Below, piece by piece: positions 1 to 64,000 of a stretch of 64,000 nt of DNA. The stretch's first letter is position 1; each line of letters begins with the position of its first letter. The notes beneath the pieces were generated by a model. That model was not told the origin of the DNA and did not search any database. It worked only from the letters and a program-made list of their open reading frames with translations. The translations under genes and the position numbers were made by a program. This DNA is from Cladopsammia gracilis (lineage: Eukaryota > Cnidaria > Anthozoa > Scleractinia > Dendrophylliidae), in assembly GCA_022457155.1 (NCBI GenBank), contig JAJGOT010000597.1:124001-188000 (forward strand). The letters run 5' to 3'.

Positions 1-34
1 GAATGAAGACCACTTTTGTCATGGAAACGGATGA

Positions 35-214
35 TTGACGTCCATCAAAACTCAATTTTCAAACAAGAAAAAAAATCGTTGGAGGGCGCGTGTGATCGTT
101 AACAGCTATAATGCCGCTCAAGCAGTTGTTTCGCAAGTTGCGCCACCGCCGGAGGCAGAACCTGTTCCACAACCGCCAGGCCAACTTCCAAATGCACAGC
201 CCGATCAACTTTAG
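35..214 (+). pseudogene. 3' end of an unrecognised frame, proline-rich tail
   Basis: An open frame without a usable start runs from 35 to the TAG at 212-214. It encodes a basic stretch followed by a proline- and glutamine-rich tail. The style resembles the C-terminus of a retroelement polyprotein, but no domain is visible and the 5' part, if any, lies outside the window. It may also be chance coding. Confidence 0.25.
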
Positions 215-564
215 GTATTTCATTATTTCCTTGTCTTATCGTGTTTCGCCTATGTAGCATGCGCCGTTGTATTTCGGTTTTTATTTACTGCTCGTACGCG
301 TTTTTGCCCGGTTTCTAGTATTATTATGACATTCGCGTTTGTTTTCTGTCTTGTTCGCTCGTTTACTCATGGTATTCATTTTCGGCATGACACGTTTTTC
401 CACGTGCTTTTCGCACATAGGTAACTTGTATTTTGTTTATTTTATTTATATATCTTATTTTGTTGCCTTTTTACGTGCGTTTTATTTTTAAGTTTTTTGT
501 ACTCTCGAGTTTTCACTTTCGGGTTTACACTCGATCCCTCTTGTTTATCGGAGTTTTTATTAAG

Positions 565-882
565 CGGGTTAACATAGGTCCCGCTTGTTTATTGGAATTT
601 TCGCGGGTTAACAGAAGGTCCCGCTTGATTTTTTTTATTTTCACGGGTTAACGTAAGGTCCCGCCTCATTTTTATTTTCGCGCGTTAACAGAAGGTCCCG
701 CCTGATTTTATTTTTGCGGGTTAACAGAAGGTCCCGCTTGATTTTTATTTTCGCGGGTTAACAGAAGGTCCCGCTTGATTTTTAATTCGCGGGTTTGCAA
801 AAGGTCCCGCTTGTTTATTGGAGTTCTTATTCTCGTGGACTTACAGGTCGCGCGTTAACAGAAGGTTCCGCTTGTTTATTTA
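565..882. repeat. minisatellite, about eight units
   Basis: The core GCGGGTTAACAGAAGGTCCC recurs about eight times with spacings of roughly 35-62 bases, separated by T-rich spacers. Units differ by a few substitutions. The sequence around it (215-564 and 883-1520) is T-rich or low-complexity with short C and G runs, and I see no gene there. Confidence 0.85.
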
Positions 883-1520
883 ATTCTTCTGTTAATTTTC
901 GAATTTTAATTTATAATCACAATTTACCGTGTTAAAGTACTTTGCTTCTCATAGGTTATTTATTTTATTCTGTTTTATGGGTCATTTCTCCCGCCTGTTT
1001 ATTTGTTCCCTGGTATACGGTCCAACTTGGTCTTCCTCCCAAATTTAGTTCCCTCTCCCAATGGCGGTGCCTAGAGGGGTGACTTACACCTTCTCGGATT
1101 ACCGGGCGCTAGGGCCGCCATTCCCTGGGGGAGTAAATCTTACCTATTACCATTTTCTTTTTGGGGGGGGGATTGGTTTCGGGGATCCACCCTTTCCCTA
1201 ATGTTTTCTTTCAGTTTTCAAACGTATTCTCCCCCTCCCCCCCCCCCGGGGAATGGTGGCCTGTATTTTAATTCGTTACATTTGCATCACCCCTTTTTCC
1301 CTCCTCTCGTCCCTCAGGCTTAACGTGGTCTTCTTCCGAATCCTCACAGATTTAAGTTTGGGTAGCGGTTTTTTCGCTAAGTTTGGGTCTTTGTTTTAGA
1401 CTGCAGAAGGTTTGGTTTTGAGTGTGGGTGCCTTGGTTTTGGGAACGGATTATTCCAACCCTATTTGCCTAGAACATTTTTCATCTTTCTTTCATGTCAC
1501 CGATGCCATAAGCCAAAGGA

Positions 1521-1580
1521 CGCCAGGGCTCCCATTCTCATTATAGAAGTGCAGGTGAGACCGGTGAAAATAGTTCACTA
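1521..1580 (+). repeat. 60-bp direct repeat, copy 1
   Basis: This 60-bp block starts CGCCAGGGCTCCCATTCT and recurs almost unchanged at 1796-1855, 275 bases downstream. The C/T-rich DNA between the copies shows no coding potential I can support. Origin unknown; it may be a fragment of a dispersed repeat. Confidence 0.8.
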
Positions 1581-1795
1581 TTGCCAGCGGTCTTACCGTA
1601 GCGTATATAAGGAGATCCAATATAAATTCGCCCTCTTTTCTTGCACACCCGGGGTGTTTCATCGCAGTTGGTAGTATCTGTACATACTTGTCTTCATCTG
1701 GTCTCTTCTGTACTTATCCGTCTTGCGGTCTCTCTCAGCAGTTCCCCTCCCTTCCCTCCCCTTTCATCATTATCCCCTCTGCTGTTGAGAGCGTC

Positions 1796-1855
1796 CGCCA
1801 GGGCTCCCATTCTAATTATAGAAGTGCAGGTGAGACCGGTGAAAATAGTTCACTA
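1796..1855 (+). repeat. 60-bp direct repeat, copy 2
   Basis: This is the second copy of the block at 1521-1580, with one clear internal difference (TCTCATT against TCTAATT). Nothing recognisable follows between 1856 and 3580. That stretch is AT-rich host intergenic DNA with only short, unconvincing frames. Confidence 0.8.
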
Positions 1856-3581
1856 ATATAAATGCATCGCAACCGCAAAACCACATAGCGGAGTCGAACC
1901 TCATTTCGATCTAAGGGAAACTAAAAATTAACCGCCAGGAGTGGTGTCCTGTTTATACCCGCTCCAGACCCAATATTTTCTATATAAGTGCGTCCATAGC
2001 AGACGTGACCGAAAAATGACCACGGGATCATCATTTTCCCGCCATTTTTCACGTCAAAATATATAAAACAGCAGACTTGATACTTTAGCTAACTACAAAA
2101 CTTTCCGTTTCGTTATGCAAGAGTAGGAACAGCAAAATACCATAAATTTTGACTTTCGTTCTATTTTCGAATACTGCTGGAGAGTTGAAAAAGAAATGGC
2201 TGATGGCGCGATGTCTGCTGAACATCAAATTGTCCTGGCACGGGAACAGGCAGCTCTAGAGAAATGACATGTTGTTACGGTCTCCTTCCATTAGATTCGG
2301 CACATGTGAAGTTCAATGTTTGAACCGGGCCTTACCTGAAAGAATATTAAAGATTCAGTCACCATTTGTTGTGTCAATTGATATTTTGATAATTAATATT
2401 AATATGTCATCTGATCAGATATGAAGTCATTGCACGTGACGTATTATCGATCACTTGATAGGTTTGTGGGCTTTTAATTGTTTTGAAATTGCGGCAATCT
2501 ATTGTATTTGATTTAGAAAGTCTTCTATTGTCAAATATCCCATCAGAAAATAGACAATGAATAACTGAAAATGCACTGTGTAAATTGAACCAACAACACA
2601 TTTTCATCGTCAATTAGCCAGCAAGGCGGGAAAAGTCTTTCACTTTCCTTCAGTAACATCAAAATTATTTACATTCACACTCGTGATTCTTTGTTACTCA
2701 TAACTTTTATTGACTTGCACCAACACGAATTTTCAAACTTTCTCTCAATCTTCTCTATCCTGCCAAGAACCATATCCAGTTGACTACTGCGCCTCACATT
2801 TTCTACATAATGTCTGATTCTACAACGCCATCTTTACCATATTTATTTTATATTTATTTAAGATTCTTCTTTTTTTAACCTCACGTTCCAACGCATTAAC
2901 GAGATGGCTTTAAGAGCCCTTTGAATTTTAAAGAAGAGAAGTTTGTCTGATCTTGTATACTTTTTATGGTTAATAAACGTATTTGAAAAGAAAATCTACT
3001 ATAAATTTGGGTCTTTTGCAAGCATCGCGCTTTTCAATTACTTCTTGGGTTACAGAATAGTAACTTTTCGGAAGGCAGCGAGGCAGAGAAAGAAAACACG
3101 CCCACCCCGCAAGGCTTGCGTTCTCAGTAAACACACCCGCTAAATATATTGGTTTTGGTCTTCCGAGGCTCTTTTGGCCTCAATTGTTTGATAAATTAGC
3201 GATAAATTTAATTTAATTTTAATTTTGTAAACAGTTTTATCCTGTTGAAATCAAACTTTCACTTTACATGGTGCGGAGGAAATGCTGCTTCGCAGACTAG
3301 TTACTGAACAAAGAGATGAATAATTTCTGATGAAATTTATCCAAGAAAGCCGACATTGTCATGGTGGTTGAATTAAAATAACTTCGATCGCTTCATTGAT
3401 TTCTGATCAAAATAGAGGGTGCTGGAATAAGTTTGGAGTAAAGGTGTAAGAATTTTAGTCGCTATAAGCTTGATGTGGGTTTAATTTCCCACTACGGTGA
3501 TTCATGTTATAATTAGCAAAACCCTCTTATCAGGTTTTCTAAGTAGTAAAGAAAAGACAAATAATATAGACAGACACACAA

Positions 3582-3745
3582 ATATTGATAGATTTACGCA
3601 TTAACGGTTTATTGATACTAGAAATGAACAACATATTTTGAAATAATTTTACAAAATCAGTTCCGGTGACTCAAAAGTTTTACAGTTTATCACTTCGATT
3701 TTCGACAACTCCATGTTGTCTGTGAAGTTTTGGTCGCTTGGGCAT
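3582..3745 (+). repeat. direct repeat copy 1 of a host 3' exon segment
   Basis: About 165 bp closely match 4124-4295, including the end of the minus-strand coding segment at 4231. The copies differ by scattered substitutions and small indels. This one looks like a truncated duplicate of the 3' end of the neighbouring host gene, because the match stops shortly after the reverse-complement coding part begins. Confidence 0.75.
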
Positions 3746-4230
3746 CTTGACAACCCAACAAGAGTTAAAAGACACAGAGGGATTTGATTGGCTCGAATCG
3801 GCAGAATTTACCATCGATAAGCGAAAATTCTTACTCAATCGATTGTTTGTCAAAAAAGCTCTTCCCGATGAAAAAGACTAAAACAACTCTACCTTTTCCT
3901 TTCCAACTAAGCGTTTAAATTGTCTGTATAATTATGTAATTGTTTGTTATCAATAAATATAGTTTGACCTTAAACAAAGTGTGGGTTTATTGTTTTAGCG
4001 CGCATGTAATTGGTTGCTTTGTTTATTTTTCCGAGGTGCTAATTGTCCATGCAAATTTAGTTCAGTGAAAGTTCGTATAATGAAAAGTTTGAACTTTGAA
4101 GTTATGTTATCAAAACTTAAAGCACACACAAATATAAAATAGATTTACGCATTAACGGTTTATTGATACTAGAAATGTACATCATATTTTGAAATAATTT
4201 TACAAAATCAGTTCACAGTGACTCAAAGTT

Positions 4231-4756
4231 TTACAGTTCATCACTTCGATTTTGGACAACTCCATGTTGTCTGTGAAGTTTTGGGCGCTTGGGAATCTCA
4301 ACTTTCAATGTTGATAGCTTTCGCTTTTTCGGTTTGACTTGGTGTTTGGTAATTGACTCCAAGACATTTAGTCCTTCTTTTTGAATGGTTCCATTTTGAG
4401 GGTCATCTTTCTTTGGCTTTTGATAGTAGTCCTTTTGTGATTCCACGCTCTTTCGTATCAACAACGCTTTGAGTTTCTCTACTAGGTTTTCGATCTGTGA
4501 CCATAACAAAGCAAGGTGTGTTTTTCCTGTCTTGTTTACAAACAGCTGCAGCTCCAAATGAGCAATACGATCTTGAAGGGTTATCCATATCGCTACAATC
4601 AGCATCCAGAAGCGTCTGGCGTAAAAAAACAAGGAGTGACGGAACAAACTGGCACTCAAAGAGTGAGCGTGGTTTCTTACTGCCTTGAAACATTCAGCAA
4701 GAAACTCTAACAGTTGAGTGAGACTTTGAAAATCAGATGTCAGTTCATTCCAGGCT
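4231..4756 (-). CDS. Probable host exon(s), product unrecognised
   Basis: The minus-strand frame ending at 4231 is open upstream past its first ATG (4659) to about 4756, where a TATAG/AAAG junction could be a splice acceptor. The encoded segment is helical and aromatic at its start (a stretch rich in F, R, W and L followed by an Ile/Leu-rich helix). It then becomes lysine-rich and basic with PKK and KRPK patches, as in a nucleolar or nuclear protein. Its 3' end is duplicated at 3582-3745. I do not recognise the family. The frame could be the last exon of a gene that includes 4831-5079 on the same strand. Confidence 0.4.
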
Positions 4757-4830
4757 TTCTATACACAACTTCCTAAGCATAGCATTCCAATACAATTCAC
4801 ATCATCGTCTTTGCGCTGGAGTTTTTGCCT

Positions 4831-5079
4831 TTAGTCTGTCGTCAGGAGAGGTTTAGGTCTCGATTCGATGTCTTGGATGAGCATGCCAAACATCGCAAAC
4901 GCCAACGGAACAAAATTCTCTGGGATTTTAACGCCTTCCGTCAACATCTCCCAATCGCGGACAGTTAAACAAGCGCTCAAAGCAGCTTGAAGATCAACAA
5001 CGTTGGTAAAATAAGCCATTTTCAACGGAATAGAAGGGAAAAGCAAAGGAAAGACTGAAGAGAGGGGGCGAACTTTCAT
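4831..5079 (-). CDS. Possible upstream exon of the same host gene
   Basis: An 82-codon minus-strand frame lies 75 bases upstream (in transcript sense) of the preceding exon. It encodes a plausible folded segment with a TVRDWEML stretch but no domain I can name. The first 20 residues look like 5' leader, and a second ATG about 20 codons in is a more natural start. The link to 4231-4756 rests on strand and spacing alone. Positions 5080-5560 hold no gene I can support. Confidence 0.3.
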   Translation of the reverse strand: MKVRPLSSVFPLLFPSIPLKMAYFTNVVDLQAALSACLTVRDWEMLTEGVKIPENFVPLAFAMFGMLIQDIESRPKPLLTTD

Positions 5080-5565
5080 TTCCTGATGTTTCCATTACTC
5101 GAAAGCACGGACGTCTGCCGTGGCACGGCCATCTTGTTTCACTACCTTAGAAGAAACAGTCAATAATGAATAACAGAACATCCGGTAATGGCTTATTGCC
5201 AATAAGTTCAAATTCAAAAGATAAAAGATAGAAGTTATTAATATGTTCTAAACACTAATCAACCCACTTAGCCTTCCCTATCCAAATAAAGCTGGGCGAT
5301 GATCCGAAAAAAAAAAGGCAAAAGTCCAGTGAATCACCAGAAACATATATTGACGAACATTGACCATTTTTCTAATGCTATTACGCTTCCGGTCTTGCTG
5401 GTTAAAACAGATTAGTCCCTTTGTCCCAAAAGAAATTTTAATTATATTTACAGTGGGACACTCTTAAAGCTTGATTATAATGCATGGCCGAGGATGGCCA
5501 TGTAATAGAGAAGTCGAATGTAATTGGTAGGTTACTAACTACAATAAGCCACTAATCTATTGTTT

Positions 5566-5998
5566 ATTTAAACCATCTGAAAGCTATGGATCACACGACA
5601 CATCTCCGCGGTAATAATAACAAATATAAGGCAAATACTGTACGCATGCGCACAGCCATATCACCCCTGCAGTGCAGCCATGGAGACCTGTTTTGTCCTT
5701 GACACCTGATAGGACTTGAAAGCCCTGTGAAGAATGCCATTTATTGCAGAGGCGTGTGCATGCATACCTCTAAGCGCCAGCTCCACACCGTTAATGCAAA
5801 ACAATCCTTGGCAATGCGTATGAAATTGTTAATCGCCTAAATTAATAGGCGATTAATTATTAATTGATTAATTATTAGGCGATTTATTCTATCAGGTGCC
5901 CAACGGCTATGCCATGCTGATGAGTCCTATGAAGGACGAAACAGCTGTCCATGGCTGGCACTGTGTCGTGTGATACATTGCTTTCAGATGGTTTATTG
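5566..5998. repeat. ~430-bp foldback repeat carrying hammerhead ribozyme sequence
   Basis: The ends are inverted repeats of about 30 bp (ACCATCTGAAAGC... at the left, ...GCTTTCAGATGGT at the right) with a shared CACACGACAC block inside. Inside lie a good hammerhead motif on the plus strand near the right arm, a degenerate one on the minus strand near the left arm (about 5680-5725), and an AT palindrome (about 5830-5885). The arrangement is consistent with two inverted copies of a ribozyme-bearing retroelement unit or a small non-autonomous element. Confidence 0.65.
5911..5955 (+). ncRNA. Hammerhead ribozyme (type I, minimal stem III)
   Basis: All conserved core strands are present in order. 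Stem I 5' strand GCCATG (5911-5916) is followed by CTGATGA (5917-5923), then stem II GTCC/GGAC with a 6-nt loop (5924-5937), then GAAA (5938-5941). A short stem III follows (AC/GU with loop AGCU, 5941-5948), then the cleavage dinucleotide UC ending at 5949, and the stem I 3' strand CATGGC (5950-5955). Both 4-6 bp stems pair perfectly. Minimal stem III hammerheads of this kind are known from Penelope-like elements and retrozyme-type repeats. Self-cleavage itself is inferred. Confidence 0.8.
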
Positions 5999-6499
5999 TT
6001 CGTTTGCCACATTCGCGTTGAGGATTGCGAGTTTCTAATTTTTTATCTTTAATTTAATTTTTTTCATCACATGGAAGACAAAGGAAGAGACACAACGCAA
6101 TTACAAAACAACCGAAAAAAAGGAAAATACTAGACAAGTTACAAATTACAAATAACAGAATTTCAGGGACTACCCTGAAATAAACTTATGACTTACAACG
6201 GTTTACAGCTCAAAATGCTTTCACTTTGTCAACTAACAATCAATTCTACAGAATATATTTTTAAAAATATATATATAAATATATAAATAAATACATGAAT
6301 GAATAAATAAATAAATACAAAAGTACATTTTTCACCAAAATATATTTTAATAAATACCAGAATGCATCATATTCCGTTATCGATGTCAAATGTATTATTT
6401 TGAATTGTAAAGGAATGCAAAAGAATGTGTTTGACGTCATTAGCGGAAAATGATGCATCGTGGTATTTATTAAAAATGTTTTTACATTTCTTCTCTCAG

Positions 6500-6571
6500 G
6501 TATTTGTACTCAAACAAAATTACGTACCTACCCAACCATGTGTTTGAAAACTTGACCAATCTAAGAGACCT
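6500..6571 (+). CDS. Single leucine-rich-repeat exon
   Basis: A 72-nt exon lies between a TCTCTCAG acceptor and a GTAAGT donor. It encodes exactly one 24-residue LRR unit of the L..N.I..LP...F.NLTNL type. Exact multiples of 72 nt with the same splice phase are usual for LRR-encoding exons in animal genes (LGR, Slit or Toll-like extracellular repeats). Similar but degenerate exons lie at 7850-7921 and about 10837. The parent gene cannot be assembled from this window. Confidence 0.6.
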
Positions 6572-7062
6572 GTAAGTGAGAAAAAGTAACTCTGAGAAAC
6601 TAAAAATTAATAAAGTCGTGACCATTGTTAGTAAGCCCATTCTTTATCAAACAATAATTACTCGTGGCGAAGCACACGAGTTATAAATCCGGCGTTGACT
6701 TTTCTTGTTTTTTTTCGTGTCACATTAGCGCATGCAAATTTATGCACGCATATTTAAGTCTATATAGACGACTATATGGCTTTCGGCCATGAAATACATA
6801 CCGTAAAACCTCTCCGTTTGTGTACTCGAGAAGCAAGATAAAGAACTACTGCGTACAACTGCACACTTTCAAGACAATTCAAGGCGTTCATGGATGGATA
6901 GGACCGTTTGATATCGTGTTCGCCGCTTATTCCTGTGGGATTTTTGCTCTGGCAAGTTCTGTGTTTTATATATTAAACTTGCCATTTGCTTAGCGATCGA
7001 GCTCCGGGTCGAGCTTAAGTGTCAGCTACTGAATCTAGTGAATGCAGTGTAGTCTTACTTTT

Positions 7063-7707
7063 AAACCCGTGTATACGTGAAAGCATGATGAACAGGTTAT
7101 CGGCAAGGGTGTTTAAATAAAATTCATTCTCTCACTCACTCACTCACTCACTCGCTCCTTCCATCAGCTGTAAACTTAGTGAGCAAATGCTTTGTTACGA
7201 ACACGTTTCGTAACAGGAATTCAACGTGAATCCAACGATAACAATAATTAATTTGATGTAAACGAATATAGACAACAATAAGCTTACAGATGTTTCGCAT
7301 TTGGAGTTTTTAGTGCAACATTAAAATCGATCTATAAAAAGGATTTTGCAACCTAAACACGCGTCCTGATGCGTATCTAGCTTAAAATAATACAATTTAG
7401 TTCGCAGGTAGTTTGTGCTCTTGGATAGCGCAGTGGTTGAGTTTGTGGCTTAGTACCGGACGGCCCGAGTTCGAATCTCCATCAAGTCCTCTTTTTTTTT
7501 CTTTTTTTTTTCTTTTTTCGAACTGGACATTATGAAAGTGATGTACTTTTTTTTTTTCGTTCGTCAAAAATCCTTACGTTTAATTTAAAAAAACATATAT
7601 ATCGAACTGTGTCAGTGTGAAAACGTATTAAAGCTTACGGCAATATTGCGTTACGCGTTACGCGTTAGCATTTCTTCTTCTCGGGTTGGCTCTTAGGAGC
7701 CTTTGAT
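7063..7707 (+). repeat. ~0.6-kb dispersed repeat, copy A, with internal tRNA-like part
   Basis: It starts near a TTAAACCCGTG end, contains a (CTCA)n microsatellite (about 7127-7155) and a tRNA-like segment at 7416-7488, and ends GGAGCCTTTGATT. A second copy lies in opposite orientation at 8029-8577, so the pair forms a large inverted repeat around 7850-7921. Confidence 0.7.
7416..7488 (+). other. tRNA-like sequence (SINE-type A and B boxes)
   Basis: The segment contains an A box (TAGCGCAGTGG, 7426-7436) and a B box (GAGTTCGAATCTC, 7467-7479) at tRNA spacing, followed by T-rich DNA. No convincing acceptor stem or anticodon arm is seen, so it is read as a tRNA-derived internal promoter of a repeat and not as a tRNA gene. 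Confidence 0.6.
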
Positions 7708-7849
7708 TAGATATAATTTTAAGCTTATGTTTCTCTGTAAAAGCACTCAAATCACTTGGGAATCAATGCTGCAATGAGTTAAAGGCGCCACGAGTTCAAG
7801 CTGTGTACAGCTTCTTGTTGTCATTTTTAAAATGTTCATTTTTCCACAG

Positions 7850-7921
7850 GACATTATCCTCAAACAAAATTGGAATCCTACCCAATGGCATGTTTAAAAA
7901 CCTTACCAATCTTAGAGAACT
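7850..7921 (+). pseudogene. Degenerate LRR exon
   Basis: A 72-nt LRR-type exon sits behind a TTTCCACAG acceptor and closely matches the one at 6500-6571. The position of the splice donor reads AAATCTG in place of GT, so it should no longer splice. It probably derives from tandem exon duplication within an LRR gene, later invaded by repeats on both sides. Confidence 0.55.
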
Positions 7922-8028
7922 AAATCTGTTGCCACTATTAACAAGTCCACTCTTTGGCAAACAAAATGCAACCAGGAGGTTAAACCATGGCACCGGTCGT
8001 AAGAAAGACTGTTGACAAATGACAGTTA

Positions 8029-8577
8029 CTGATATTCAATCAAAGGCTCCTAAGAGCCAGCCCGTGAATAAAACATACTAACACGGAACGCAATGTTGCG
8101 GTAAGCGTATGTTTCCACACTGACACGGTTCGATATTTTTTAAAAATTAAACGTAAGGATTTTTGACGAACGAAAGAATTAAAAAAAAAAATCGGGGTCT
8201 TGAGGGTGGATTAAACTCGGGCCTCAGACTGTAGTCCCGGCGTTATACCACTAGATCATCGTGGAACACATTCTCAATTAAGACTAGATTTTCTTATTTT
8301 TAGGTAGATACGCATCAAAACGTATGTCTCGATTGGAAAATCCTTTTAGATCGATTTTAATATTGCATCAAAGACTCAAAATTAAGCGTAATGTTGTTTA
8401 TATTCTTTTACAACAAATTAGTTATTGTTATCGCTGGATTCCCGTTATTCTTGTTACGCAACGCATTCGCAACAAAGCATTACGTCACTAAGTTTACAGC
8501 TAATGGAAGGAGTGAGTGAGTGAATTAGCCGCCGTTGCCGATAACCCGTTCATTACGCTTGCGCGTATTCACGGGTT
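8029..8577 (-). repeat. ~0.55-kb dispersed repeat, copy B, opposite orientation
   Basis: This is the reverse-complement relative of 7063-7707. It includes a tRNA-like part on the minus strand (about 8195-8268) with a degraded B box, and the GTGAGTGAGT microsatellite. The duplicated host segment at about 50976-51100 runs straight through this position without the insert, which defines the element ends as roughly 8029 and 8577. Confidence 0.75.
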
Positions 8578-9010
8578 AAAAATTGCATAGCGGGTAGTTT
8601 TGGGACCAATATCAATTCTACCCAGTAACAACGACAATAACAGTAAAAATTACAACATCATTAGGTTGACAAATGCGGACTGGTAGGGAGGCTATTAGCG
8701 AAGTTATCGTGTTTACCTTCCGACGTACACGCAAACTTATTAACCCCACCGTGGTACATGGCGCGGGTGGGGATGGAGGGGGGGGGGGGGGGGGTTGACA
8801 ACGCCTCCCTTCTGTTATTGCAGTGTTACAATATATTGAAAATATTTCACATCTAATAGATATCCTGTAATAAGGTAAATATTATAGGCTGTAGCGCTGT
8901 TGAGGGTCCGTTACTTCATCCAAAATGGCTGCCATCTTGGATTTTGCTAAAAATTCAAATTTATGGACAGAATACGGAAATTGCAAATATTCAAACCGCA
9001 AACAGCGAAT
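8578..9010 (+). repeat. Segmental duplicate, copy 1 (with 7938-8028)
   Basis: The segment closely matches about 51086-51500 on the far side of the Polinton insertion. It contains an 18-base G run near 8777-8794 and an AAAATGGC.GCCATCTTGGATTTTGC block shared with the other copy. No gene is seen from 8578 to 9300. Confidence 0.75.
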
Positions 9011-9309
9011 ACGACGGGCCACTGTAGATGGTGTACAGTGGGCGGAATGGATCTGTTATAAAAATATTTACAGGCGTTCCCTCGTCTCGCTCTCTTTCGT
9101 TCCTATCCCCCTTCGTCAGCACTCGACATATTTTTTTCTTCTACGTGTCGCTTATCCTTTGCTTCCCACTATCTAAACGCCTGGAAAGGTTATTGATACA
9201 ACTGAATGAATACTTTGCGATGTTTGGGTTACGACAAAAATGCATTGTCATGATTCAAGACATATCTCACTGGTCTACAACAGTGGTGCGAAGTGAATGT
9301 TTTTTTCTT

Positions 9310-9985
9310 TCTAACATTGTTTAAAGATCAATATAGAGAAGACTAAGGTTTTGAGGTTCAACCCTAGAAGACTGGATCCGTTATCAATCGGGGAGAGAAG
9401 TAGAAGATGTAGAGAGCTTTGTATATCTCGGTGCCAAGATTGATAAGCAAGATGGTGCAGCTAGTGTTATAAGAGCACGAATAGGGAAAGCAAGAGCTGC
9501 TTTTAACAAGCTTAACAAAGTATGGAAAAGTAACCTCCTCAGTCGAAAGACAAAGGTCACAATCTTCAAAACCGATGTAGTTGTCGTTCTACTCTATGGT
9601 TGTGAGACGTGGAGGACGACCAAAGAGGATGAATACGAATTAAACGTCTTCCAGCATATATGCTTTAGGAAAATCCTGATCGATACAGAACAGTAATGAG
9701 ATTAGAGAAAAATCAGGTGCGAGGACAATTGACGGGCAAGTAAGAACCAGGCGATGGAAATGGTTAGGTCATGTTTTAACAATGTCATCGCCCAAAAACT
9801 CCAAGATTGCACGGGCACATTACATGGGCACCCGAAGGCTAGCGTACAAGAGAGAGGCCGAGAGAGACGTGGCGGAGAACGATGGATAAAGTGAGGGAAC
9901 ATCTCGCATTTAAGATCTGGAGAGAAGCAGAAGTTGCAGCCAAAGACAGGGTTGCTTGGAGGAAGAGGATAAATGGCCCCATTCT
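9310..9985 (+). pseudogene. LINE reverse-transcriptase C-terminal remnant
   Basis: Translations of the plus strand in shifting frames give the familiar C-terminal region of non-LTR reverse transcriptases: a FVYLGAKID-type block, a KARAAFNKL block, VLLYGCETW, then an RWKWLGHVL block and an arginine-rich tail. Several frameshifts and stops separate the blocks and the N-terminal catalytic part is missing, so this is a dead 3' fragment. Positions 9986-10650 show nothing further. Confidence 0.7.
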
Positions 9986-10656
9986 CCACGAGGAGCCAAG
10001 GGATCGATGATGATAATGTCCCAGGGAGAAATTTTAGGACCTTTGCTCTTCCTTACTTATTTTTACATTCCTCTCTTAATAGTTCGAAAGAAAGAATGTT
10101 TGCATAACGATAACGACATCTTGCTTTGTCGATTTTCAAAATAACGTTACGAGTAAGTTCGAATGAATCGAGCAACGGTTCTTTGCCATTACGATAAGTT
10201 TACAGCCAATTTCACTGTAGTGAACAGACTCGGGCTTACAAATATGATTCACTGGTTATCATTACGCTCGTCATTGTCCGCCCATAATCGGATAATTGTG
10301 AAGGCAATTCACACATAAACTAAGTAGTTATTAGTTGATTGTGGATGTTGACATTGCGCCTGTTATAGAAATGAGTTAGAACGCCCAAAGCGATGACCGC
10401 GCGATCCAACTCCATACAAGCTTCAAGGTCAAAATGACGGACTTATTTTTAAAGTTATTAAAATATTTAATGTTTCTGGATAGAATAATAACCATAGTAC
10501 TGGAATCCGAGTGTGGATTTCAGAAGATTAACTCAGCAATGCGCAAAATCACATTTCAAAAAATGACCTTTTAGCTATGATTTAAGGGTAAAATTGGGAG
10601 CCTGGTGACGAGTGAAAATACTATATAGGCAAATGTCACCCAATTTTTACCCATGA

Positions 10657-10920
10657 ATTTCAGGGACTAACCTAACAAAGACCTATGACTTACAACGATT
10701 TACAGCTCAAAATGCTTCCACTTTGTCAACTAGCAACCGATTCTATAGAATACATTTTTAAAATAAATAACTATATAAATAAATAAATAAACACGAAAGC
10801 ACATTTTTCACCAAAATGTACATGTCTTCTCTCAGGTATTTGTCATCAAACAAAATTACGTACCAACTCAACGATGAAATCGTGGCCATTATGTGAGCCC
10901 ATTCTTTAGCAAACAATGAT
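10657..10920 (+). repeat. Duplicate of 6164-6630 with degenerate LRR exon
   Basis: The sequence parallels 6164-6630: the same TTTCAGGGACTA block, the same AT-rich stretch and the same CTCTCAG acceptor, followed by an LRR-exon start near 10837 that decays after about 25 nt. This supports local tandem duplication of an LRR-gene intron-exon unit. Confidence 0.6.
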
Positions 10921-11051
10921 CGTCATGTAAAGAAGTATTTTTCGTTTGTCTCACGATGTAGTCACTTCCGATGTGGATCGCGACGTTTCGACTGCATACT
11001 GCTAGTCTTCTTCAGGCGATGGGGTCGACTGGTTACGCGTCACCTTATGAG

Positions 11052-11303
11052 GCACGATGCTCTGCTGTGATTGGTTGGTTTTCAACAGCTGTGACTGGCG
11101 CAGTTTGATCCTCGTTGTTTCGGCGAATTGTTCCCTCGGCGGTCCGAGACCTCCAGACCTCCGCCGTTTCAGAGCACGCCAACAACACCGGACACCACCC
11201 GCTTTGGAATGAAGTAAAGTTTATTGATCGTGATCCTCATTGGTACACACGCAGGGTCAAAGAAGCGATCCACATAAGACTTAACCCTAACAACATCAAC
11301 AGG

Positions 11304-11356
<53 letters not shown>

Positions 11357-11480
11357 CAACAGGAGAGCCGTACGACTACGGACCGCCGAGGGAACAATTC
11401 ACCGAAACAACAAGGATCAAAATGCGCCAGTCACAGCTGTTGAAAACCAACCAATCACAGCAGAGCATCGTGCTTCATAA
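11052..11480 (+). pseudogene. Penelope-like/GIY-YIG retroelement 3' fragment within a foldback
   Basis: The frame at 11115-11480 carries an EHA..TGH...W, a FIDRDPHWYTRRVKEAIHI and a GIEIPEAW block. These are typical of the region that ends GIY-YIG-containing Penelope-like reverse transcriptases in invertebrates. The first and last ~95 bases (11052-11150 and 11382-11478) are inverted copies of each other, and the GTCGAAACGTCGCGATCC block lies just upstream. The catalytic RT domain is absent. Confidence 0.6.
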
Positions 11481-11652
11481 CAACTTCTCTGTACAGCATT
11501 GGGGGATCTGTTCTCATCAGTGCTCCACTTTTTCAAGACCAAAAGCCAGAATAGTCCTCAACTTCGACGACTAAGGAGAGCTTTTTTCACAAGATTTGGT
11601 GCCGTTTTTTCACCACAAGCAAGAAAGCGTCTGGTAACCATCTGTCTTCGCT

Positions 11653-12146
11653 TTGGTGAGTGCGTGCTTTTCAATTTTGTGGTTTTGGTTTTGGTCTCGC
11701 GAGTTTTCTCGCCCTCGCGTTAAGTGGAGATGGCCGCGCGTCCCGCACACCAGCCGTTCGCCCACACTAGAACTTACTGTCCGCTTGATAGCTAAGGAAA
11801 ACCTGGATCTTGACTCGCTCAGTATAGCACAGTCGTTACCGAACTTTAAGGAAGAAATCGTTGGGATTGTACCCCTCTACGGAGGAAAGTGCTTCGACAT
11901 CACCCTCCGATCTACAGAATCGGCCACGCGGTTGGCGGCATCGGGCTTTGACTGCGAAAGCCGCGTTATCCCTTTACGCCTTTTAGGGCAAAACGCACTA
12001 CACGTGTCATGCTTCGTTCCCGTTGAATTCCCCGATGAAAACCTGCTACAACTCGTGGAACAATACGGCGACCTCAAAGCGCGAGCAGTCCGCCGGCTTT
12101 GCTTCAAAGCCACGGGCTACAAGCACATCGAGAACGACATCCTTGT
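11653..12146 (+). pseudogene. Retroelement gag/ORF1-like protein, 5' part, split by the Polinton
   Basis: The frame runs open into the outer element; its native sequence stops at the target duplication CCTTGT. It encodes an alpha/beta segment with a GIVPLYGGKCFDITLRS-type strand and a VPVEFPDE.LL segment, as in RRM-like nucleic-acid-binding modules of gag or LINE ORF1 proteins. The same frame resumes at 48609, where a CxxC knuckle begins. The true start is unclear: an ATG at 11733 is in another frame, so a frameshift or an upstream start is possible. The frame is certainly interrupted by the element. Confidence 0.65.
12141..12146. repeat. Target-site duplication, outer element, left
   Basis: CCTTGT precedes the terminal AGTAGTGATATA. 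The identical six bases follow the right end at 48609-48614. Six base pairs is the usual duplication size for Polinton/Maverick insertions. Confidence 0.93.
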
Positions 12147-12429
12147 AGTAGTGATATATTTGAATGTTTAAAAGCACTTTTTTTGCGTTCTTTTTCCTTT
12201 ATTTTTGTATTTTAAAAATTAAAAAATTTTAAAAATTTTTCAACCCATAAATTTATATTATTTTCTTGCGTATCCCTGTCAATTTTTTTAGATTTTAAAG
12301 GGAAAATCAAGACCTGATTATTTCCGAGATCTTTTTGTATTATTAAAGAAATTTACGAGTAAATTTCAGTTTTTTTAAAAGGTAAATAAACATAAATTAT
12401 ACGGACAGATCTTGATTGTTGGTACATTT
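12147..12429 (+). repeat. Left TIR of outer element, distal part
   Basis: It matches the reverse complement of the right TIR end (48326-48608) nearly base for base, apart from a 5-bp gap near the tip and a few substitutions. It is cut at 12429/12430 by the inner element and continues at 29874. Its first ~130 bases recur inverted at 30157-30285, so each TIR is itself bordered by inverted copies of the tip. Confidence 0.92.
12425..12429. repeat. Target-site duplication, inner element, left
   Basis: CATTT precedes the inner tip AGTAGTATAAGG and is repeated at 29869-29873 after the opposite tip. Comparison with the uninterrupted site in the right TIR shows that exactly five bases are duplicated, one fewer than the usual six. 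Confidence 0.85.
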
Positions 12430-12643
12430 AGTAGTATAAGGTGAGGGGGCAGATGACCACTTAACAAAATAAGGCTCCATCGATAGTGGTGAATGCCTAT
12501 TTCCCCAATTAGTGATATCACCTACAGGCCTTCTTTCAGTCGGCCTGCAGGTTATATCACTAATTGGGGAAATAGGCATTCACCACTACCGATGGAGCCT
12601 TATTTTGTTAAGTGAGTCATCTGCCCCCTCACCTTATACTACT
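12430..12643. repeat. Palindromic tip of inner element, left
   Basis: The first 214 bp form a near-perfect foldback: AGTAGTATAAGGTGAGGGGG at the outside returns inverted at 12643. The two ~100-bp arms have a handful of mismatches and a central loop of about 11 nt (TTCTTTCAGTC). The same palindrome, base for base, lies at 29655-29868. Extruded as a cruciform, each end would present the terminal motif twice. Confidence 0.93.
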
Positions 12644-12796
12644 GGGGTCTTTTGTTTTACTCCACGAGGCTTATTTAAACCCTAGAACCAGCTTAAACCA
12701 CTAATAACCAGTTTTAACTGCCCGAAAGCGGTTTCAACCACCCAGCCCCTTTATTTGGTGCAACCCTCCATAATCGGTTTTAACACTAGAAAGCAC
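12644..12796 (+). repeat. Left TIR of inner element, proximal part
   Basis: This part continues the TIR inside the palindrome and matches the reverse complement of 29501-29654. The two ends are identical to 12773 and diverge after that. It is rich in TAAACC/GGTTTA-like blocks, which may be bound by replication or packaging factors. No gene is seen before 12877. Confidence 0.85.
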
Positions 12797-12876
12797 CTAA
12801 TAAACCGTTATTTGAACAACTGGGGGCTGCGTTATTACTAATTGGAGAAACACATCTCTTGGGTACCTAAGCGGCA

Positions 12877-13110
12877 ATGGGGAGAGGAAGAAATAGCGTT
12901 CGGACACAATCAAGTAAACGAATGGCCTTTAATTTCTCAAGACATGGAAGTGACAGTTTTTTGTGCTGTAGCAGCAGAAAAGGGAAATCGTATGAATGCA
13001 TTATAGTAATCGAAGGGCAACCATTTCCTCCAGACATTGTACCAACATATATTCTTGAAGCAGCACAAAGACTAACTCCACAACAACTTGCCACCCTCAT
13101 CACCAATTGA
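12877..13110 (+). CDS. Unrecognised small protein (77 aa)
   Basis: This is the first gene after the left TIR of the inner element. The N-terminus is basic (GRGR...KR) with a short CC pair, followed by a mixed beta/alpha C-terminal half that ends in a Leu/Thr-rich helix. I recognise no family. The stop lies 30 bases before the next ATG (13140), suggesting co-transcription with the nuclease gene. A fold as a small DNA-binding protein is possible but is only a guess. Confidence 0.5.
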   Translation: MGRGRNSVRTQSSKRMAFNFSRHGSDSFLCCSSRKGKSYECIIVIEGQPFPPDIVPTYILEAAQRLTPQQLATLITN

Positions 13111-13139
13111 AAAAAACGCTTTCACCTTGTATATTTGCG

Positions 13140-14233
13140 ATGCCTGTGCAAAATTTCTTGAACTTTCTTAAGTCCAGGAAAACTGGTCTGAAACAAAGGA
13201 GCCGCGCTTGGGTCAGCGCCAGAAAGAGCACTATCGGGGCTTCAGAAGTTGCCGCGCTGATAGGGGCTTCGCCCTTTGAAGACGAAAAGAGTCTTTTTTT
13301 CAAGAAAGCGCATGCACAAGACATGGTCAGCATGACGGCATGTACCTGGGGCAACATTTTCGAGCCAATCGCACGAAAATGTTTTGAACAAAAAACATGA
13401 CACAACCGTCTTTGCCCACAGTGTATCGCTTAATCTGGCAAAGGAGCACCCCCTTTATGGAAAGCTTACATGCAGCCCTGATGGCTACTTCGAAGACAAA
13501 GCTGGCAACATTACTCTCTTAGAGTTTAAATGCCCATTTAAACGAAAGATAGCCGTTAGAGCCATTCCGCGCTACTATGTGACACAACTTCAGACAGGTC
13601 TCGCTTTCAGCGGAAGCCAAGTAAAAAAGGGCCTTTTCGTTGACTCCTATTTCAGACTGTGCCCTTTGAAACAGATGACATCAAGCACGTTTCATAACGC
13701 GAGGCTAAACGGAGGTGTTGTTCATTCAACAAAGGCAAATAAAACACTTGCCTGGGGCATTGTTTACCTCTTCTCTAAGCAATTTTTGACAAAAAAAACA
13801 AACTGAGCTCGTTGATGTCGCTGAACTTGCGCAGCCACAGTTTGATAAAATAATGGCAAGCATCGAGGAGAAAGAGCTCTGATGTTCTTACGGTCCTGTT
13901 AGAAGAACTTTTAGCGAGGAAATTGAGCGAGAGGAGTTCTTTAGACGACAGAAATTCAAGAGCGAGCTAACCACTAGTGCCGAGGGTCCAAGAGCTGTTG
14001 CCTTCTTTACTTGGAAGCTACTTGATGAAACAGAACTTTCAATCACCCAGCACGAGGGATTCTTAGAAGGCATTCAAGAAAGGGCCGAAAATTTTCACAA
14101 GAAGTTAGCTGAACTTAAAAAAAAAATTCATTCACTTATCCATACAGAGGACAAAATAACTTCCGCGGGAGAAGTTGGCGAAAATGAAGGCGACGTCGAG
14201 GCCTTTCTTCAGGGGCAGTTTATGCAATTCTAG
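13140..14233 (+). pseudogene. YqaJ/lambda-exonuclease-type viral nuclease, broken
   Basis: The coding signal passes through three frames, 13140-13400, 13384-13804 and 13805-14233, with a further in-frame TGA at 13880-13882. Visible family features are an N-terminal SR..W...R...IGASE.A.LIG block, a W.G..FEPIA segment, then SPDGY (the aspartate) and LEFKCP (the ExK pair), followed by a Gln-rich helix. These are the PD-(D/E)xK core of YqaJ-like recombination nucleases, which resect DNA ends in many large DNA viruses. The C-terminal third is helical and acidic. Both frameshifts sit in or beside A runs of 6-8, so sequencing error is an alternative to decay. The ATG at 13140 follows a TATATTTGCG motif. 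Confidence 0.65.
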
Positions 14234-14957
14234 CTGAACGCATGGCCGCTTGCCAGCGCCGCTCATACTTTCGACATGTAGATGCCCTAGGAAGCTGTAT
14301 GTAAGATAAAATCTCCCATTTTCTTGGCCCTTCTTGCATGATCAGGGTTAAGATTTTATAAATTTTAAAATTTATAGAAACATTCCCTGGTAGATGTGGT
14401 TTTATATTTGAGTGAGCATATTTTGTTTGTTCAAGCTCGTCCTTAGTCAATCTTATAGAGGATTTTCCGAATAACTGGCCAAGTCTATAGTTAAAGTTAT
14501 AGTCTATTTTTGCCTTGCTTTTAACTGTTATATTTTCATTTTTGTAAAGGGCTGCCTTATCAAAGGCGGCGCCATCAATTATTTCAACTCGGTTGCATAG
14601 TTCACAGATAAGTTCCGCTGAAGCAACCAGGAGTGAAAAAGACACGCCACATCTTTGGCATGATTTTATTTTTTCGTTTGTTATGCTTTGAATTGAAACA
14701 AACTTATTTTTATGGTACTGCTTTATTAAGCCTTGTTTTGCTGACGAAGAAAGATATGAAAAGATAATTTGTAACTCTTCTTTAAGTTTTGAGCGGTATA
14801 ACTCGTCTATATAGTCATTTTCATAGAGGCCCCGCAGCCAGATGTGTTTGTGTTCAACATCTAAGGCATCTAATTGTGTCTTATATTTATTCCTTTTATC
14901 CATTTGTCTGACAATAGATAGCTGTTTATTGAAACTGTTTGCTTCAAGGCTTTCCAT
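14220..14957 (-). CDS. VLTF3-like late transcription factor (zinc ribbon)
   Basis: A protein of about 245 residues with an N-terminal helical part, a C-x2-C ... C-x2-C zinc ribbon in the middle (SCQRCGVSFS...CELCNR) and a C-terminal helical region rich in Ile, Tyr and Leu. This order fits the poxvirus VLTF3/A2L family found in many Polintons and giant viruses, where it drives late viral promoters. Similarity to the outer VLTF3-like gene (42506-43042) is only in architecture. I chose the ATG at 14957 because a TATTATAAC motif lies immediately before it. The gene overlaps the end of the nuclease pseudogene tail to tail by 14 bases. Confidence 0.55.
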   Translation of the reverse strand: MESLEANSFNKQLSIVRQMDKRNKYKTQLDALDVEHKHIWLRGLYENDYIDELYRSKLKEELQIIFSYLSSSAKQGLIKQYHKNKFVSIQSITNEKIKSCQRCGVSFSLLVASAELICELCNRVEIIDGAAFDKAALYKNENITVKSKAKIDYNFNYRLGQLFGKSSIRLTKDELEQTKYAHSNIKPHLPGNVSINFKIYKILTLIMQEGPRKWEILSYIQLPRASTCRKYERRWQAAMRSARIA

Positions 14958-14980
14958 GTTATAATACAAATAATAAATGT

Positions 14981-15214
14981 TCAATACGAACTCAATTTTG
15001 CACTACAAAGATTACAAACTTCGGTGCACCCACCCGGTTCTTCTTTCGCGCACCGCGTTTTACAATCCTGGCAAAGGAGGCTGTGGCGCAGGGCCATATA
15101 TTTCTGGTAAAGCTCGTAGTGGTTTATTTTCAGTGTAACATACTTCTGTTCAAGATTGGCATAGCGTTTGTTTGCAGCTTGAAGCAATGTGATTAATTCC
15201 TTTAGCAAAGGCAT
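14981..15214 (-). CDS. Small Cys-rich protein (77 aa), unrecognised
   Basis: An N-terminal coiled-coil-like helix is followed by a compact Cys cluster (C-x2-C, C, C, C-x2-C within 30 residues) that could bind one or two zinc ions. The start is preceded by a TATATATAGGAGCA element at the usual distance for this element. It stands just upstream of the VLTF3-like gene on the same strand, so a regulatory role is conceivable, but no family is recognised. Confidence 0.5.
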   Translation of the reverse strand: MPLLKELITLLQAANKRYANLEQKYVTLKINHYELYQKYMALRHSLLCQDCKTRCAKEEPGGCTEVCNLCSAKLSSY

Positions 15215-15266
15215 TGCTCCTATATATATTGTTTTCCTTTCGAGATTTGTAGATTAAACCCAGAGT

Positions 15267-15941
15267 TTATTCTTTCAAATCTGACTTGGACACAGCGGCA
15301 AGACGATTTAATTTTTTTTGGAACTCAACTTTGACTTCTTTGCGGAGTTCTTCTCTGATTTTGTCAAGATCTGGCGCTTGAGGTTGTCCACCCTGTGTGG
15401 GCTTTGTTTCACCAGAGCGTATCACGTCTTTCAGTTTGTTGTATTTTTCAACCTCTTTTATGATAATCGTAAACTCCATATCGTCGATGTTCTTGTCAGT
15501 TAAAGCCTTTGAGATCATCTCATAGACAGAGTTCCGTTTGGCAACAGCGAGCGTATAGATTTTCTCGTGTTTTGCGATTTTTCGTTCAAATTTCTTGCTT
15601 AACACTGTGAGGGCTGCAGAGGAGGCCCCCGTAATCGCTGCCACACCAGCAAGGGCAGGACTGGCAACAATTCCGACTCCAGATAAAGCAGTCGCGAAAG
15701 TGGCCGAAGACATGCCTGTAGCCACCAAACCAAGGCCCACAGCCGCTGCGTGAAGAATCGAGTGGGCCCGTTTGTATTTCTTTGCGACCTGGCGGTAGTG
15801 GTCGGCTTCTTTTTCAAGCTCTTTCTGTAAGTCTGTTATTTTCTTGAGCCGGAAGTCTTCGCCATTTGCTGGTAAGCTTGGGTAAAGCGATTGAGTCTCA
15901 CTGTAATCCGGTGCCGATGGCAACACATTAGCTGAGCTCAT
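15267..15941 (-). CDS. Virion/membrane-type protein with Ala-Gly-rich hydrophobic centre (224 aa)
   Basis: The N-terminus is proline- and serine-rich, then comes a charged coiled coil (about residues 30-62). A long Ala/Gly/Val-rich hydrophobic stretch follows (about 63-112), then a second charged helical region and a PQAP linker. A shorter protein of similar plan lies at 30688-31020 in the outer element. The layout suits a membrane-interacting structural protein. The ATG follows a TATACACAACC motif. Exact role unknown. Confidence 0.55.
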   Translation of the reverse strand: MSSANVLPSAPDYSETQSLYPSLPANGEDFRLKKITDLQKELEKEADHYRQVAKKYKRAHSILHAAAVGLGLVATGMSSATFATALSGVGIVASPALAGVAAITGASSAALTVLSKKFERKIAKHEKIYTLAVAKRNSVYEMISKALTDKNIDDMEFTIIIKEVEKYNKLKDVIRSGETKPTQGGQPQAPDLDKIREELRKEVKVEFQKKLNRLAAVSKSDLKE

Positions 15942-15956
15942 GGTTGTGTATACATA

Positions 15957-16631
15957 TTAATTTATTTCAACTTCAAATTCAAGAGTCGCGTGATTGAAAT
16001 CAAAAAGTTCGTTGTTCGCATCTCTCACAGACAGAGTTATGCTGTTTACATAATCGCCAGAAGAGACGTCACGCAAGATGTTCTGCTGTGTTGATTCATA
16101 GAAAACTTTCTCATATGGCTTTCCACGAAGATCAAATTTAGCCAAGACTGTCGAAGGCTTGCCATTGAACAGGTTCTGTTCTTTATCAACCAGATCGCAG
16201 TGGATAAAGTAAGTGCTTGGTGAGTCGAATTTTTTACTGGTTATATGTGGAGGCGTTTGTAGACCCTTGCCAAATAATAATCTGATATTATTGGAAAGAC
16301 CTATTGCATATTCACCTCCTGGGTTCAAAATCGCCATAGCACCAAGAGGAGAATACGATTCCGCTTTAAGGTCTATAACCCGTTCTTTGTATTTGTCAAC
16401 TATCGTTTTTGCTAAACTACTAGGAGTGTAAAAACTAGGCTCAATGTTGATTATAGTTGGTTGGGCCTTCGAGCCTGATACTTTGACAGATATTTCTCCT
16501 CTTTGTTTCAAATTATGCCACGAATTGCAAATCGAACAAGAAACGAGCCTGATATAGCTAGGTTTCTGAAGCGGGTTATCGAAGTAGATGGTGTGAGGGT
16601 TCGAAGGCGCGACGATTGTTAACACAACCAT
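15957..16631 (-). CDS. Penton-like (minor capsid) protein
   Basis: A beta-rich protein of about 224 residues. An early LVSCSICNSWHNL stretch resembles the conserved strand of the single-jelly-roll penton proteins of Polintons, and a matching ASWHNI block occurs in the outer penton at 36912-37673. The start at 16631 is preferred over the upstream in-frame ATG at 16658, because TATATACACA lies immediately before it and matches the element's promoter motif. It diverges from the 466-aa gene across a 29-bp shared promoter. Confidence 0.55.
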   Translation of the reverse strand: MVVLTIVAPSNPHTIYFDNPLQKPSYIRLVSCSICNSWHNLKQRGEISVKVSGSKAQPTIINIEPSFYTPSSLAKTIVDKYKERVIDLKAESYSPLGAMAILNPGGEYAIGLSNNIRLLFGKGLQTPPHITSKKFDSPSTYFIHCDLVDKEQNLFNGKPSTVLAKFDLRGKPYEKVFYESTQQNILRDVSSGDYVNSITLSVRDANNELFDFNHATLEFEVEIN

Positions 16632-16660
16632 TGTGTATATAAATATATTTATATACAATC
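16632..16660. promoter_or_regulatory. Divergent promoter, symmetrical TATA motif
   Basis: The 29 bases between two divergent start codons form an imperfect palindrome. ATTGTGTATATAAATA on one side mirrors TATTTATATACAAT on the other, placing a TATATACA-like element next to each ATG. It is the clearest example of the inner element's start-proximal promoter. Confidence 0.7.
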
Positions 16661-18061
16661 ATGTTTGGCAGGCGCCCTGGCGGATTTAATCCTGGTTCAA
16701 ACCTTGGTCTAGATATTGGCGGGCACGATTACGGGCCCTCACCCCCGTTCTTTCCTCGCCCCCAAAACCCCCTCTATCCAGAACAAAGGTATATCAGTAA
16801 AAAAAAACCCACAGTAAACCCGCAACTGGCTTGGCTGAGTTCTCCGGAGGCCACAAAACTTGCTACAGCCGCCAAAGCGAAGGCAATCTCAGACTTCAAA
16901 AGGCGTTTCCCACACGCTGATATGTCAAGATTTACAACAGAAGTTTCTTTCGACGACAACCACAAAGCCACAGGAGAAGTGCTTTTCATAAAGGGCCCAG
17001 GCTCCTGGGCTATGCCCTCAGACATACCCCGCAAGGATTGGTCTCAAGCCATGAAAGAGGCTCTGGGTGTGCAGCAAGACGGCGGTTTTCCTGTCCCTTT
17101 GTCCATTAACAACAGCCCTACAAAAGCGATCCCGGCAGTCGCGTTCTCTGAAAATGTGGCAAGCATCGGCGATATCTTAAACAAAGAGCAAAAGATCTAT
17201 GTGACGCCAACAGAATCTTTTACAACAAAATTCAGGCAGCTTTTCACTCAGGCTCAAATCAAACACACAACAGGAAAAGAGTCAAGAAGGTGGCTTTCTA
17301 AGCCAAACATGAGTTACTGGCCACAGCAGCTGAACTTCGCCTTATGGTGTGCAACAACGGGCTCCGGGGTCTCCCGCGAGATATTATTATCCTCCAGCTA
17401 TCTAAACCTTGCCCCGCAGCTCCGATCTTTTTATCTCTTCCACGTTTATTTCACAACAAGGCGCATATTGTTTGAAATGGGGGGGATCCAGAGCAGCAGT
17501 GCTTTGCCAGGCGACCCCACATTTAGCCAAACAAATTACAACTATGACCTTGCCTCATATCACAGGATCTGTAACGAGTTCGGTGTTGACCCAAGCAGTG
17601 ATTTCCGCTTCAACCACGGCGCGAATCATGGCCTCGGCAATGTGTTTATCTATGTTTCACGAGGCGGCATGATATCCACCGGAATGGGCTATCCAGGTAA
17701 TCATGCGAAATTCAGTGACGAAGGTGGAAGTGCCAGTGATGGAAACCTTGTGCAGTTCATTCGCAACGACAGTGGCGCGGACAGACAGTTCGAACACTTC
17801 GTGCCAAACACATCGCAAGGCCTCACACAAGCAGGTCTCTCGCGGATGAACCAGTCAATAGAGGCCTTCGTCTACTGTATCCTAGGCGCGCAAGTCAACG
17901 TCCGTAGCAGTATTCTGGGCGCCGGTGGGCGGGCAAAGGAGGCGCAAACTGATTTTCTTGTCCTCATGGAAGACGCGATCAGAACGCCAGACATTTCAAA
18001 GAGCGTTCAAAGATATCAGCTAGCCATTGACGGAGCTAAGTGCGCCTTGACTTTGCTGTAG
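16661..18061 (+). CDS. Large conserved-looking protein of unknown function (466 aa)
   Basis: Residues 1-45 are Gly/Pro-rich and probably disordered. The rest is a mixed alpha/beta protein with a central aromatic block (W...P..S YWPQQLNFALWC) and a segment of FHVYFTTRRILFEM type. No nuclease, protease or ATPase motif is visible. I associate similar proteins with cnidarian Polintons, where they are uncharacterised. Its size, and its place among capsid genes, point to a structural or packaging role (inference). It is intact and starts directly after the divergent TATA promoter. Confidence 0.55.
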   Translation: MFGRRPGGFNPGSNLGLDIGGHDYGPSPPFFPRPQNPLYPEQRYISKKKPTVNPQLAWLSSPEATKLATAAKAKAISDFKRRFPHADMSRFTTEVSFDDNHKATGEVLFIKGPGSWAMPSDIPRKDWSQAMKEALGVQQDGGFPVPLSINNSPTKAIPAVAFSENVASIGDILNKEQKIYVTPTESFTTKFRQLFTQAQIKHTTGKESRRWLSKPNMSYWPQQLNFALWCATTGSGVSREILLSSSYLNLAPQLRSFYLFHVYFTTRRILFEMGGIQSSSALPGDPTFSQTNYNYDLASYHRICNEFGVDPSSDFRFNHGANHGLGNVFIYVSRGGMISTGMGYPGNHAKFSDEGGSASDGNLVQFIRNDSGADRQFEHFVPNTSQGLTQAGLSRMNQSIEAFVYCILGAQVNVRSSILGAGGRAKEAQTDFLVLMEDAIRTPDISKSVQRYQLAIDGAKCALTLL

Positions 18062-18078
18062 CCCCAGGATGTTGGCTA

Positions 18079-18450
18079 ATGCCCTCGCGCATGGTGATCA
18101 ACACAGAAAGTGTGGTGGGGTACAATAACAAGCTGAAGCAGGCAACGCAAGGGATGCAGCTGGGTGTGAACAACAATGTCAACCTGGAGACAAAAAAGGC
18201 CTCCCTGCGCCCCATGGACGGTGGCCCAACAAAGATTAATCCGCCAAACAGCCACCCAGCGAACCCAATTCACAAACAGGCGGCACAGGCACAGGGCACC
18301 GCGCCCAAGCCAGCCCCCACGCCAGCACCAGAGACAACACCACAACCAACGCAAGAGACAACACCAAAGATCGAGCCGCATCACGTAAACAAGGCACTAA
18401 TTGCTGGGGGCGCTCTTGTTTTAGCGGGCTTGTTTATCTGGATGCGTTAA
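18079..18450 (+). CDS. Pro/Thr-rich protein with C-terminal membrane anchor (123 aa)
   Basis: The N-terminal third is polar. The centre is a Pro-Ala-Thr-Gln-rich linker, and the last 20 residues form one hydrophobic helix ending WMR, typical of a tail anchor. The first ATG (18079) lies 18 bases after the preceding stop with no TATA motif in between, so it may be read from the upstream mRNA. Its stop overlaps the end of the opposing coiled-coil gene by four bases. Family unknown. Confidence 0.5.
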   Translation: MPSRMVINTESVVGYNNKLKQATQGMQLGVNNNVNLETKKASLRPMDGGPTKINPPNSHPANPIHKQAAQAQGTAPKPAPTPAPETTPQPTQETTPKIEPHHVNKALIAGGALVLAGLFIWMR

Positions 18451-19916
18451 CGCTTGCGCTTGATTGTCTTTTCAACCAAGAAAGCCACAACGGCAAGGAT
18501 CAGAAGCCAGGCATGCTCGCCAAGAAAGGATAAGACCTGGCCGGCCGTTTTGAAGATAAAGCTCACGATCGAGCCGATCATGCCTGGCAGGGCGTTGGCT
18601 GCTTTTTTGCCAAGTTCTTTAAGCCCATTTCCAATAGCCTTGGTAGCCTTTGCCAGACCATTCAAGGTGGTGAGTACCACAGCGCTGATGACAATACCGG
18701 CAGCCAGAACAACTGCTTGAAGGGTCCAGCCATATTTCTTGAAGATATTTTTGACCCTCTCTCTCAAAGACATGCCCCTTTCACGCACCTCAATTTCTGT
18801 GTTGACCCTTGCTAACTCTTCTTCACGTTCAGCAACCCGGGCTTCCGCGGCTTCTCTTTCAGAGGGAGAAGTGTTCTCATCCTCTATGACGCGCTTGTCT
18901 TCAGCGTTCTGCCGTTCAAGCTCTTCTTTGTTCTGTTTCAGTTCGTCCAGCGATTTCACAGCGTCCTGTTTTCCTCTAAGCTCCTCTCGGCGTCTTTCTA
19001 ATCCCCTACTGTCAAGATTTAGTTTGTCGATTTGTTTTTTTAGTTCGTCTGCTTGTTGAGCAGCTTTTTGCTTCTTGTCTAGTTCTTTTCGTTTAGCTTG
19101 AATCTCAGCTTCCTGAACTCTCTTTTCATTTTTTAGTCTTTGTATTGTCTCCGTATCCAGTGGACCATGTGCATCTTCCTTCTCTTGAATCTGGTCATCA
19201 ATATCTTTGATTATATTTTTGCGGGCATCTATATCGCGGCGAAGTTTTTGTGCATCCACAGCCATTTGGTCCACTTGTTGTAATTTATTTTGTTTTGCTT
19301 CCTGTTCTTTTTGAATTGCTTCAAATGCAGCATTTGTCTCATTGAGCTCTTCAGTCACAGACTTTCCGAGAGCAGCTTTGATCTCTTTGGGAAGCGAAGC
19401 GTTGAGAGTCTTTTCGGAAGCCCCACGGCTTCTTGTGTAAAGAGGATACCATTTGTCTCTGTTATGATATTTTACCTCGATGATGGCCCCACCTGATTTT
19501 GGTTTCGCCTCGTACCGAAAATTAAGTCGATTTCTGTCTGCGCTGGTAAACTCGGTCTTAACCTCTTCAAAGGCCATATCATCCATTGTTAACAAGTGCC
19601 GGCCTTGAGTATCCCCTGTAATGAAAGAGGTTTCATCAGTGCGGGAGCCTTGTTGTTCTGGGGGCAACCGTGTTCTTGGGATCATAGGCACTTGTTCACC
19701 AGATGGTGTGGAAGCAGCCCCTAGTTTAAAGGGGTTCGTGGTGTCGGGGGAAAGGCCTTTCAAGGCGTCGAGCCATTCTTGTTGTTCTTCTTTTGACATT
19801 TGATTCCACATGGTGTTAAAGCTCTCAGCATCAGCATCATCGTCATCTCCTGTGTCTGTGATGAGAGGGGTTCTGTCAGTTTCCTCGCCAGGTATATCAT
19901 AACCTACTTCTGCCAT
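18447..19916 (-). CDS. Coiled-coil protein with C-terminal membrane helices (489 aa)
   Basis: An acidic N-terminus (DDDDAD) is followed by a folded part up to about residue 190, then a long charged coiled coil (about 190-380, rich in E, K, Q and R). The C-terminal ~100 residues carry two strongly hydrophobic helices and end KTIKRKR. This could be a fibre- or membrane-associated virion protein (inference); no family is recognised. It diverges from the major capsid gene over a 29-bp TATA-rich spacer, so the two are likely co-regulated late genes. Confidence 0.55.
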   Translation of the reverse strand: MAEVGYDIPGEETDRTPLITDTGDDDDADAESFNTMWNQMSKEEQQEWLDALKGLSPDTTNPFKLGAASTPSGEQVPMIPRTRLPPEQQGSRTDETSFITGDTQGRHLLTMDDMAFEEVKTEFTSADRNRLNFRYEAKPKSGGAIIEVKYHNRDKWYPLYTRSRGASEKTLNASLPKEIKAALGKSVTEELNETNAAFEAIQKEQEAKQNKLQQVDQMAVDAQKLRRDIDARKNIIKDIDDQIQEKEDAHGPLDTETIQRLKNEKRVQEAEIQAKRKELDKKQKAAQQADELKKQIDKLNLDSRGLERRREELRGKQDAVKSLDELKQNKEELERQNAEDKRVIEDENTSPSEREAAEARVAEREEELARVNTEIEVRERGMSLRERVKNIFKKYGWTLQAVVLAAGIVISAVVLTTLNGLAKATKAIGNGLKELGKKAANALPGMIGSIVSFIFKTAGQVLSFLGEHAWLLILAVVAFLVEKTIKRKR

Positions 19917-19945
19917 GATGATATATAAATATAAAATTTATATAT
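19917..19945. promoter_or_regulatory. Divergent promoter of coiled-coil and capsid genes
   Basis: A 29-bp spacer with ATATATAAATA facing one start codon and ATTTATATAT facing the other. It has the same length and mirrored layout as 16632-16660. Confidence 0.65.
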
Positions 19946-21196
19946 ATGGCTGTGCAACCAAACCTCCTCCCAACGAACGCAGAGAAGATTCTCGGGGCAA
20001 TGAAAGCAGAGCGCACCGTAAAGCGCATCACATTTGATCGCTCTACAGCCCAGCCGGGCGAGACACTGTACGTTACAGTGCCCAAGCTCAACGAACATGA
20101 AGTTATCGTGCCGGGCTCGCTTACCTTGATCTTTAACATCGATCTTACCGGCGGCCACGCAAACAACTCTCTTGTACAAAATGTCTCCAGAGCACTAGTT
20201 GACAGGCTCGTTGTCAAGTTTGCCGCCACCACTATCCAGGACACCGTCGGGTACGATATTTACAAGATCTTTGAAGACCTCTTCCTCTCTGCCGACAAGC
20301 GCGAAAACATGATTTCAGAGGGCATCCAGAGCGTTGACTTGTGCAAGATCCGCTCTAATTCCGGCGACAAGAAGACCTCGAGCGTGGATGTGGAAAACAA
20401 GCTGGAGACCATTTACAAGAACAAATACCGCATCAATCTGGATCACCAGATTCTAACGGACCACGGCGTCATGTACCCACAGGCCCTCTACAACGATTTG
20501 ACATTCGAGATTACGCTCGCCCAGGCTTCTCAAGTTGTCAAGGGCTCGGATACAAGCAAGCTTGTCTACAAGTTGACAAATATCCAGCTTGAGTACGAGA
20601 CAATCCGAAGTAAGCAGCTGGCTGACGAGGCAACAAGTGTACTCTCTAGCGGAAAGGAGTTTGCCTATGACCATATCATGCGAGAGGAAGTGGTCCCCTT
20701 CTCGAAGGGTTCAGACGCACGGCTGAATCTCAGGGTGAACCCTCAGCGCAGGTCACTGAAAGCCATCCTTCTGCTATTCATAGAGCCATACACGGCTGGA
20801 GCCCGGGACTCAGAAAAATACTTCAATCCAGACATTACCAAGGTGAATGTTACCATCAACGGCTCGCCCAACAGGATTTACAACGAAGGCATCAGCGGGA
20901 CAGACATGTGGAAAGAGGTCAGCCGCCTCTTTAAAAAGAGTGGTTATGGCAGGCCCAACATGAATCTGACCAAATATCTCACGGGAAACAAGTTCGGCCT
21001 TCTTATCGACCTTCGGTCCATGGCTGATACAACCCTTCACGGTAACGGCCAACGCCTTGTCAACACAAAGGACGGCGTACATCTTGAGCTCGAAAGAGCA
21101 CCCTCTGGCTCAGGGAACGTGCACTGCCACATATTCACCATCAGCGACTCGCAGATGAACATCATGGACAGGCAGCTGCAGGCTGTTCAGTATTAA
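19946..21196 (+). CDS. MCP: Major capsid protein, double jelly-roll type
   Basis: A beta-rich 416-aa protein with the features expected of Polinton capsid proteins: an N-terminal strand block with FDRSTAQPGETLYV, a conserved YDIYKIFEDLFLS segment, and a C-terminal RRSLKAILLLFIEPYT strand region. It stands directly before the packaging ATPase, the usual pairing for capsid-forming elements. The frame is intact. It would form the hexamer-like capsomers of an icosahedral particle. Assignment rests on gene order and general similarity, so a related structural protein is the alternative. Confidence 0.7.
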   Translation: MAVQPNLLPTNAEKILGAMKAERTVKRITFDRSTAQPGETLYVTVPKLNEHEVIVPGSLTLIFNIDLTGGHANNSLVQNVSRALVDRLVVKFAATTIQDTVGYDIYKIFEDLFLSADKRENMISEGIQSVDLCKIRSNSGDKKTSSVDVENKLETIYKNKYRINLDHQILTDHGVMYPQALYNDLTFEITLAQASQVVKGSDTSKLVYKLTNIQLEYETIRSKQLADEATSVLSSGKEFAYDHIMREEVVPFSKGSDARLNLRVNPQRRSLKAILLLFIEPYTAGARDSEKYFNPDITKVNVTINGSPNRIYNEGISGTDMWKEVSRLFKKSGYGRPNMNLTKYLTGNKFGLLIDLRSMADTTLHGNGQRLVNTKDGVHLELERAPSGSGNVHCHIFTISDSQMNIMDRQLQAVQY

Positions 21197-21202
21197 ATAT
21201 AG

Positions 21203-21808
21203 ATGGACCCCCAAAAGTTGCCTTTCAATGCTCTAATCATAGGGCCGACTAACTCTGGCAAAACACAATATCTCTTGAATCAGCTACGCGGCCCCTTCAG
21301 GGGCAAGTTTGATTATATCGTTCTCTTGTGCCCAACCTTTGTTCACAACAAGACATACGATGGGTTCATAGACAATGAGCCACGCATTTTCGTGATTGAC
21401 TGCCAGCAACACGAGATTGAAAAATGGTTAATTATAGCCAGTTACCACTTCGACGGGACAAACACTCTCATCGTTCTCGACGACTGCGCCGCTTCGAAGG
21501 ATGTGAAAGGCCGCACGAGTCAACTTGTCAACCTCGGCTTCAGTGCCAGGCACAGCGGCATTTCCGTGTGGGTGTTGTCGCAGCAGTTAACCAGCATTGC
21601 CAAGCCGTTTAGAGAAAACGTGGCAGCGATCGTGCTTTTTTACACACCATCAAGCAAAACAACTAAGGCCATCTTTGACGACTATGCCGGCGAGCTCACA
21701 CATGAAGAGTACAAAGAGCTTATTGCAAGATTGAAGAGGGGTAAGTTCGGGCACATGGTTTTCTCTCTACGCCACCCTTATGGGGTTAATATATACTCTG
21801 AACCATGA
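21203..21808 (+). CDS. ATP: Genome-packaging ATPase (FtsK-HerA/A32 type)
   Basis: Walker A is GPTNSGKT (about residues 14-21). Walker B is LIVLDD (about 88-93), followed by an ARHSGISVWVLSQQ segment matching the sensor region of A32-like enzymes. At 201 aa it has normal length for Polintons and is intact. It would drive DNA into preformed capsids. It starts six bases after the capsid gene stop behind a TAAATATAG motif, and its stop overlaps the next ATG (ATGA arrangement). Confidence 0.88.
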   Translation: MDPQKLPFNALIIGPTNSGKTQYLLNQLRGPFRGKFDYIVLLCPTFVHNKTYDGFIDNEPRIFVIDCQQHEIEKWLIIASYHFDGTNTLIVLDDCAASKDVKGRTSQLVNLGFSARHSGISVWVLSQQLTSIAKPFRENVAAIVLFYTPSSKTTKAIFDDYAGELTHEEYKELIARLKRGKFGHMVFSLRHPYGVNIYSEP

Positions 21809-22044
21809 ATGCCTCCACCAGTCTCCACAAGCTCACAGTCTTTTCACAGCTTCTTGGTGAATTACAAAGCAGGACGGAAGAGATGCAAATCCAGAAAATC
21901 AAAGCCGCTGGCGAGGACGATCTGCGCCTCATGCTTCTTAGCCGATATCCTTTGAAAGTTGTTAAAATGCCAGACACAATGACTTCACTCATACGGGAGA
22001 TTGAAAATATTTTGCCTGACATCAATAGAATAATTGAGAATTAA
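21805..22044 (+). CDS. Small helical protein (79 aa), unrecognised
   Basis: A charged, fully helical protein whose ATG overlaps the stop of the packaging ATPase; a TATATACT motif lies about a dozen bases upstream. No motif is recognised. Its tight coupling to the ATPase suggests a part in packaging or assembly, by context only. Confidence 0.5.
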   Translation: MNASTSLHKLTVFSQLLGELQSRTEEMQIQKIKAAGEDDLRLMLLSRYPLKVVKMPDTMTSLIREIENILPDINRIIEN

Positions 22045-22054
22045 TATATACACG

Positions 22055-22261
22055 ATGGCAACAACCCTTGTAGACAATGATATGCCACCTGAAGTGATTC
22101 TGTTTATACAGGAAGCGTTTACTATGGACGAATCTAAGTCGAAAGAGCATCTAATTGGCTACATTCAGTTTCTGGAGACTATTTGTCGGATGTTTGACGA
22201 AGCATTTACAAAACAAATGTATACACAATGTCTACAACTCCGGGAGACGAGGCCGCAATGA
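22055..22261 (+). CDS. Small acidic helical protein (68 aa), unrecognised
   Basis: The ATG at 22055 follows TATATACACG directly and is preferred over upstream non-ATG starts. The protein is helical and acidic with no visible motif. Its 3' end overlaps the next gene by 34 bases in another frame, and the next gene's own TATACACA motif lies inside this one. Confidence 0.5.
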   Translation: MATTLVDNDMPPEVILFIQEAFTMDESKSKEHLIGYIQFLETICRMFDEAFTKQMYTQCLQLRETRPQ

Positions 22262-22836
22262 ATGAAATCATGCAGATGCTGGAGTCAGACCCTGATAGCT
22301 CCTTGCCATCAGCGATGCCTGAAGTCTTAACGGGTCCAGACACTCAAGCTCAACGTGAGAAACTAGCAGTCCTTGTTTCAACAGGCAAATCAAAAGAGGC
22401 CATCGGGACCCAGCTCACACATGAGCAGGTTAAGCGACTGACAGATAAGGAGGTTGAAAAATTCTACAAAAGATATGAAGCCTATGTCGGTAACAAGACA
22501 ACCGAGTCTCTGATTGACAGCTTCATAATGCTCGTAACCAAAGGCGCCGGCATGGTTGTTGATATTGACGACGTGAAGGCCCTGCAGAAAGAACTCAAAA
22601 ATGACTACATGATTCAACATGAACTGTCATCTCTTGCTGGAGGCCTGGCACTGCGATTTGGGCGATTATTGGCCTTGGCCAATGCTGCTTTGATCACTAC
22701 AAAACACATCGACTTCAAAAAGGAGTCTCCACCCGCTCACCCAAGCAGCAGGGACAGTGAAGGCTACCCCCTGGAGGGCTTTGATGAAGTTGGCGGACCA
22801 CGAAGGAACCATGAAGGAACCATGAAGGAACCATGA
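22228..22836 (+). CDS. Unknown protein (202 aa) with tail running into a minisatellite
   Basis: The start follows ATGTATACACA. Residues 1-50 are acidic and probably flexible. The middle is helical with an Ala/Gly/Leu-rich segment near residues 135-155 that may touch a membrane. The last ~12 codons are derived from an 11-bp tandem repeat, so the C-terminus has probably been altered by repeat expansion. No family is recognised. Confidence 0.5.
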   Translation: MSTTPGDEAAMNEIMQMLESDPDSSLPSAMPEVLTGPDTQAQREKLAVLVSTGKSKEAIGTQLTHEQVKRLTDKEVEKFYKRYEAYVGNKTTESLIDSFIMLVTKGAGMVVDIDDVKALQKELKNDYMIQHELSSLAGGLALRFGRLLALANAALITTKHIDFKKESPPAHPSSRDSEGYPLEGFDEVGGPRRNHEGTMKEP

Positions 22837-22857
22837 AGGAACCATGAAGGAACCACA
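22799..22857 (+). repeat. 11-bp tandem repeat (GAAGGAACCAT), five units
   Basis: There are five consecutive units, the last ending in C, covering the end of the 202-aa gene and its 3' flank. Since 11 is not a multiple of three, changes in copy number shift the reading frame and move the stop codon. Confidence 0.9.
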
Positions 22858-22883
22858 CAGGTTTAAAATAAAATATATACACG

Positions 22884-23285
22884 ATGGCGCAACCGCTCGA
22901 GACGATCCCTGAAGAAAAAGCCGCTCCTACATCCACACACGTAACCTCTGATATCCCAAAGACTGCTCCGGCTAAAAACCCTGGCCGTGTTGCTTCTGGA
23001 AAAGCCTTGGCTGAACGAAAACGTCTGGCAAAAGAGGCAAAAAAACAAGCCAGCCAGGCAGACGAGCCTGCTCCAAACGAGACGCCGACAAAGGCAGAAT
23101 CTAGCAGCAACACTGTTCTCATCCTTGGTGTTGGAGGTTTGATTGTCTCCGCTTTGGGTGTTTTTTACCAGCGCGAGGCCATTATGAATGCCCTTGGGCG
23201 CAATAAGACACCACCACCAGAAGCAGCAGAGGCCCCTCCACCAACACAGAGGCCACCAAGACGAAGAATTCGAGAGATGGAATAA
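22884..23285 (+). CDS. Single-pass membrane protein, Pro-rich (133 aa)
   Basis: An acidic/Pro N-terminus is followed by a basic segment with KRLAKEAKK (about residues 40-60), one hydrophobic helix (about 73-93) and a Pro-rich, Arg-rich tail. The start follows TATATACACG. This layout suits a virion membrane protein or DNA-contacting minor protein. No homolog is recognised. Confidence 0.5.
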   Translation: MAQPLETIPEEKAAPTSTHVTSDIPKTAPAKNPGRVASGKALAERKRLAKEAKKQASQADEPAPNETPTKAESSSNTVLILGVGGLIVSALGVFYQREAIMNALGRNKTPPPEAAEAPPPTQRPPRRRIREME

Positions 23286-23306
23286 AAAAAAACTTATATG
23301 TATACC

Positions 23307-23633
23307 ATGCGGACTCACGACTTTGTAAACTTTATTGGCGGGGCTGCCACCGGTTTTCTTTGGGGTTGCACTACCTACATCTTCCTCAGCACAATTAACA
23401 ATGCATGGAAGAAACGCGATGAAAAGTTAATTGCTGCACACAATGTGAAAGAACGAATAGAACTAAAACTTTCTGAGTATGATGAGATGCGAAGAGAAAG
23501 GGCATTTGCTGAGTATGAAGAGCGAAGACAAAGGGAACTTGCTGCACACGATGAAGAGATAAGACAGCGGGCACTTGAGTTTTACAAAAAACTCTGTGAA
23601 GACGAGAGTGAAGACAAGAAACAAAAAGCATAA
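23307..23633 (+). CDS. Membrane helix plus coiled coil (108 aa)
   Basis: I prefer the ATG at 23307 (after ATGTATACC) over the in-frame one at 23298. An N-terminal hydrophobic segment (about residues 5-28) leads into a long charged coiled coil with repeating ER/EE patterns. It is part of a run of five small genes with the same start-proximal motif. Role unknown; probably structural. Confidence 0.5.
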   Translation: MRTHDFVNFIGGAATGFLWGCTTYIFLSTINNAWKKRDEKLIAAHNVKERIELKLSEYDEMRRERAFAEYEERRQRELAAHDEEIRQRALEFYKKLCEDESEDKKQKA

Positions 23634-23642
23634 ATATACACC

Positions 23643-23864
23643 ATGTCTGACAACAAGCTCGTGAAATATGTTCTCGATGCTGCCACAATTACTGGCCTTG
23701 TCGCCGGTATTGGCTGGATTGGCAAGAAAATCATCAAAGAAAACCTCACAGCTGACCCCAGCGCGAGTCTTATGAATTACATCAAGTTCGTAGCTGCCAC
23801 GACTGGGAGCCTCGCGCTCAAGAATTACCTCGAGGACCAGAAAATCCTCCCTTCCACGGTATAA
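23643..23864 (+). CDS. Small membrane protein (73 aa)
   Basis: A short hydrophobic Gly/Ala/Ile helix near residues 13-33 is followed by an amphipathic part and a second mildly hydrophobic stretch. The start follows AAATATACACC. No family name can be given. The frame is intact and tightly packed between its neighbours (9 and 11 bases). Confidence 0.5.
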   Translation: MSDNKLVKYVLDAATITGLVAGIGWIGKKIIKENLTADPSASLMNYIKFVAATTGSLALKNYLEDQKILPSTV

Positions 23865-23875
23865 TTATATACAAG

Positions 23876-24304
23876 ATGGCCTCAATCGCTCTCATGGTTG
23901 GTGGAGCAATTCTCAACGCAGCCGCTTTCACTGGCGGTAATTATCTTGCAAAATACTTGTCTGGCGACAGTGGGAAAGCCGCTATGGATGAAAAGATCAG
24001 GCACGATAAAGCGTTAGAAGCCTATCAAGCGGCCTACGCCAAATATCAGAAAGACCGCACGAAGCTCCTCGACTGGATTGCAACCAACGATCGGATCAAA
24101 GATCAAGCGAAAAAGAACTTTCAAGACACTGACCAAGCTCTAGTGCTCTACAACCAAACACATCGGGAGCACCAAATAACGCTCCCCAAAGAGCCAGAGT
24201 TCTCTGACTTCTATAAGCCGGGCCCTCAGCAGAAGCAAGGCGAACTCTTGTTTATCGGTACTGGTGCACTCGCCCTTGGCTATGCAGCGTTTCGCTTTCT
24301 GTAA
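23876..24304 (+). CDS. Two-helix membrane protein with coiled-coil middle (142 aa)
   Basis: An N-terminal Ala/Gly hydrophobic helix (about residues 3-28), a charged coiled-coil middle (about 38-95) and a C-terminal hydrophobic helix ending in FRFL. I associate this plan with recurrent uncharacterised Polinton genes in cnidarians. The start follows TATATACAAG. Likely a virion component (inference). Confidence 0.55.
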   Translation: MASIALMVGGAILNAAAFTGGNYLAKYLSGDSGKAAMDEKIRHDKALEAYQAAYAKYQKDRTKLLDWIATNDRIKDQAKKNFQDTDQALVLYNQTHREHQITLPKEPEFSDFYKPGPQQKQGELLFIGTGALALGYAAFRFL

Positions 24305-24363
24305 AAAATCGGCAAGGGGCGGCATAACCAATTGAAGAAACCCCTTCCCTTGGTATATACAAC

Positions 24364-24606
24364 ATGTCTAAGACCTGTGCGAAGGCAAAGTTACCAGACT
24401 TCTCAGAAATGTCTAATCGCTTTATCTATAAAAGCATCGAAGACATTGTTGATTCATTTCATGAATGTATTCAACTTTTTGAAGAAATTGCAAATAGCGA
24501 TTATGCAACTCCATCGGAAAAATATAAAGCTTCAAAAGCTATACGAAAATTTGCTTTTGCCCGTAATCATCTCATTGACATGATGATGCAACTAGAAGAA
24601 CAATAA
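24364..24606 (+). CDS. Small helical protein (80 aa), unrecognised
   Basis: A fully helical, soluble-looking protein. The start follows TATATACAAC. No motif is recognised. It sits between the virion-type genes and the integrase on the same strand. Confidence 0.5.
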   Translation: MSKTCAKAKLPDFSEMSNRFIYKSIEDIVDSFHECIQLFEEIANSDYATPSEKYKASKAIRKFAFARNHLIDMMMQLEEQ

Positions 24607-24625
24607 CTGCTTAAATATATACACA

Positions 24626-25614
24626 ATGGACTCCAAACTCTCTAAAATCTATTACGGACCCAAAGGATACTGGAAAGGTCTTGCCGCTATAAAAAAGCTA
24701 GCTGCAGCAGCCAAGGTCTCAGAAGAGGCGGCAAAGAAATGGCTTGTCAAACAAGCCCTTTGGCAAATATATCTCCCTGCGCCACGCCACATCCCTAGGC
24801 CTAAGTTTGATGTCTTCACACCCAATTCAGTGCATCAAGCAGATCTACTTTTTTTGCCACACGACAAACTGCCTCATGGGCGAAAGGTTTACAAATATGC
24901 TTTGACAGTTGTTGATGTAGCAAGCCGTTACAAAGCAGCAGAGCCCCTGAGTTCGAAAGAGTCTGATGAAGTTTCGAAAGCGCTGGCCCGGATATACAGG
25001 CGCGGGCCTTTGAAATGGCCACAACTGTTACAAGTCGATCCGGGAACAGAGTTTATGGGAGCTGTGACTAAAGAGACTGGAGCCCATAAACAACCATTCG
25101 CCGTGGACGCGTTGATATCCACAGAGATCAAGGGATTGTTGAAAGATTCAACAGAACCCTGGCTGAACGATTGTTTGGTTACCAATATGCAGTTGAAATG
25201 AATCTGCCCTCTGGCCGGTCGACTGCTTGGGTTAAAAGATTGCCAGATGTTATCTCGGCCTTGAACAATGAAGTAACAAGATTGACTGGCAAGAAGCCTT
25301 CACAAGCAATCAAAGAGAAAGCCACCTCAGCCAAGCCAGCGACCCCATATTTGAGACCAGTGGGGGCAAAGGAGCAGAAGCTTCCACCTCGGGTTAATTT
25401 GCGATATCTGTATTACCCAGGTGAGCTAGAAGGTGGTGGCAAGCGCGCGACGGATCCGATCTGGTCTTTGAAGGTCTACAACATTGAAAGAGTTGTCACC
25501 AAGCCAGATGCGCCCGTGGTGTATTACCTCTACGATGGGCCCAAGCGGGGCTTCGTTCGCGAGGAGTTGATGGTTGTGCCGCCAGGCACTCAGTTGCCAC
25601 CAGCTGGATTGTGA
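24626..25614 (+). pseudogene. INT: Retrovirus-type DDE integrase, one frameshift
   Basis: The N-terminal frame (24626-25201) carries a helical DNA-binding part and the first two catalytic residues, in the HQADLLF and VDPGTEF contexts. The third acidic residue (VERFN context) is read only in the frame that continues to 25614. That frame also carries a C-terminal SH3-like/R-rich part with a LRYLYYPGEL strand. The frame change lies near 25085-25095, next to an A run, and fits a 1-nt loss. The integrase inserts the element and makes the short target duplication. Start after TATATACACA. It converges with the polymerase gene, overlapping its end by about 25 bases. Confidence 0.85.
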
Positions 25615-28600
25615 AACTCGATTGGTTCTGTGTGAATGCCGTCAGGCAACACCCAGCGCTTGTCGTAATAAGCGGAAAGACCTAGCTTACGCTGTTCGTA
25701 CGTGTACATGGCGCCCTCGTGCATTCGAAAGCCTCTGTTGACTGCCATGTCTTTGAACCCATCGAGGGCTCGCTCGTATCTTTGCCAGTGGAGCTCGTTC
25801 TGCTTCTTGTTGACGCCCTTGGAGGACATCTTGGCCTGTCCGCTAGCCTCATCTTCTACGTAATAGCACTTGCTGCACAGAGCGATGGCTCGTGTACCTT
25901 CTTTTTCAAGCTTGAACAGGCCAGGCTCTCTGTTGCTCCACTTGTCCCAAGAGAGCCACTTATGTTTCTCCCTTTCAAACTGCTTGGCGAGCTCTGGTCG
26001 AACTGCCTCTTCTAGAGTGTCGTGCGCAAGAGCGAAGTACATGCTGTCCGTGTCCATCTGGATTAGCTCGAAGTCACGCCTGTCGAGATAGTGGTCGAGG
26101 AACTCGTAGTAGAACTGCAGCATGCGCAGCTTGGCGAGTTGGTAGACTACGATACCGACTTGAAAGGGGCGGTTTATCGTTATCTTGGTTTTGCGCAACT
26201 CGAGCTTGTATGCGGCCCCGATGTCTTCGATGTCTTCGAACCAGGCGGAGCGCAGATGCTTGTCGACCTCGTCCTCGTCGCGGGTGTACACCACTTTCGT
26301 CTGGCGCTCGACAGCCTCGATGAACTTACCGTAAGCCGAGTTGCCCAGAAGCTTGAACACTTCTGCGAGCAAGGCTTTCTCTTTGTCAGCGTCGCCTTTC
26401 CTCCGGTTGTCTGCAACCTCCCGGACGAACCAGTCGAAGACCTTGATGGGTGTATAGTCGAGCGTGCGGTAGACCGCGGTTACTTCGAGTCCGTGGTTGT
26501 AGAGCCACTCCAGCACGGGGGCGTAGAGCAACACCCTTTTGGCCTGGAGCACGCCGAGCAGCTTCTTTTGTTCGGGCAACGGAGTTCTGTTGCTTTGTGC
26601 TAGGTACTCCTTCATGTGCTGTGGTACGCCCGCCTCACCAACGCACGTGTTGATGAAGAGCGGAGGGAATTCTTCGTACTGCTCCCACAGATGGCGGGGG
26701 ACTTCGATGTCGACCTCGGCGAACCCGAACCACTGGCCCGTCACAAGCCGGGTGATGAAGGGGGCAGCAGCCTGTTCGGGGTTCTCGTAGTGAAAGACCC
26801 TCTCTTTGCCGCAGGGCATTTTTTGCAGCATGGTGCTGGGGTACAGAGAGTTGGCATCGAAGCCGAGAATGCGCTTCACGGGGCGCGCCAAGTCGTATCG
26901 GTGCGAGCGGATGCGGGTCTCGCCGGCTACGTGCTTGCGGGTGAACACAAGACTGGGGCCACCGACCACCGCGTCCTTCAGCATTGCGTAGGCCTCGGGG
27001 CCTGGGGCATAGAGGGGCGGCCGCTTTTTCTTGGGGACCCCCAAGGTCCCGCGCAGGATGTATTGCATGCTGACCCCGGGCAAGGAGACTGCGTCTTTGA
27101 AAATGTCGACCCCAAGCCCAGTATAGAAGGCTTTCATTTTCTCGAGCGCTTCGAGGAATGGGGCAACATCGAGGTTGTTGTAATATTGCAGCCAGTCACC
27201 GAAGGTCTTCATCCCGCGCTCTTTGAAGACCTGTTTGCATTGCTTGTACTCGTCTGGAGTGAGTGTGAAGCAGTTTCGGAGTTGAGAGTACCAACACCAG
27301 TAAGGCGGGAGGCCCTTGTAGTCGAGTTTGTCGGCGCTGTCGAACCACTCATACGGGAGCCACGATTTGGTCTGGTTCGCGCCGTATGTCTTCACCCATT
27401 TGTCGTACGTGATGCCTGGGGCGAGATAGTTGATTATGTCAAGGAACTTGAAGGAGGGCGTGTTGATGAACATGATTTGTCTTTGTTTCTCGCCAGCGAA
27501 GACCCCCGCTCTCTTGCCCGAGGTGTTCGACGAAGTGGCGGCGGATAAGGTGCAGGTCGTAGCGGCCAGAGTTGAAGCCGACTACGGGGACCTGCTCGCA
27601 CCATTGTTTGATGAGCCCCTTTTGGGCCTCTGTTAGCCCCTCAAGATCTGGAGGCATATAGCGCCTGGCTATGTCCTCTCGGATTGCGTTGCCGCGGCGC
27701 ACCAGAGATTGATAAAACAGCCGGATGAGCTCTTTGGGGTCTTTGGAGCAGATGTACTCAGGCTCGGGCTCTAGGGTGTCCGCGATGGCGACTGAGATAG
27801 GCACGTGCTCGCTTTCGTAAGAGAGATCCCTGGTCGGCTGACTTGCCTTGGTCTTGTCTTGATAGGCTTCGAAGTCGTAGACTATGGCATGTGGATACGT
27901 TTCGTTTCGTTTAGGTGGGGCTCGAGCGTGCCACCAAGGGGCGGGGTGCTCGTGCTCCCACCGCTCAACTAGATTATAGCCGGGCATCGTGCGGATCTCG
28001 TGACTGAATTTCATTGTTTTGGCGAAGGCTTGCTCCCGGGTGATTGGGTTTCCTTGCCTGTCAGTTTTGATTGCTTCGTCCCTTTGTTCGGGCGCGGGGA
28101 AACAATGGCGGCAGCCGTGCCAGTGACAGCCGTGGAACTGGAACACGGTCTTGCTCTCTGGGTGGTAGCCGTCAACCTTGTAGCCCACGATTGTGCGCTC
28201 GCCGCCGTGGCCGCATCTGTGGTGGTGGATGTGGATGCCCCGTTGCTTGGCCTCATATTCGAGCCAACAGAGCGCGCGGATACCAAAATTGGCTTCTGGA
28301 TAAAAGGCCTTCTCGAAAGCCGACTCCGGAGCAAGAATCTGGTTTCCGGGGCAGGAAATCTTGGTTTCGCCGCGAGTGCATGTCTTGGCGTGGCGGGCTA
28401 GATTATCGACCCGTGCGAACCTAGCCCCACACTCACCACAAGCGTAGTTGTTTGTGACTTTATTGATGTCGGTGATCAGAAAGGCGTGTGAGTCATAGAT
28501 GCCGAGTGTCATCACTGGTGAGTTGGGGGTAACTTTGTCATAATGTGAGGGTGTGTAGCTAAGAACGAAGTTGTCGTCATCTGTAACAGTGTAAACCGCA

Positions 28601-29412
28601 ATGCCCTGTTTAAAGTGTCGTTCAAGCAAAGGAAACTTTTTAAAGGGCACAAGATTGCCAGCCGTCCGAGCCTGCTGCTGAGCGTCGAAGAAGCTTTGCG
28701 CTAACGCTCGAGCTCTTTGAGTACACCGACTCCAACGGCCGCCTTGATGAACTGCCAAGCACCGAAAGATGCAAAGATCGTCGTTGAAGGTGTCAAGGGC
28801 TCTAACGTGGTGCTTGTTGCGAAGCCAGTCAGGCAGCCTACCAAGACCGAGCAACAGAGGTTGTCTGTCTAAGATCACTTTGAGTTCAACGGAAACGGCG
28901 GCTTCGAAGCTCCATTTAGTGTTAGGGCGTTCGATGTGTTCACCTTGAAGGCGAAGCTCTTCTCGTTGTTGCAGCCATCGTTTCGTCTCTGAGAGCTTAG
29001 TAAACCAGGGGCTGTTAAAGTTTGAGTACCAAACGATAGTCTCGCCATTTTCGATGTTTCGTAATCTGTACCCATAAGAGATGTCAGCTTTATGCCTTCT
29101 ACGAACCTCTTGTTTGATGCGGTTCATCATTTGGGGAACAAGGGGTTTTGTGAGACCCTGAGTGAAGCTCCATTTAGCTGTTCGCTGCACTCGACCGGGC
29201 CGGCCTTGTTGGCCCCGTTCACCAGGCGCATAGAGTTCAACAATCCGAGTAGGGAGTTGAAAGTCCCTCAGACGTTGTCGGTCTAACGGATCAAACCCTG
29301 CAAGAGCCTCGTTGTGAGGAGCCTTTACAAAGGGTTTTCTTTCTTGCATGTTAAGCCAGTCATTCAACTCCCGCCGACTGATGTCTTTAAACACGTTCAG
29401 TGCCCACACCAT
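25590..29412 (-). pseudogene. PolB: Protein-primed DNA polymerase B, one frameshift
   Basis: Two abutting frames (29412-27439 and 27473-25590) form one gene of roughly 1,270 codons. The first frame carries a C2H2-like finger (CGECGARF...HAKTC), a GCHWHGC segment and the exonuclease motifs YDFEAYQ and GFNSGRYDLHL. The second carries polymerase motif A (DANSLYPS), motif B (LLGNSAYG) and motif C (DTDS). The frame changes near 27515-27525 within a G run. The family replicates linear genomes by protein priming from the TIR tips. The start codon lies directly after CTATATAT. Otherwise the gene looks complete. Confidence 0.9.
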
Positions 29413-29500
29413 ATATATAGAGGTTATAAACGTAGACCAGCAAGGTCAGTTTATGCAAGGGGGGCTACTCTGTTCAATTGGTAAAGCCCGAGCCTTTAGT

Positions 29501-29868
29501 GTGCTTTCTGGTGGTTAAAACCGGTTATGGAGGGTTGCACCAAATAAAGGGGCTGGGTGGTTGAAACCGCTTTCGGGCAGTTAAAACTGGTTATTAGTGG
29601 TTTAAGCTGGTTCTAGGGTTTAAATAAGCCTCGTGGAGTAAAACAAAAGACCCCAGTAGTATAAGGTGAGGGGGCAGATGACTCACTTAACAAAATAAGG
29701 CTCCATCGGTAGTGGTGAATGCCTATTTCCCCAATTAGTGATATAACCTGCAGGCCGACTGAAAGAAGGCCTGTAGGTGATATCACTAATTGGGGAAATA
29801 GGCATTCACCACTATCGATGGAGCCTTATTTTGTTAAGTGGTCATCTGCCCCCTCACCTTATACTACT
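29501..29868 (-). repeat. Right TIR of inner element
   Basis: This is the inverted copy of 12430-12796, identical over its terminal 344 bases. The terminal 214 bases (29655-29868) are the same palindrome as at the left end. Between the polymerase start and this TIR (29413-29500) nothing else is seen. Confidence 0.93.
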
Positions 29869-29873
29869 CATTT
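29869..29873. repeat. Target-site duplication, inner element, right
   Basis: CATTT directly follows the tip ACTACT; it pairs with 12425-12429. Confidence 0.85.
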
Positions 29874-30285
29874 TCTATTTATTCAAGTGAAAATCAGATC
29901 ATAGTAATTCTCATCACGTAAATAAAGGGGTTTGCTCCATACTCTTTTTGTCTTAGTGTAAAGTTAAACACAACTTTTCCTTAAAAAATAGACAAAAAGG
30001 TCTTTATAATATAGAATTAAAGGGGGATACACTCTTTAGTGTTATGTTTTATACTTCAAATAAATGTAATAAATTCAAAAAAAATCAAGAAATTATAATA
30101 AAATCTTGAAATGCTTTAAATTCTAAAAAATTATGAGCTCGCCCTTCGGGCTCGCGGGATTCGCAAGAAAATAATAGAAATTTATGGGTTTAAAAATTTT
30201 TAAAATTTTTTAATTTTTAAAATACAAAAATAAAGGAAAAAGAACGCAAAAAAAGTGCTTTTAATCATTCAAATATATCACTACT
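29874..30285 (+). repeat. Left TIR of outer element, proximal part
   Basis: This part resumes the outer TIR after the inner element. It matches 47920-48324 in inverted orientation, including a small GC-rich block (GAGCTCGCCCTTCGGGCTCG) in otherwise AT-rich DNA. It ends with ATATATCACTACT, an inverted copy of the element's own tip, at 30285. From 30286 to 30687 the unique AT-rich DNA holds no gene I can support. Confidence 0.9.
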
Positions 30286-30687
30286 AACTTCATCTCTTTG
30301 ATTCAAGGCTTTTAGTAAATTTTGGTCACTTTCATATAGAAAACTGTCTAACGCGTTAGACAAGGGGATTCCCCGAATTATGCGTATTGATATTTCTTGA
30401 ATATAAACACCTGCAGTTTGTTTTGACTATGGTTGAATAATTAATGATTTTACACATGAATATTCTAGAAGGGGTTTTCCCCTTTTTAAACCAATCAAAA
30501 ATGATTACACAAAACTGAAACCAAACTGTGAAACAAATTGAAATCCAAATTGTAAAATTTATCAGTTTTATTTCAGTTTGGTTTCAGTTTTGTGTATTAA
30601 ATATTTTAACACCTGCTTTCACTTTATGGAAGGTTGTAATTTAAATAACAGCGTGAAATAAAAACAAGTCTGGTTTTAATTAATTTC

Positions 30688-31020
30688 TTAAATCTTATAC
30701 TTTTTATTGTATTTCTTTTCAATCTTCGATGAAGAGGGTGCTAATTCAATCATTTCTTGATCCAAAAGTTTCATATCAGATATAAATTTCTGACAATCGA
30801 ATTCACCACCTCTCATTGCTGTTCGTAAATTAGTCAACACTTTTTCATAAGTTGTAAATCCAAATTTAACCATATCTAATTTACCTTTGTAATTTTTCAT
30901 TTCATGATATGTTTTTAATATTATTCCAGCTCCAGTTAAAACACTTAAAATAATAGGGTTTAAGGTTATTCCACCTGTGATTACACCAACTGAAGCTAGT
31001 AACACAGATGAAATATTCAT
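30688..31020 (-). CDS. Hydrophobic N-terminus protein (110 aa)
   Basis: The N-terminal ~40 residues are hydrophobic (Ile/Val/Gly), followed by a charged helical half ending in a lysine-rich tail. The plan matches the C-terminal two thirds of the inner 224-aa protein (15267-15941): hydrophobic block, then charged helices. A TATA-like AAATTATATT directly precedes the ATG. Probably a membrane-interacting structural protein. Confidence 0.5.
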   Translation of the reverse strand: MNISSVLLASVGVITGGITLNPIILSVLTGAGIILKTYHEMKNYKGKLDMVKFGFTTYEKVLTNLRTAMRGGEFDCQKFISDMKLLDQEMIELAPSSSKIEKKYNKKYKI

Positions 31021-31028
31021 AATATAAT

Positions 31029-31208
31029 TTATTTTTTGTATTTACTTTGACTGTTTTTGTATATCCATGTCTTTTTATGATAAAAAGAGTATAAATCCTT
31101 TAATTGTTGGATTTTCTCAGGATTTAAAGTTGAAGCAATATGATTGAATTCAAATATATCGTTTTGTTCTTTTTTATTTCTTAATGATTTTATTCTTGTG
31201 ATTGACAT
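31029..31208 (-). CDS. Small basic protein (59 aa)
   Basis: A short intact frame between two larger minus-strand genes, below common ORF cut-offs. It is preceded by TTATAAATAAA right before the ATG, the same start context as other outer-element genes. Sequence is Lys/Asn/Ile-rich with a basic C-terminus (KYKK). Function unknown. Confidence 0.5.
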   Translation of the reverse strand: MSITRIKSLRNKKEQNDIFEFNHIASTLNPEKIQQLKDLYSFYHKKTWIYKNSQSKYKK

Positions 31209-31222
31209 TTTATTTATAATGT

Positions 31223-33124
31223 TTATAATATACTTTTACTGAATGTAAAAATAAATGAAATAGGTATTTTTGGATAATCAATTGGATTAGTAGGATTTTT
31301 TTTTAGTATTTCAACGCTAAATCTTGCATTTTTTCTATATTGTAGATTAATATTTGTAAAAGTTTGTTCAACATTATCATCAGAAGTTAAAATTCTCTCT
31401 GATTGACTAATTATATTTATTTTTATTTTAAAACGAACAGAGTTTGTAATTACTCTGCTAAGAACGAAAGAGTTTAATGTTTCTAAAGTGCAATCAAATG
31501 GAAAAACGATTGAATTTGTTCCATAATTGAATTTTACATATAATCCAGCATTAGGATGATAACCTGTAATGACAAAATATTGTTTCAACGATTTCAAAAA
31601 AGCTAAACTAACAGGTTGATCATCTTTTGTTGGATTTTTAATACTAATATCATGATTATTCATATCAATATCTGTTTCCATCACCATTTTCTGATTTTCA
31701 AAAATAAAAGGTGTATCATAAACACTTGAATCAACGTCTGCTACGTAATTTTTAACACCATAAATAATTAAATATCCTTGTCCTTGATTAGGAGAAGATG
31801 AAATTGCATCACATTTCATGTCAACATAAATATACTTAGGTGGGGAAATCTTCCATTTATGTAAATGAATAATTGATCTTGTATAATTAGAAAACTTTTT
31901 TGTTGATTGTTGATTAATATTCAAACTTGTACTTACAACATCAACACTCACATTTGTCATAGAAAGTGGAAAAAATTCAATACAAATAGTATATTCTCCT
32001 TCAGGAATTTTATATAAATTAAATCCAAGTCTTCCTGAGTATTTATTATCACTTGAACTTTTATTTATTTTAAAATCATATGCTTTTTTATTGTATAAAT
32101 GAGGACTCCCCGAAAAATCATTTATTCCAAATACTGTAATTCCATATTCACTGCTACTTTCATCATCATCTTCCATTAAATATCTAAATTGATCTTTTTG
32201 GTAAAAAGTAGAAGAGATATGAGATTTATTAACATAATCTTTATAATCTTGTTCTAATTTAGTTATTTTTGTAGTATTTTCACTGGTTTTTGTTTTAACA
32301 TATTGAACATTGCTTGCTGAATTTGGATCATTTTCATCTGTTAACAATCCCCTAATTTTTTGACTTTGCATTATAAGGTCTCTTCCAGAAGGATTGCTTA
32401 ATTTTCTTGTGTTTAATTCATTTATCATATTGTTTAAGTTATTATCTTGTTGATCAACATATTCTTTATTCGGTACTTCATGATCAAATGTAGGTAATTT
32501 TGATAGATTATATATTCGATTATTATTGATATCAATATCATTTTCCATTGGAGAGACTTCTTTACGTGATAAGAAAATATTCTTTACATCATTATAAGAA
32601 ACTAAATTGTTATAATTTTGTGTTAAATAATTAAAATTTTGTTGCTTACTTTGTACAACATTAAAACGTTCTTTCAAATCTATATTTTTAGTAACTTCAT
32701 GAGTATGAGGAGGAACATCGGGATGATATTTCTTCAAAGTAATCATATTTACAGCTGATAAATCATTATTTTCATCTGTATCCATATTTGTAATTAATTT
32801 TCGATTCATTTCAATTCCTCCAGGACGAACGATTCTATTTCCTCCTAAATCAAGATGACCAGTCATATGATTTGCTCCATTAAGAAGAATAACATCAGTA
32901 GGATTAGGTTTTGATTCTAATCCAGTTTCAAATTGATGTTTAGTTATAGCATCAGAAGGATTTAAACCTTCTCCAACATTTACTAATCGTTTTTGTTCAA
33001 TATCATAATTATTGTTAGCATCCAATTTAATTCCTGTACTTGCATGTATTTCTTGACTGATTTGTCTAATATATTCGTTGATATCAATATTAGTATATTG
33101 ATTGATATTATTGAATATTCCCAT
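31223..33124 (-). CDS. Fibre-like attachment protein (633 aa)
   Basis: Shaft-type repeats recur along the protein: a D-L/I/M-x-x-N-x-I pattern followed by a P..-D..x.N...V/Y block, near residues 90-125, 195-235, 245-280 and 475-510. Trimeric tail fibres and adenovirus-like or adintovirus fibres use such repeats to build a shaft, ending in globular beta-rich domains like the C-terminal 140 residues here. A TTATAAAATAAAA context precedes the start. It is the longest intact gene of the outer element. Receptor binding is inferred from the fold type only. Confidence 0.65.
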   Translation of the reverse strand: MGIFNNINQYTNIDINEYIRQISQEIHASTGIKLDANNNYDIEQKRLVNVGEGLNPSDAITKHQFETGLESKPNPTDVILLNGANHMTGHLDLGGNRIVRPGGIEMNRKLITNMDTDENNDLSAVNMITLKKYHPDVPPHTHEVTKNIDLKERFNVVQSKQQNFNYLTQNYNNLVSYNDVKNIFLSRKEVSPMENDIDINNNRIYNLSKLPTFDHEVPNKEYVDQQDNNLNNMINELNTRKLSNPSGRDLIMQSQKIRGLLTDENDPNSASNVQYVKTKTSENTTKITKLEQDYKDYVNKSHISSTFYQKDQFRYLMEDDDESSSEYGITVFGINDFSGSPHLYNKKAYDFKINKSSSDNKYSGRLGFNLYKIPEGEYTICIEFFPLSMTNVSVDVVSTSLNINQQSTKKFSNYTRSIIHLHKWKISPPKYIYVDMKCDAISSSPNQGQGYLIIYGVKNYVADVDSSVYDTPFIFENQKMVMETDIDMNNHDISIKNPTKDDQPVSLAFLKSLKQYFVITGYHPNAGLYVKFNYGTNSIVFPFDCTLETLNSFVLSRVITNSVRFKIKINIISQSERILTSDDNVEQTFTNINLQYRKNARFSVEILKKNPTNPIDYPKIPISFIFTFSKSIL

Positions 33125-33139
33125 TTTTTTATTTTATAA

Positions 33140-33765
33140 TTATATTTTTTCATCAAAATTCTTAGTAACTGATTTTTGTTCTTTATCTAAAAACAAGAAT
33201 TCATAAGGTCTAAGTTTATTAAAAAGATTTGGATCAATCAAATTTTCTTTTGCAATAAGATTCAAATGATTTTTAGAAACTGGTGGATATAATATCATAT
33301 GAGAACAATTTAATCTTAATTTTGAGGGTACATCATAATAACTCTGACTTAGATAAATAGGACTAATTCCATGATGTCTTCCATCAGTATAATGATTTGC
33401 TATTTTTTTCTGAATTCCATCTGTAGCATTAACAAGATCGTCAAATACAACAATTTTTCTATTATCTTCTGGATATTCTGTTGTTTCCATTATATCTTCT
33501 GGAAATTCTAAAACTTCATATCCAACTTTTTCACTAATTCTAGACATTATTTTTTTAAGGTCTTGTAATTTTTCTTGATTATGATTAGGACCATAATAAT
33601 AAATTTTATCATAGTAAACTAATGGGGATCTTATCATATGCATTAGAGTATTTGTTTTTCCACAACGGGTTTGACCAGCAATAAGCATTCTAAAATCTTC
33701 ATCTAAGAAATCACATAGTTTTTTAGTTTTTTTTTTTTATTTGAATCATAATTTGGGATTTTCAT
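33140..33765 (-). pseudogene. ATP: Genome-packaging ATPase, N-terminal frameshift
   Basis: The frame 33140-33688 carries Walker A (GQTRCGKT, near its N-terminus), Walker B (KIVVFDDL) and the HHGISPIYLSQS sensor segment of A32-like packaging ATPases. A further 20-25 codons with a good start context begin at 33765 but lie in another frame, separated by a long A run (33727-33740). The gene is either frameshifted by one base or the run length is mis-sequenced; a start at 33688 would leave Walker A almost at the terminus. Confidence 0.85.
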
Positions 33766-33845
33766 ACTTTTTTATTATAATGCTAGATAATTTGAATAAA
33801 ATTAAATATTATTTCTACAGGTAATTATATAATCTTATAATAAAA

Positions 33846-35070
33846 ATGAATTTAGAAAATATCAAAAAATATGCAGAATCAGAATATAAAGGATATAAAA
33901 TAGCTAAAGCTGTTACTGAAGCTAAAAATGAAGTGAAAGACAAAGGTCAAGTCCGTGATGTTGTTATGAGTGAATATTATAAAACTTTAAGAGAACCTTT
34001 AAAAGAAACGTTGGTTGAACAACAGAAGAAGACAGATGAAAAACAAGATAAAATGATTGAACAGTTGAAAGAAAATCAATTAGCTATTACTAGTGGTTTA
34101 AATCAATTAACATTAGCTACTGGAAAAAATCTTATAGAATTAGAAGATAAACCTTCTACATCAAAATCATTATTAGATACTGAAATTGAAGATGAAGATG
34201 AAGATGAAGATAAAATATCAGAAAAACCAAAAATATCAGAAAAACCTTCAAAATCAAAAATAGAAAAATATTTTTTAGATAAATTTTTAAATAATAAAGA
34301 ATCAGTTGAAATTTTAGATAATTATGGTTATAAATTACCTTCAACTTATAAAGATGCTGAAGATATTAGTGAACAAATTGAAGATGTCAATAATTCAATT
34401 AAAGAATTACAAAAAAAACTAAGTACTGCTGATATTTCAATAGATGAAAAAGGTATTAAAAATGCTAAACCCAAAGCAAAAAATCCTAAACCAGAAACTT
34501 TAGAAAAAATAAAAAAGTTTAATACTTTAAATATGTTTAAGGAAAGATTGATAGCAATTGAAATAAGTCGTGGAATAAAAGGTAAAGGTTTAGGCATTCG
34601 AACATATAAACAACCAAGAAGAAATGCTTATAAAATTCAAAATAATCAATATGGTGGATTAATGATTGATTTACCAAACTTAATGAAAAATTTAAAACTG
34701 AATGCTTATCGTGATGATAAATTAATCTATGAAGCAGATGCTGATAAATCTCATATCTCTATTAACAAAGAGATACAATCCTAAAACAAAATATTCAATG
34801 AATGCTGTAAAAATATTTAATGATTTAAATATGTTAAGTAATATGCCACCTCATAAATCATCAGGAAAATCTAAAATGGTCGGATCAAGTATTACTTATT
34901 ATAAAGATCCAAAAGAATTAGCAGATAGATTAAAAGTATTAATCGGTTCAATAACTGCTGGGAATAATTCACCAGTTATAAGAAATGATATTTCACAAAT
35001 CAATGATGAATTATTAAGAATAGGAGCTATTGATAAAAAATTACATGAAAAATGTATAATAAATGGGTAA
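33846..35070 (+). pseudogene. Conserved-looking coiled-coil protein, one frameshift
   Basis: The first frame (33846-34784) encodes Lys/Glu-rich coiled coils with an acidic EDEDEDED patch and a basic GKGLGIRTYKQPRRN segment. The second (to 35070) continues with a LLTKRYNPKTKYS block and a helical end. The frame changes near 34745-34760. I associate similar proteins with cnidarian adintovirus-like elements, but no function is known to me. TATAATCTTATAATAAAA precedes the ATG. It converges with the capsid gene across a 12-bp-stem hairpin. Confidence 0.6.
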
Positions 35071-35077
35071 AGTCTTA

Positions 35078-35107
35078 GATTTTAATACTTCAATTAGTAT
35101 TAAAATC
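35078..35107. terminator. Hairpin between convergent genes (12-bp stem)
   Basis: GATTTTAATACT and AGTATTAAAATC pair perfectly around a 6-nt loop. The stem straddles the capsid stop codon and is followed by an A/T run. A near-identical hairpin occurs at the end of the integrase gene (40765-40791). Confidence 0.75.
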
Positions 35108-36433
35108 AAAAAAAAAATTATATGATTTTTTTAATGCTTTTATAAGCATTTTTCCAGATAAAGTGTATAATTCAATTTCTTTTTCATGTAAAACCAATGC
35201 ATTTATTGTATAATTACTTCCTGGAGCATCATTTATCTCATATCTAAAAGTTAGTGAAACAACACCATCTTTAACATCTTCATCTTGATTTCTAAGATCA
35301 AAATACAATATCCCAAAAAGATTTTTGAAATTTGTTCTATCAATTATTGGTCCACTTAGTAAATCATTATGAGCTGAAGAATATGACATTAATGTTCTAT
35401 AAAGTCTTGTTTCTTCTTTTGATGTCATTTCTAATTGAGGATAGTATATACTGTTGTTTACTTCTAATTGTACTCTAGTAAAATGACGACCACCTGTACC
35501 AATAGAAAATGTTTTAAAAGTAAAGATATTTCCTTTCTGATTTCCATAACTTGTTGTAGGAACCACCCAAATAAAAACATGTCTTGGTCTTCTAATTCCT
35601 GTAGTTATACGAAAGTAGCTCTGAGTTTATGTTGTTTGTAATAATTCACTATGTTCTCTCAAATAAGTCCACTTTTTTGGTTTTAAATAATTTTCAAGAT
35701 ACAACTTCATTCCTTCTCCATTAAAAATAATTTTCGGGCACCATAATCGTAAATTAGTGATAATGACTTTTGAAGCTGGAGCATTACCACCCCTAAAAAT
35801 AATATTTCCATCACTTTCTAGTTTTAATAAAATATTCATTTTGATATTAGGATGAAGATTATTTTTAAAAGCTGCAAAATAACTATATAAATTCATAGGG
35901 ATTGAAAAAACAGTTTCACTTGCAGCATCTGTTAATTTTTTACGTTCAGCATAACCTTCATTATATAAAGCACCTGCGACTGGATGTGCAGTTCCTGTAG
36001 ATGAGTCTATATAGAAAAATTGATCTTTCCCAACTGTATCCGCATAACTTTTAGTATATTTCAAAAGAGATAAAACATTTGATGTTTCATTAGCTCTTGT
36101 ATTATTATACACAGTTATTCCATTACATTCAACTTGGAGTTCATTAATGAAAGTATGACCATTAGTTGTTGTACAATAAGTTGTATCAGCACCAGTTCCT
36201 GCTGTTATTCCAACTGCACTATCAGCAAGGGTTACAAGTTTAAACTTAACTTCTAAATAAGCATTATACCAATCAATTGGATTAGCTTCTGATGAATTAT
36301 CAACTGTGAATCTATAATTATCCTTTACTTGATTTTCATTATTTAGTACATTAGCATTCAATGGTGTTTCCAAATCATAATATGTATATTCATATCTCTT
36401 TACTAAATTTGGGCTTCTAAAATTTCCATTCAT
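35090..36433 (-). pseudogene. MCP: Major capsid protein, double jelly-roll, one in-frame stop
   Basis: A 447-codon frame is interrupted only by a TAA at 35627-35629, after codon 268. The N-terminal part has strand-rich blocks with an NPIDWYNAYLEVKF stretch. Just past the stop comes a TTGIRRPRHVFIW strand and a C-terminal half with FRYEIND, as in the second jelly roll of Polinton or adintovirus capsid proteins. Its partners (penton, ATPase, protease) are nearby. TATATAATCTTATAAATAAA precedes the start. A single mutation or a sequencing error explains the break. Confidence 0.8.
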
Positions 36434-36467
36434 TTTATTTATAAGATTATATAATTATAGAAAAAAT

Positions 36468-36892
36468 TTAAAGAAGATCTTTATAAACATCCTTAATATG
36501 AGAATATTTATCATTATTTTTTTGCAAAAGTTTTACAATTTTCTCACCTTTATTTTCTTTTTGTGGATTTATATTTTCTTTTGGTGGTATTACAATATCT
36601 TGAATCACAGGAATTTCACTAATTTCAGGAATAGGTTCTTTCTTTTTTTTTTAGGTTTAGGTTTAAATTTATCATAAATCGTTTCACCAATTAATTGTCC
36701 AGTTTTCTCACCAATCTTTTCAGAACCTTTTTCTACTAATTTTTCTGCTGCTTTTGAAGCAAGTTTAGATGCAGTTTTTCCAGTAAGTTTAGCTCCAATA
36801 TTACTCAATACATCAAAAACACCACCACCTTTTGTCTCTGTATCTGTATAATAATCTTCACCAGTATCATAATTTCTTATTCGTCTTTCCAT
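36468..36892 (-). pseudogene. Basic amphipathic minor virion protein, one frameshift
   Basis: The first 75 residues contain a GGGVFDVLSNIGAKLTGKT segment followed by repeated KxxEK helices, then a lysine-rich stretch. Coding shifts frame within an A run near 36645-36655 and continues as a Pro/Glu-rich tail to the TAA at 36468-36470. The amphipathic helix resembles the membrane-active or core proteins of adintoviruses and adenoviruses in general character. Function inferred only. Confidence 0.55.
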
Positions 36893-36911
36893 TTTTTATT
36901 TATACAATTTA

Positions 36912-37673
36912 TTATTTTCTTTCACCAATAACAACAGTTAAATTTATATCAATATCATTCAAATCAACTTCTCTATCTTGGTCATCTGTAATATAAAATT
37001 TCACTTCAAAAATTTCATTTCTATTCATTCTATTCCATAAGTAATTTATAGGTTGAATTTCAAATGGTAATGATCTTGTTTTTGTATTAGTTGAAAATGT
37101 GTATAATACATTTGATCGTTTTCCTGAGATAATACTATCAGATAATAAACTAGTTCTAATATATAAATTATCAATATCATTACTAATATTAGGAAAATTC
37201 TTTCCATATGCACTTTTATTTAAAACTTTCTTTTCAAATCCTAATAATTTACCAAAATTACCACTATTGGAAAAATCAATGTAATAATTTTCATTAAGTG
37301 CAATAAATACTTTATATGTTGTAAGATCAAAAAGTATATTAATACCATAATTTTCTGTATTTCCAAGTTTACCAATTCTTTTTTGAATAAGAGTATTTAT
37401 ATCTTGATAATCATAAATACCTGATGGAAATACAATTGTTATATAAGTTTTACCTTTATCTTTTGATATTTTCAATTCATTGTTTTGATACACAGGTCTA
37501 ATATTATGCCAACTAGCAGTCATAGAAAGATGGTCTAATGCTAAATAATGAGTAGTGTTTGGATCCAATTTCAATTCAGGAGTAAATTTTAGAGTAAAAT
37601 TACCTGGTTTATTTGATGAATTTTGTTTTTTAGCATCAAGACTTTTAAAAACTAATACTCTATTCTGAATCAT
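36912..37673 (-). CDS. Penton (minor capsid) protein, intact
   Basis: A 253-aa beta-rich protein with an N-terminal KxGNFTLKF strand, an early ASWHNI block shared with the inner penton-like protein, an IYDYQDIN segment and an LLGF segment. This order fits the single-jelly-roll penton proteins that close the fivefold vertices of Polinton-type capsids. It lies between the protease and the amphipathic protein on the same strand. A TATATAAGATATTAAATAAA context precedes the ATG and also overlaps the protease stop. Confidence 0.65.
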   Translation of the reverse strand: MIQNRVLVFKSLDAKKQNSSNKPGNFTLKFTPELKLDPNTTHYLALDHLSMTASWHNIRPVYQNNELKISKDKGKTYITIVFPSGIYDYQDINTLIQKRIGKLGNTENYGINILFDLTTYKVFIALNENYYIDFSNSGNFGKLLGFEKKVLNKSAYGKNFPNISNDIDNLYIRTSLLSDSIISGKRSNVLYTFSTNTKTRSLPFEIQPINYLWNRMNRNEIFEVKFYITDDQDREVDLNDIDINLTVVIGERK

Positions 37674-37678
37674 TTTAT

Positions 37679-38142
37679 TTAATATCTTATATAAAATAAT
37701 TTTTTTATAAACTTTTCATTATATTGTTGATCATCAATTTTAAAAACTTTTAAAAGATTATAAAAAGATTTCTTATAAATATTTTCAAGAAAATATAAAC
37801 AGTAATAACCACATCTAACAGAATAGATATCTTGAATTGGATAACCTTTATTATAAATAAAACCTAGGTTTAATCTTTTTGCATGTTCTATAATTTCTAA
37901 TGGTGGTGGAAGTGAAAAAGAATCGAAATAATAAATATATGGTGGTTTTATGAATTCTGCAACCCAATGAGTTCCTTGTCCTACTTTATCATCAAGATTA
38001 ATTATACAACATCCTTTTTCATGAAAATGATCAATTGAGTCTCTAGAAAAAATTCCTTTAAAATTTGGTATCTTAAGATAATCTATATATTTTAAAAGAT
38101 CAAAGTTACTGAGAGGAATATCTTTAAAAATAGGTTTTAAAG
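37679..38142 (-). CDS. PRO: Adenovirus-type cysteine protease; no ATG found
   Basis: An uninterrupted minus-strand frame ends in TAA at 37679-37681 and lacks any ATG, so it escapes ordinary ORF calling. It carries the catalytic order of adenain-like (C5) proteases: His in GTHWVA, an acidic residue in YYFDSF, Gln in YPIQD and Cys in RCGYYCL, with Gln and Cys seven residues apart as in adenovirus. It would cleave capsid precursors. The frame continues open upstream across the end of the core gene, so translation could come by frameshifting in its A12 run, a non-ATG start or a lost start codon. Confidence 0.8.
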
Positions 38143-38964
38143 TATTGCTCCTAATACTGGAATTTGGTTGAATGGACTGTTCGGTCCTAGTAATAATCCC
38201 TGTCCTTTTTTTTTTTTACCTTTACCTTTCCCTTGTTGTTCCCATGTTCCAAAAAATGGTGGTGGTTGATAAGGTATCATTCCTGGTCTAGCACTTACTT
38301 GTAATCCTTTTCCTGTTTTAGAACTTATTTGTAATCCTTTTCCTGGTTTTGGTACTTGTAATCCTTTTCCAAATAATTTTGAAGCTAATTCTATAGCCAT
38401 AGGAATACCAATTGCAGCTAGAGTACCTAAAAATCCTCCATTAATTTGTCTTTGTGTTGGTTTGAAATATAATGCTCCACCTTTTTGTTTGGCTTTATTT
38501 AAATCATCAATTTGTTTTTTTGTTAATTCTTTTTTAAGACTCATCAATTTAGATAAATATTCAGATGGAATATCAATTCCTTTACCAAAAATTTTATCAA
38601 TTCCAAGTGATCCTAAAGCTGATAAAGCACCTGTAGCAAGTGCTGGAGCTGCTTTACTAGCTGCTTTTGCAGCCATTGGAAGAACTTTTGAACCTACTGA
38701 AATAAGAGATCCAAACAAACTTCCACCTTCTTTTACTACTTTTCTAATTTGTGTTTTTGTTATTTTAATATCAGAACCAACTCCATTAGTTTTAGCTTTA
38801 TTAAGTTTATTAATTTGTGTTTTTGTCAACATTAATTCATCTGATCCAACTAAATTATTTTTAGTAATTCTTAAAGTAATCTCTGATCTATCCTTATAAG
38901 CTTTTGATAATTTTTTTAATTGAGATTCAGATAATTTTAATTTGTATGGAAAATAATTTGTCAT
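38137..38964 (-). CDS. Core/membrane-active protein of adintovirus type (275 aa)
   Basis: The N-terminal 80 residues hold three related L(S/T)..Q(L/I).K..KA helical units. An Ala/Leu-rich amphipathic region (about 85-125) follows, then GKGLQ repeats (about 195-225), a lysine run and a PFNQIPVLGAIL ending. The pattern suits a DNA-condensing or membrane-disrupting internal protein, as in adenovirus pVI/pX-like components, and I associate it with cnidarian adintovirus-like elements. It is intact. TATATAATTCATTAAATAAA precedes the start. Confidence 0.6.
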   Translation of the reverse strand: MTNYFPYKLKLSESQLKKLSKAYKDRSEITLRITKNNLVGSDELMLTKTQINKLNKAKTNGVGSDIKITKTQIRKVVKEGGSLFGSLISVGSKVLPMAAKAASKAAPALATGALSALGSLGIDKIFGKGIDIPSEYLSKLMSLKKELTKKQIDDLNKAKQKGGALYFKPTQRQINGGFLGTLAAIGIPMAIELASKLFGKGLQVPKPGKGLQISSKTGKGLQVSARPGMIPYQPPPFFGTWEQQGKGKGKKKKGQGLLLGPNSPFNQIPVLGAIL

Positions 38965-39034
38965 TCTTTTTTATTTAATGAATTATATAAAAAGTGTAAA
39001 AGTTAAAAAAAATTTTATCTAAATATATAATAAA

Positions 39035-39288
39035 ATGAAATCTTATTGTGTGAAAGAAAAAAAACAAACAGAATGTGTGAAACCAGAAGGTTATCAAACT
39101 GCTAAAAATGGAAGAAAAATGTATTGGTGTACTTGTGCTTCTTGTGGAATAAAAAAAACACGATTTGTTAAGAAACAGGGAAACTAATTCAGCCTTCTTC
39201 TTCACAAACACAAGAAGGAGAAGGCTTGGGTGAATTAGCATTAACAGGTTTAACTCATGCTTTACCTTGGTTAGGTAAAAAACAGTAG
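39035..39288 (+). pseudogene. Zinc-ribbon-like small protein, frameshifted
   Basis: A 50-codon frame (39035-39187) has a Y-C-V-K start, then a KNGRKM turn and a C-x-C-x2-C-G knuckle. It reads like the small DUF5679-type zinc ribbon often found in such elements. A different frame continues directly after it to the TAG at 39286-39288 with a Gln/Ser linker and a LTGLTHALPW tail, so one frameshift probably separates two halves of one gene. AAATATATAATAAA precedes the ATG. Confidence 0.55.
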
Positions 39289-39290
39289 AA

Positions 39291-39818
39291 ATGGGTCGAT
39301 ATGGTATATCTGAAGCTATGAGAAATAAAAACTTACAGAAAAAAAAAGCAATTAATTATTGATTAAATAAATTAACTCCAATGATTCAAGATGTTGGTAG
39401 TAAAGCATTGGATGAAATATCAACAAAAATAAGACCAAAATTAAAATATAAAACAAATAGAAAAGATTTAGACCTTCAAGGAAAACCAAAAGGTGGTTGG
39501 ACTCCAGGAAATTATAAGTACATGGGACCGTATAACCCTTTGAATGAACAATTAAGATATGATCCTAAAACAGGTGAAGTATTAGAATGGAAAGTTAAAC
39601 CATATAATAAAGTGGATGAAATTTCTGCTTATCATGATATATGTTATGATATGGGAAAAAATAAGAATGAATGTGATAGGCAAATGGTTAAATCTTTAGA
39701 TCAGATTCCATATGGTGAAATACCGAAATGGGGGCAAACAGCGAGATTTATTATAAATACTAAACAGAAACTTGGTTTGGGTTTACCAAAGAAGACAAAA
39801 AACGTAAAGCGGCGTTGA
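39291..39818 (+). pseudogene. Parvovirus-type phospholipase A2 protein, one in-frame stop
   Basis: The frame starts at 39291, meets TGA at 39360-39362 and continues open to 39818. The C-terminal half has a YMGPYNPL calcium-loop-like segment and the catalytic HDICYD helix followed by a Cys-containing helix, as in the PLA2 domain of parvovirus VP1 and adintovirus proteins that breach endosomal membranes. The last ~55 bases overlap the upstream extension of the integrase frame. Activity is inferred. Confidence 0.75.
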
Positions 39819-40771
39819 GTAATAATAGTGATTGGACTCAACAATTAGCCGATGAATTACATAAACCAATCACTAGAAACTTTTTAAAGAGAACTGTAAT
39901 ATCAAATGGGATTGATGAAATCTGGGCTGCAGATTTGGTTGAAATGCAAAAGTTTAGTAAATGGAATAAAGGAATAAATTATTTACTGATGGTAATAGAT
40001 ATTTTTAGTAAATATGGATGGATTGTACCATTGAAAAACAAAAAGACTGAAAGTGTTAGTAAAGCATTTGATGATATATTTAAAAAAAGTAAACGTAAAC
40101 CAAAAATGCTTTGGACAGATAAAGGTTCTGAATTTATCAGTAAACATTTTAAGGATTTTCTTGAAAAGAATAAAATCAAATTATATCATACAGAGAATGA
40201 AGAGAAATCAAGCATTGTTGAGAGATGGAATAAAACAATGAAAACCAGAATGTTTAAGATGTTCAGTGTAAATAACAATACTGTTTATTGGGACATCCTT
40301 GATAAATTAGTTAATGATTATAATAAAACAAGACATTCTAGTATTAAAATGACTCCAATTCAAGCTAGTAAAAAAGAAAACGAAGAAAAAGTTTATGCTA
40401 ATTTAAATTCAGATTTAATTTATTTGAAACCTGGAAAAGTAAAATTTAAGGTTGGAGATTTCGTTCGTATATCAAAGTATAAAAGACCTGTATTTGATAA
40501 AGGATATACTCCTAACTGGACAGAAGAAATATTTGTGGTTAATGAAATATTAAATACAAAACCTATCACCTATAAAATTGTTGATTTAATGGGAGAAGAA
40601 GTAAAAGGATCTTTTTATGAAAAAGAATTACAAAAAGCAAAACAAGAAATATATAGAATTGAGAAAGTATTGAAACGAGACACCAAGAAAAAGTTAGCTT
40701 TAGTTAAATGGAGTGGATATCCTGACAAGTTTAATTCATGGATTCCTTTGAGTGATTTGAAAGATTTTTAA
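39815..40771 (+). CDS. INT: DDE integrase with C-terminal chromodomain
   Basis: The catalytic triad is visible in AADLVEMQ, WTDKGSEF and SIVERWN contexts, with D-D-35-E-like spacing. An SH3-like part (KVGDFVRI) follows, and a chromodomain occupies the last ~45 residues (IEKVLKRD...VKWSGYPDKFNSW). The frame is intact but has no ATG near its N-terminus: it is open upstream to about 39764, overlapping the PLA2 gene, so a TTG start at 39815 or a frameshift from the upstream gene is possible. The chromodomain may steer insertion to marked chromatin. Confidence 0.88.
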   Translation: MSNNSDWTQQLADELHKPITRNFLKRTVISNGIDEIWAADLVEMQKFSKWNKGINYLLMVIDIFSKYGWIVPLKNKKTESVSKAFDDIFKKSKRKPKMLWTDKGSEFISKHFKDFLEKNKIKLYHTENEEKSSIVERWNKTMKTRMFKMFSVNNNTVYWDILDKLVNDYNKTRHSSIKMTPIQASKKENEEKVYANLNSDLIYLKPGKVKFKVGDFVRISKYKRPVFDKGYTPNWTEEIFVVNEILNTKPITYKIVDLMGEEVKGSFYEKELQKAKQEIYRIEKVLKRDTKKKLALVKWSGYPDKFNSWIPLSDLKDF

Positions 40772-40791
40772 TACTATTGTAGTATTAAAAA
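40765..40791. terminator. Hairpin at integrase stop (11-bp stem)
   Basis: TTTTTAATACT pairs with AGTATTAAAAA around a 5-nt loop; the stop codon lies inside the stem. The arms are nearly the same as in the hairpin at 35078-35107. Confidence 0.7.
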
Positions 40792-40817
40792 AATTGTTTC
40801 AAGCGACATAAAAAAAA

Positions 40818-40835
40818 AGCCCTCAAAAGAGGGCT
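40818..40835. terminator. Bidirectional hairpin with flanking A and T runs
   Basis: AGCCCTC/GAGGGCT with an AAAA loop is flanked by A9 on one side and a T-rich run on the other. It lies between the convergent integrase and 249-aa genes and looks like a bacterial intrinsic terminator on either strand. Confidence 0.75.
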
Positions 40836-40877
40836 GATAATTTTTTTTTTTATTATTTTAAAACAAAATCCTGTGAA

Positions 40878-41627
40878 TTAACTTTCTTCTTCGTCTTCTT
40901 CATCTTCTTCTTCATCTTCTTCATTGTCTTCATCACTTTCTTCTTTTATCATTAATAATGATTCTCTTGGTTTCAATGGTCTAACATAAACTTCATGAAC
41001 TTTAACTTGAATAGATTTTACTAATTTGGAAATATAAATACTCTCAATAATCAAAGCTAATTTTACTTTACAATATTGATTAAGATATTCAAATGGATCA
41101 ACATTTTTATTTCCTTTTGTTTTGAATAAAGATAGAATTTTATTAGATTTTTCTGAATATATAAGTTTTGCATATAAAACTGGAGAAACACTATCATCAA
41201 TTACTGTTTTAGTTCTTCCTTTTTTATCAGTATATTCTTTCTTTTTATAATATAACATTTGAGATAAATTTTGAGAATCTTCAACACCAATTGTATTTTC
41301 AAGATGGTTATAACAAAGTTGTTGAATATTTTCTAATGTTTTAAAAAAAAGTTTTTCTTCTTTCGTTGGATCTTTATCTTTTTCCCATAAACAAACAGGA
41401 ATTGTATAACCAACTAATTCTTGTGATTCTTGATTCTTTCTTTCAGATACACCAAAACTAAAAAGTAAAGGTGTTTCAATTATAAGAGGACCTTGTTTAC
41501 CATTAGGATAAGTTGTTTCGATTTTCATTCGATGATATTTCATCTTGGAATTCTTGACTTTATATTGTTTAGCTTCATTAAAAATTAGATTTTCTTTAGA
41601 AATGTTTTCGAAACTTGTTAGTTGCAT
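40878..41627 (-). CDS. Possible ssDNA-binding protein (DUF5871-like), 249 aa
   Basis: A beta-rich protein with a conserved-looking TPLLFSFGVSE segment, a VCLW block and a KLIYS strand, ending in an almost purely acidic tail (about residues 228-249). The layout of a beta domain with acidic C-terminus fits viral ssDNA-binding proteins, and the middle resembles the DUF5871 type seen in some large DNA viruses. It is intact. ATTTATATATAATAAA precedes the ATG. A replication role beside polymerase B is likely but inferred. Confidence 0.5.
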   Translation of the reverse strand: MQLTSFENISKENLIFNEAKQYKVKNSKMKYHRMKIETTYPNGKQGPLIIETPLLFSFGVSERKNQESQELVGYTIPVCLWEKDKDPTKEEKLFFKTLENIQQLCYNHLENTIGVEDSQNLSQMLYYKKKEYTDKKGRTKTVIDDSVSPVLYAKLIYSEKSNKILSLFKTKGNKNVDPFEYLNQYCKVKLALIIESIYISKLVKSIQVKVHEVYVRPLKPRESLLMIKEESDEDNEEDEEEDEEDEEES

Positions 41628-41696
41628 TTTATTATATATAAATATTTTTTTTTAAATTTTATTTTTTTTAAAATTATAAATTTCAGCATAAAAAAA

Positions 41697-41712
41697 ATCC
41701 CTAAAAAGGGAT
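41697..41712 (-). terminator. Short hairpin after the 41719 gene
   Basis: ATCCC/GGGAT around a 6-nt loop is followed on the minus strand by a T7-8 run, about seven bases after the stop codon. Confidence 0.6.
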
Positions 41713-41718
41713 ATAATT

Positions 41719-42344
41719 TTAAATTGAATCTAAATCACTATCATCTGAATCAGTATCATTACTATAAATAATGTTTATATTTTCAACAAAATAATCATCA
41801 AATTCTTCAATCATTTTTTCTATTTCTCTATATATTTCTTTATGATCTCTTCTCAATGAAAAATATCTCCAATATTTAACTTCTTTTTCATAAGTATCTA
41901 CTTTTCTATATTTTTTTTGCCTTCTCAAAATTTTTTTAATTTCAGCATAACGTAAATAACTGGAACTCATAAAATATAACAACCTTTTATGTTTAAGAAT
42001 TCTGAATTCCCAATTATCATTAGTAAATGGATAACTAAATAAATTAAGATCTTCTTCTTCAAATTCATCTAATTCATAAAAGTCATATACAACTTTTTTT
42101 TATATTCTTCTTTCATTAAATATTTTTTCATATATTTTATTTCTTTTCTTATTCTATTCAATAATTTTCTTTTTTCTTTATCTAATTCATTACTCTTTTT
42201 ACTTTCTTTATATTTTAAAGCTATTTCTTTCATTTTCAATTTCTTATTTGATTTAATTATATCTTCAACTTCTTTCTTTCTTATCTCATAAAATCTTTGA
42301 TAATTTCTATATATATTGTGAAAATGAATATCAATTAAATACAT
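41719..42344 (-). pseudogene. Unrecognised charged protein, one frameshift
   Basis: Two minus-strand frames (42344-42069 and the one ending at 41719) join at an A9 run near 42093-42101, after which coding continues with an acidic EFEEED segment. The protein is Lys/Glu/Tyr-rich and helical throughout. No domain is recognised. It lies in the early-gene half of the element, next to the possible ssDNA-binding and VLTF3-like genes. Confidence 0.5.
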
Positions 42345-42505
42345 TTTACCATATAATATTTTATCATGATATTTAAATCTATAAAGAGATATAGGAATTG
42401 CCTTGTATTGCGTAGAAAACAGATTTGCTTTGCATAGCGATCATATTTTTTTATTATATATAAATATTTTTTTTTTAAATTATTATTTTTTTAAAATTAT
42501 AAATT

Positions 42506-43042
42506 TCAAATTTCTTTTTTAACTAATTCCCACCATTCTTCATAAAAAGCTTTTGTTTCTTCTGAAAGTTTTAGTGGTAATAATTCATCAACATTACTAT
42601 AACCTAGAATAATTAAAATTTTTTTTATAATAAAAGTGATATTAATAATTCTCTTTCTTTCAAATTGTGTATTTACTTTCTTAATTAAATTTGCATTATC
42701 AATTTTATAAAGTATTTCATTAATCTTAGAAATATCATCATTTTTTATATCAAAAGTTTTTTGTATTTCATTGATCTTTTTCTTAAAAAAATACTTTCTT
42801 TGGTATACTGATTTTTTTCTATAACAACATCTTTCCCAATCAGATATATTAACATCATAATTTAATATTCTTTGAATTTGAAGACCACAATCACAACAAA
42901 CTTCAGCATAATCAATAATTTCTTTATTCTCATGTTTGCATTTTTCATATTTTGGTTTATTTTTTTTACTTTTGTTTTCATTATTTTTTTCATAAGATCT
43001 TAATATAAAAGAATATAATTTAATTTCTTCTTCTGTATACAT
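42506..43042 (-). CDS. VLTF3-like late transcription factor (178 aa)
   Basis: A zinc ribbon (KCKHE...CCDCG, about residues 34-53) is followed by an SVYQRKYFFKKKINEIQ helix and two more helical segments. Poxvirus VLTF3/A2L-like factors of Polintons and NCLDVs have the same order: ribbon, a Y-R..-F helix, then a helical tail. It probably activates late promoters such as those before the capsid genes. It is intact, with an ordinary start and only a weak TATA-like context upstream. Confidence 0.6.
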   Translation of the reverse strand: MYTEEEIKLYSFILRSYEKNNENKSKKNKPKYEKCKHENKEIIDYAEVCCDCGLQIQRILNYDVNISDWERCCYRKKSVYQRKYFFKKKINEIQKTFDIKNDDISKINEILYKIDNANLIKKVNTQFERKRIINITFIIKKILIILGYSNVDELLPLKLSEETKAFYEEWWELVKKEI

Positions 43043-43208
43043 TAATCTTTTATTTTTTAATTTTTAATTTTTTTATTTTTTTTAAATTTTCTCTTTTATA
43101 TCTTTCTCTCTTATACCTGTTATATCTAATTTCTTCATCAAAATCTTCTATCATAAATAATCTTCTTAAATATATTAATAAAATATCTTTTTTGTGAAAT
43201 TAATCATT

Positions 43209-46200
43209 TTATTTTATAATATTATTTTTTTTATTTTCCAAAGGTCTCAAAGCTAAAGTATTTATTTTATTTTTACAAATCAGTATTTTATCATCATTTG
43301 CAGATAATGCTACTTTATTCACTTTCATTGAGTAAATTTCATGTTCTTTACTTCTAATTATATTCATTTTTCTCATTTCTTCTTTTTCTGAAAATAAACA
43401 TTTCTTATAATGTTCAAATGTTATTTCATTTTTAATTATATTCTTCCTAATTCCTTTACATTTCTTTATTTCATCGTCTTCATTATTTTCAACTTTAAAA
43501 GAATAAAGCTTAGGTTTTAAACCAACAAAATGTGTAATTTGTTTACCACAAACTTCATCTTTAAACAGTCCTATTACTTTCTTATTAACTCCTGTTTTTA
43601 TTCCAGATTCATGATTTTCTGGATAATCACTTGTATCAAACTTTTTCTTAATGTCTTTTTTTATATCATCATAAAAATAATCTGTATGAATTTCATACAT
43701 TAAAGAATCTGTATCTGTAAAAAGTAATTCAGCTTTATTTCCATATTTTTTCTAATATAATTATAATGAAAATCATACATATGAATTTTAGATAAATCGA
43801 GAATAGCTTGACCTACATAAATTGGTTTATTAAAATATATTTCTGTCTTTTTCAAATGTATTGCAATTAATTTTTGATCAAATATTGTTAATCTATCAAA
43901 ATTAGGTTTTGATGTTAATTTAATAGCATATTTCTTTTTATTCACCAATTTTATATTTTGTCTTTTTCTTATATTTTCAATTGTTTTACCAAATACAGAA
44001 TTATTCATTAATTTAAAAAAATCTTTTTCAAAAGAGTTTTTAGATTGTTTTCTTAATTCTGTATTCTTTTCAATATAAGGTTTCATCCATTCAGATTGAT
44101 AAAATGTTATTCCTCTATGAACTTTTTCAAGTTTAAGACCTAATTCTAAACATTGTTTAAGATTTCTATAATGAATAATATAATGCTTTTTAGTATAAAA
44201 AGTACCAACAAGTTTCTCTACTTTCCCAATTTTTAATCTTTCTACAGCAAGTGGATAATCATTATGTTCTTTCCATAGTTTTTTTGGATATTTAAGATCC
44301 ACTTCAAATATATAACCAATTTTTGTAATTTTCTTATTTAATATTTCTATTACTTTTTCTTTTGTAAGATTTTTCATCCATTTAAATCCATGAGTTGGAA
44401 GTTTTTGAGACATAGCCCAACCATAAAGATTATTAGCATCAAGATATGTAATAAACTTTGATTCTTTATCAGGATTATAATTTTTCATATATTTATTATT
44501 CGCTTCTGAATATCTTTTTGATATATGAGATATACCACCTCTAATTCCTTGATCAAACATCATTAACATATCATAATCATGTAATAATTCAAGTGTTTGA
44601 TCTGTTTCTTTAAGACATGCATCCCAAGCTAAACCAGGAGATGAATAATAATGAGCTGGATCTAAATTATAATGTTTTAAACAAGTTTTACGAAAGTTTT
44701 CAAATACATCAGCTAAAAGTAATACATCTGTTTTAAGATATAAATCATGGTAATCTTTAGTAGTTTTACAATTGAATGTAGTCCAAACATTTTGTGCATG
44801 AGTGAAATCTTCATCAGATATACCTTCATTATTTAATTTTGAATAAAATTCTTCTTTTGGAGGTAATTGTGTTTCTTTGAATTTTTCTAAAGAATCTACA
44901 TAATCATAAGGATATACTCCTTTTCTCGTTAAAAATCTATATTTTTATAATACCTTTTTGTTGAATAAAAATCATTAGGTTGTAAATTTTTAACAAGATT
45001 TGCTAAAGAAGTTAATAAAAATTTAAATGAATCAATAAAACGTAATTCAAAATTAATTGTAACTTTTTCATCTTTTTTCTTAAATTCAGCTACTTTAATT
45101 TTTTTAGAAAATGATATATTTCTCTTCTGTTTTAGGAATAAAAGTTAAATCACCTTTCATTTTTGCTAATTCTTTAATAAAAATATGTGAATCATAACCT
45201 TGAAGATTATGAAATACTACAGGAAGTACTCTAGGTTTTTTACAAAAAATATTACAATTATTATGAGCGGCTCCTCTAAACTTACCAGTAAAATGACAAT
45301 GATCTCTAACTTTTATATTATCAATGTCTTCTTCAATAAAAGGTTTTTCACAAATATGACAAAATTTGGAATTATTATAGTCTGTTTCATTAGTTTTTGT
45401 AAATATCATACTTTTTGGAAAATTATAAAAACTAAAATTAATTTGTTTTGCAATTCTTTCTAATTCTTGTACAAAAAAGAAATGCAATATTTTCATCTTC
45501 TGTTTCCTTTGTATAAATAATTGGATTAGTTTCAAATATAGTATTAAGTTTATCATTAACTTCATTATTAAAAGATTTAATATAAATACAAAATCCACAA
45601 GGTTCATGTTTTTGATATTTCATTGTAAAAGAATTAATTGAATCAGGTTCACAATTATTCATTGGTTTTGTAAAACATTCAAAATCAGCATAAATAACAA
45701 AAGGAAAAGGTAATTTTTTATTAAAATTTTTAAAAGATATAAATGATCCTTTAGGAGGCATTTTTACTGCAGCTGTCTCATTATTAGTACAAAATATAAT
45801 GTGTTTCTTTAGGAGATCTTCTTTTGTAAAATGAGAAAAACATTTTTTACAATAATATTTTTTTGAAGTATTTTTACTAACTTGAGAACTGATTAATCTC
45901 GAAAAATTTTTAATAAGTGTATAATGTGTTTTTCCGAAGTCTTCATAAAGAAATAAATCTATTGAATTATTAAAATCTTTATCATTCATTTTTAAAGGAT
46001 AAAATTTATTATTTTCATTAATTGAAAAAACATTAATTCCTGGGAGATTTGGATTTTGTTTTTCAAACTTTTTTATATCTGTTAATTTAACTGGAAATTT
46101 AATACCTTTAAAATTAAGTTCATTTACATATTGTTTCAAGTTTGAAATTCTTTGAGGATCTTTATCATGAGGATGTAAATATCTTAAAATACACCACATG

Positions 46201-47134
46201 AAACATTTTTCATCTTTTTTATTTTCTAAATTTATTATAGCTTTTTTTACTTGTAACAAAAGCAGGAAGTTTAATATAGGAAGAACCTCTCATAGGTTTA
46301 TAATCTACAGTATGAATTTTCTAATGATATAACATTTTTAAAATACCAACCTGTATCATTACTTTCAAATAAAGAAATTTTATGAATAAATTCTGTAATC
46401 ATTTCAGTTAAAATCTTTGTAACATCTGTACCTTCAAGATTAATATATGTATTAGAATGAAAATAAGCTTTTTTTCTATAGCTTTTACTTTTCCTTCTTT
46501 TTCACTCATTATTTCCATTAAACAAATAAATATAAATTTAACTTTAATTTCTATGATTTCTAAGAAATTTTCTTAATTGAGGAGCTTTCTCTAAAAAAAA
46601 ATATTTAGGTAAATGTACTAATCCACTTCACCATAAATTACATATTTTTTAGCAAAATTCTTAAGAGCAGACTTTTCAAATTCAATTCCAACGCTGTATT
46701 CTTTCATTGCTCTTTTTAATGCTTTCTTTAAATATTCTGGTGTATCTTCTGGAATTTTTTATTTTTTATACATTCTTTAAAATAATCATCAAAATGTTTT
46801 TCTTTCTTCTAAGATTTTTTTGTCCTTCTTTAGTGAAATATTTAAAATTTTTTTTTAAATTCCTCTGCCTCTGATTTAAGAATATTTAATTTCCTCTTCA
46901 GTTTCTGCTTTGCTCCTTTTTTATTTCAATCTTTTCAATCTTTTCAATCTTTTCTATATTTTTACCTAATTTAAGAATTCTATCAATCATTTTTTGTTTC
47001 TTTTGTCTTGTTTCTTTTTGTCTTGTTTATTTATAACTTGTAAATCAGAATACTTATCTTTCAATAATTTTTTTTTCTCTTTCCATCTTCTGTAATTTTT
47101 TATATGAAAGATTCATTAAATCAGATAAATTCAT
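43209..47134 (-). pseudogene. PolB: Protein-primed DNA polymerase B, multiple frameshifts
   Basis: Coding runs from an ATG at 47134 (after TTATATATTAAAAAGG) to 43209, but through at least eight frame changes. Recognisable in order are Lys-rich coiled coil, a YYCKKCFSHF..HIIFC finger, exonuclease motif YADFECF, an HNH-like VRDHCHFTGKFRGAAHNNC segment, SSPGLAWD, motif A (DANNLYGWAMS), motif B (LMNNSVFGKT) and motif C (DTDS, read across the 43700 junction). Most breaks lie in A runs. The gene cannot yield a whole polymerase as read. It belongs to the type seen in alpha-adintovirus-like Polintons and differs clearly from the inner polymerase. Confidence 0.85.
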
Positions 47135-47179
47135 CCTTTTTAATATATAATTTTTTTTAAATTTTATTTTATTTTTGCC

Positions 47180-47225
47180 GCTGAAATTATAATTTTCAGC
47201 ATTAAAAAAAGCCCCAAATGGGGCT
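47180..47225 (-). terminator. Two adjacent hairpins after the 47231 gene
   Basis: On the minus strand, AGCCCC/GGGGCT (47210-47225) with a 4-nt loop follows the stop by about five bases and leads into a T7 run. A second stem GCTGAAA/TTTCAGC (47180-47200) follows. The arrangement is that of a strong intrinsic terminator or 3'-processing hairpin. Confidence 0.75.
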
Positions 47226-47230
47226 AAAAT

Positions 47231-47815
47231 TTATCCATAAATATAATCAAATACTTCTTCTGTTTCAAGATAATAATTTCCATAAATATAATCAAATACT
47301 TCTTCTGTTTCAAGATAATAATTTCCATAATCTTCATCGTTGTCTCTATTTTCATCTTGATCTTCACTTTTTACTATAATCTTTTTTTGAAATTTTTTTA
47401 ATAATTTCTTAACAATTTTTTTCTCATTACAAGTTGGATTTCCATCTGTATCTTCAAAAAGTAACATATTTCCTTCTCCAATTTTTATAAAATATCTGAA
47501 TAATTCACCTGAATGATAAAATAATTCAAAAGTTACAAAATCTTTCATATCTTCAAAATTATTATAATATAAATTCAAAACTGGAAGTTTGTTCAACTTT
47601 CTATTTATATCAATAATAAATTCTCTCAATTCTTTTCTTATTAATAATCTCTCATCATCAAGATGATCAATATCATTTAGATAATCTTTTAATAATGTCA
47701 AAACTTCTCTAAACAAAATATCTATATTATGATATTTTGCTTGTAATATATCCCTTGAATCCATCTTTTTTGGATTTTGGTTTTTCTTTGCGATAGGTTT
47801 TTGCGTAGCAATCAT
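47231..47815 (-). CDS. Unrecognised protein with duplicated C-terminus (194 aa)
   Basis: A basic N-terminus is followed by helical segments and a beta-like EDTDGNP turn. The C-terminus consists of a 15-residue unit present twice, encoded by a perfect 45-bp tandem duplication. TATATAAATATA/TATATAAAATAAAA precedes the ATG, and a hairpin-T-run follows the stop. No family is recognised. It is the outermost gene next to the right TIR. Confidence 0.5.
   Translation of the reverse strand: MIATQKPIAKKNQNPKKMDSRDILQAKYHNIDILFREVLTLLKDYLNDIDHLDDERLLIRKELREFIIDINRKLNKLPVLNLYYNNFEDMKDFVTFELFYHSGELFRYFIKIGEGNMLLFEDTDGNPTCNEKKIVKKLLKKFQKKIIVKSEDQDENRDNDEDYGNYYLETEEVFDYIYGNYYLETEEVFDYIYG
47235..47324 (-). 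repeat. 45-bp perfect tandem duplication in coding sequence
   Basis: Two identical 45-bp units (47235-47279 and 47280-47324) keep the frame and double a 15-residue acidic/aromatic segment. The lack of differences shows the duplication is recent. Confidence 0.9.
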
Positions 47816-47919
47816 TTTTATTTTATATAAATATATATTTTTTTTAAATTATATATTTTTTTTTTTAAAAAATATTTTTTTTATTTCCTCCGCCACCACC
47901 TATCAAAACATTAACCATT

Positions 47920-48608
47920 AGTAGTGATATATTTGAATGATTAAAAGCACTTTTTTTGCGTTCTTTTTCCTTTATTTTTGTATTTTAAAAATTAAAAAAT
48001 TTTTAAAATTTTTCAACCCATAAATTTCTATTATTTTCTTGCGAATCCCGCGAGCCCGAAGGGCGAGCTCATAATTTTTTAGAATTTAAAGCATTTCAAG
48101 ATTTTATTATAATTTCTTGATTTTTTTGAATTTATTACATTTATTTGAAGTATAAAACATAACACTAAAGAGTGTATCCCCCTTTAATTCTATATTATAA
48201 AGACCTTTTTGTCTATTTTTTAAGGAAAAGTTGTGTTTAACTTTACACTAAGACAAAAAGAGTATGGAGCAAACCCCTTTATTTACGTGATGAGAATTAC
48301 TATGATCTGATTTTCACTTGAATAAATAGAAAATGTACCAACAATCAAGATCTGTCCGTATAATTTATGTTTATTTACCTTTTAAAAAAACTGAAATTTA
48401 CTCGTAAATTTCTTTAATAATACAAAAAGATCTCGGAAATAATCAGGTCTTGATTTTCCCTTTATAATCTAAAAAAAATGACAGGGATACGCAAGAAAAT
48501 AATATAAATTTATGGGTTGAAAAATTTTTAAAATTTTTTAATTTTTAAAATACAAAAATAAAGGAAAAAGAACGCAAAAAAAGTGCTTTTAAACAATATA
48601 TCACTACT
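47920..48608 (-). repeat. Right TIR of outer element (689 bp, uninterrupted)
   Basis: This is the inverted counterpart of 12147-12429 plus 29874-30285. It starts and ends with the AGTAGTGATAT motif in opposite orientations: 47920-48049 and 48484-48608 are ~125-130 bp inverted arms. Near 48325-48345 it keeps the intact sequence GAAAATGTACC, the unoccupied equivalent of the inner insertion site. Confidence 0.93.
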
Positions 48609-48614
48609 CCTTGT
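48609..48614. repeat. Target-site duplication, outer element, right
   Basis: CCTTGT follows the tip TCACTACT and is identical to 12141-12146. Confidence 0.93.
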
Positions 48615-48843
48615 CGTAGAATTCACACGTTTACAAAAGGCAGTGCCACGCAAATTAGTCACTCAAGGGCTCGAGTTATTTTTTAAGTACACGGGCCAGC
48701 CAATACTATGCCACCGGTGCCAGTCTTCCCGAAGAAGACTCCCCGAAGGCGAAACGCCGCGAGGCGAACCGCGAGGCTCCAGCGCCCGGAGGGGGGGGGG
48801 GCACCAAAGGCCCCCCGGCCCCCACTACAGCAACCAGCAATGA
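48609..48843 (+). pseudogene. Retroelement gag/ORF1-like protein, 3' part with zinc knuckle
   Basis: The frame continues that of 11653-12146 across the insertion. It has a VVEFTRL strand, a FFKYTGQP segment and the first CxxC of a zinc knuckle (CHRC). The usual C-terminal His-Cys is not seen, and the frame runs into an Arg/Gly/Pro-rich stretch over a G11 run, so it is decayed downstream. Between 48844 and 50970 I see only AT-rich host DNA with no supported gene. Confidence 0.65.
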
Positions 48844-50975
48844 CACTCTCCCTGTAACCACAATAGGCCATTTGTACGATAACGTCATTTGACTACAACT
48901 ACCAGAACTCATTTCGTTTTACCTTTCTTATTTAAATTTTGTAATCCCAGTGAGGTTTAAATAACAAAGGCCCTAATTTGCACTACAAAACAAAAAATGA
49001 ACCTCCGTGCGACCCTTCTCCAGAAACTGCCGGCCACCCCCTACTCCCGATGCCGTGAGCGTAAGCGTGAGAAATTTAATCTTTAAAGCGAGTTTGGCAA
49101 CATCCTGTCTCATGGTAAATTTAAATACAACAGATGATTACACGCGTTTGGCGGGAAAAACACGCGACTCAAATTACGTGCCAACAATTCAACCGTGACT
49201 TCCGATAAAAATATTCTTCGCGAATGTCGCGATTTTTATCGTAACCTCCATTCGGCTGAACAAGTTTATTTATCTAGCCAACTGGATAAAACTCTGGCAT
49301 CTGAAGACCAGGAGAAATGCGAAGGTGACCTCACACTCTTGGAATGTCAATTTTTTTGTAATAACGAAATATAATATCCAATTTATTCAACACTTTCGGA
49401 GATTCGACAGGTTGTAAAGTATAAATAGGTGATGTCACGTTTAATTCTCGCGGAGATTGCAAAGTGAATTTTTATGTTTAGTTAAATATACGTATTGGAT
49501 TCGTTTAGCAGTAAAATTTTGTTCCTCAAAGATTGTTTTTGTGTGTGTGTGTTGATAGTTTGTCGAGATTTTTGAGGAAAACAGTCATTGGTAATTTCAA
49601 ACTTGTTTTAATGATGTATATGTATATGATGTATATCGGCTTAACAGGAACTTTTTAACGGTGAACTCTCATAACTCATAACTCTCATAACAGTGAACTC
49701 CGAGACGACCGGCACAACAGTCACTTGTATTCCCGATTCAACTCCAGACACGTCCTCAAAAGAACCAGAGACTGTTATCATAATACTGATACGTTTTTAC
49801 AACAACGTACAATAATTCATTCACTAGTTTTCTCGTTGTTTATGTTCATATTGGCGCCAGAACAGCAACCATAACTATGGGAACTATACAAACCTCCGGT
49901 CAGGAAGTAAAATTGCAGTTTAATACCGATGCCTTGGATTTTATTTATTCTTGACCAGAAATCCGCAAGCATTTCCTTCCAGCAAATTTTAGCTGTCTCC
50001 GCGACCCGCGAAAATATCCGCCCGCAAAACAAATTCAGTCGGACAATCCGCAAAATATCCTTGTGCACGGTAGCTAAATCAACAAAACTATGACGTCTTT
50101 CCCATACCATTGCATAATCAAACCGTAATAGCAATGATTCAAAATAGAACAAACGCAATTTGGTCTGACATATCGCTCATATTAAAACACAAACTTTCCC
50201 GTCCCATTTAACTTTCTTAAAACGTCTCCATTCGTTAAAATACATCGTGAAATTCTCAAACTGCGTTTGCCAAAAAAAACCGCATTTGACCTATTTTTAC
50301 CCTTCCAAAGCATCTTTAATGGCTTTACGACAAATGATTGAAACTGAAACTGATAGGTAACGTGAGATATCGAAACTTAAGAAGAACTTAATACCTTTGC
50401 GGTAAGGTAATGTGAGATATGACAAGTTCATGACAAGTTTTGACATCCCGATACCCAAGGGAAATTAACAATAGGTCCGGGGTGCTCCCCAAAAATTTTA
50501 GGAGCAGTATGTGACGCCCTTCTTGAAATCCTAACCGGTTTAACCAACCATATCCTCAATGCCCTAATATAGCTTCTATAAAGAAGAAACAACTAATCCC
50601 CCCCAGACAAAAGTCCACAAAAATTTGTTAGCAACTTTTGTCCCTATATTCTAGTGACGCTTTAACGAGATAAAAAGGACACGAAATCGCCTATTTTTAC
50701 TTTTAGGCTTTCCGCACGCCGCCATTTTAATTTTCATGACGTCATATGGCTGCCGGTATTGTTAAGAATCAACTTTCTTTTGTTTGGAATAATTGGACAA
50801 CCATATGACGTCATAAATATTCAAAATTACGGCGCGCAGGAAATTAAAGGCGAACATAGGCGATATTCATTTCCAATTTTTGTGTACACTAAAATTATAT
50901 TTCCACTTGTTATTAACATAATTGAAATTGAAACGTTATTTCCAACAATTTAACGTCAATTTGTTATAATAGTGG

Positions 50976-51545
50976 AGGTTCCCTTTAACAAGTCCACTCT
51001 TTGGCAAACAATGAGATGCAACAAGGCGGTTAAACCGTGGCAACGGTCGTAAGAAAGACTCTTGTTAAATCACAGTTACTGATATTCAAAAAGTGCATAG
51101 AGGGTAGTTTTGGGACCAATATCAATTCTACTCAGTAACAACGACAATAACAGTAAAAATTACAACATCATTAGGTTGACAAATGCAGACTGACAGGGAG
51201 GCTACTAGCGAAGTTTCGTGTTAACCCTTGGACGTACACGCAAACTTATTCCCCAAACTGTGGTACATGGGGGCGGGCGATTGCAACGCCTCCCTCGGAT
51301 TCTTGCGGTGTTACAATATTTCGAAAATATTTCACATCTAATAGTTATCCTGTAATGTGCTCTACAAGATAACGTAAATATTATGGGCTGTAGCGCTGTT
51401 GGGGATCCATTACTTCATCCAAAATGGCCGCCATCTTGGATTTTGCAAAAAAATCACATTTATCGAGAAAATGCAGAAATTGCAAATATTGTTTCCTAGA
51501 GTTGCAAAACATGATACAATTAAACATTTTGCTGCTTTTGGTAGC
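50976..51545 (+). repeat. Segmental duplicate, copy 2, of 7938-9010
   Basis: The segment runs collinear with 7938-8028 and 8578-9010 but lacks the 0.55-kb repeat found between them in copy 1. Shared marks include AACAAGTCCACTCTTTGGCA, the AGTTTTGGGACCAATATC block and the CATCCAAAATGGC block. Confidence 0.8.
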
Positions 51546-51959
51546 ATTTTACATGTAATAATAATAAAAATAATAAATAATAAAAACTTTATTAACGTGT
51601 CAATAAAATATCTAGCAGAGGGGAAAACCCTCAGCTAATAGGGGACACCTAACTAAACATAAAAAAAAAGAATTAAACTGACCTAATCTATTTAAAAACA
51701 TAACTAAAAAATCTGAAACTGTACATGCATATAAGATTAAGATATATGAATATCTTAGATATAAGATAATCTAGGAATTGCATAGATAACAGCCTGTATA
51801 ACCATCTTTTAAGATGCTAGATAGGTCACGCTTTCTTATTTGCGATTGAAAGGTATTAAGATTGCTTGCAAGTCTCTCTGGATAAGTTATGCCACAATTT
51901 GGGACCAAGGTATCTTAACGAATGTTTCGCATGAGTAGTAGTATTAATCTGGGTAGCGC

Positions 51960-52410
51960 AAAGTCAGTTTATCTCAGCTGATAAGTATGATTACAAGGCT
52001 GGAATAGATTACAAGTCTGTCTCGGACATAAGTTGTTTCGCTTGGTACATCAAGATACATAAATCTTGGAGCCGTCTGTTGCATAAAGAAGGTAAATTTG
52101 CTTTATCTAAAAGCTGTTGGTAATTAAGATGTGTGTCCATAAAGACAGCCCGCAAACCACGTTCTTGTAGCCTTTCTATTCTACGAGTGTCCTGAGGCCC
52201 TGGAAAAGTGCCATACTTAATGGCAATAAGTGAGGTTGGAAGAATTGCCGATTTATAGAGTTGTCCGTGGTAGGTATCAGATTCCTTAACCGCTATTGAT
52301 GTGTTCGTTAAAATTGAGTCTACTATCAATAGTTACGCCAAGGAGTTTTAGATTTTCAGACTCAGTTATGATCTCTCCCTGGCGAAAAGTTATAATCTCG
52401 GCGTGGTGAA
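51960..52410 (-). pseudogene. LINE reverse-transcriptase C-terminal fragment
   Basis: Minus-strand coding fragments show LLGVTID, then a gap with frame change, YKSAILP, RRIERLQERGLRAVF and LCNRRLQDLCILMY, the standard end of CR1/jockey-type reverse transcriptases. Bases 51546-51959 resemble its AT-rich 3' tail. The N-terminal RT is missing. From 52411 to 55490 I see no gene apart from a palindromic block near 53770-53850. Confidence 0.7.
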
Positions 52411-53771
52411 AAGCATGCATTTTTATTCAAAAAATGGCTTAACGTCATGCTTCTCATGACGTCGTATATCGTTACCATAGTAACCGATGGAGCCAAACGT
52501 TACCAAAATGTCTTTAAAATTTAACAAAAGCTACTGAAGACGGTATGTGCTAAAAAATGCTCTTGAAAAGATCGGAGAGAAACCTCAAGGTTGTACGTCC
52601 ATGGGTTAATGCCCGTTTGGAAGGTTGAATCGAAAGTCGTATGATGTGCGTGTAAAGCAGTGACAATGAATATTTTGCGAGGTTTGCTTGGCTGTTAATT
52701 TTATGTAACAGACCACTGTTAGTGAACCAAAGAAAACGCAGGTATTTAATATACTGACTGATACTTGTTCTGCTCGACTGTTTAACATTTTAAAGCTGCC
52801 AAACAGTACAAACGGTCAATTGAAGATTTGTTTTAGATTTGCTTAATAGGATAAATTCATCAACGTTTGTCACGGAACTTTAGTCGCACAAGGGAATAAA
52901 ATATGCTAACGAACCTAACATCATACTGTGCAGGTTCTTATTTCCGAAAACATGTTTAAGGCCGTGCAAAGAGTGATATCTCTCAATGCGACCACGACGA
53001 ATTCTTACGTGATTTCTTTCTCTTCTTTTTTCAACAGTAGGCAGTCTTTAATGCTAAAGATACGGGCAGAAACTTCGCTAGTGTCACAGCGTATCCGCCG
53101 GCGGTTAAATCAGTTGAAGACAAGCGACGGGTTATTAAACAATTTCTTGTCCAGCAAACTCGTGGTTCGTACATTACAGGAGACTGCTATAGACGACATG
53201 TACCAAATTGGTAAAACATATGTTACAATCAAAAATCGACCCACATATTACCTATCCAATTGTCTTTCGACGGACAAATTTGTCTTTGGCCAATGGCACT
53301 AGCACCATTAATAGCACTATTTTAAGTTGTCAAGTTTATCACGGAAAAGGTTGTCATTGACGACCGAAATGAAATTCGAAGCTAACGTAAGTCGTTAAAA
53401 CAAACAATTATATTATAAAATATTATTTTTATCTGATCGATAATACTTCACAGAATCTCGATCAATGAAGGAAAAAAGGGAATGGCTGGATTTAAACAAA
53501 GCAATGAAATAACATTTCGGTAAGTGGTAACCCGTACGAAAATGAAAGCCCTGTAAAACGACTGCAACTTGACTTAACTTTGACTGGCAGCCTTTTTGCT
53601 GCCGATTAGCAGTGAAATTGCAGGCATCTTACACATTTTAACAAAGACCTTGTTTAAATAACGGGCCCATTGTGGCGATAAAGTAGCCCCTCTTTAATAC
53701 ATGTACAGCTCTTCTGACAACTGTTTGCGTTGATGTCGGGTGAAGTAAGGGATAATTCCCGAGTTTCGAGG

Positions 53772-53855
53772 CTTTCTTAAAAATAATGACCGAGCGCGTA
53801 GCGCGGAAGTCATTATGTTTTTAAGTCCGAGGAGCAAGGATATTATCCGTTTTAA
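53772..53855. repeat. Imperfect palindrome, probable dispersed repeat
   Basis: TTAAAAATAATGACC..GCGCG mirrors CGCG..GTCATTATGTTTTTAA, and flanking GAGTTTCGAGG/CCGAGGAGC blocks are partly inverted. It is likely a small foldback repeat. The surrounding 52.4-55.5 kb region is otherwise featureless AT-rich host DNA. Confidence 0.45.
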
Positions 53856-55496
53856 TGCACCTTTTTCCAGGGATAAAGATATAAATTGAAAAGAAATAAA
53901 AAATATATCGCGTCTCTAGCGCTCTCTTTCAAGCCCCCTCCCCCCCCGCAATTGAAAATACGCTCCGCCGTCCTTGTTTTCATTGTTTTAGAACAAGCAA
54001 ACCAACGAGTTGCTGTGAACTTTTGCTCATTAGTGACAGTAGTGATTGTCCAAATCCCGTAAGGATTGTACAAGCATCATTGTAATGGGAACAATCAAAC
54101 TAAATTTCAGTTTTGACTCCGTTTCTGTTTATAAGTCAGTTATTTTAGGAGATAAATGTTTTTTCTAGTCTGTGCTATATGCCTACTTGACATTGCCAAC
54201 AGTAAATAGTGTTTAAATATTATGGTTGGCCAGATTGAAATGCGGTTAGACCGCGGTTTTGTTAAACACCGTCTAAACTTCGTTTAAATAACCGGCCCAA
54301 TGGGTTTTTCTTCTTTCACAATTCTTAGTTTGTCGTTTGTGTTGACCTTGTTAATGAGATGTGGTCCAATATTTAACCTTGATGCTTGTGCATTGCATAA
54401 AAACTTGACAATGATCTGATTTTCTACTGAAGCCGACGCTAAACCAAACAATCAGAATTGCTGTAATCAAGGGATATTTTTTCTGTAATGCTTACATTTC
54501 TCGTTTACATTGTTTCCTAAGTAAATTTTTAATTAACGACCGAGAGAGATGGTGCTATTATTTGTTTACCATGTTTTCAAACCAAACATGAACACTAAAT
54601 ATGATGGAATTATTGCACCTGTACTTATATTTCTTGTTGCAAGTTTTTACAATCACTGAAACGCGTTAATGAGGAGCCAAGAAACAAGAGTCAATGCATT
54701 TTCTCTCTTTCAAGGGTATTTAAAAACAATTCACTTCCAGAAGTCCAATATGTCTGAATAAAACTATGTGCATTTCTATAACAATATTTGAAACTGTTTT
54801 AGTTCATGGTGGAGGTTTTTTCAAAACATATGCTTATTCAATGAAACCTATTTAAGTTTCCGTGAAATCCGGCAAATCCGTTTTTTTTCCACCTCTGATG
54901 AAAAAAATGTTTTTGATACGAGGAAACTTGCAGTGAAGAGTGACTGGAGACAAAATACATTAAGCCAAAAGAAGTTTACCCTAGATGGCAGAAAGGACGG
55001 ATTTTTCGGAATATTCGGAAACAGAGTTAACGTACGCGTGTTCTCATTTAAAAACCGTACACTGTGAGCAACTATGGGACTCTTTTGGTCCCATTCTATT
55101 GTTCCCTGAACCTTTTGGGAACATCCAGGAAAATATCGCTCTTAAAATTGCCACGCTAACTCAAATAAAACTCAACACAGTCAAACATTAATGATTGCCG
55201 CACACCCTTCTCAGAAAACGATCTCTTATCTTGGCACAGCCTCTCTCTTTCACGTTTCCCTAAATTTGTTACTCGTACGTTTTAGAAAGTTTTAGTTTGA
55301 TTACTTAAACCAAATTTGGCTGTTGTATGCATACCACACAGAGATTCTTTATACCCTATATCGTGCTCTTCTTTATTATCTAAAAGACTTTTTAAGAGAT
55401 TTTTGTTTTTGCCTGCTTTTCCGATATTTGATTTTGGAACGTTCCTATGTGATAAAACGTGGAACTGCTCAGATACAAAAGATATATATGTTATTT

Positions 55497-55627
55497 ACCG
55501 GCCGGGAGGTCCGTATTGGAAAAAACTGTGCCAGAGGTCTCGAGTACGGCCCGAGGCCTGCGGCCTCGGGCCGTACTCGAGACAGAGGGCACAGTTCTTT
55601 CCAATACGGACCGACCAAGGCCGGTAA
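55497..55627. repeat. Near-perfect foldback of ~60-bp arms
   Basis: Arms beginning TACCGGCC and CTCGAGTACGGCCCGAGGCC pair with GGCCTCGGGCCGTACTCGAG and GGCCGGTA around a 3-nt centre (TGC) with few mismatches. It is GC-rich in AT-rich surroundings and fits a MITE-like or foldback element. No gene is seen from 55628 to 56840. Confidence 0.85.
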
Positions 55628-56840
55628 ATAACTTATTTATTTTTTTCCTACTTCAATTCTGCGATTTGCCGAGAAAATCTTGATATACTTGTACAGCTTT
55701 TCAAGAAATGTCTTTACGCGCCGCGTAAAGCAAAACTGACACAACGCGTGCAAAAAGTAACTCGGTAATCTTCACAACTTTTTCATTCAGAAACCAAAAA
55801 ACTTACTTCGCAAAGTGAACTAATTTCTATCAGTTTATTTCTCCCGGAAGAATAAACGGCTGTTGTGTTTGCCTGCGGTGAGGATAGAGAAATGTTCTTG
55901 CCTACAGCGAAGCCGTGGAAAGCTGAAGATTAACTTAAAAAACTTTTCAAATTTTTCTACAAATGGAAAGTCGAGCGTAATTCATTCATAGCAGTGCGAA
56001 AGCTTAAACTTAGCTATTCTTATTTAATGAATGAAAACTTACAGAATTTAGATAAAAGAAGGCAAAAACTGTGGAATATAAGCATGCTAACCGAGCAATG
56101 TAGTTAAAGTACGAATTATCTCGTAAAATCAGATCGCGAAAATGCGTATAAATTAACTGAAAACAACCCGTACAAAACTAGAATGTCAAATTTAAGCAAC
56201 GCTTTTTTAATGAAATTTCACAGAATCTCGATTAGAAGAAAAAGAAAAACGGAAAAATAAGAACACTTAAATCGAATGCAGTCAAAACCTTTGTAAACAA
56301 GCGCTAGATTGTCTAATCACAGTAATTTTTTAAGCCACAAATGTCGCTTTGCAAAAAAACAACAACAAACGCCGAACAAACTATAAAATCAACAAATCAT
56401 AAAATCCAAATTTGTACTCGCCTTTTTGAGGAATAACATTGGCCTTTAATTTTACGGCTGATTTCTCTATCCACTTAGTGTAATCTCTCATTCTTTATTG
56501 AGTCTTTTTGATACCTCGTTGAAGCGTTAGGATCTTTAGCATGTTTTCGGACGTCAGCCATGCATGGTGGAACTTTGCTGGTCGGTTTCTTCATTGTTTT
56601 CTTCATTTATGTCGTTAAATATTTTATCTAGCTAATAAAATTCGCTTTCGCCTTGGTAGCTTTCGTCTGGGTCCATATTTGACGAGAAAATTCAATAATA
56701 CCAGGGCTCACAAGCTTAAAACAACGGAGTCACAAATTATCGTGAATCATGCAACTACGCAACCCGGGCGGAATCGTTGAGTGAGCGGGCAAGATCGTAA
56801 ATTTCCGCCCGCTCCCGGAACCAATCATATTGCAGGATTC

Positions 56841-58190
56841 TCAGAATTCCGCCCGCTCGCGCTCTGAGAAAAAATAAATAGTAAGATTAGACAGCTTGTT
56901 ATCTACAATAACATCATAAAATAATTGACAGGTATTTAATTTTACTATGTCAGAAAGCTTAATAAGGCCAAGGTTTACATAATGAGGAGTAATATGATCA
57001 CAAAGTGGTACGTTGTTGATGATTCTGACAACCTTATTTTGTAGCTTCACTAATTGTGATAATGGAGCTTCGTAATTATTATCCCACAATACGCAACCAT
57101 AGGTAAGATAAGGATATATACAAGGGCATAATAAATACTATAGATTTGGTTTTTACATGTCATTTAAGTTTTGCGATAATATTTACATTTCTGCTAATTT
57201 TACTACTAATATAACCAATATGGTCGTGCCATGACAGGAAACAATCAATAACTAATCCTAGATATTTAATAAAGATTCTAATAAAGATTTTTGTTGTTAA
57301 AAAAACTGTAAGACTGTTCAAGATACTGATCTGCTAGTTTGAGAGGAGGGTACAAATTATAATTAATTTGTTGTCGTGGTTGAAAAACCAGGTATTTTGT
57401 CTTGCTTAAATTCAGGGTTAATTTATTTGAGCATAACTATTCATAGATGGTTAGCAATTCACAGTTTATTTGTTGGAGCAGAGCATCTAGATCTTTACCA
57501 GTCACAGTTAGCGAAGTATCATCGGCAAATAGTCTCATAGAAAAGTAGTTGGTTGCTTTATTAATATCATTTATATAAATAAGGAAAATAGATGGACCTG
57601 GGATCGACCCTTGAGGTACTCCGGAATTTAGTAAAAGAAAATCAGACTCAACGCCATTATTTGTATACTCGGAGATATTAGCTCTTTCGAGCTACTCTTA
57701 ATCTGAGTTTAAATAAAGTTTATTATTTTTATTTAGTAAACACCTTTTGTTTCCGTTTGCTTATGTACGACCTGAACCACTGGTTTTCAATATTTCGTAT
57801 ACCATACAGGATGAGTTTTGATAGCAAGATAGGATGATTGACTGTATCAAATGCTTTGCTTAGGTCTAAAAAATATCAATACTGCATAACTTCTTAATCA
57901 AGGGCTTTCCGGTTTCGTTATCTCGTCTATTAGGTCTACCAAACAGTCAGTTGTAGTGCTTCCCGATCTAAAGCCATACTGATTAGATACTAAGATATTT
58001 TGAGTCGTAAAATAAAATGTTAGTTGATTAAGAATACACCGCTCAAAAATTTTACTTAATGCTGAAAGAACTGATATGGGTCAGTAGTTATTGCATGAGG
58101 AACGAGAGCCTTGTTTAAAGATCGGGATAATCTTGGCAATTTTTAAACTACATGTATCTGGAAATATACCTTGTTTAAGTGTTAAATTAA
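56841..58190 (-). pseudogene. LINE reverse transcriptase, decayed
   Basis: Read on the minus strand, blocks of a non-LTR reverse transcriptase appear in order but with many stops and frame changes: KIIPIFKQGSR, PIS.LSALSKIFERC, YGFR.GS.T, then LPYLTYGC and WDNNYEAPL with QNKVVRIINN. The catalytic YADD-type motif is not clearly preserved. An old, dead copy. From 58191 to 59270 nothing else is supported. Confidence 0.7.
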
Positions 58191-59274
58191 GCTTAATCCT
58201 TAAAAAAAAAACCCGCAGATTTTTGCCGAATTTTTTTCTTATGGGTCACTCATGACCCCATAAAACATAGGATCCGTCGTAATGAGTTAAATACAAAATC
58301 TGCATATAAGAACCTGTAGATTAAAATGCAAGCTGAAATTTGGCAAAGCACTTAAGCCTGACAAATGAACCAGGTTCTTATTTGCAAAAAAAGTAGTAAA
58401 ACTTAGAAACTGACAACGACCAAAATGTGCTTTGGGATCCCATGATCGCAATATCTTGATTTGATTGCCTCTGACACCTATATATGACTACCCCCTGGGA
58501 AGGAGGGTGGGGGTGTACAAGTATTGGGATAATACAAGAAAAGATGTTAATTGTTTGTTTGGGTTTCTAGCTGAAAGGTCTCTTTTTTCTCCTTTCGAAT
58601 ACTTTATCATCCGGGCTTAATACTAGTTGAAATATAAAAACATCTTATCAATAAATATGATAGAAGTACTTTATCCTTGACATATTATATGAAGCTTGCA
58701 ATGCGGGGCATGACACTTCGTGTTCTCAAAGTCAAACTTAAATGAGCTTGTTTCGCAGCCAAACCATCTTGAATCGTGTACCTTTCAACAGATATATAGA
58801 AATAAAAAGAATGGCCACTTTTAATAACTAGTATTGAAGAGGCTCAGTCGCTGAAACAAACTCAAAAACCTGAGAGCCATTTTGCCCTTAACTTATGGCA
58901 CCAAGCTAAAAATCACTTATGCCATTATTCGGTTTGCTTACTCAAAAAATAAAAAAACGCTACACTTCCTTTGTCGTTTTTGCATGATAACTAGTGGCCC
59001 CTTAATTTGTCTTTCAAATTAACCTTACCATGTTTCGCATTAACGAGATGGCTCTTCGCGCCCTTTAATTTTATTTCATTTCATTCAGTTATTCCATCTT
59101 AAAGGAAGGGTGCTTTTGAATATAAGTGATTGCGAGAATTACGTTTGTTCCCAGTCACATGTCTTGTCACGTGCACTTGACAAAAATGTTAGTTAAGTAC
59201 GTACTGTTAGGAAAAATCGTGAAAAAGCACAATTTTAAGTATCCCCCACTGTAAATTTGTATAATGGTGATAAC

Positions 59275-59450
59275 GGCGGGAAAGCATGGGCACGCATGAG
59301 TAAGCAAGGGCAATCATGAGCAGCCATGAGCAAGCATGGGCAAGTAGGGGCAAGTTATGGCAAGCATGGGCATGCATAGGTAAACATGGGCAAGCATGAG
59401 CAGGCGTGAGCATGCATGGGCAAGTAGGGGCAAGTTGTGACAAGTTTAAA
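59275..59450. repeat. Degenerate minisatellite, unit near GGCAAGCATG
   Basis: Roughly seventeen imperfect copies of a 10-base unit (variants of GCAAGCATGG, GAGCATGCAT) lie in tandem just upstream of the recombinase-like gene. Copies differ at one to three positions, indicating age. Confidence 0.8.
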
Positions 59451-59526
59451 CATGCACGATGACTTCATTGTTCACCGTTGATTTAAACAAACGTGCGCGC
59501 TACTCAAACGTTAATCTACTTGAAAC

Positions 59527-61185
59527 ATGAGTAAGAAGAGTAAGCTTGACTGGTCTAATTTTGATGGCGCATTGCCCAAACCAAAACGGCTTCACTTGAA
59601 AAAATACGAAACAGATCGTTTGTATCACTGTCCAATACAAGTTTGTGAACACGAAGGATTTCAAAGTCAACGTGGCTGCAGGAAACACGTGAATAACAAG
59701 CACAGGTGGTTCTTTTATTTTGACCAAAAACCCGATCTGCAAGAAGCGAAAAGCTCGTCGGTGCAAGTGCCAAAGAGCTTACCGGTAACAGACAAAGATG
59801 ACGACGTATCGCGCGTAACTGCAAAACAAGCCGTCAGAGCACTAATTCCCTTATTTTCAGTCTCTGGCCAAATTGGCGAAACATTCACAAATTGGTTGAT
59901 TGGAAGTGGCGGTGGATACAAGAAAGATCCATCAGCTCAACAGATTGTAAATAGATGATTTAAATTTCTCAAGTTTTGCTGCGAAGACGAGGATGAGTTG
60001 ACCTGCGAGGTGATGGAATTCAGCCTGTGTTCACCAAATCTGTTGTTCAAGTTCATTGACTATCTGCAAGAAGAATGCAAGCTCGGCCATGGTGGACGAT
60101 TGGGCTACATAGATGCTCTTTCGGAATTAATCGATTCCAGAAAAATTAATGGCGCATCAGATGCAGTTCTTCGAAAGTTATCCGCAACAGAGTTGTACCT
60201 GAAAAGAGCGCGCAAGACAGTGGCAAAGATGATGAGATTGCAGTGGACACAGGATCTAGACATCGAAACGCTAGAGGCAAGAGGGCACTGGACAACGATG
60301 GAGGAATTATTACAAGTTGTAACTTTTCATTTGCTCCGCTATGAAAACACCGTTAAGATGTGCAAAACCAGTCCGGGCCAAGTCAACCCTTCGGACTTGA
60401 CATTTGCCACGAAATTTGTAGCCATGTATCTTTTCATCAAGGTGAAAGGATCGCGCCCTATGACTTATCAGTATCTGACAGTCGACAGGGTAAGTGCAGC
60501 GAAGGAAAATGGGGGGATTCATCGATCGGAAAACGTTCAAGACTGCCAGCAAGTATGGATTTGACTCGTTGATTCTGACCGATACAAGCATGCAAGTACT
60601 CGGTGGGTACATCACTTGGGCGACGTCATGAGCAAATTGGTCTTTGACGCAATTGGAAAATACATTCATCCCACACGTTATGGTGAAATTGTCGAAACGC
60701 AAAGCCTCAACCTGCTCAGTAGCAAAGAGCAAAGAATTTTGTCAGAAGACCAAAAACACAGCTCTGCTGTTGCCAAAGTTCACTATCAAAAGCAGAGATC
60801 GCGCGAAGTTGCTGTGAAGGCCCACGGGTGTCTACAAAAGCTGCAAGGCACCAAAGGATCAGAGGTGGACGAGGACGTCAATGCGAGGTTTTGCGCTTCG
60901 AGTTCATCTGCAAGTTCAAGTTCAAGTTCAAGTTCAACTTCATCTTCAACTGAACGTTCAGTTGAAACCGAATAGGAGAAAAGCTCGCCCCCGGAAAAGA
61001 AAGTCCCACCCACGAAGCCTTTGCGCAGAAACGTAGAAACGTTCGTCGGGTTTTGAAATTCACAGAAGAGGACGATTTTCTAAGAAAGGGGATAACAAAG
61101 CACGGTTTTGGGCAGTGGACGGCTATTCTAAGAGATCCGATTTCAAATTTCAAAACGGATGAATGGCCGATTCATTAAAAAAGAG
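59527..61185 (+). pseudogene. Tyrosine-recombinase-like gene with C2H2 finger and SANT/Myb motif, decayed
   Basis: The frame starts at 59527 with a finger of C-x4-C...H-x4-H type (about residues 34-60) and is broken by TGA at 59956-59958, by a shift near a G6 run (about 60510), and again after 60975. Later blocks resemble the tyrosine recombinase core: an SRPMTYQYLTV block, an HPTR (HxxR) motif, then H and Y in KHSSAVAKVHYQK. A Ser-rich linker and a SANT-like segment (FTEEDDFLR...W.AILRDP) end the gene. Crypton-like transposons encode such recombinases. The fold assignment is by motif only. Confidence 0.5.
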
Positions 61186-61286
61186 GGCTGAACTAAAGTA
61201 TCTTTCGAGTGGAAGTGTCTGTTAGCACAAGATTTAGAGTAGTAAAGGATCGTCGTATTCAGATAAAAAACAACAACAGATGTCAA

Positions 61287-61499
61287 TCATTGCAAAAAGT
61301 ACATTTTAATGTCGTTTGTAAATTCAGCTAACATTGAAGAAGAGGGCGAGCTAACGCTCTCCTTGGACGGAAATATCCGAACTTCGTGAGACACGCGACC
61401 ACAATCAATACTTCGAGTAGTCTTTGAAAAAGAACACTTCAAACGCGTCACAACACTGACTGCAATCGACAGACACATTTTTTTAATTCCGCTCGCCAT
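61287..61499 (-). other. Small frame between two degraded genes, unsupported as a gene
   Basis: A 70-codon minus-strand frame lies between the recombinase-like and helicase genes. It is Ser/Thr-rich with no motif. It may be the decayed 3' end of the helicase gene or chance. The flanks (61186-61286 and 61500-61702) show nothing else. Confidence 0.2.
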
Positions 61500-61702
61500 G
61501 ACATTCTATAAAGGTAATAAATATCCTACGCTTGTTGGCAACTGGATTACCGCGTCCTATTATTGTAGTTTTTACATCGAGTTCCACCGCTTCTTCAAGT
61601 AACTTATCTCGGGAAAATTACATGCCACTACATCAAATTCACACTGAAATGAAACACTATCGTTTAACGGCGGTACGCATGCAATGTTCACGTTTGACTA
61701 AA

Positions 61703-63995
61703 TTATTTGTCTATGGTGTTCCTCGGTCTTTTGGTCCGCCTTTGACTTCCAGTATGTTTTCGGCGCCTCTTCGTGCTGTGCGCTCTCAACAGCTGCTCGG
61801 ACATTGCGCAGTCGTCGACGTGTTCTGACCACGGTACACCACTTGGACTGTGGGACGTTTGGCTGAGATCGACGTCGTGTTGCGGGACGTATGATGGCGT
61901 TTTCGGCGTGACGAAGAATGTGTCGTCGTCGTCGTCTTCTTCCACGCGCGCGACGGGCAGCCGTTCATACAAGCTGGACACTATGTGTTGGTCTTCTTTT
62001 CGAAGTAGGCCGAGTTCACCGCATACCCGCTTTCTTTCGGCCAGAGCATCTGCCCACCCGAGGGTGCCGACATTTCTGTGATGGTTCTGCAGTTTGTCTT
62101 CCAATATTTCTCTTAGCGCAGCCATGGAAGCCGTCACTTCAGGGTCGTCGCTGCTTCGTAGGGCGACAATGCATTCTTGGAGTGCTTTCTCCGTAGTCCT
62201 TAGCCAACTGGATTGGAACACTTTCTTGGCTCTTTCCTTTCTGGCTTCTAGATCTTTAGCGAGTTGCGCTTCTTGAAAGGCAGCGAGCTCCGTTCGAATT
62301 GGTGTGGGAAACGGCTCGTTCTGGTCGTGTGGGAGCAACGACACATGATCCATCGACACTCCCCTGTATAGTAAGTGCTGTTGCCTCTTCTCGTACCACA
62401 CTTCCTCTAGCTTTTTCTGCCTTTCTTTTTCCGCGAGACGAGTTTCTAAGATGTGGCTCAGTTGACGATGACGTAGAGAAACAGGTGAGCATTGTGCCAG
62501 ACTAGCTTTCAAGGCCGTCAGGGTCTGGTCGTCATCGGAATCGCCGGCATCTTGAATCGTGTCCTCATCAGAGCTTTCTTCTTGGGATCGTGGTTCTGTC
62601 AGAAGGTCGCCAAGAGGCAGGGTTCTTAATATTTCCTTCTCACTCTCCGGCAGGATTCCGTCGTCATTCTGCGATGGTTGTTCTCCTTCCTCGTCATCAG
62701 AGCTTTCTTCCTCATCGCTGGCCACCCGAGCTTTTGAAGCCGCCCAAGCAATGCATTCCACCGGATGCTTTCGGAGCCATTGCGCAGCTTTCTTCTTAGG
62801 ACTCACCAAGGTTTTGAACTTGTAGTATCGTATTCTGCGATCCATCGCCGGTTGGTCCTCTGGCTTGAACTCCAGTTTCTTCTGCGCCGTCATGAACATC
62901 GGGCAACGGTTGAAAAATGATTTCGCTGTCTTGTATTTCACATCACATGCCGTATAACCGCCTTGAGTGATTATCTTCCAATCATCTACATCAAGGCTCG
63001 ACGAGGACGCTTCATCGATGAAGATCACATCTGTGTTCTTACTTATCATCGCTTTGTTGAACACTTTTTGTTTGGTGATGGTTGCCACGTTCTTGTGGTG
63101 TGAGGCCAAGGATTGGATAGAAAAGGCTGGTTTTTTCCGCTGTCCGGCTCGCCAACTAAGCATGGTACCCTCTCTTTGTGCTTTTTGTTGTTGAAGTTCA
63201 GCAGCCGGAGGAAATCTTCGCAAAACAGCGCCGTCTCAGCTTCGGAAAGGCTGTTCTTAAGTACTTCCTCAAAGTACTTTGGCTGTGGATCTTTGAATGC
63301 ATCGTATCGTGAAAAGGCTCTTGGTGTGACGAGGCCCGTTTTCTCCGCGGCAATTGCATCTTTCACGAATCTTCTTTCCGCGATATGCCAACAGTATCCG
63401 CGTTTACCTCGATTAGGTTGTGATCTGCGATAATTGGACGGATGACCTCGCAGTCGGGATCCGCCAATAGGTCGATAACCCGTTTCGTATCCTTCAGAAG
63501 CCTTGATTTGAACGATTCATTGGCCGCCAAGCTGTTTATGAAAACCTTCATATCACATTTATACGAATACGTGTATTTGGCACCCTCGCACTTCTTGTAG
63601 ATCGTCCCCCTATGAATGGCGTAGTCCAGCCTTTTCATCGCTATGGATATGTCATTTATTAAGACGGTCATTTTGTCTCCAAGTCTCGGCTCTTCTTCCT
63701 CGATTTGTTTTGCTGAATTGGAGTCTTGAGTTGTACAGTCCAAGCCAAAACGATCAATAACCAGGTTAGCCTGTTGAATTTTTGCAATGGCGCCAGAGAG
63801 CGCGGACTTGAACGGAGCATGAACGAGGCGTACACGGGCGACATTCTCAGTACCACATTCCTCTATGTCCATGGCGTCAGGATCTTCTAAAACGCTTTGC
63901 ACTTCTGACAAATAACAGTGTTGAAAGGATGAAGTAACAAGATCTTGCATGAAGCTATTACTGTGATCTTTCAGTACTTTAAATAGTTCCCTCAT
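61703..63995 (-). pseudogene. SF3-type helicase gene, at least three frameshifts
   Basis: Three minus-strand frames (63995-63363, 63366-63046, 63223-61703) are parts of one gene. The order is an N-terminal helical domain, then Walker A (GEPDSGK, about 63140), Walker B (DVIFIDEA), a long ITQGGYTACDVKYK motif, MFMTAQ in the motif C place and DRRIRYYKF, as in superfamily 3 helicases of parvoviruses and other small DNA viruses. The C-terminal ~330 residues are acidic and coiled, with several SDEE patches. Walker A is cut by a shift in an A6 run. The gene may continue beyond the window edge. It converges with the recombinase-like gene. Confidence 0.6.
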
Positions 63996-64000
63996 TGCAG

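What the first reader, a model, noticed from the sequence alone, without database searches (positions are those of the whole stretch)
12425..29873. A second Polinton nested inside the TIR of the first, with the empty site preserved in the other TIR
The inner element cuts the left TIR at 12429/12430, and the sequence resumes at 29874. The right TIR still holds GGTACATTTTC (reverse complement near 48325-48345), giving an internal record of the pre-insertion site. The order of events is therefore certain: outer first, inner later.
Basis: seen in the sequence. Interest (0 to 1): 0.9.

Follow-up and report, generated by a model that had tools for sequence, protein, structure and literature searches.

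The report
Polinton nested inside another Polinton's TIR
One virus-like transposon has jumped into the end repeat of a second one, whose other end still shows the untouched target; such nesting is ordinary where these elements are common, but both kinds carry odd fold-back ends whose two arms change together.

Summary
Confirmed. A 17,439-bp Polinton (12430-29868) sits in the left terminal inverted repeat (TIR) of a second, AT-rich Polinton (12147-48608), flanked by the 5-bp duplication CATTT. Joined flanks minus one CATTT match the uninterrupted right TIR, 62 of 62 nt. The outer element (duplication CCTTGT) itself interrupts a CCHC-type ORF: three levels.

The nest itself looks ordinary. Both families have many candidate copies in the 878-Mb genome. 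Of 24 inner-family copies examined, 3 (window included) lie in AT-rich Polintons, at different sites. Scored inner and outer capsid loci co-occur about as chance predicts (1 seen, 1.3 expected); target preference is unproven, not excluded.

Unexpected are the ends. In both families each TIR read holds a self-inverted unit, AGTAGT outside and ACTACT inside: a palindrome in the inner family (40 of 40 TIRs), 132-bp arms in the outer (5 elements). Arms change in concert: with one TIR per copy, the inner family's first 20 nt differ 0/480 within copies but 12% between copies; near the loop concert is lost. Proposed: terminal fold-back copying of a linear form; rival: selection on both tips. The paper searches made listed no such report.

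The parts
12147..48608 (.). outer, AT-rich Polinton including its insert; 19,018 bp without the insert and one CATTT
   Evidence: ends AGTAGT/ACTACT and TIRs; relatives with TIRs about 19 kb apart
12141..12146 (+). left CCTTGT, target duplication of the outer element
48609..48614 (+). right CCTTGT, target duplication of the outer element
12147..12429 (+). outer left TIR, first part (ends with one CATTT)
29874..30285 (+). outer left TIR, second part
47920..48608 (-). outer right TIR, uninterrupted; a unit with inverted arms of about 130 nt at its two edges
48329..48339 (-). empty site GGTACATTTTC in the right TIR
12430..29868 (.). inner Polinton, 17,439 bp
12425..12429 (+). left CATTT, target duplication of the inner element
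29869..29873 (+). right CATTT, target duplication of the inner element
12430..12784 (+). inner left TIR (355 bp)
29514..29868 (-). inner right TIR (355 bp, 1 mismatch to the left)
12430..12643 (+). 214-bp terminal palindrome, AGTAGT...ACTACT, of the inner left TIR
   Evidence: (DNA fold -113.4 kcal/mol, shuffles -21.1)
29655..29868 (-). the same palindrome in the inner right TIR
13336..13806 (+). inner: YqaJ-like nuclease piece; its likely beginning lies in another frame (13059-13400)
   Evidence: Pfam YqaJ 7.5e-07, above cut-off; frames
19946..21196 (+). inner: probable major capsid protein (label inferred from position and recalled features; no Pfam hit)
   Evidence: 1842 relatives with E up to 0.001, 120 listed; no Pfam hit
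21203..21808 (+). inner: A32-type packaging ATPase
   Evidence: Pfam Pox_A32 2.7e-14
24626..25614 (+). inner: retroviral-type integrase in two overlapping frames (24626-25201 and 25090-25614)
   Evidence: rve 1.5e-06, 28.8 bits, under the cut-off of 32.6; frames
25590..29412 (-). inner: family-B DNA polymerase in two overlapping frames (25590-27473 and 27439-29412)
   Evidence: DNA_pol_B_2 1.1e-15 on 25590-27473; frames
33140..33688 (-). outer: A32-type packaging ATPase
   Evidence: Pox_A32 1.2e-08
35090..36433 (-). outer: probable major capsid gene, cut by an in-frame stop (pieces 35627-36433 and 35090-35626)
   Evidence: frames; weak DJR-like hit, 15.2 bits against a cut-off of 27; open frame 275 aa here, about 436 aa in most scored relatives
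37679..38215 (-). outer: protease-like ORF (label recalled; no Pfam hit); its homologue is the gene hit at C1271
39381..39818 (+). outer: phospholipase-A2-like ORF
   Evidence: PF08398 3.2e-07
39944..40771 (+). outer: integrase with C-terminal chromodomain
   Evidence: rve 1.8e-11, Chromo 1.8e-07
40878..41627 (-). outer: DUF2738 protein
   Evidence: 3.2e-34
43209..46289 (-). outer: polymerase region in several frames (pieces 43209-43751, 43700-44944, 45104-45607 with endonuclease VII, 45438-46289)
   Evidence: frames; Endonuclease_7 1.2e-05; pieces match L062 where the inner PolB also matches
11638..12146 (+). left part of the CCHC-type ORF interrupted by the outer element
48615..48843 (+). 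right part of the CCHC-type ORF

Best explanation
An outer Polinton inserted into a CCHC-type ORF (6-bp duplication). Later a Polinton of another family inserted into the outer left TIR by a 5-bp staggered cut, leaving CATTT on both sides; the right TIR was not hit and keeps the old site. Shown: anatomy, duplications, empty site, order, relatives with the same ends. Inferred: that its own retroviral-type integrase did the cutting. In both families the TIR end is a fold-back unit with the terminal motif at both edges. I infer that in a linear replicating form the 3' end folds onto the inner arm and is recopied from it, so the arms stay alike most strictly at the tip (likelihood of this last part about 0.45; the confidence given is for the nest).
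For: Exact 62-nt empty site and CATTT. 5-bp duplications in the window and 12 other standard-ended inner copies, and in the C1091 mini element. Outer relatives C444 and C704 have 6-bp duplications. Outer length without insert, 19,018 bp, agrees with relatives. Outer flanks restore an open 245-aa frame with 76 relatives. Ends: self-inverted unit in 40 of 40 inner TIRs and in all 6 outer-family TIRs read from four relatives plus the window; 125 mirrored against 57 one-sided cells, 2342/2400 paired, shuffles at most 83 and 2260; arm mismatch 0/480 in nt 1-20 rising to 46/432 in nt 81-98.
Against: No reads seen. Integrase and polymerase of the inner copy are each split over two frames, so activity of this very copy is not shown. 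For the copying idea: with all 40 TIRs the tip count is 2/800, both in the right TIR of C489; the rise towards the loop is not even (27/480 in nt 41-60, 8/480 in 61-80); a 1-nt asymmetry inside the concerted zone is kept in 39 of 40 TIRs, which plain copying should erase; the window's own outer element has less regular arms (123 matches, 4 mismatches, 7 gap cells).
Confidence: 0.95

Rival explanations
1. Misassembly joined an inner Polinton from elsewhere into the outer TIR.
For: The inner TIR occurs many times in this genome (40 scored of 196 candidates), so misjoins are conceivable; reads were not available.
Against: Matching CATTT on both sides and exact continuation of the TIR; no N in the window; other copies have their own flanks and their own 5-bp duplications.
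Confidence: 0.03
2. The inner family prefers AT-rich Polintons as targets, rather than hitting them by chance.
For: 3 of 24 examined copies are nested in such Polintons; unlikely by chance if these fill about 1.5% of the genome (P = 0.006 at 700 copies; at 2488 copies 0.14 with 24 trials, 0.03 with 13 trials). Retrotransposons that prefer virophages are known (PMC8547959, passages).
Against: The window was chosen because it is nested; without it 2 of 23. Scored inner and outer capsid loci lie within 40 kb of each other once, the window, with 1.3 expected (100 of 1285 and 143 of 2488 candidates).
Confidence: 0.25
3. For the ends: selection keeps both tips of each unit alike because the integrase or a replication protein binds both; no copying is needed.
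For: Concert is strongest in the first 40 nt, the likely binding region; the asymmetric mark is kept in 39 of 40 TIRs; the motif AGTAGT/ACTACT stands at both edges.
Against: Several tip variants, each mirrored, would need repeated double changes; arms differ between copies more than the neighbouring TIR part (.084 and .074 against .044), unlike a conserved site.
Confidence: 0.35
4. For the ends: ordinary quasi-palindrome correction in the host chromosome makes the arms alike.
For: A recalled mutational process for imperfect palindromes (no call).
Against: I would expect it to act near the loop at least as much as at the tip; concert is strongest at the tip. In the copies read at both ends the two TIRs, about 17-20 kb apart, carry the same tip variants, C489 being a partial exception.
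Confidence: 0.15

Closest known systems
Maverick/Polinton elements of vertebrates (PMC8097293; section 7 and passages seen)
   Same: Ends (AGT)2//(ACT)2; TIRs of hundreds of bp; size range; DNA polymerase B, integrase, packaging ATPase
   Different: Intact elements there have 6-bp duplications; the inner family here has 5 bp in 13 standard-ended copies. 5-6 bp is however given for mavirus and Maverick-Polintons in PMC8547959 (passage). The parts seen say nothing of self-inverted units in the TIRs.
Retrotransposons nested in virophages and Polinton-like viruses (PMC8547959 passages; PMC12220804 passages)
   Same: A mobile element inside a virus-like integrated element
   Different: There the guest is a retrotransposon; here it is another Polinton, and the empty site is kept in the same element's other TIR
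Foldback-like transposon Galileo (PMC3573991, abstract and passages)
   Same: Long, internally repetitive TIRs
   Different: P-element-type transposase; no Polinton genes
Parvovirus terminal hairpins (recalled, no call)
   Same: Palindromic ends that fold back and can serve as template for the end
   Different: Single-stranded DNA genome without integrase or polymerase B; both orientations occur, whereas here the asymmetric mark keeps one orientation in 39 of 40 TIRs and is symmetric in one

Membership tests
[quoted passage not shown]
   DNA_pol_B_2 1.1e-15; protein priming itself not tested; split over two frames
Polinton/Maverick (inner element) | Retroviral-type integrase | tested here: inconclusive
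   rve 1.5e-06 but under Pfam's cut-off
Polinton/Maverick (inner element) | Packaging ATPase | tested here: met
   Pox_A32 2.7e-14
Polinton/Maverick (inner element) | Double-jelly-roll capsid protein | not tested
   label inferred; structure prediction never ran
Polinton/Maverick (inner element) | TIRs with AGT-repeat ends and a 5-6-bp target duplication | tested here: met
Polinton/Maverick (outer element) | Integrase, packaging ATPase, TIRs, 6-bp duplication | tested here: met
Polinton/Maverick (outer element) | Family-B DNA polymerase | tested here: inconclusive
   no Pfam hit on the three polymerase-region pieces scanned; pieces match L062 where the inner PolB also matches, E 1.5e-30
Polinton/Maverick (outer element) | Double-jelly-roll capsid protein | tested here: inconclusive
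   DJR-like 15.2 bits, cut-off 27
Foldback-like elements | Internally repetitive TIRs with a P-type or no transposase | tested here: not met
   TIR trait present, but both elements carry Polinton-type genes

The most novel reading that the evidence does not exclude
These Polintons carry a built-in template for their own ends: each TIR holds an inverted inner copy of the terminus, and the linear virus-like genome restores or diversifies its tips by folding back and copying it, so that the four tips of an element change together and faster than the rest of the TIR. Two separate Polinton families in one host share this design.
Probability: 0.35. Interest if true: 0.75.

Novelty: new variant of a known kind. 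Interest (0 to 1): 0.5.

Why it matters
The nest is a clean, self-dated record of one Polinton hitting another, with its empty site in the same contig; where such elements are common, many such events are expected. The fold-back ends matter more. How Polintons keep and replicate their ends is, as far as I recall (no call), not known from direct observation. A natural series of mirrored end variants makes end copying and end recognition testable by sequence counts.

Tried and rejected
IMG/VR scans for the inner capsid-like protein and for the inner TIR tip confirmed no relative; the tool says near genomes may be left out. PDB sequence search with the PolB piece: no hit. PHROGs and NCBIfam added little. 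Solo palindromes were sought with a palindrome-only search (40 of 180 candidates scored): none was shown to be solo, though single hits were not all followed; one pair, C1091, is a 720-bp element of two TIRs nearly head to head. Target preference was tested by flanks and by co-location and not established. A flip of the palindrome as in parvoviruses was rejected on the conserved asymmetry. Paper searches on nested or palindromic/hairpin Polinton ends: 20 of 38 listed; 13 of 13; 15 of 65; 15 of 15; 10 of 21; on coral or cnidarian Polintons and adintoviruses. By title and abstract start none reports a Polinton in a Polinton or mirrored Polinton ends; full texts were mostly not read and subscription papers are not held.

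Rows dropped before counts: second copies of the duplicated C4 and C1158 loci and the second TIR of each pair; for C1271 the right TIR was used because the left has a deletion; C595 left out only. One search recounts all 40 TIRs.

Full report
What was checked. All three hold. The inner element runs 12430-29868 with CATTT on both sides (12425-12429, 29869-29873). The flanks minus one CATTT give 62 nt found exactly in the reverse complement of the right TIR. The inner TIRs differ at 1 of 355 positions, the outer TIRs by 4 substitutions and 2 indels over about 690. These rates do not differ (Fisher p = 0.67), so the order of events rests on the nesting itself.

What the two elements are. Inner: A32-type ATPase and family-B polymerase, a retroviral-type integrase just under Pfam's cut-off, a YqaJ-like nuclease piece, and a probable capsid protein with 1842 relatives in a large protein collection (the label is inferred, no Pfam hit). 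Polymerase, integrase and nuclease each lie in more than one frame in this copy; whether by mutation or sequencing error is open. Outer: AT-rich, with A32 ATPase, integrase plus chromodomain, phospholipase-A2-like and DUF2738 ORFs and an endonuclease VII piece. A probable capsid gene is cut by an in-frame stop. Polymerase-region pieces lie in several frames; they gave no Pfam polymerase hit but match L062 where the inner PolB also matches. The outer element's CCTTGT duplication lies in a CCHC-type ORF (name from its cysteine pattern, by eye): the flanks minus one copy give a 245-aa open frame with 76 relatives, the only named one from Porites evermanni. The nest has three levels.

The inner family elsewhere. 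The own genome (878 Mb, 1469 contigs) gave 40 scored TIR places of 196 candidates. I took 24 distinct copies: the window, 13 other pairs read at both ends (C215 among them) and 10 read at one end (identical-flank duplicates on C4 and on C1158 counted once each). Duplications are exactly 5 bp in the window and 12 other standard-ended pairs; C215, with slightly different ends, seems to have 6 bp. A 720-bp mini element on C1091 is two TIRs nearly head to head with a 5-bp duplication ACATT, so a TIR-only derivative has moved. In the outer family the two relatives with both ends held, C444 and C704, have 6-bp duplications.

Is nesting special? Tblastn of window proteins against flanks of the 24 copies (mostly 5 kb, 2.9 to 9 kb) showed two more nested cases. 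C1271 lies inside a protease-like gene of an AT-rich Polinton; a short join reads on in one frame. C597 lies between integrase and polymerase-region genes of another. That makes 3 of 24 counting the window, or 2 of 23 without it; 10 of the 24 were seen from one side only, and decayed hosts could be missed. First-look candidates number 2488 for the outer capsid gene (143 scored) and 1285 for the inner (100 scored). If all 2488 were 19-kb elements they would fill 5.4% of the genome, and 3 of 24 would be unremarkable (P = 0.14; with 13 trials P = 0.03); with 700 it would be unlikely (P = 0.006). The hosts at C1271 and C597 are distant from the window's outer element (capsid gene 27-32% identical), so such candidate counts may not include them. 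Scored inner and outer capsid loci lie within 40 kb of each other once, the window itself, where 1.3 are expected. Preference is neither shown nor excluded. A random control could not be fetched.

The ends. In the inner family the start of the TIR is a palindrome with AGTAGT at its outer and ACTACT at its inner edge, in 40 of 40 TIRs read; it is 214-216 bp in 39 and 203 bp in one with a deletion. It folds as DNA at -113.4 kcal/mol against a mean of -21.1 for shuffles. In the outer family the whole TIR is such a unit, with arms of about 130 nt around a middle of roughly 400-430 nt, in the window and in six TIRs of four relatives (fold). Tip variants are mirrored in both arms. Over 24 copies (one TIR each) there are 125 mirrored and 57 one-sided cells, and 2342 of 2400 cells are Watson-Crick pairs; re-dealing whole inner arms among copies 500 times gave at most 83 mirrored and 2260 paired, and at least 137 one-sided. 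Within a copy the arms mismatch 0/480 in nt 1-20, 2/480 in 21-40, 27/480 in 41-60, 8/480 in 61-80 and 46/432 in 81-98, against 12, 14, 10, 5 and 11% between copies for the outer arm. With all 40 TIRs the counts are 2/800, 3/800, 42/800, 17/800 and 86/720; the two tip mismatches are both in the right TIR of C489. The trend from tip to loop is thus clear but not even. Arm distances between copies correlate with each other (0.84) but hardly with the neighbouring part of the TIR (0.12), and arms diverge 1.7 to 1.9 times as much as that part (23 copies). In the outer family C605 and C444 (right TIRs) differ by 9 and 10 of 132 in the arms but by 1 mismatch and 1 gap in 404 in the middle, while the two arms within each of the six relatives' TIRs differ by 0 to 3 of 132; other relatives differ less in their arms (for example C444 and C704, 2 of 132), and the window's outer element is less regular (123 matches, 4 mismatches, 7 gap cells).

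Reading of the ends. Concert that is near perfect at the tip and lost at the loop fits copying that starts from the end: the 3' terminus of a linear replicating form folds onto the inner arm and is remade from it, and the two TIRs then share the result. Selection for a protein that binds both tips is a real rival, and a 1-nt asymmetry kept in 39 of 40 TIRs inside the concerted zone speaks against plain copying and against free flipping. The shuffles do not correct for relatedness among copies, so the number of independent mirrored changes is not known. None of this was tested in a living system.

Literature. Vertebrate Mavericks share the (AGT)2//(ACT)2 ends and, when intact, have 6-bp duplications (PMC8097293, section 7 and passages); 5-6 bp is given for mavirus and Maverick-Polintons (PMC8547959, passage). 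Retrotransposons nested in virophages and Polinton-like viruses are known (PMC8547959 and PMC12220804, passages). Galileo has internally repetitive TIRs (PMC3573991, abstract and passages). PMC10120064 and PMC6431247 were seen in passages only. The listings, some of them partial, show by title and abstract start no Polinton inside a Polinton and no mirrored palindromic Polinton ends. A paper on coral Polintons is recalled but was not seen.

Verdict. Observation and interpretation are right; the nest itself is an expected kind of event. The fold-back, concerted ends are the part worth following.

Noticed in passing
window 11638-12146 and 48615-48843: The outer element interrupts a CCHC-type ORF whose frame is open when the flanks are joined; 76 relatives.
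   Followed up: partly
G000:C333:103404-124787: Four outer-type capsid gene hits at a regular spacing of about 6,852 bp, as in a tandem array.
   Followed up: no
L045/L046 (C4) and L047/L048 (C1158): Two inner-family copies on one contig with 100% and 99.8% identical 500-nt left flanks: segmental duplication or assembly duplication.
   Followed up: no
L093 (C1091:568650-569570): 720-bp mini element made of two inner-family TIRs nearly head to head, 5-bp duplication ACATT.
   Followed up: partly
G000:C1072:721710-748032 and G000:C1435:78884-103637: Outer-family TIR pairs 26.3 and 24.8 kb apart where most pairs listed are about 19 kb apart: perhaps further insertions.
   Followed up: no
window 59524-63998: ORFs with a weak DUF5906 match (17.8 bits, cut-off 27.6) and a C2H2-like ORF near the right edge (by eye): perhaps remains of another mobile or viral element.
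   Followed up: no
window 11045-11480: 102-nt inverted repeat (96%), arms 232 nt apart, about 670 nt left of the outer element.
   Followed up: no
L054 (C595:559838-560285): An extra stretch of about 80 nt inside the TIR of an inner-family copy, with 14 nt of TIR repeated on both sides.
   Followed up: no
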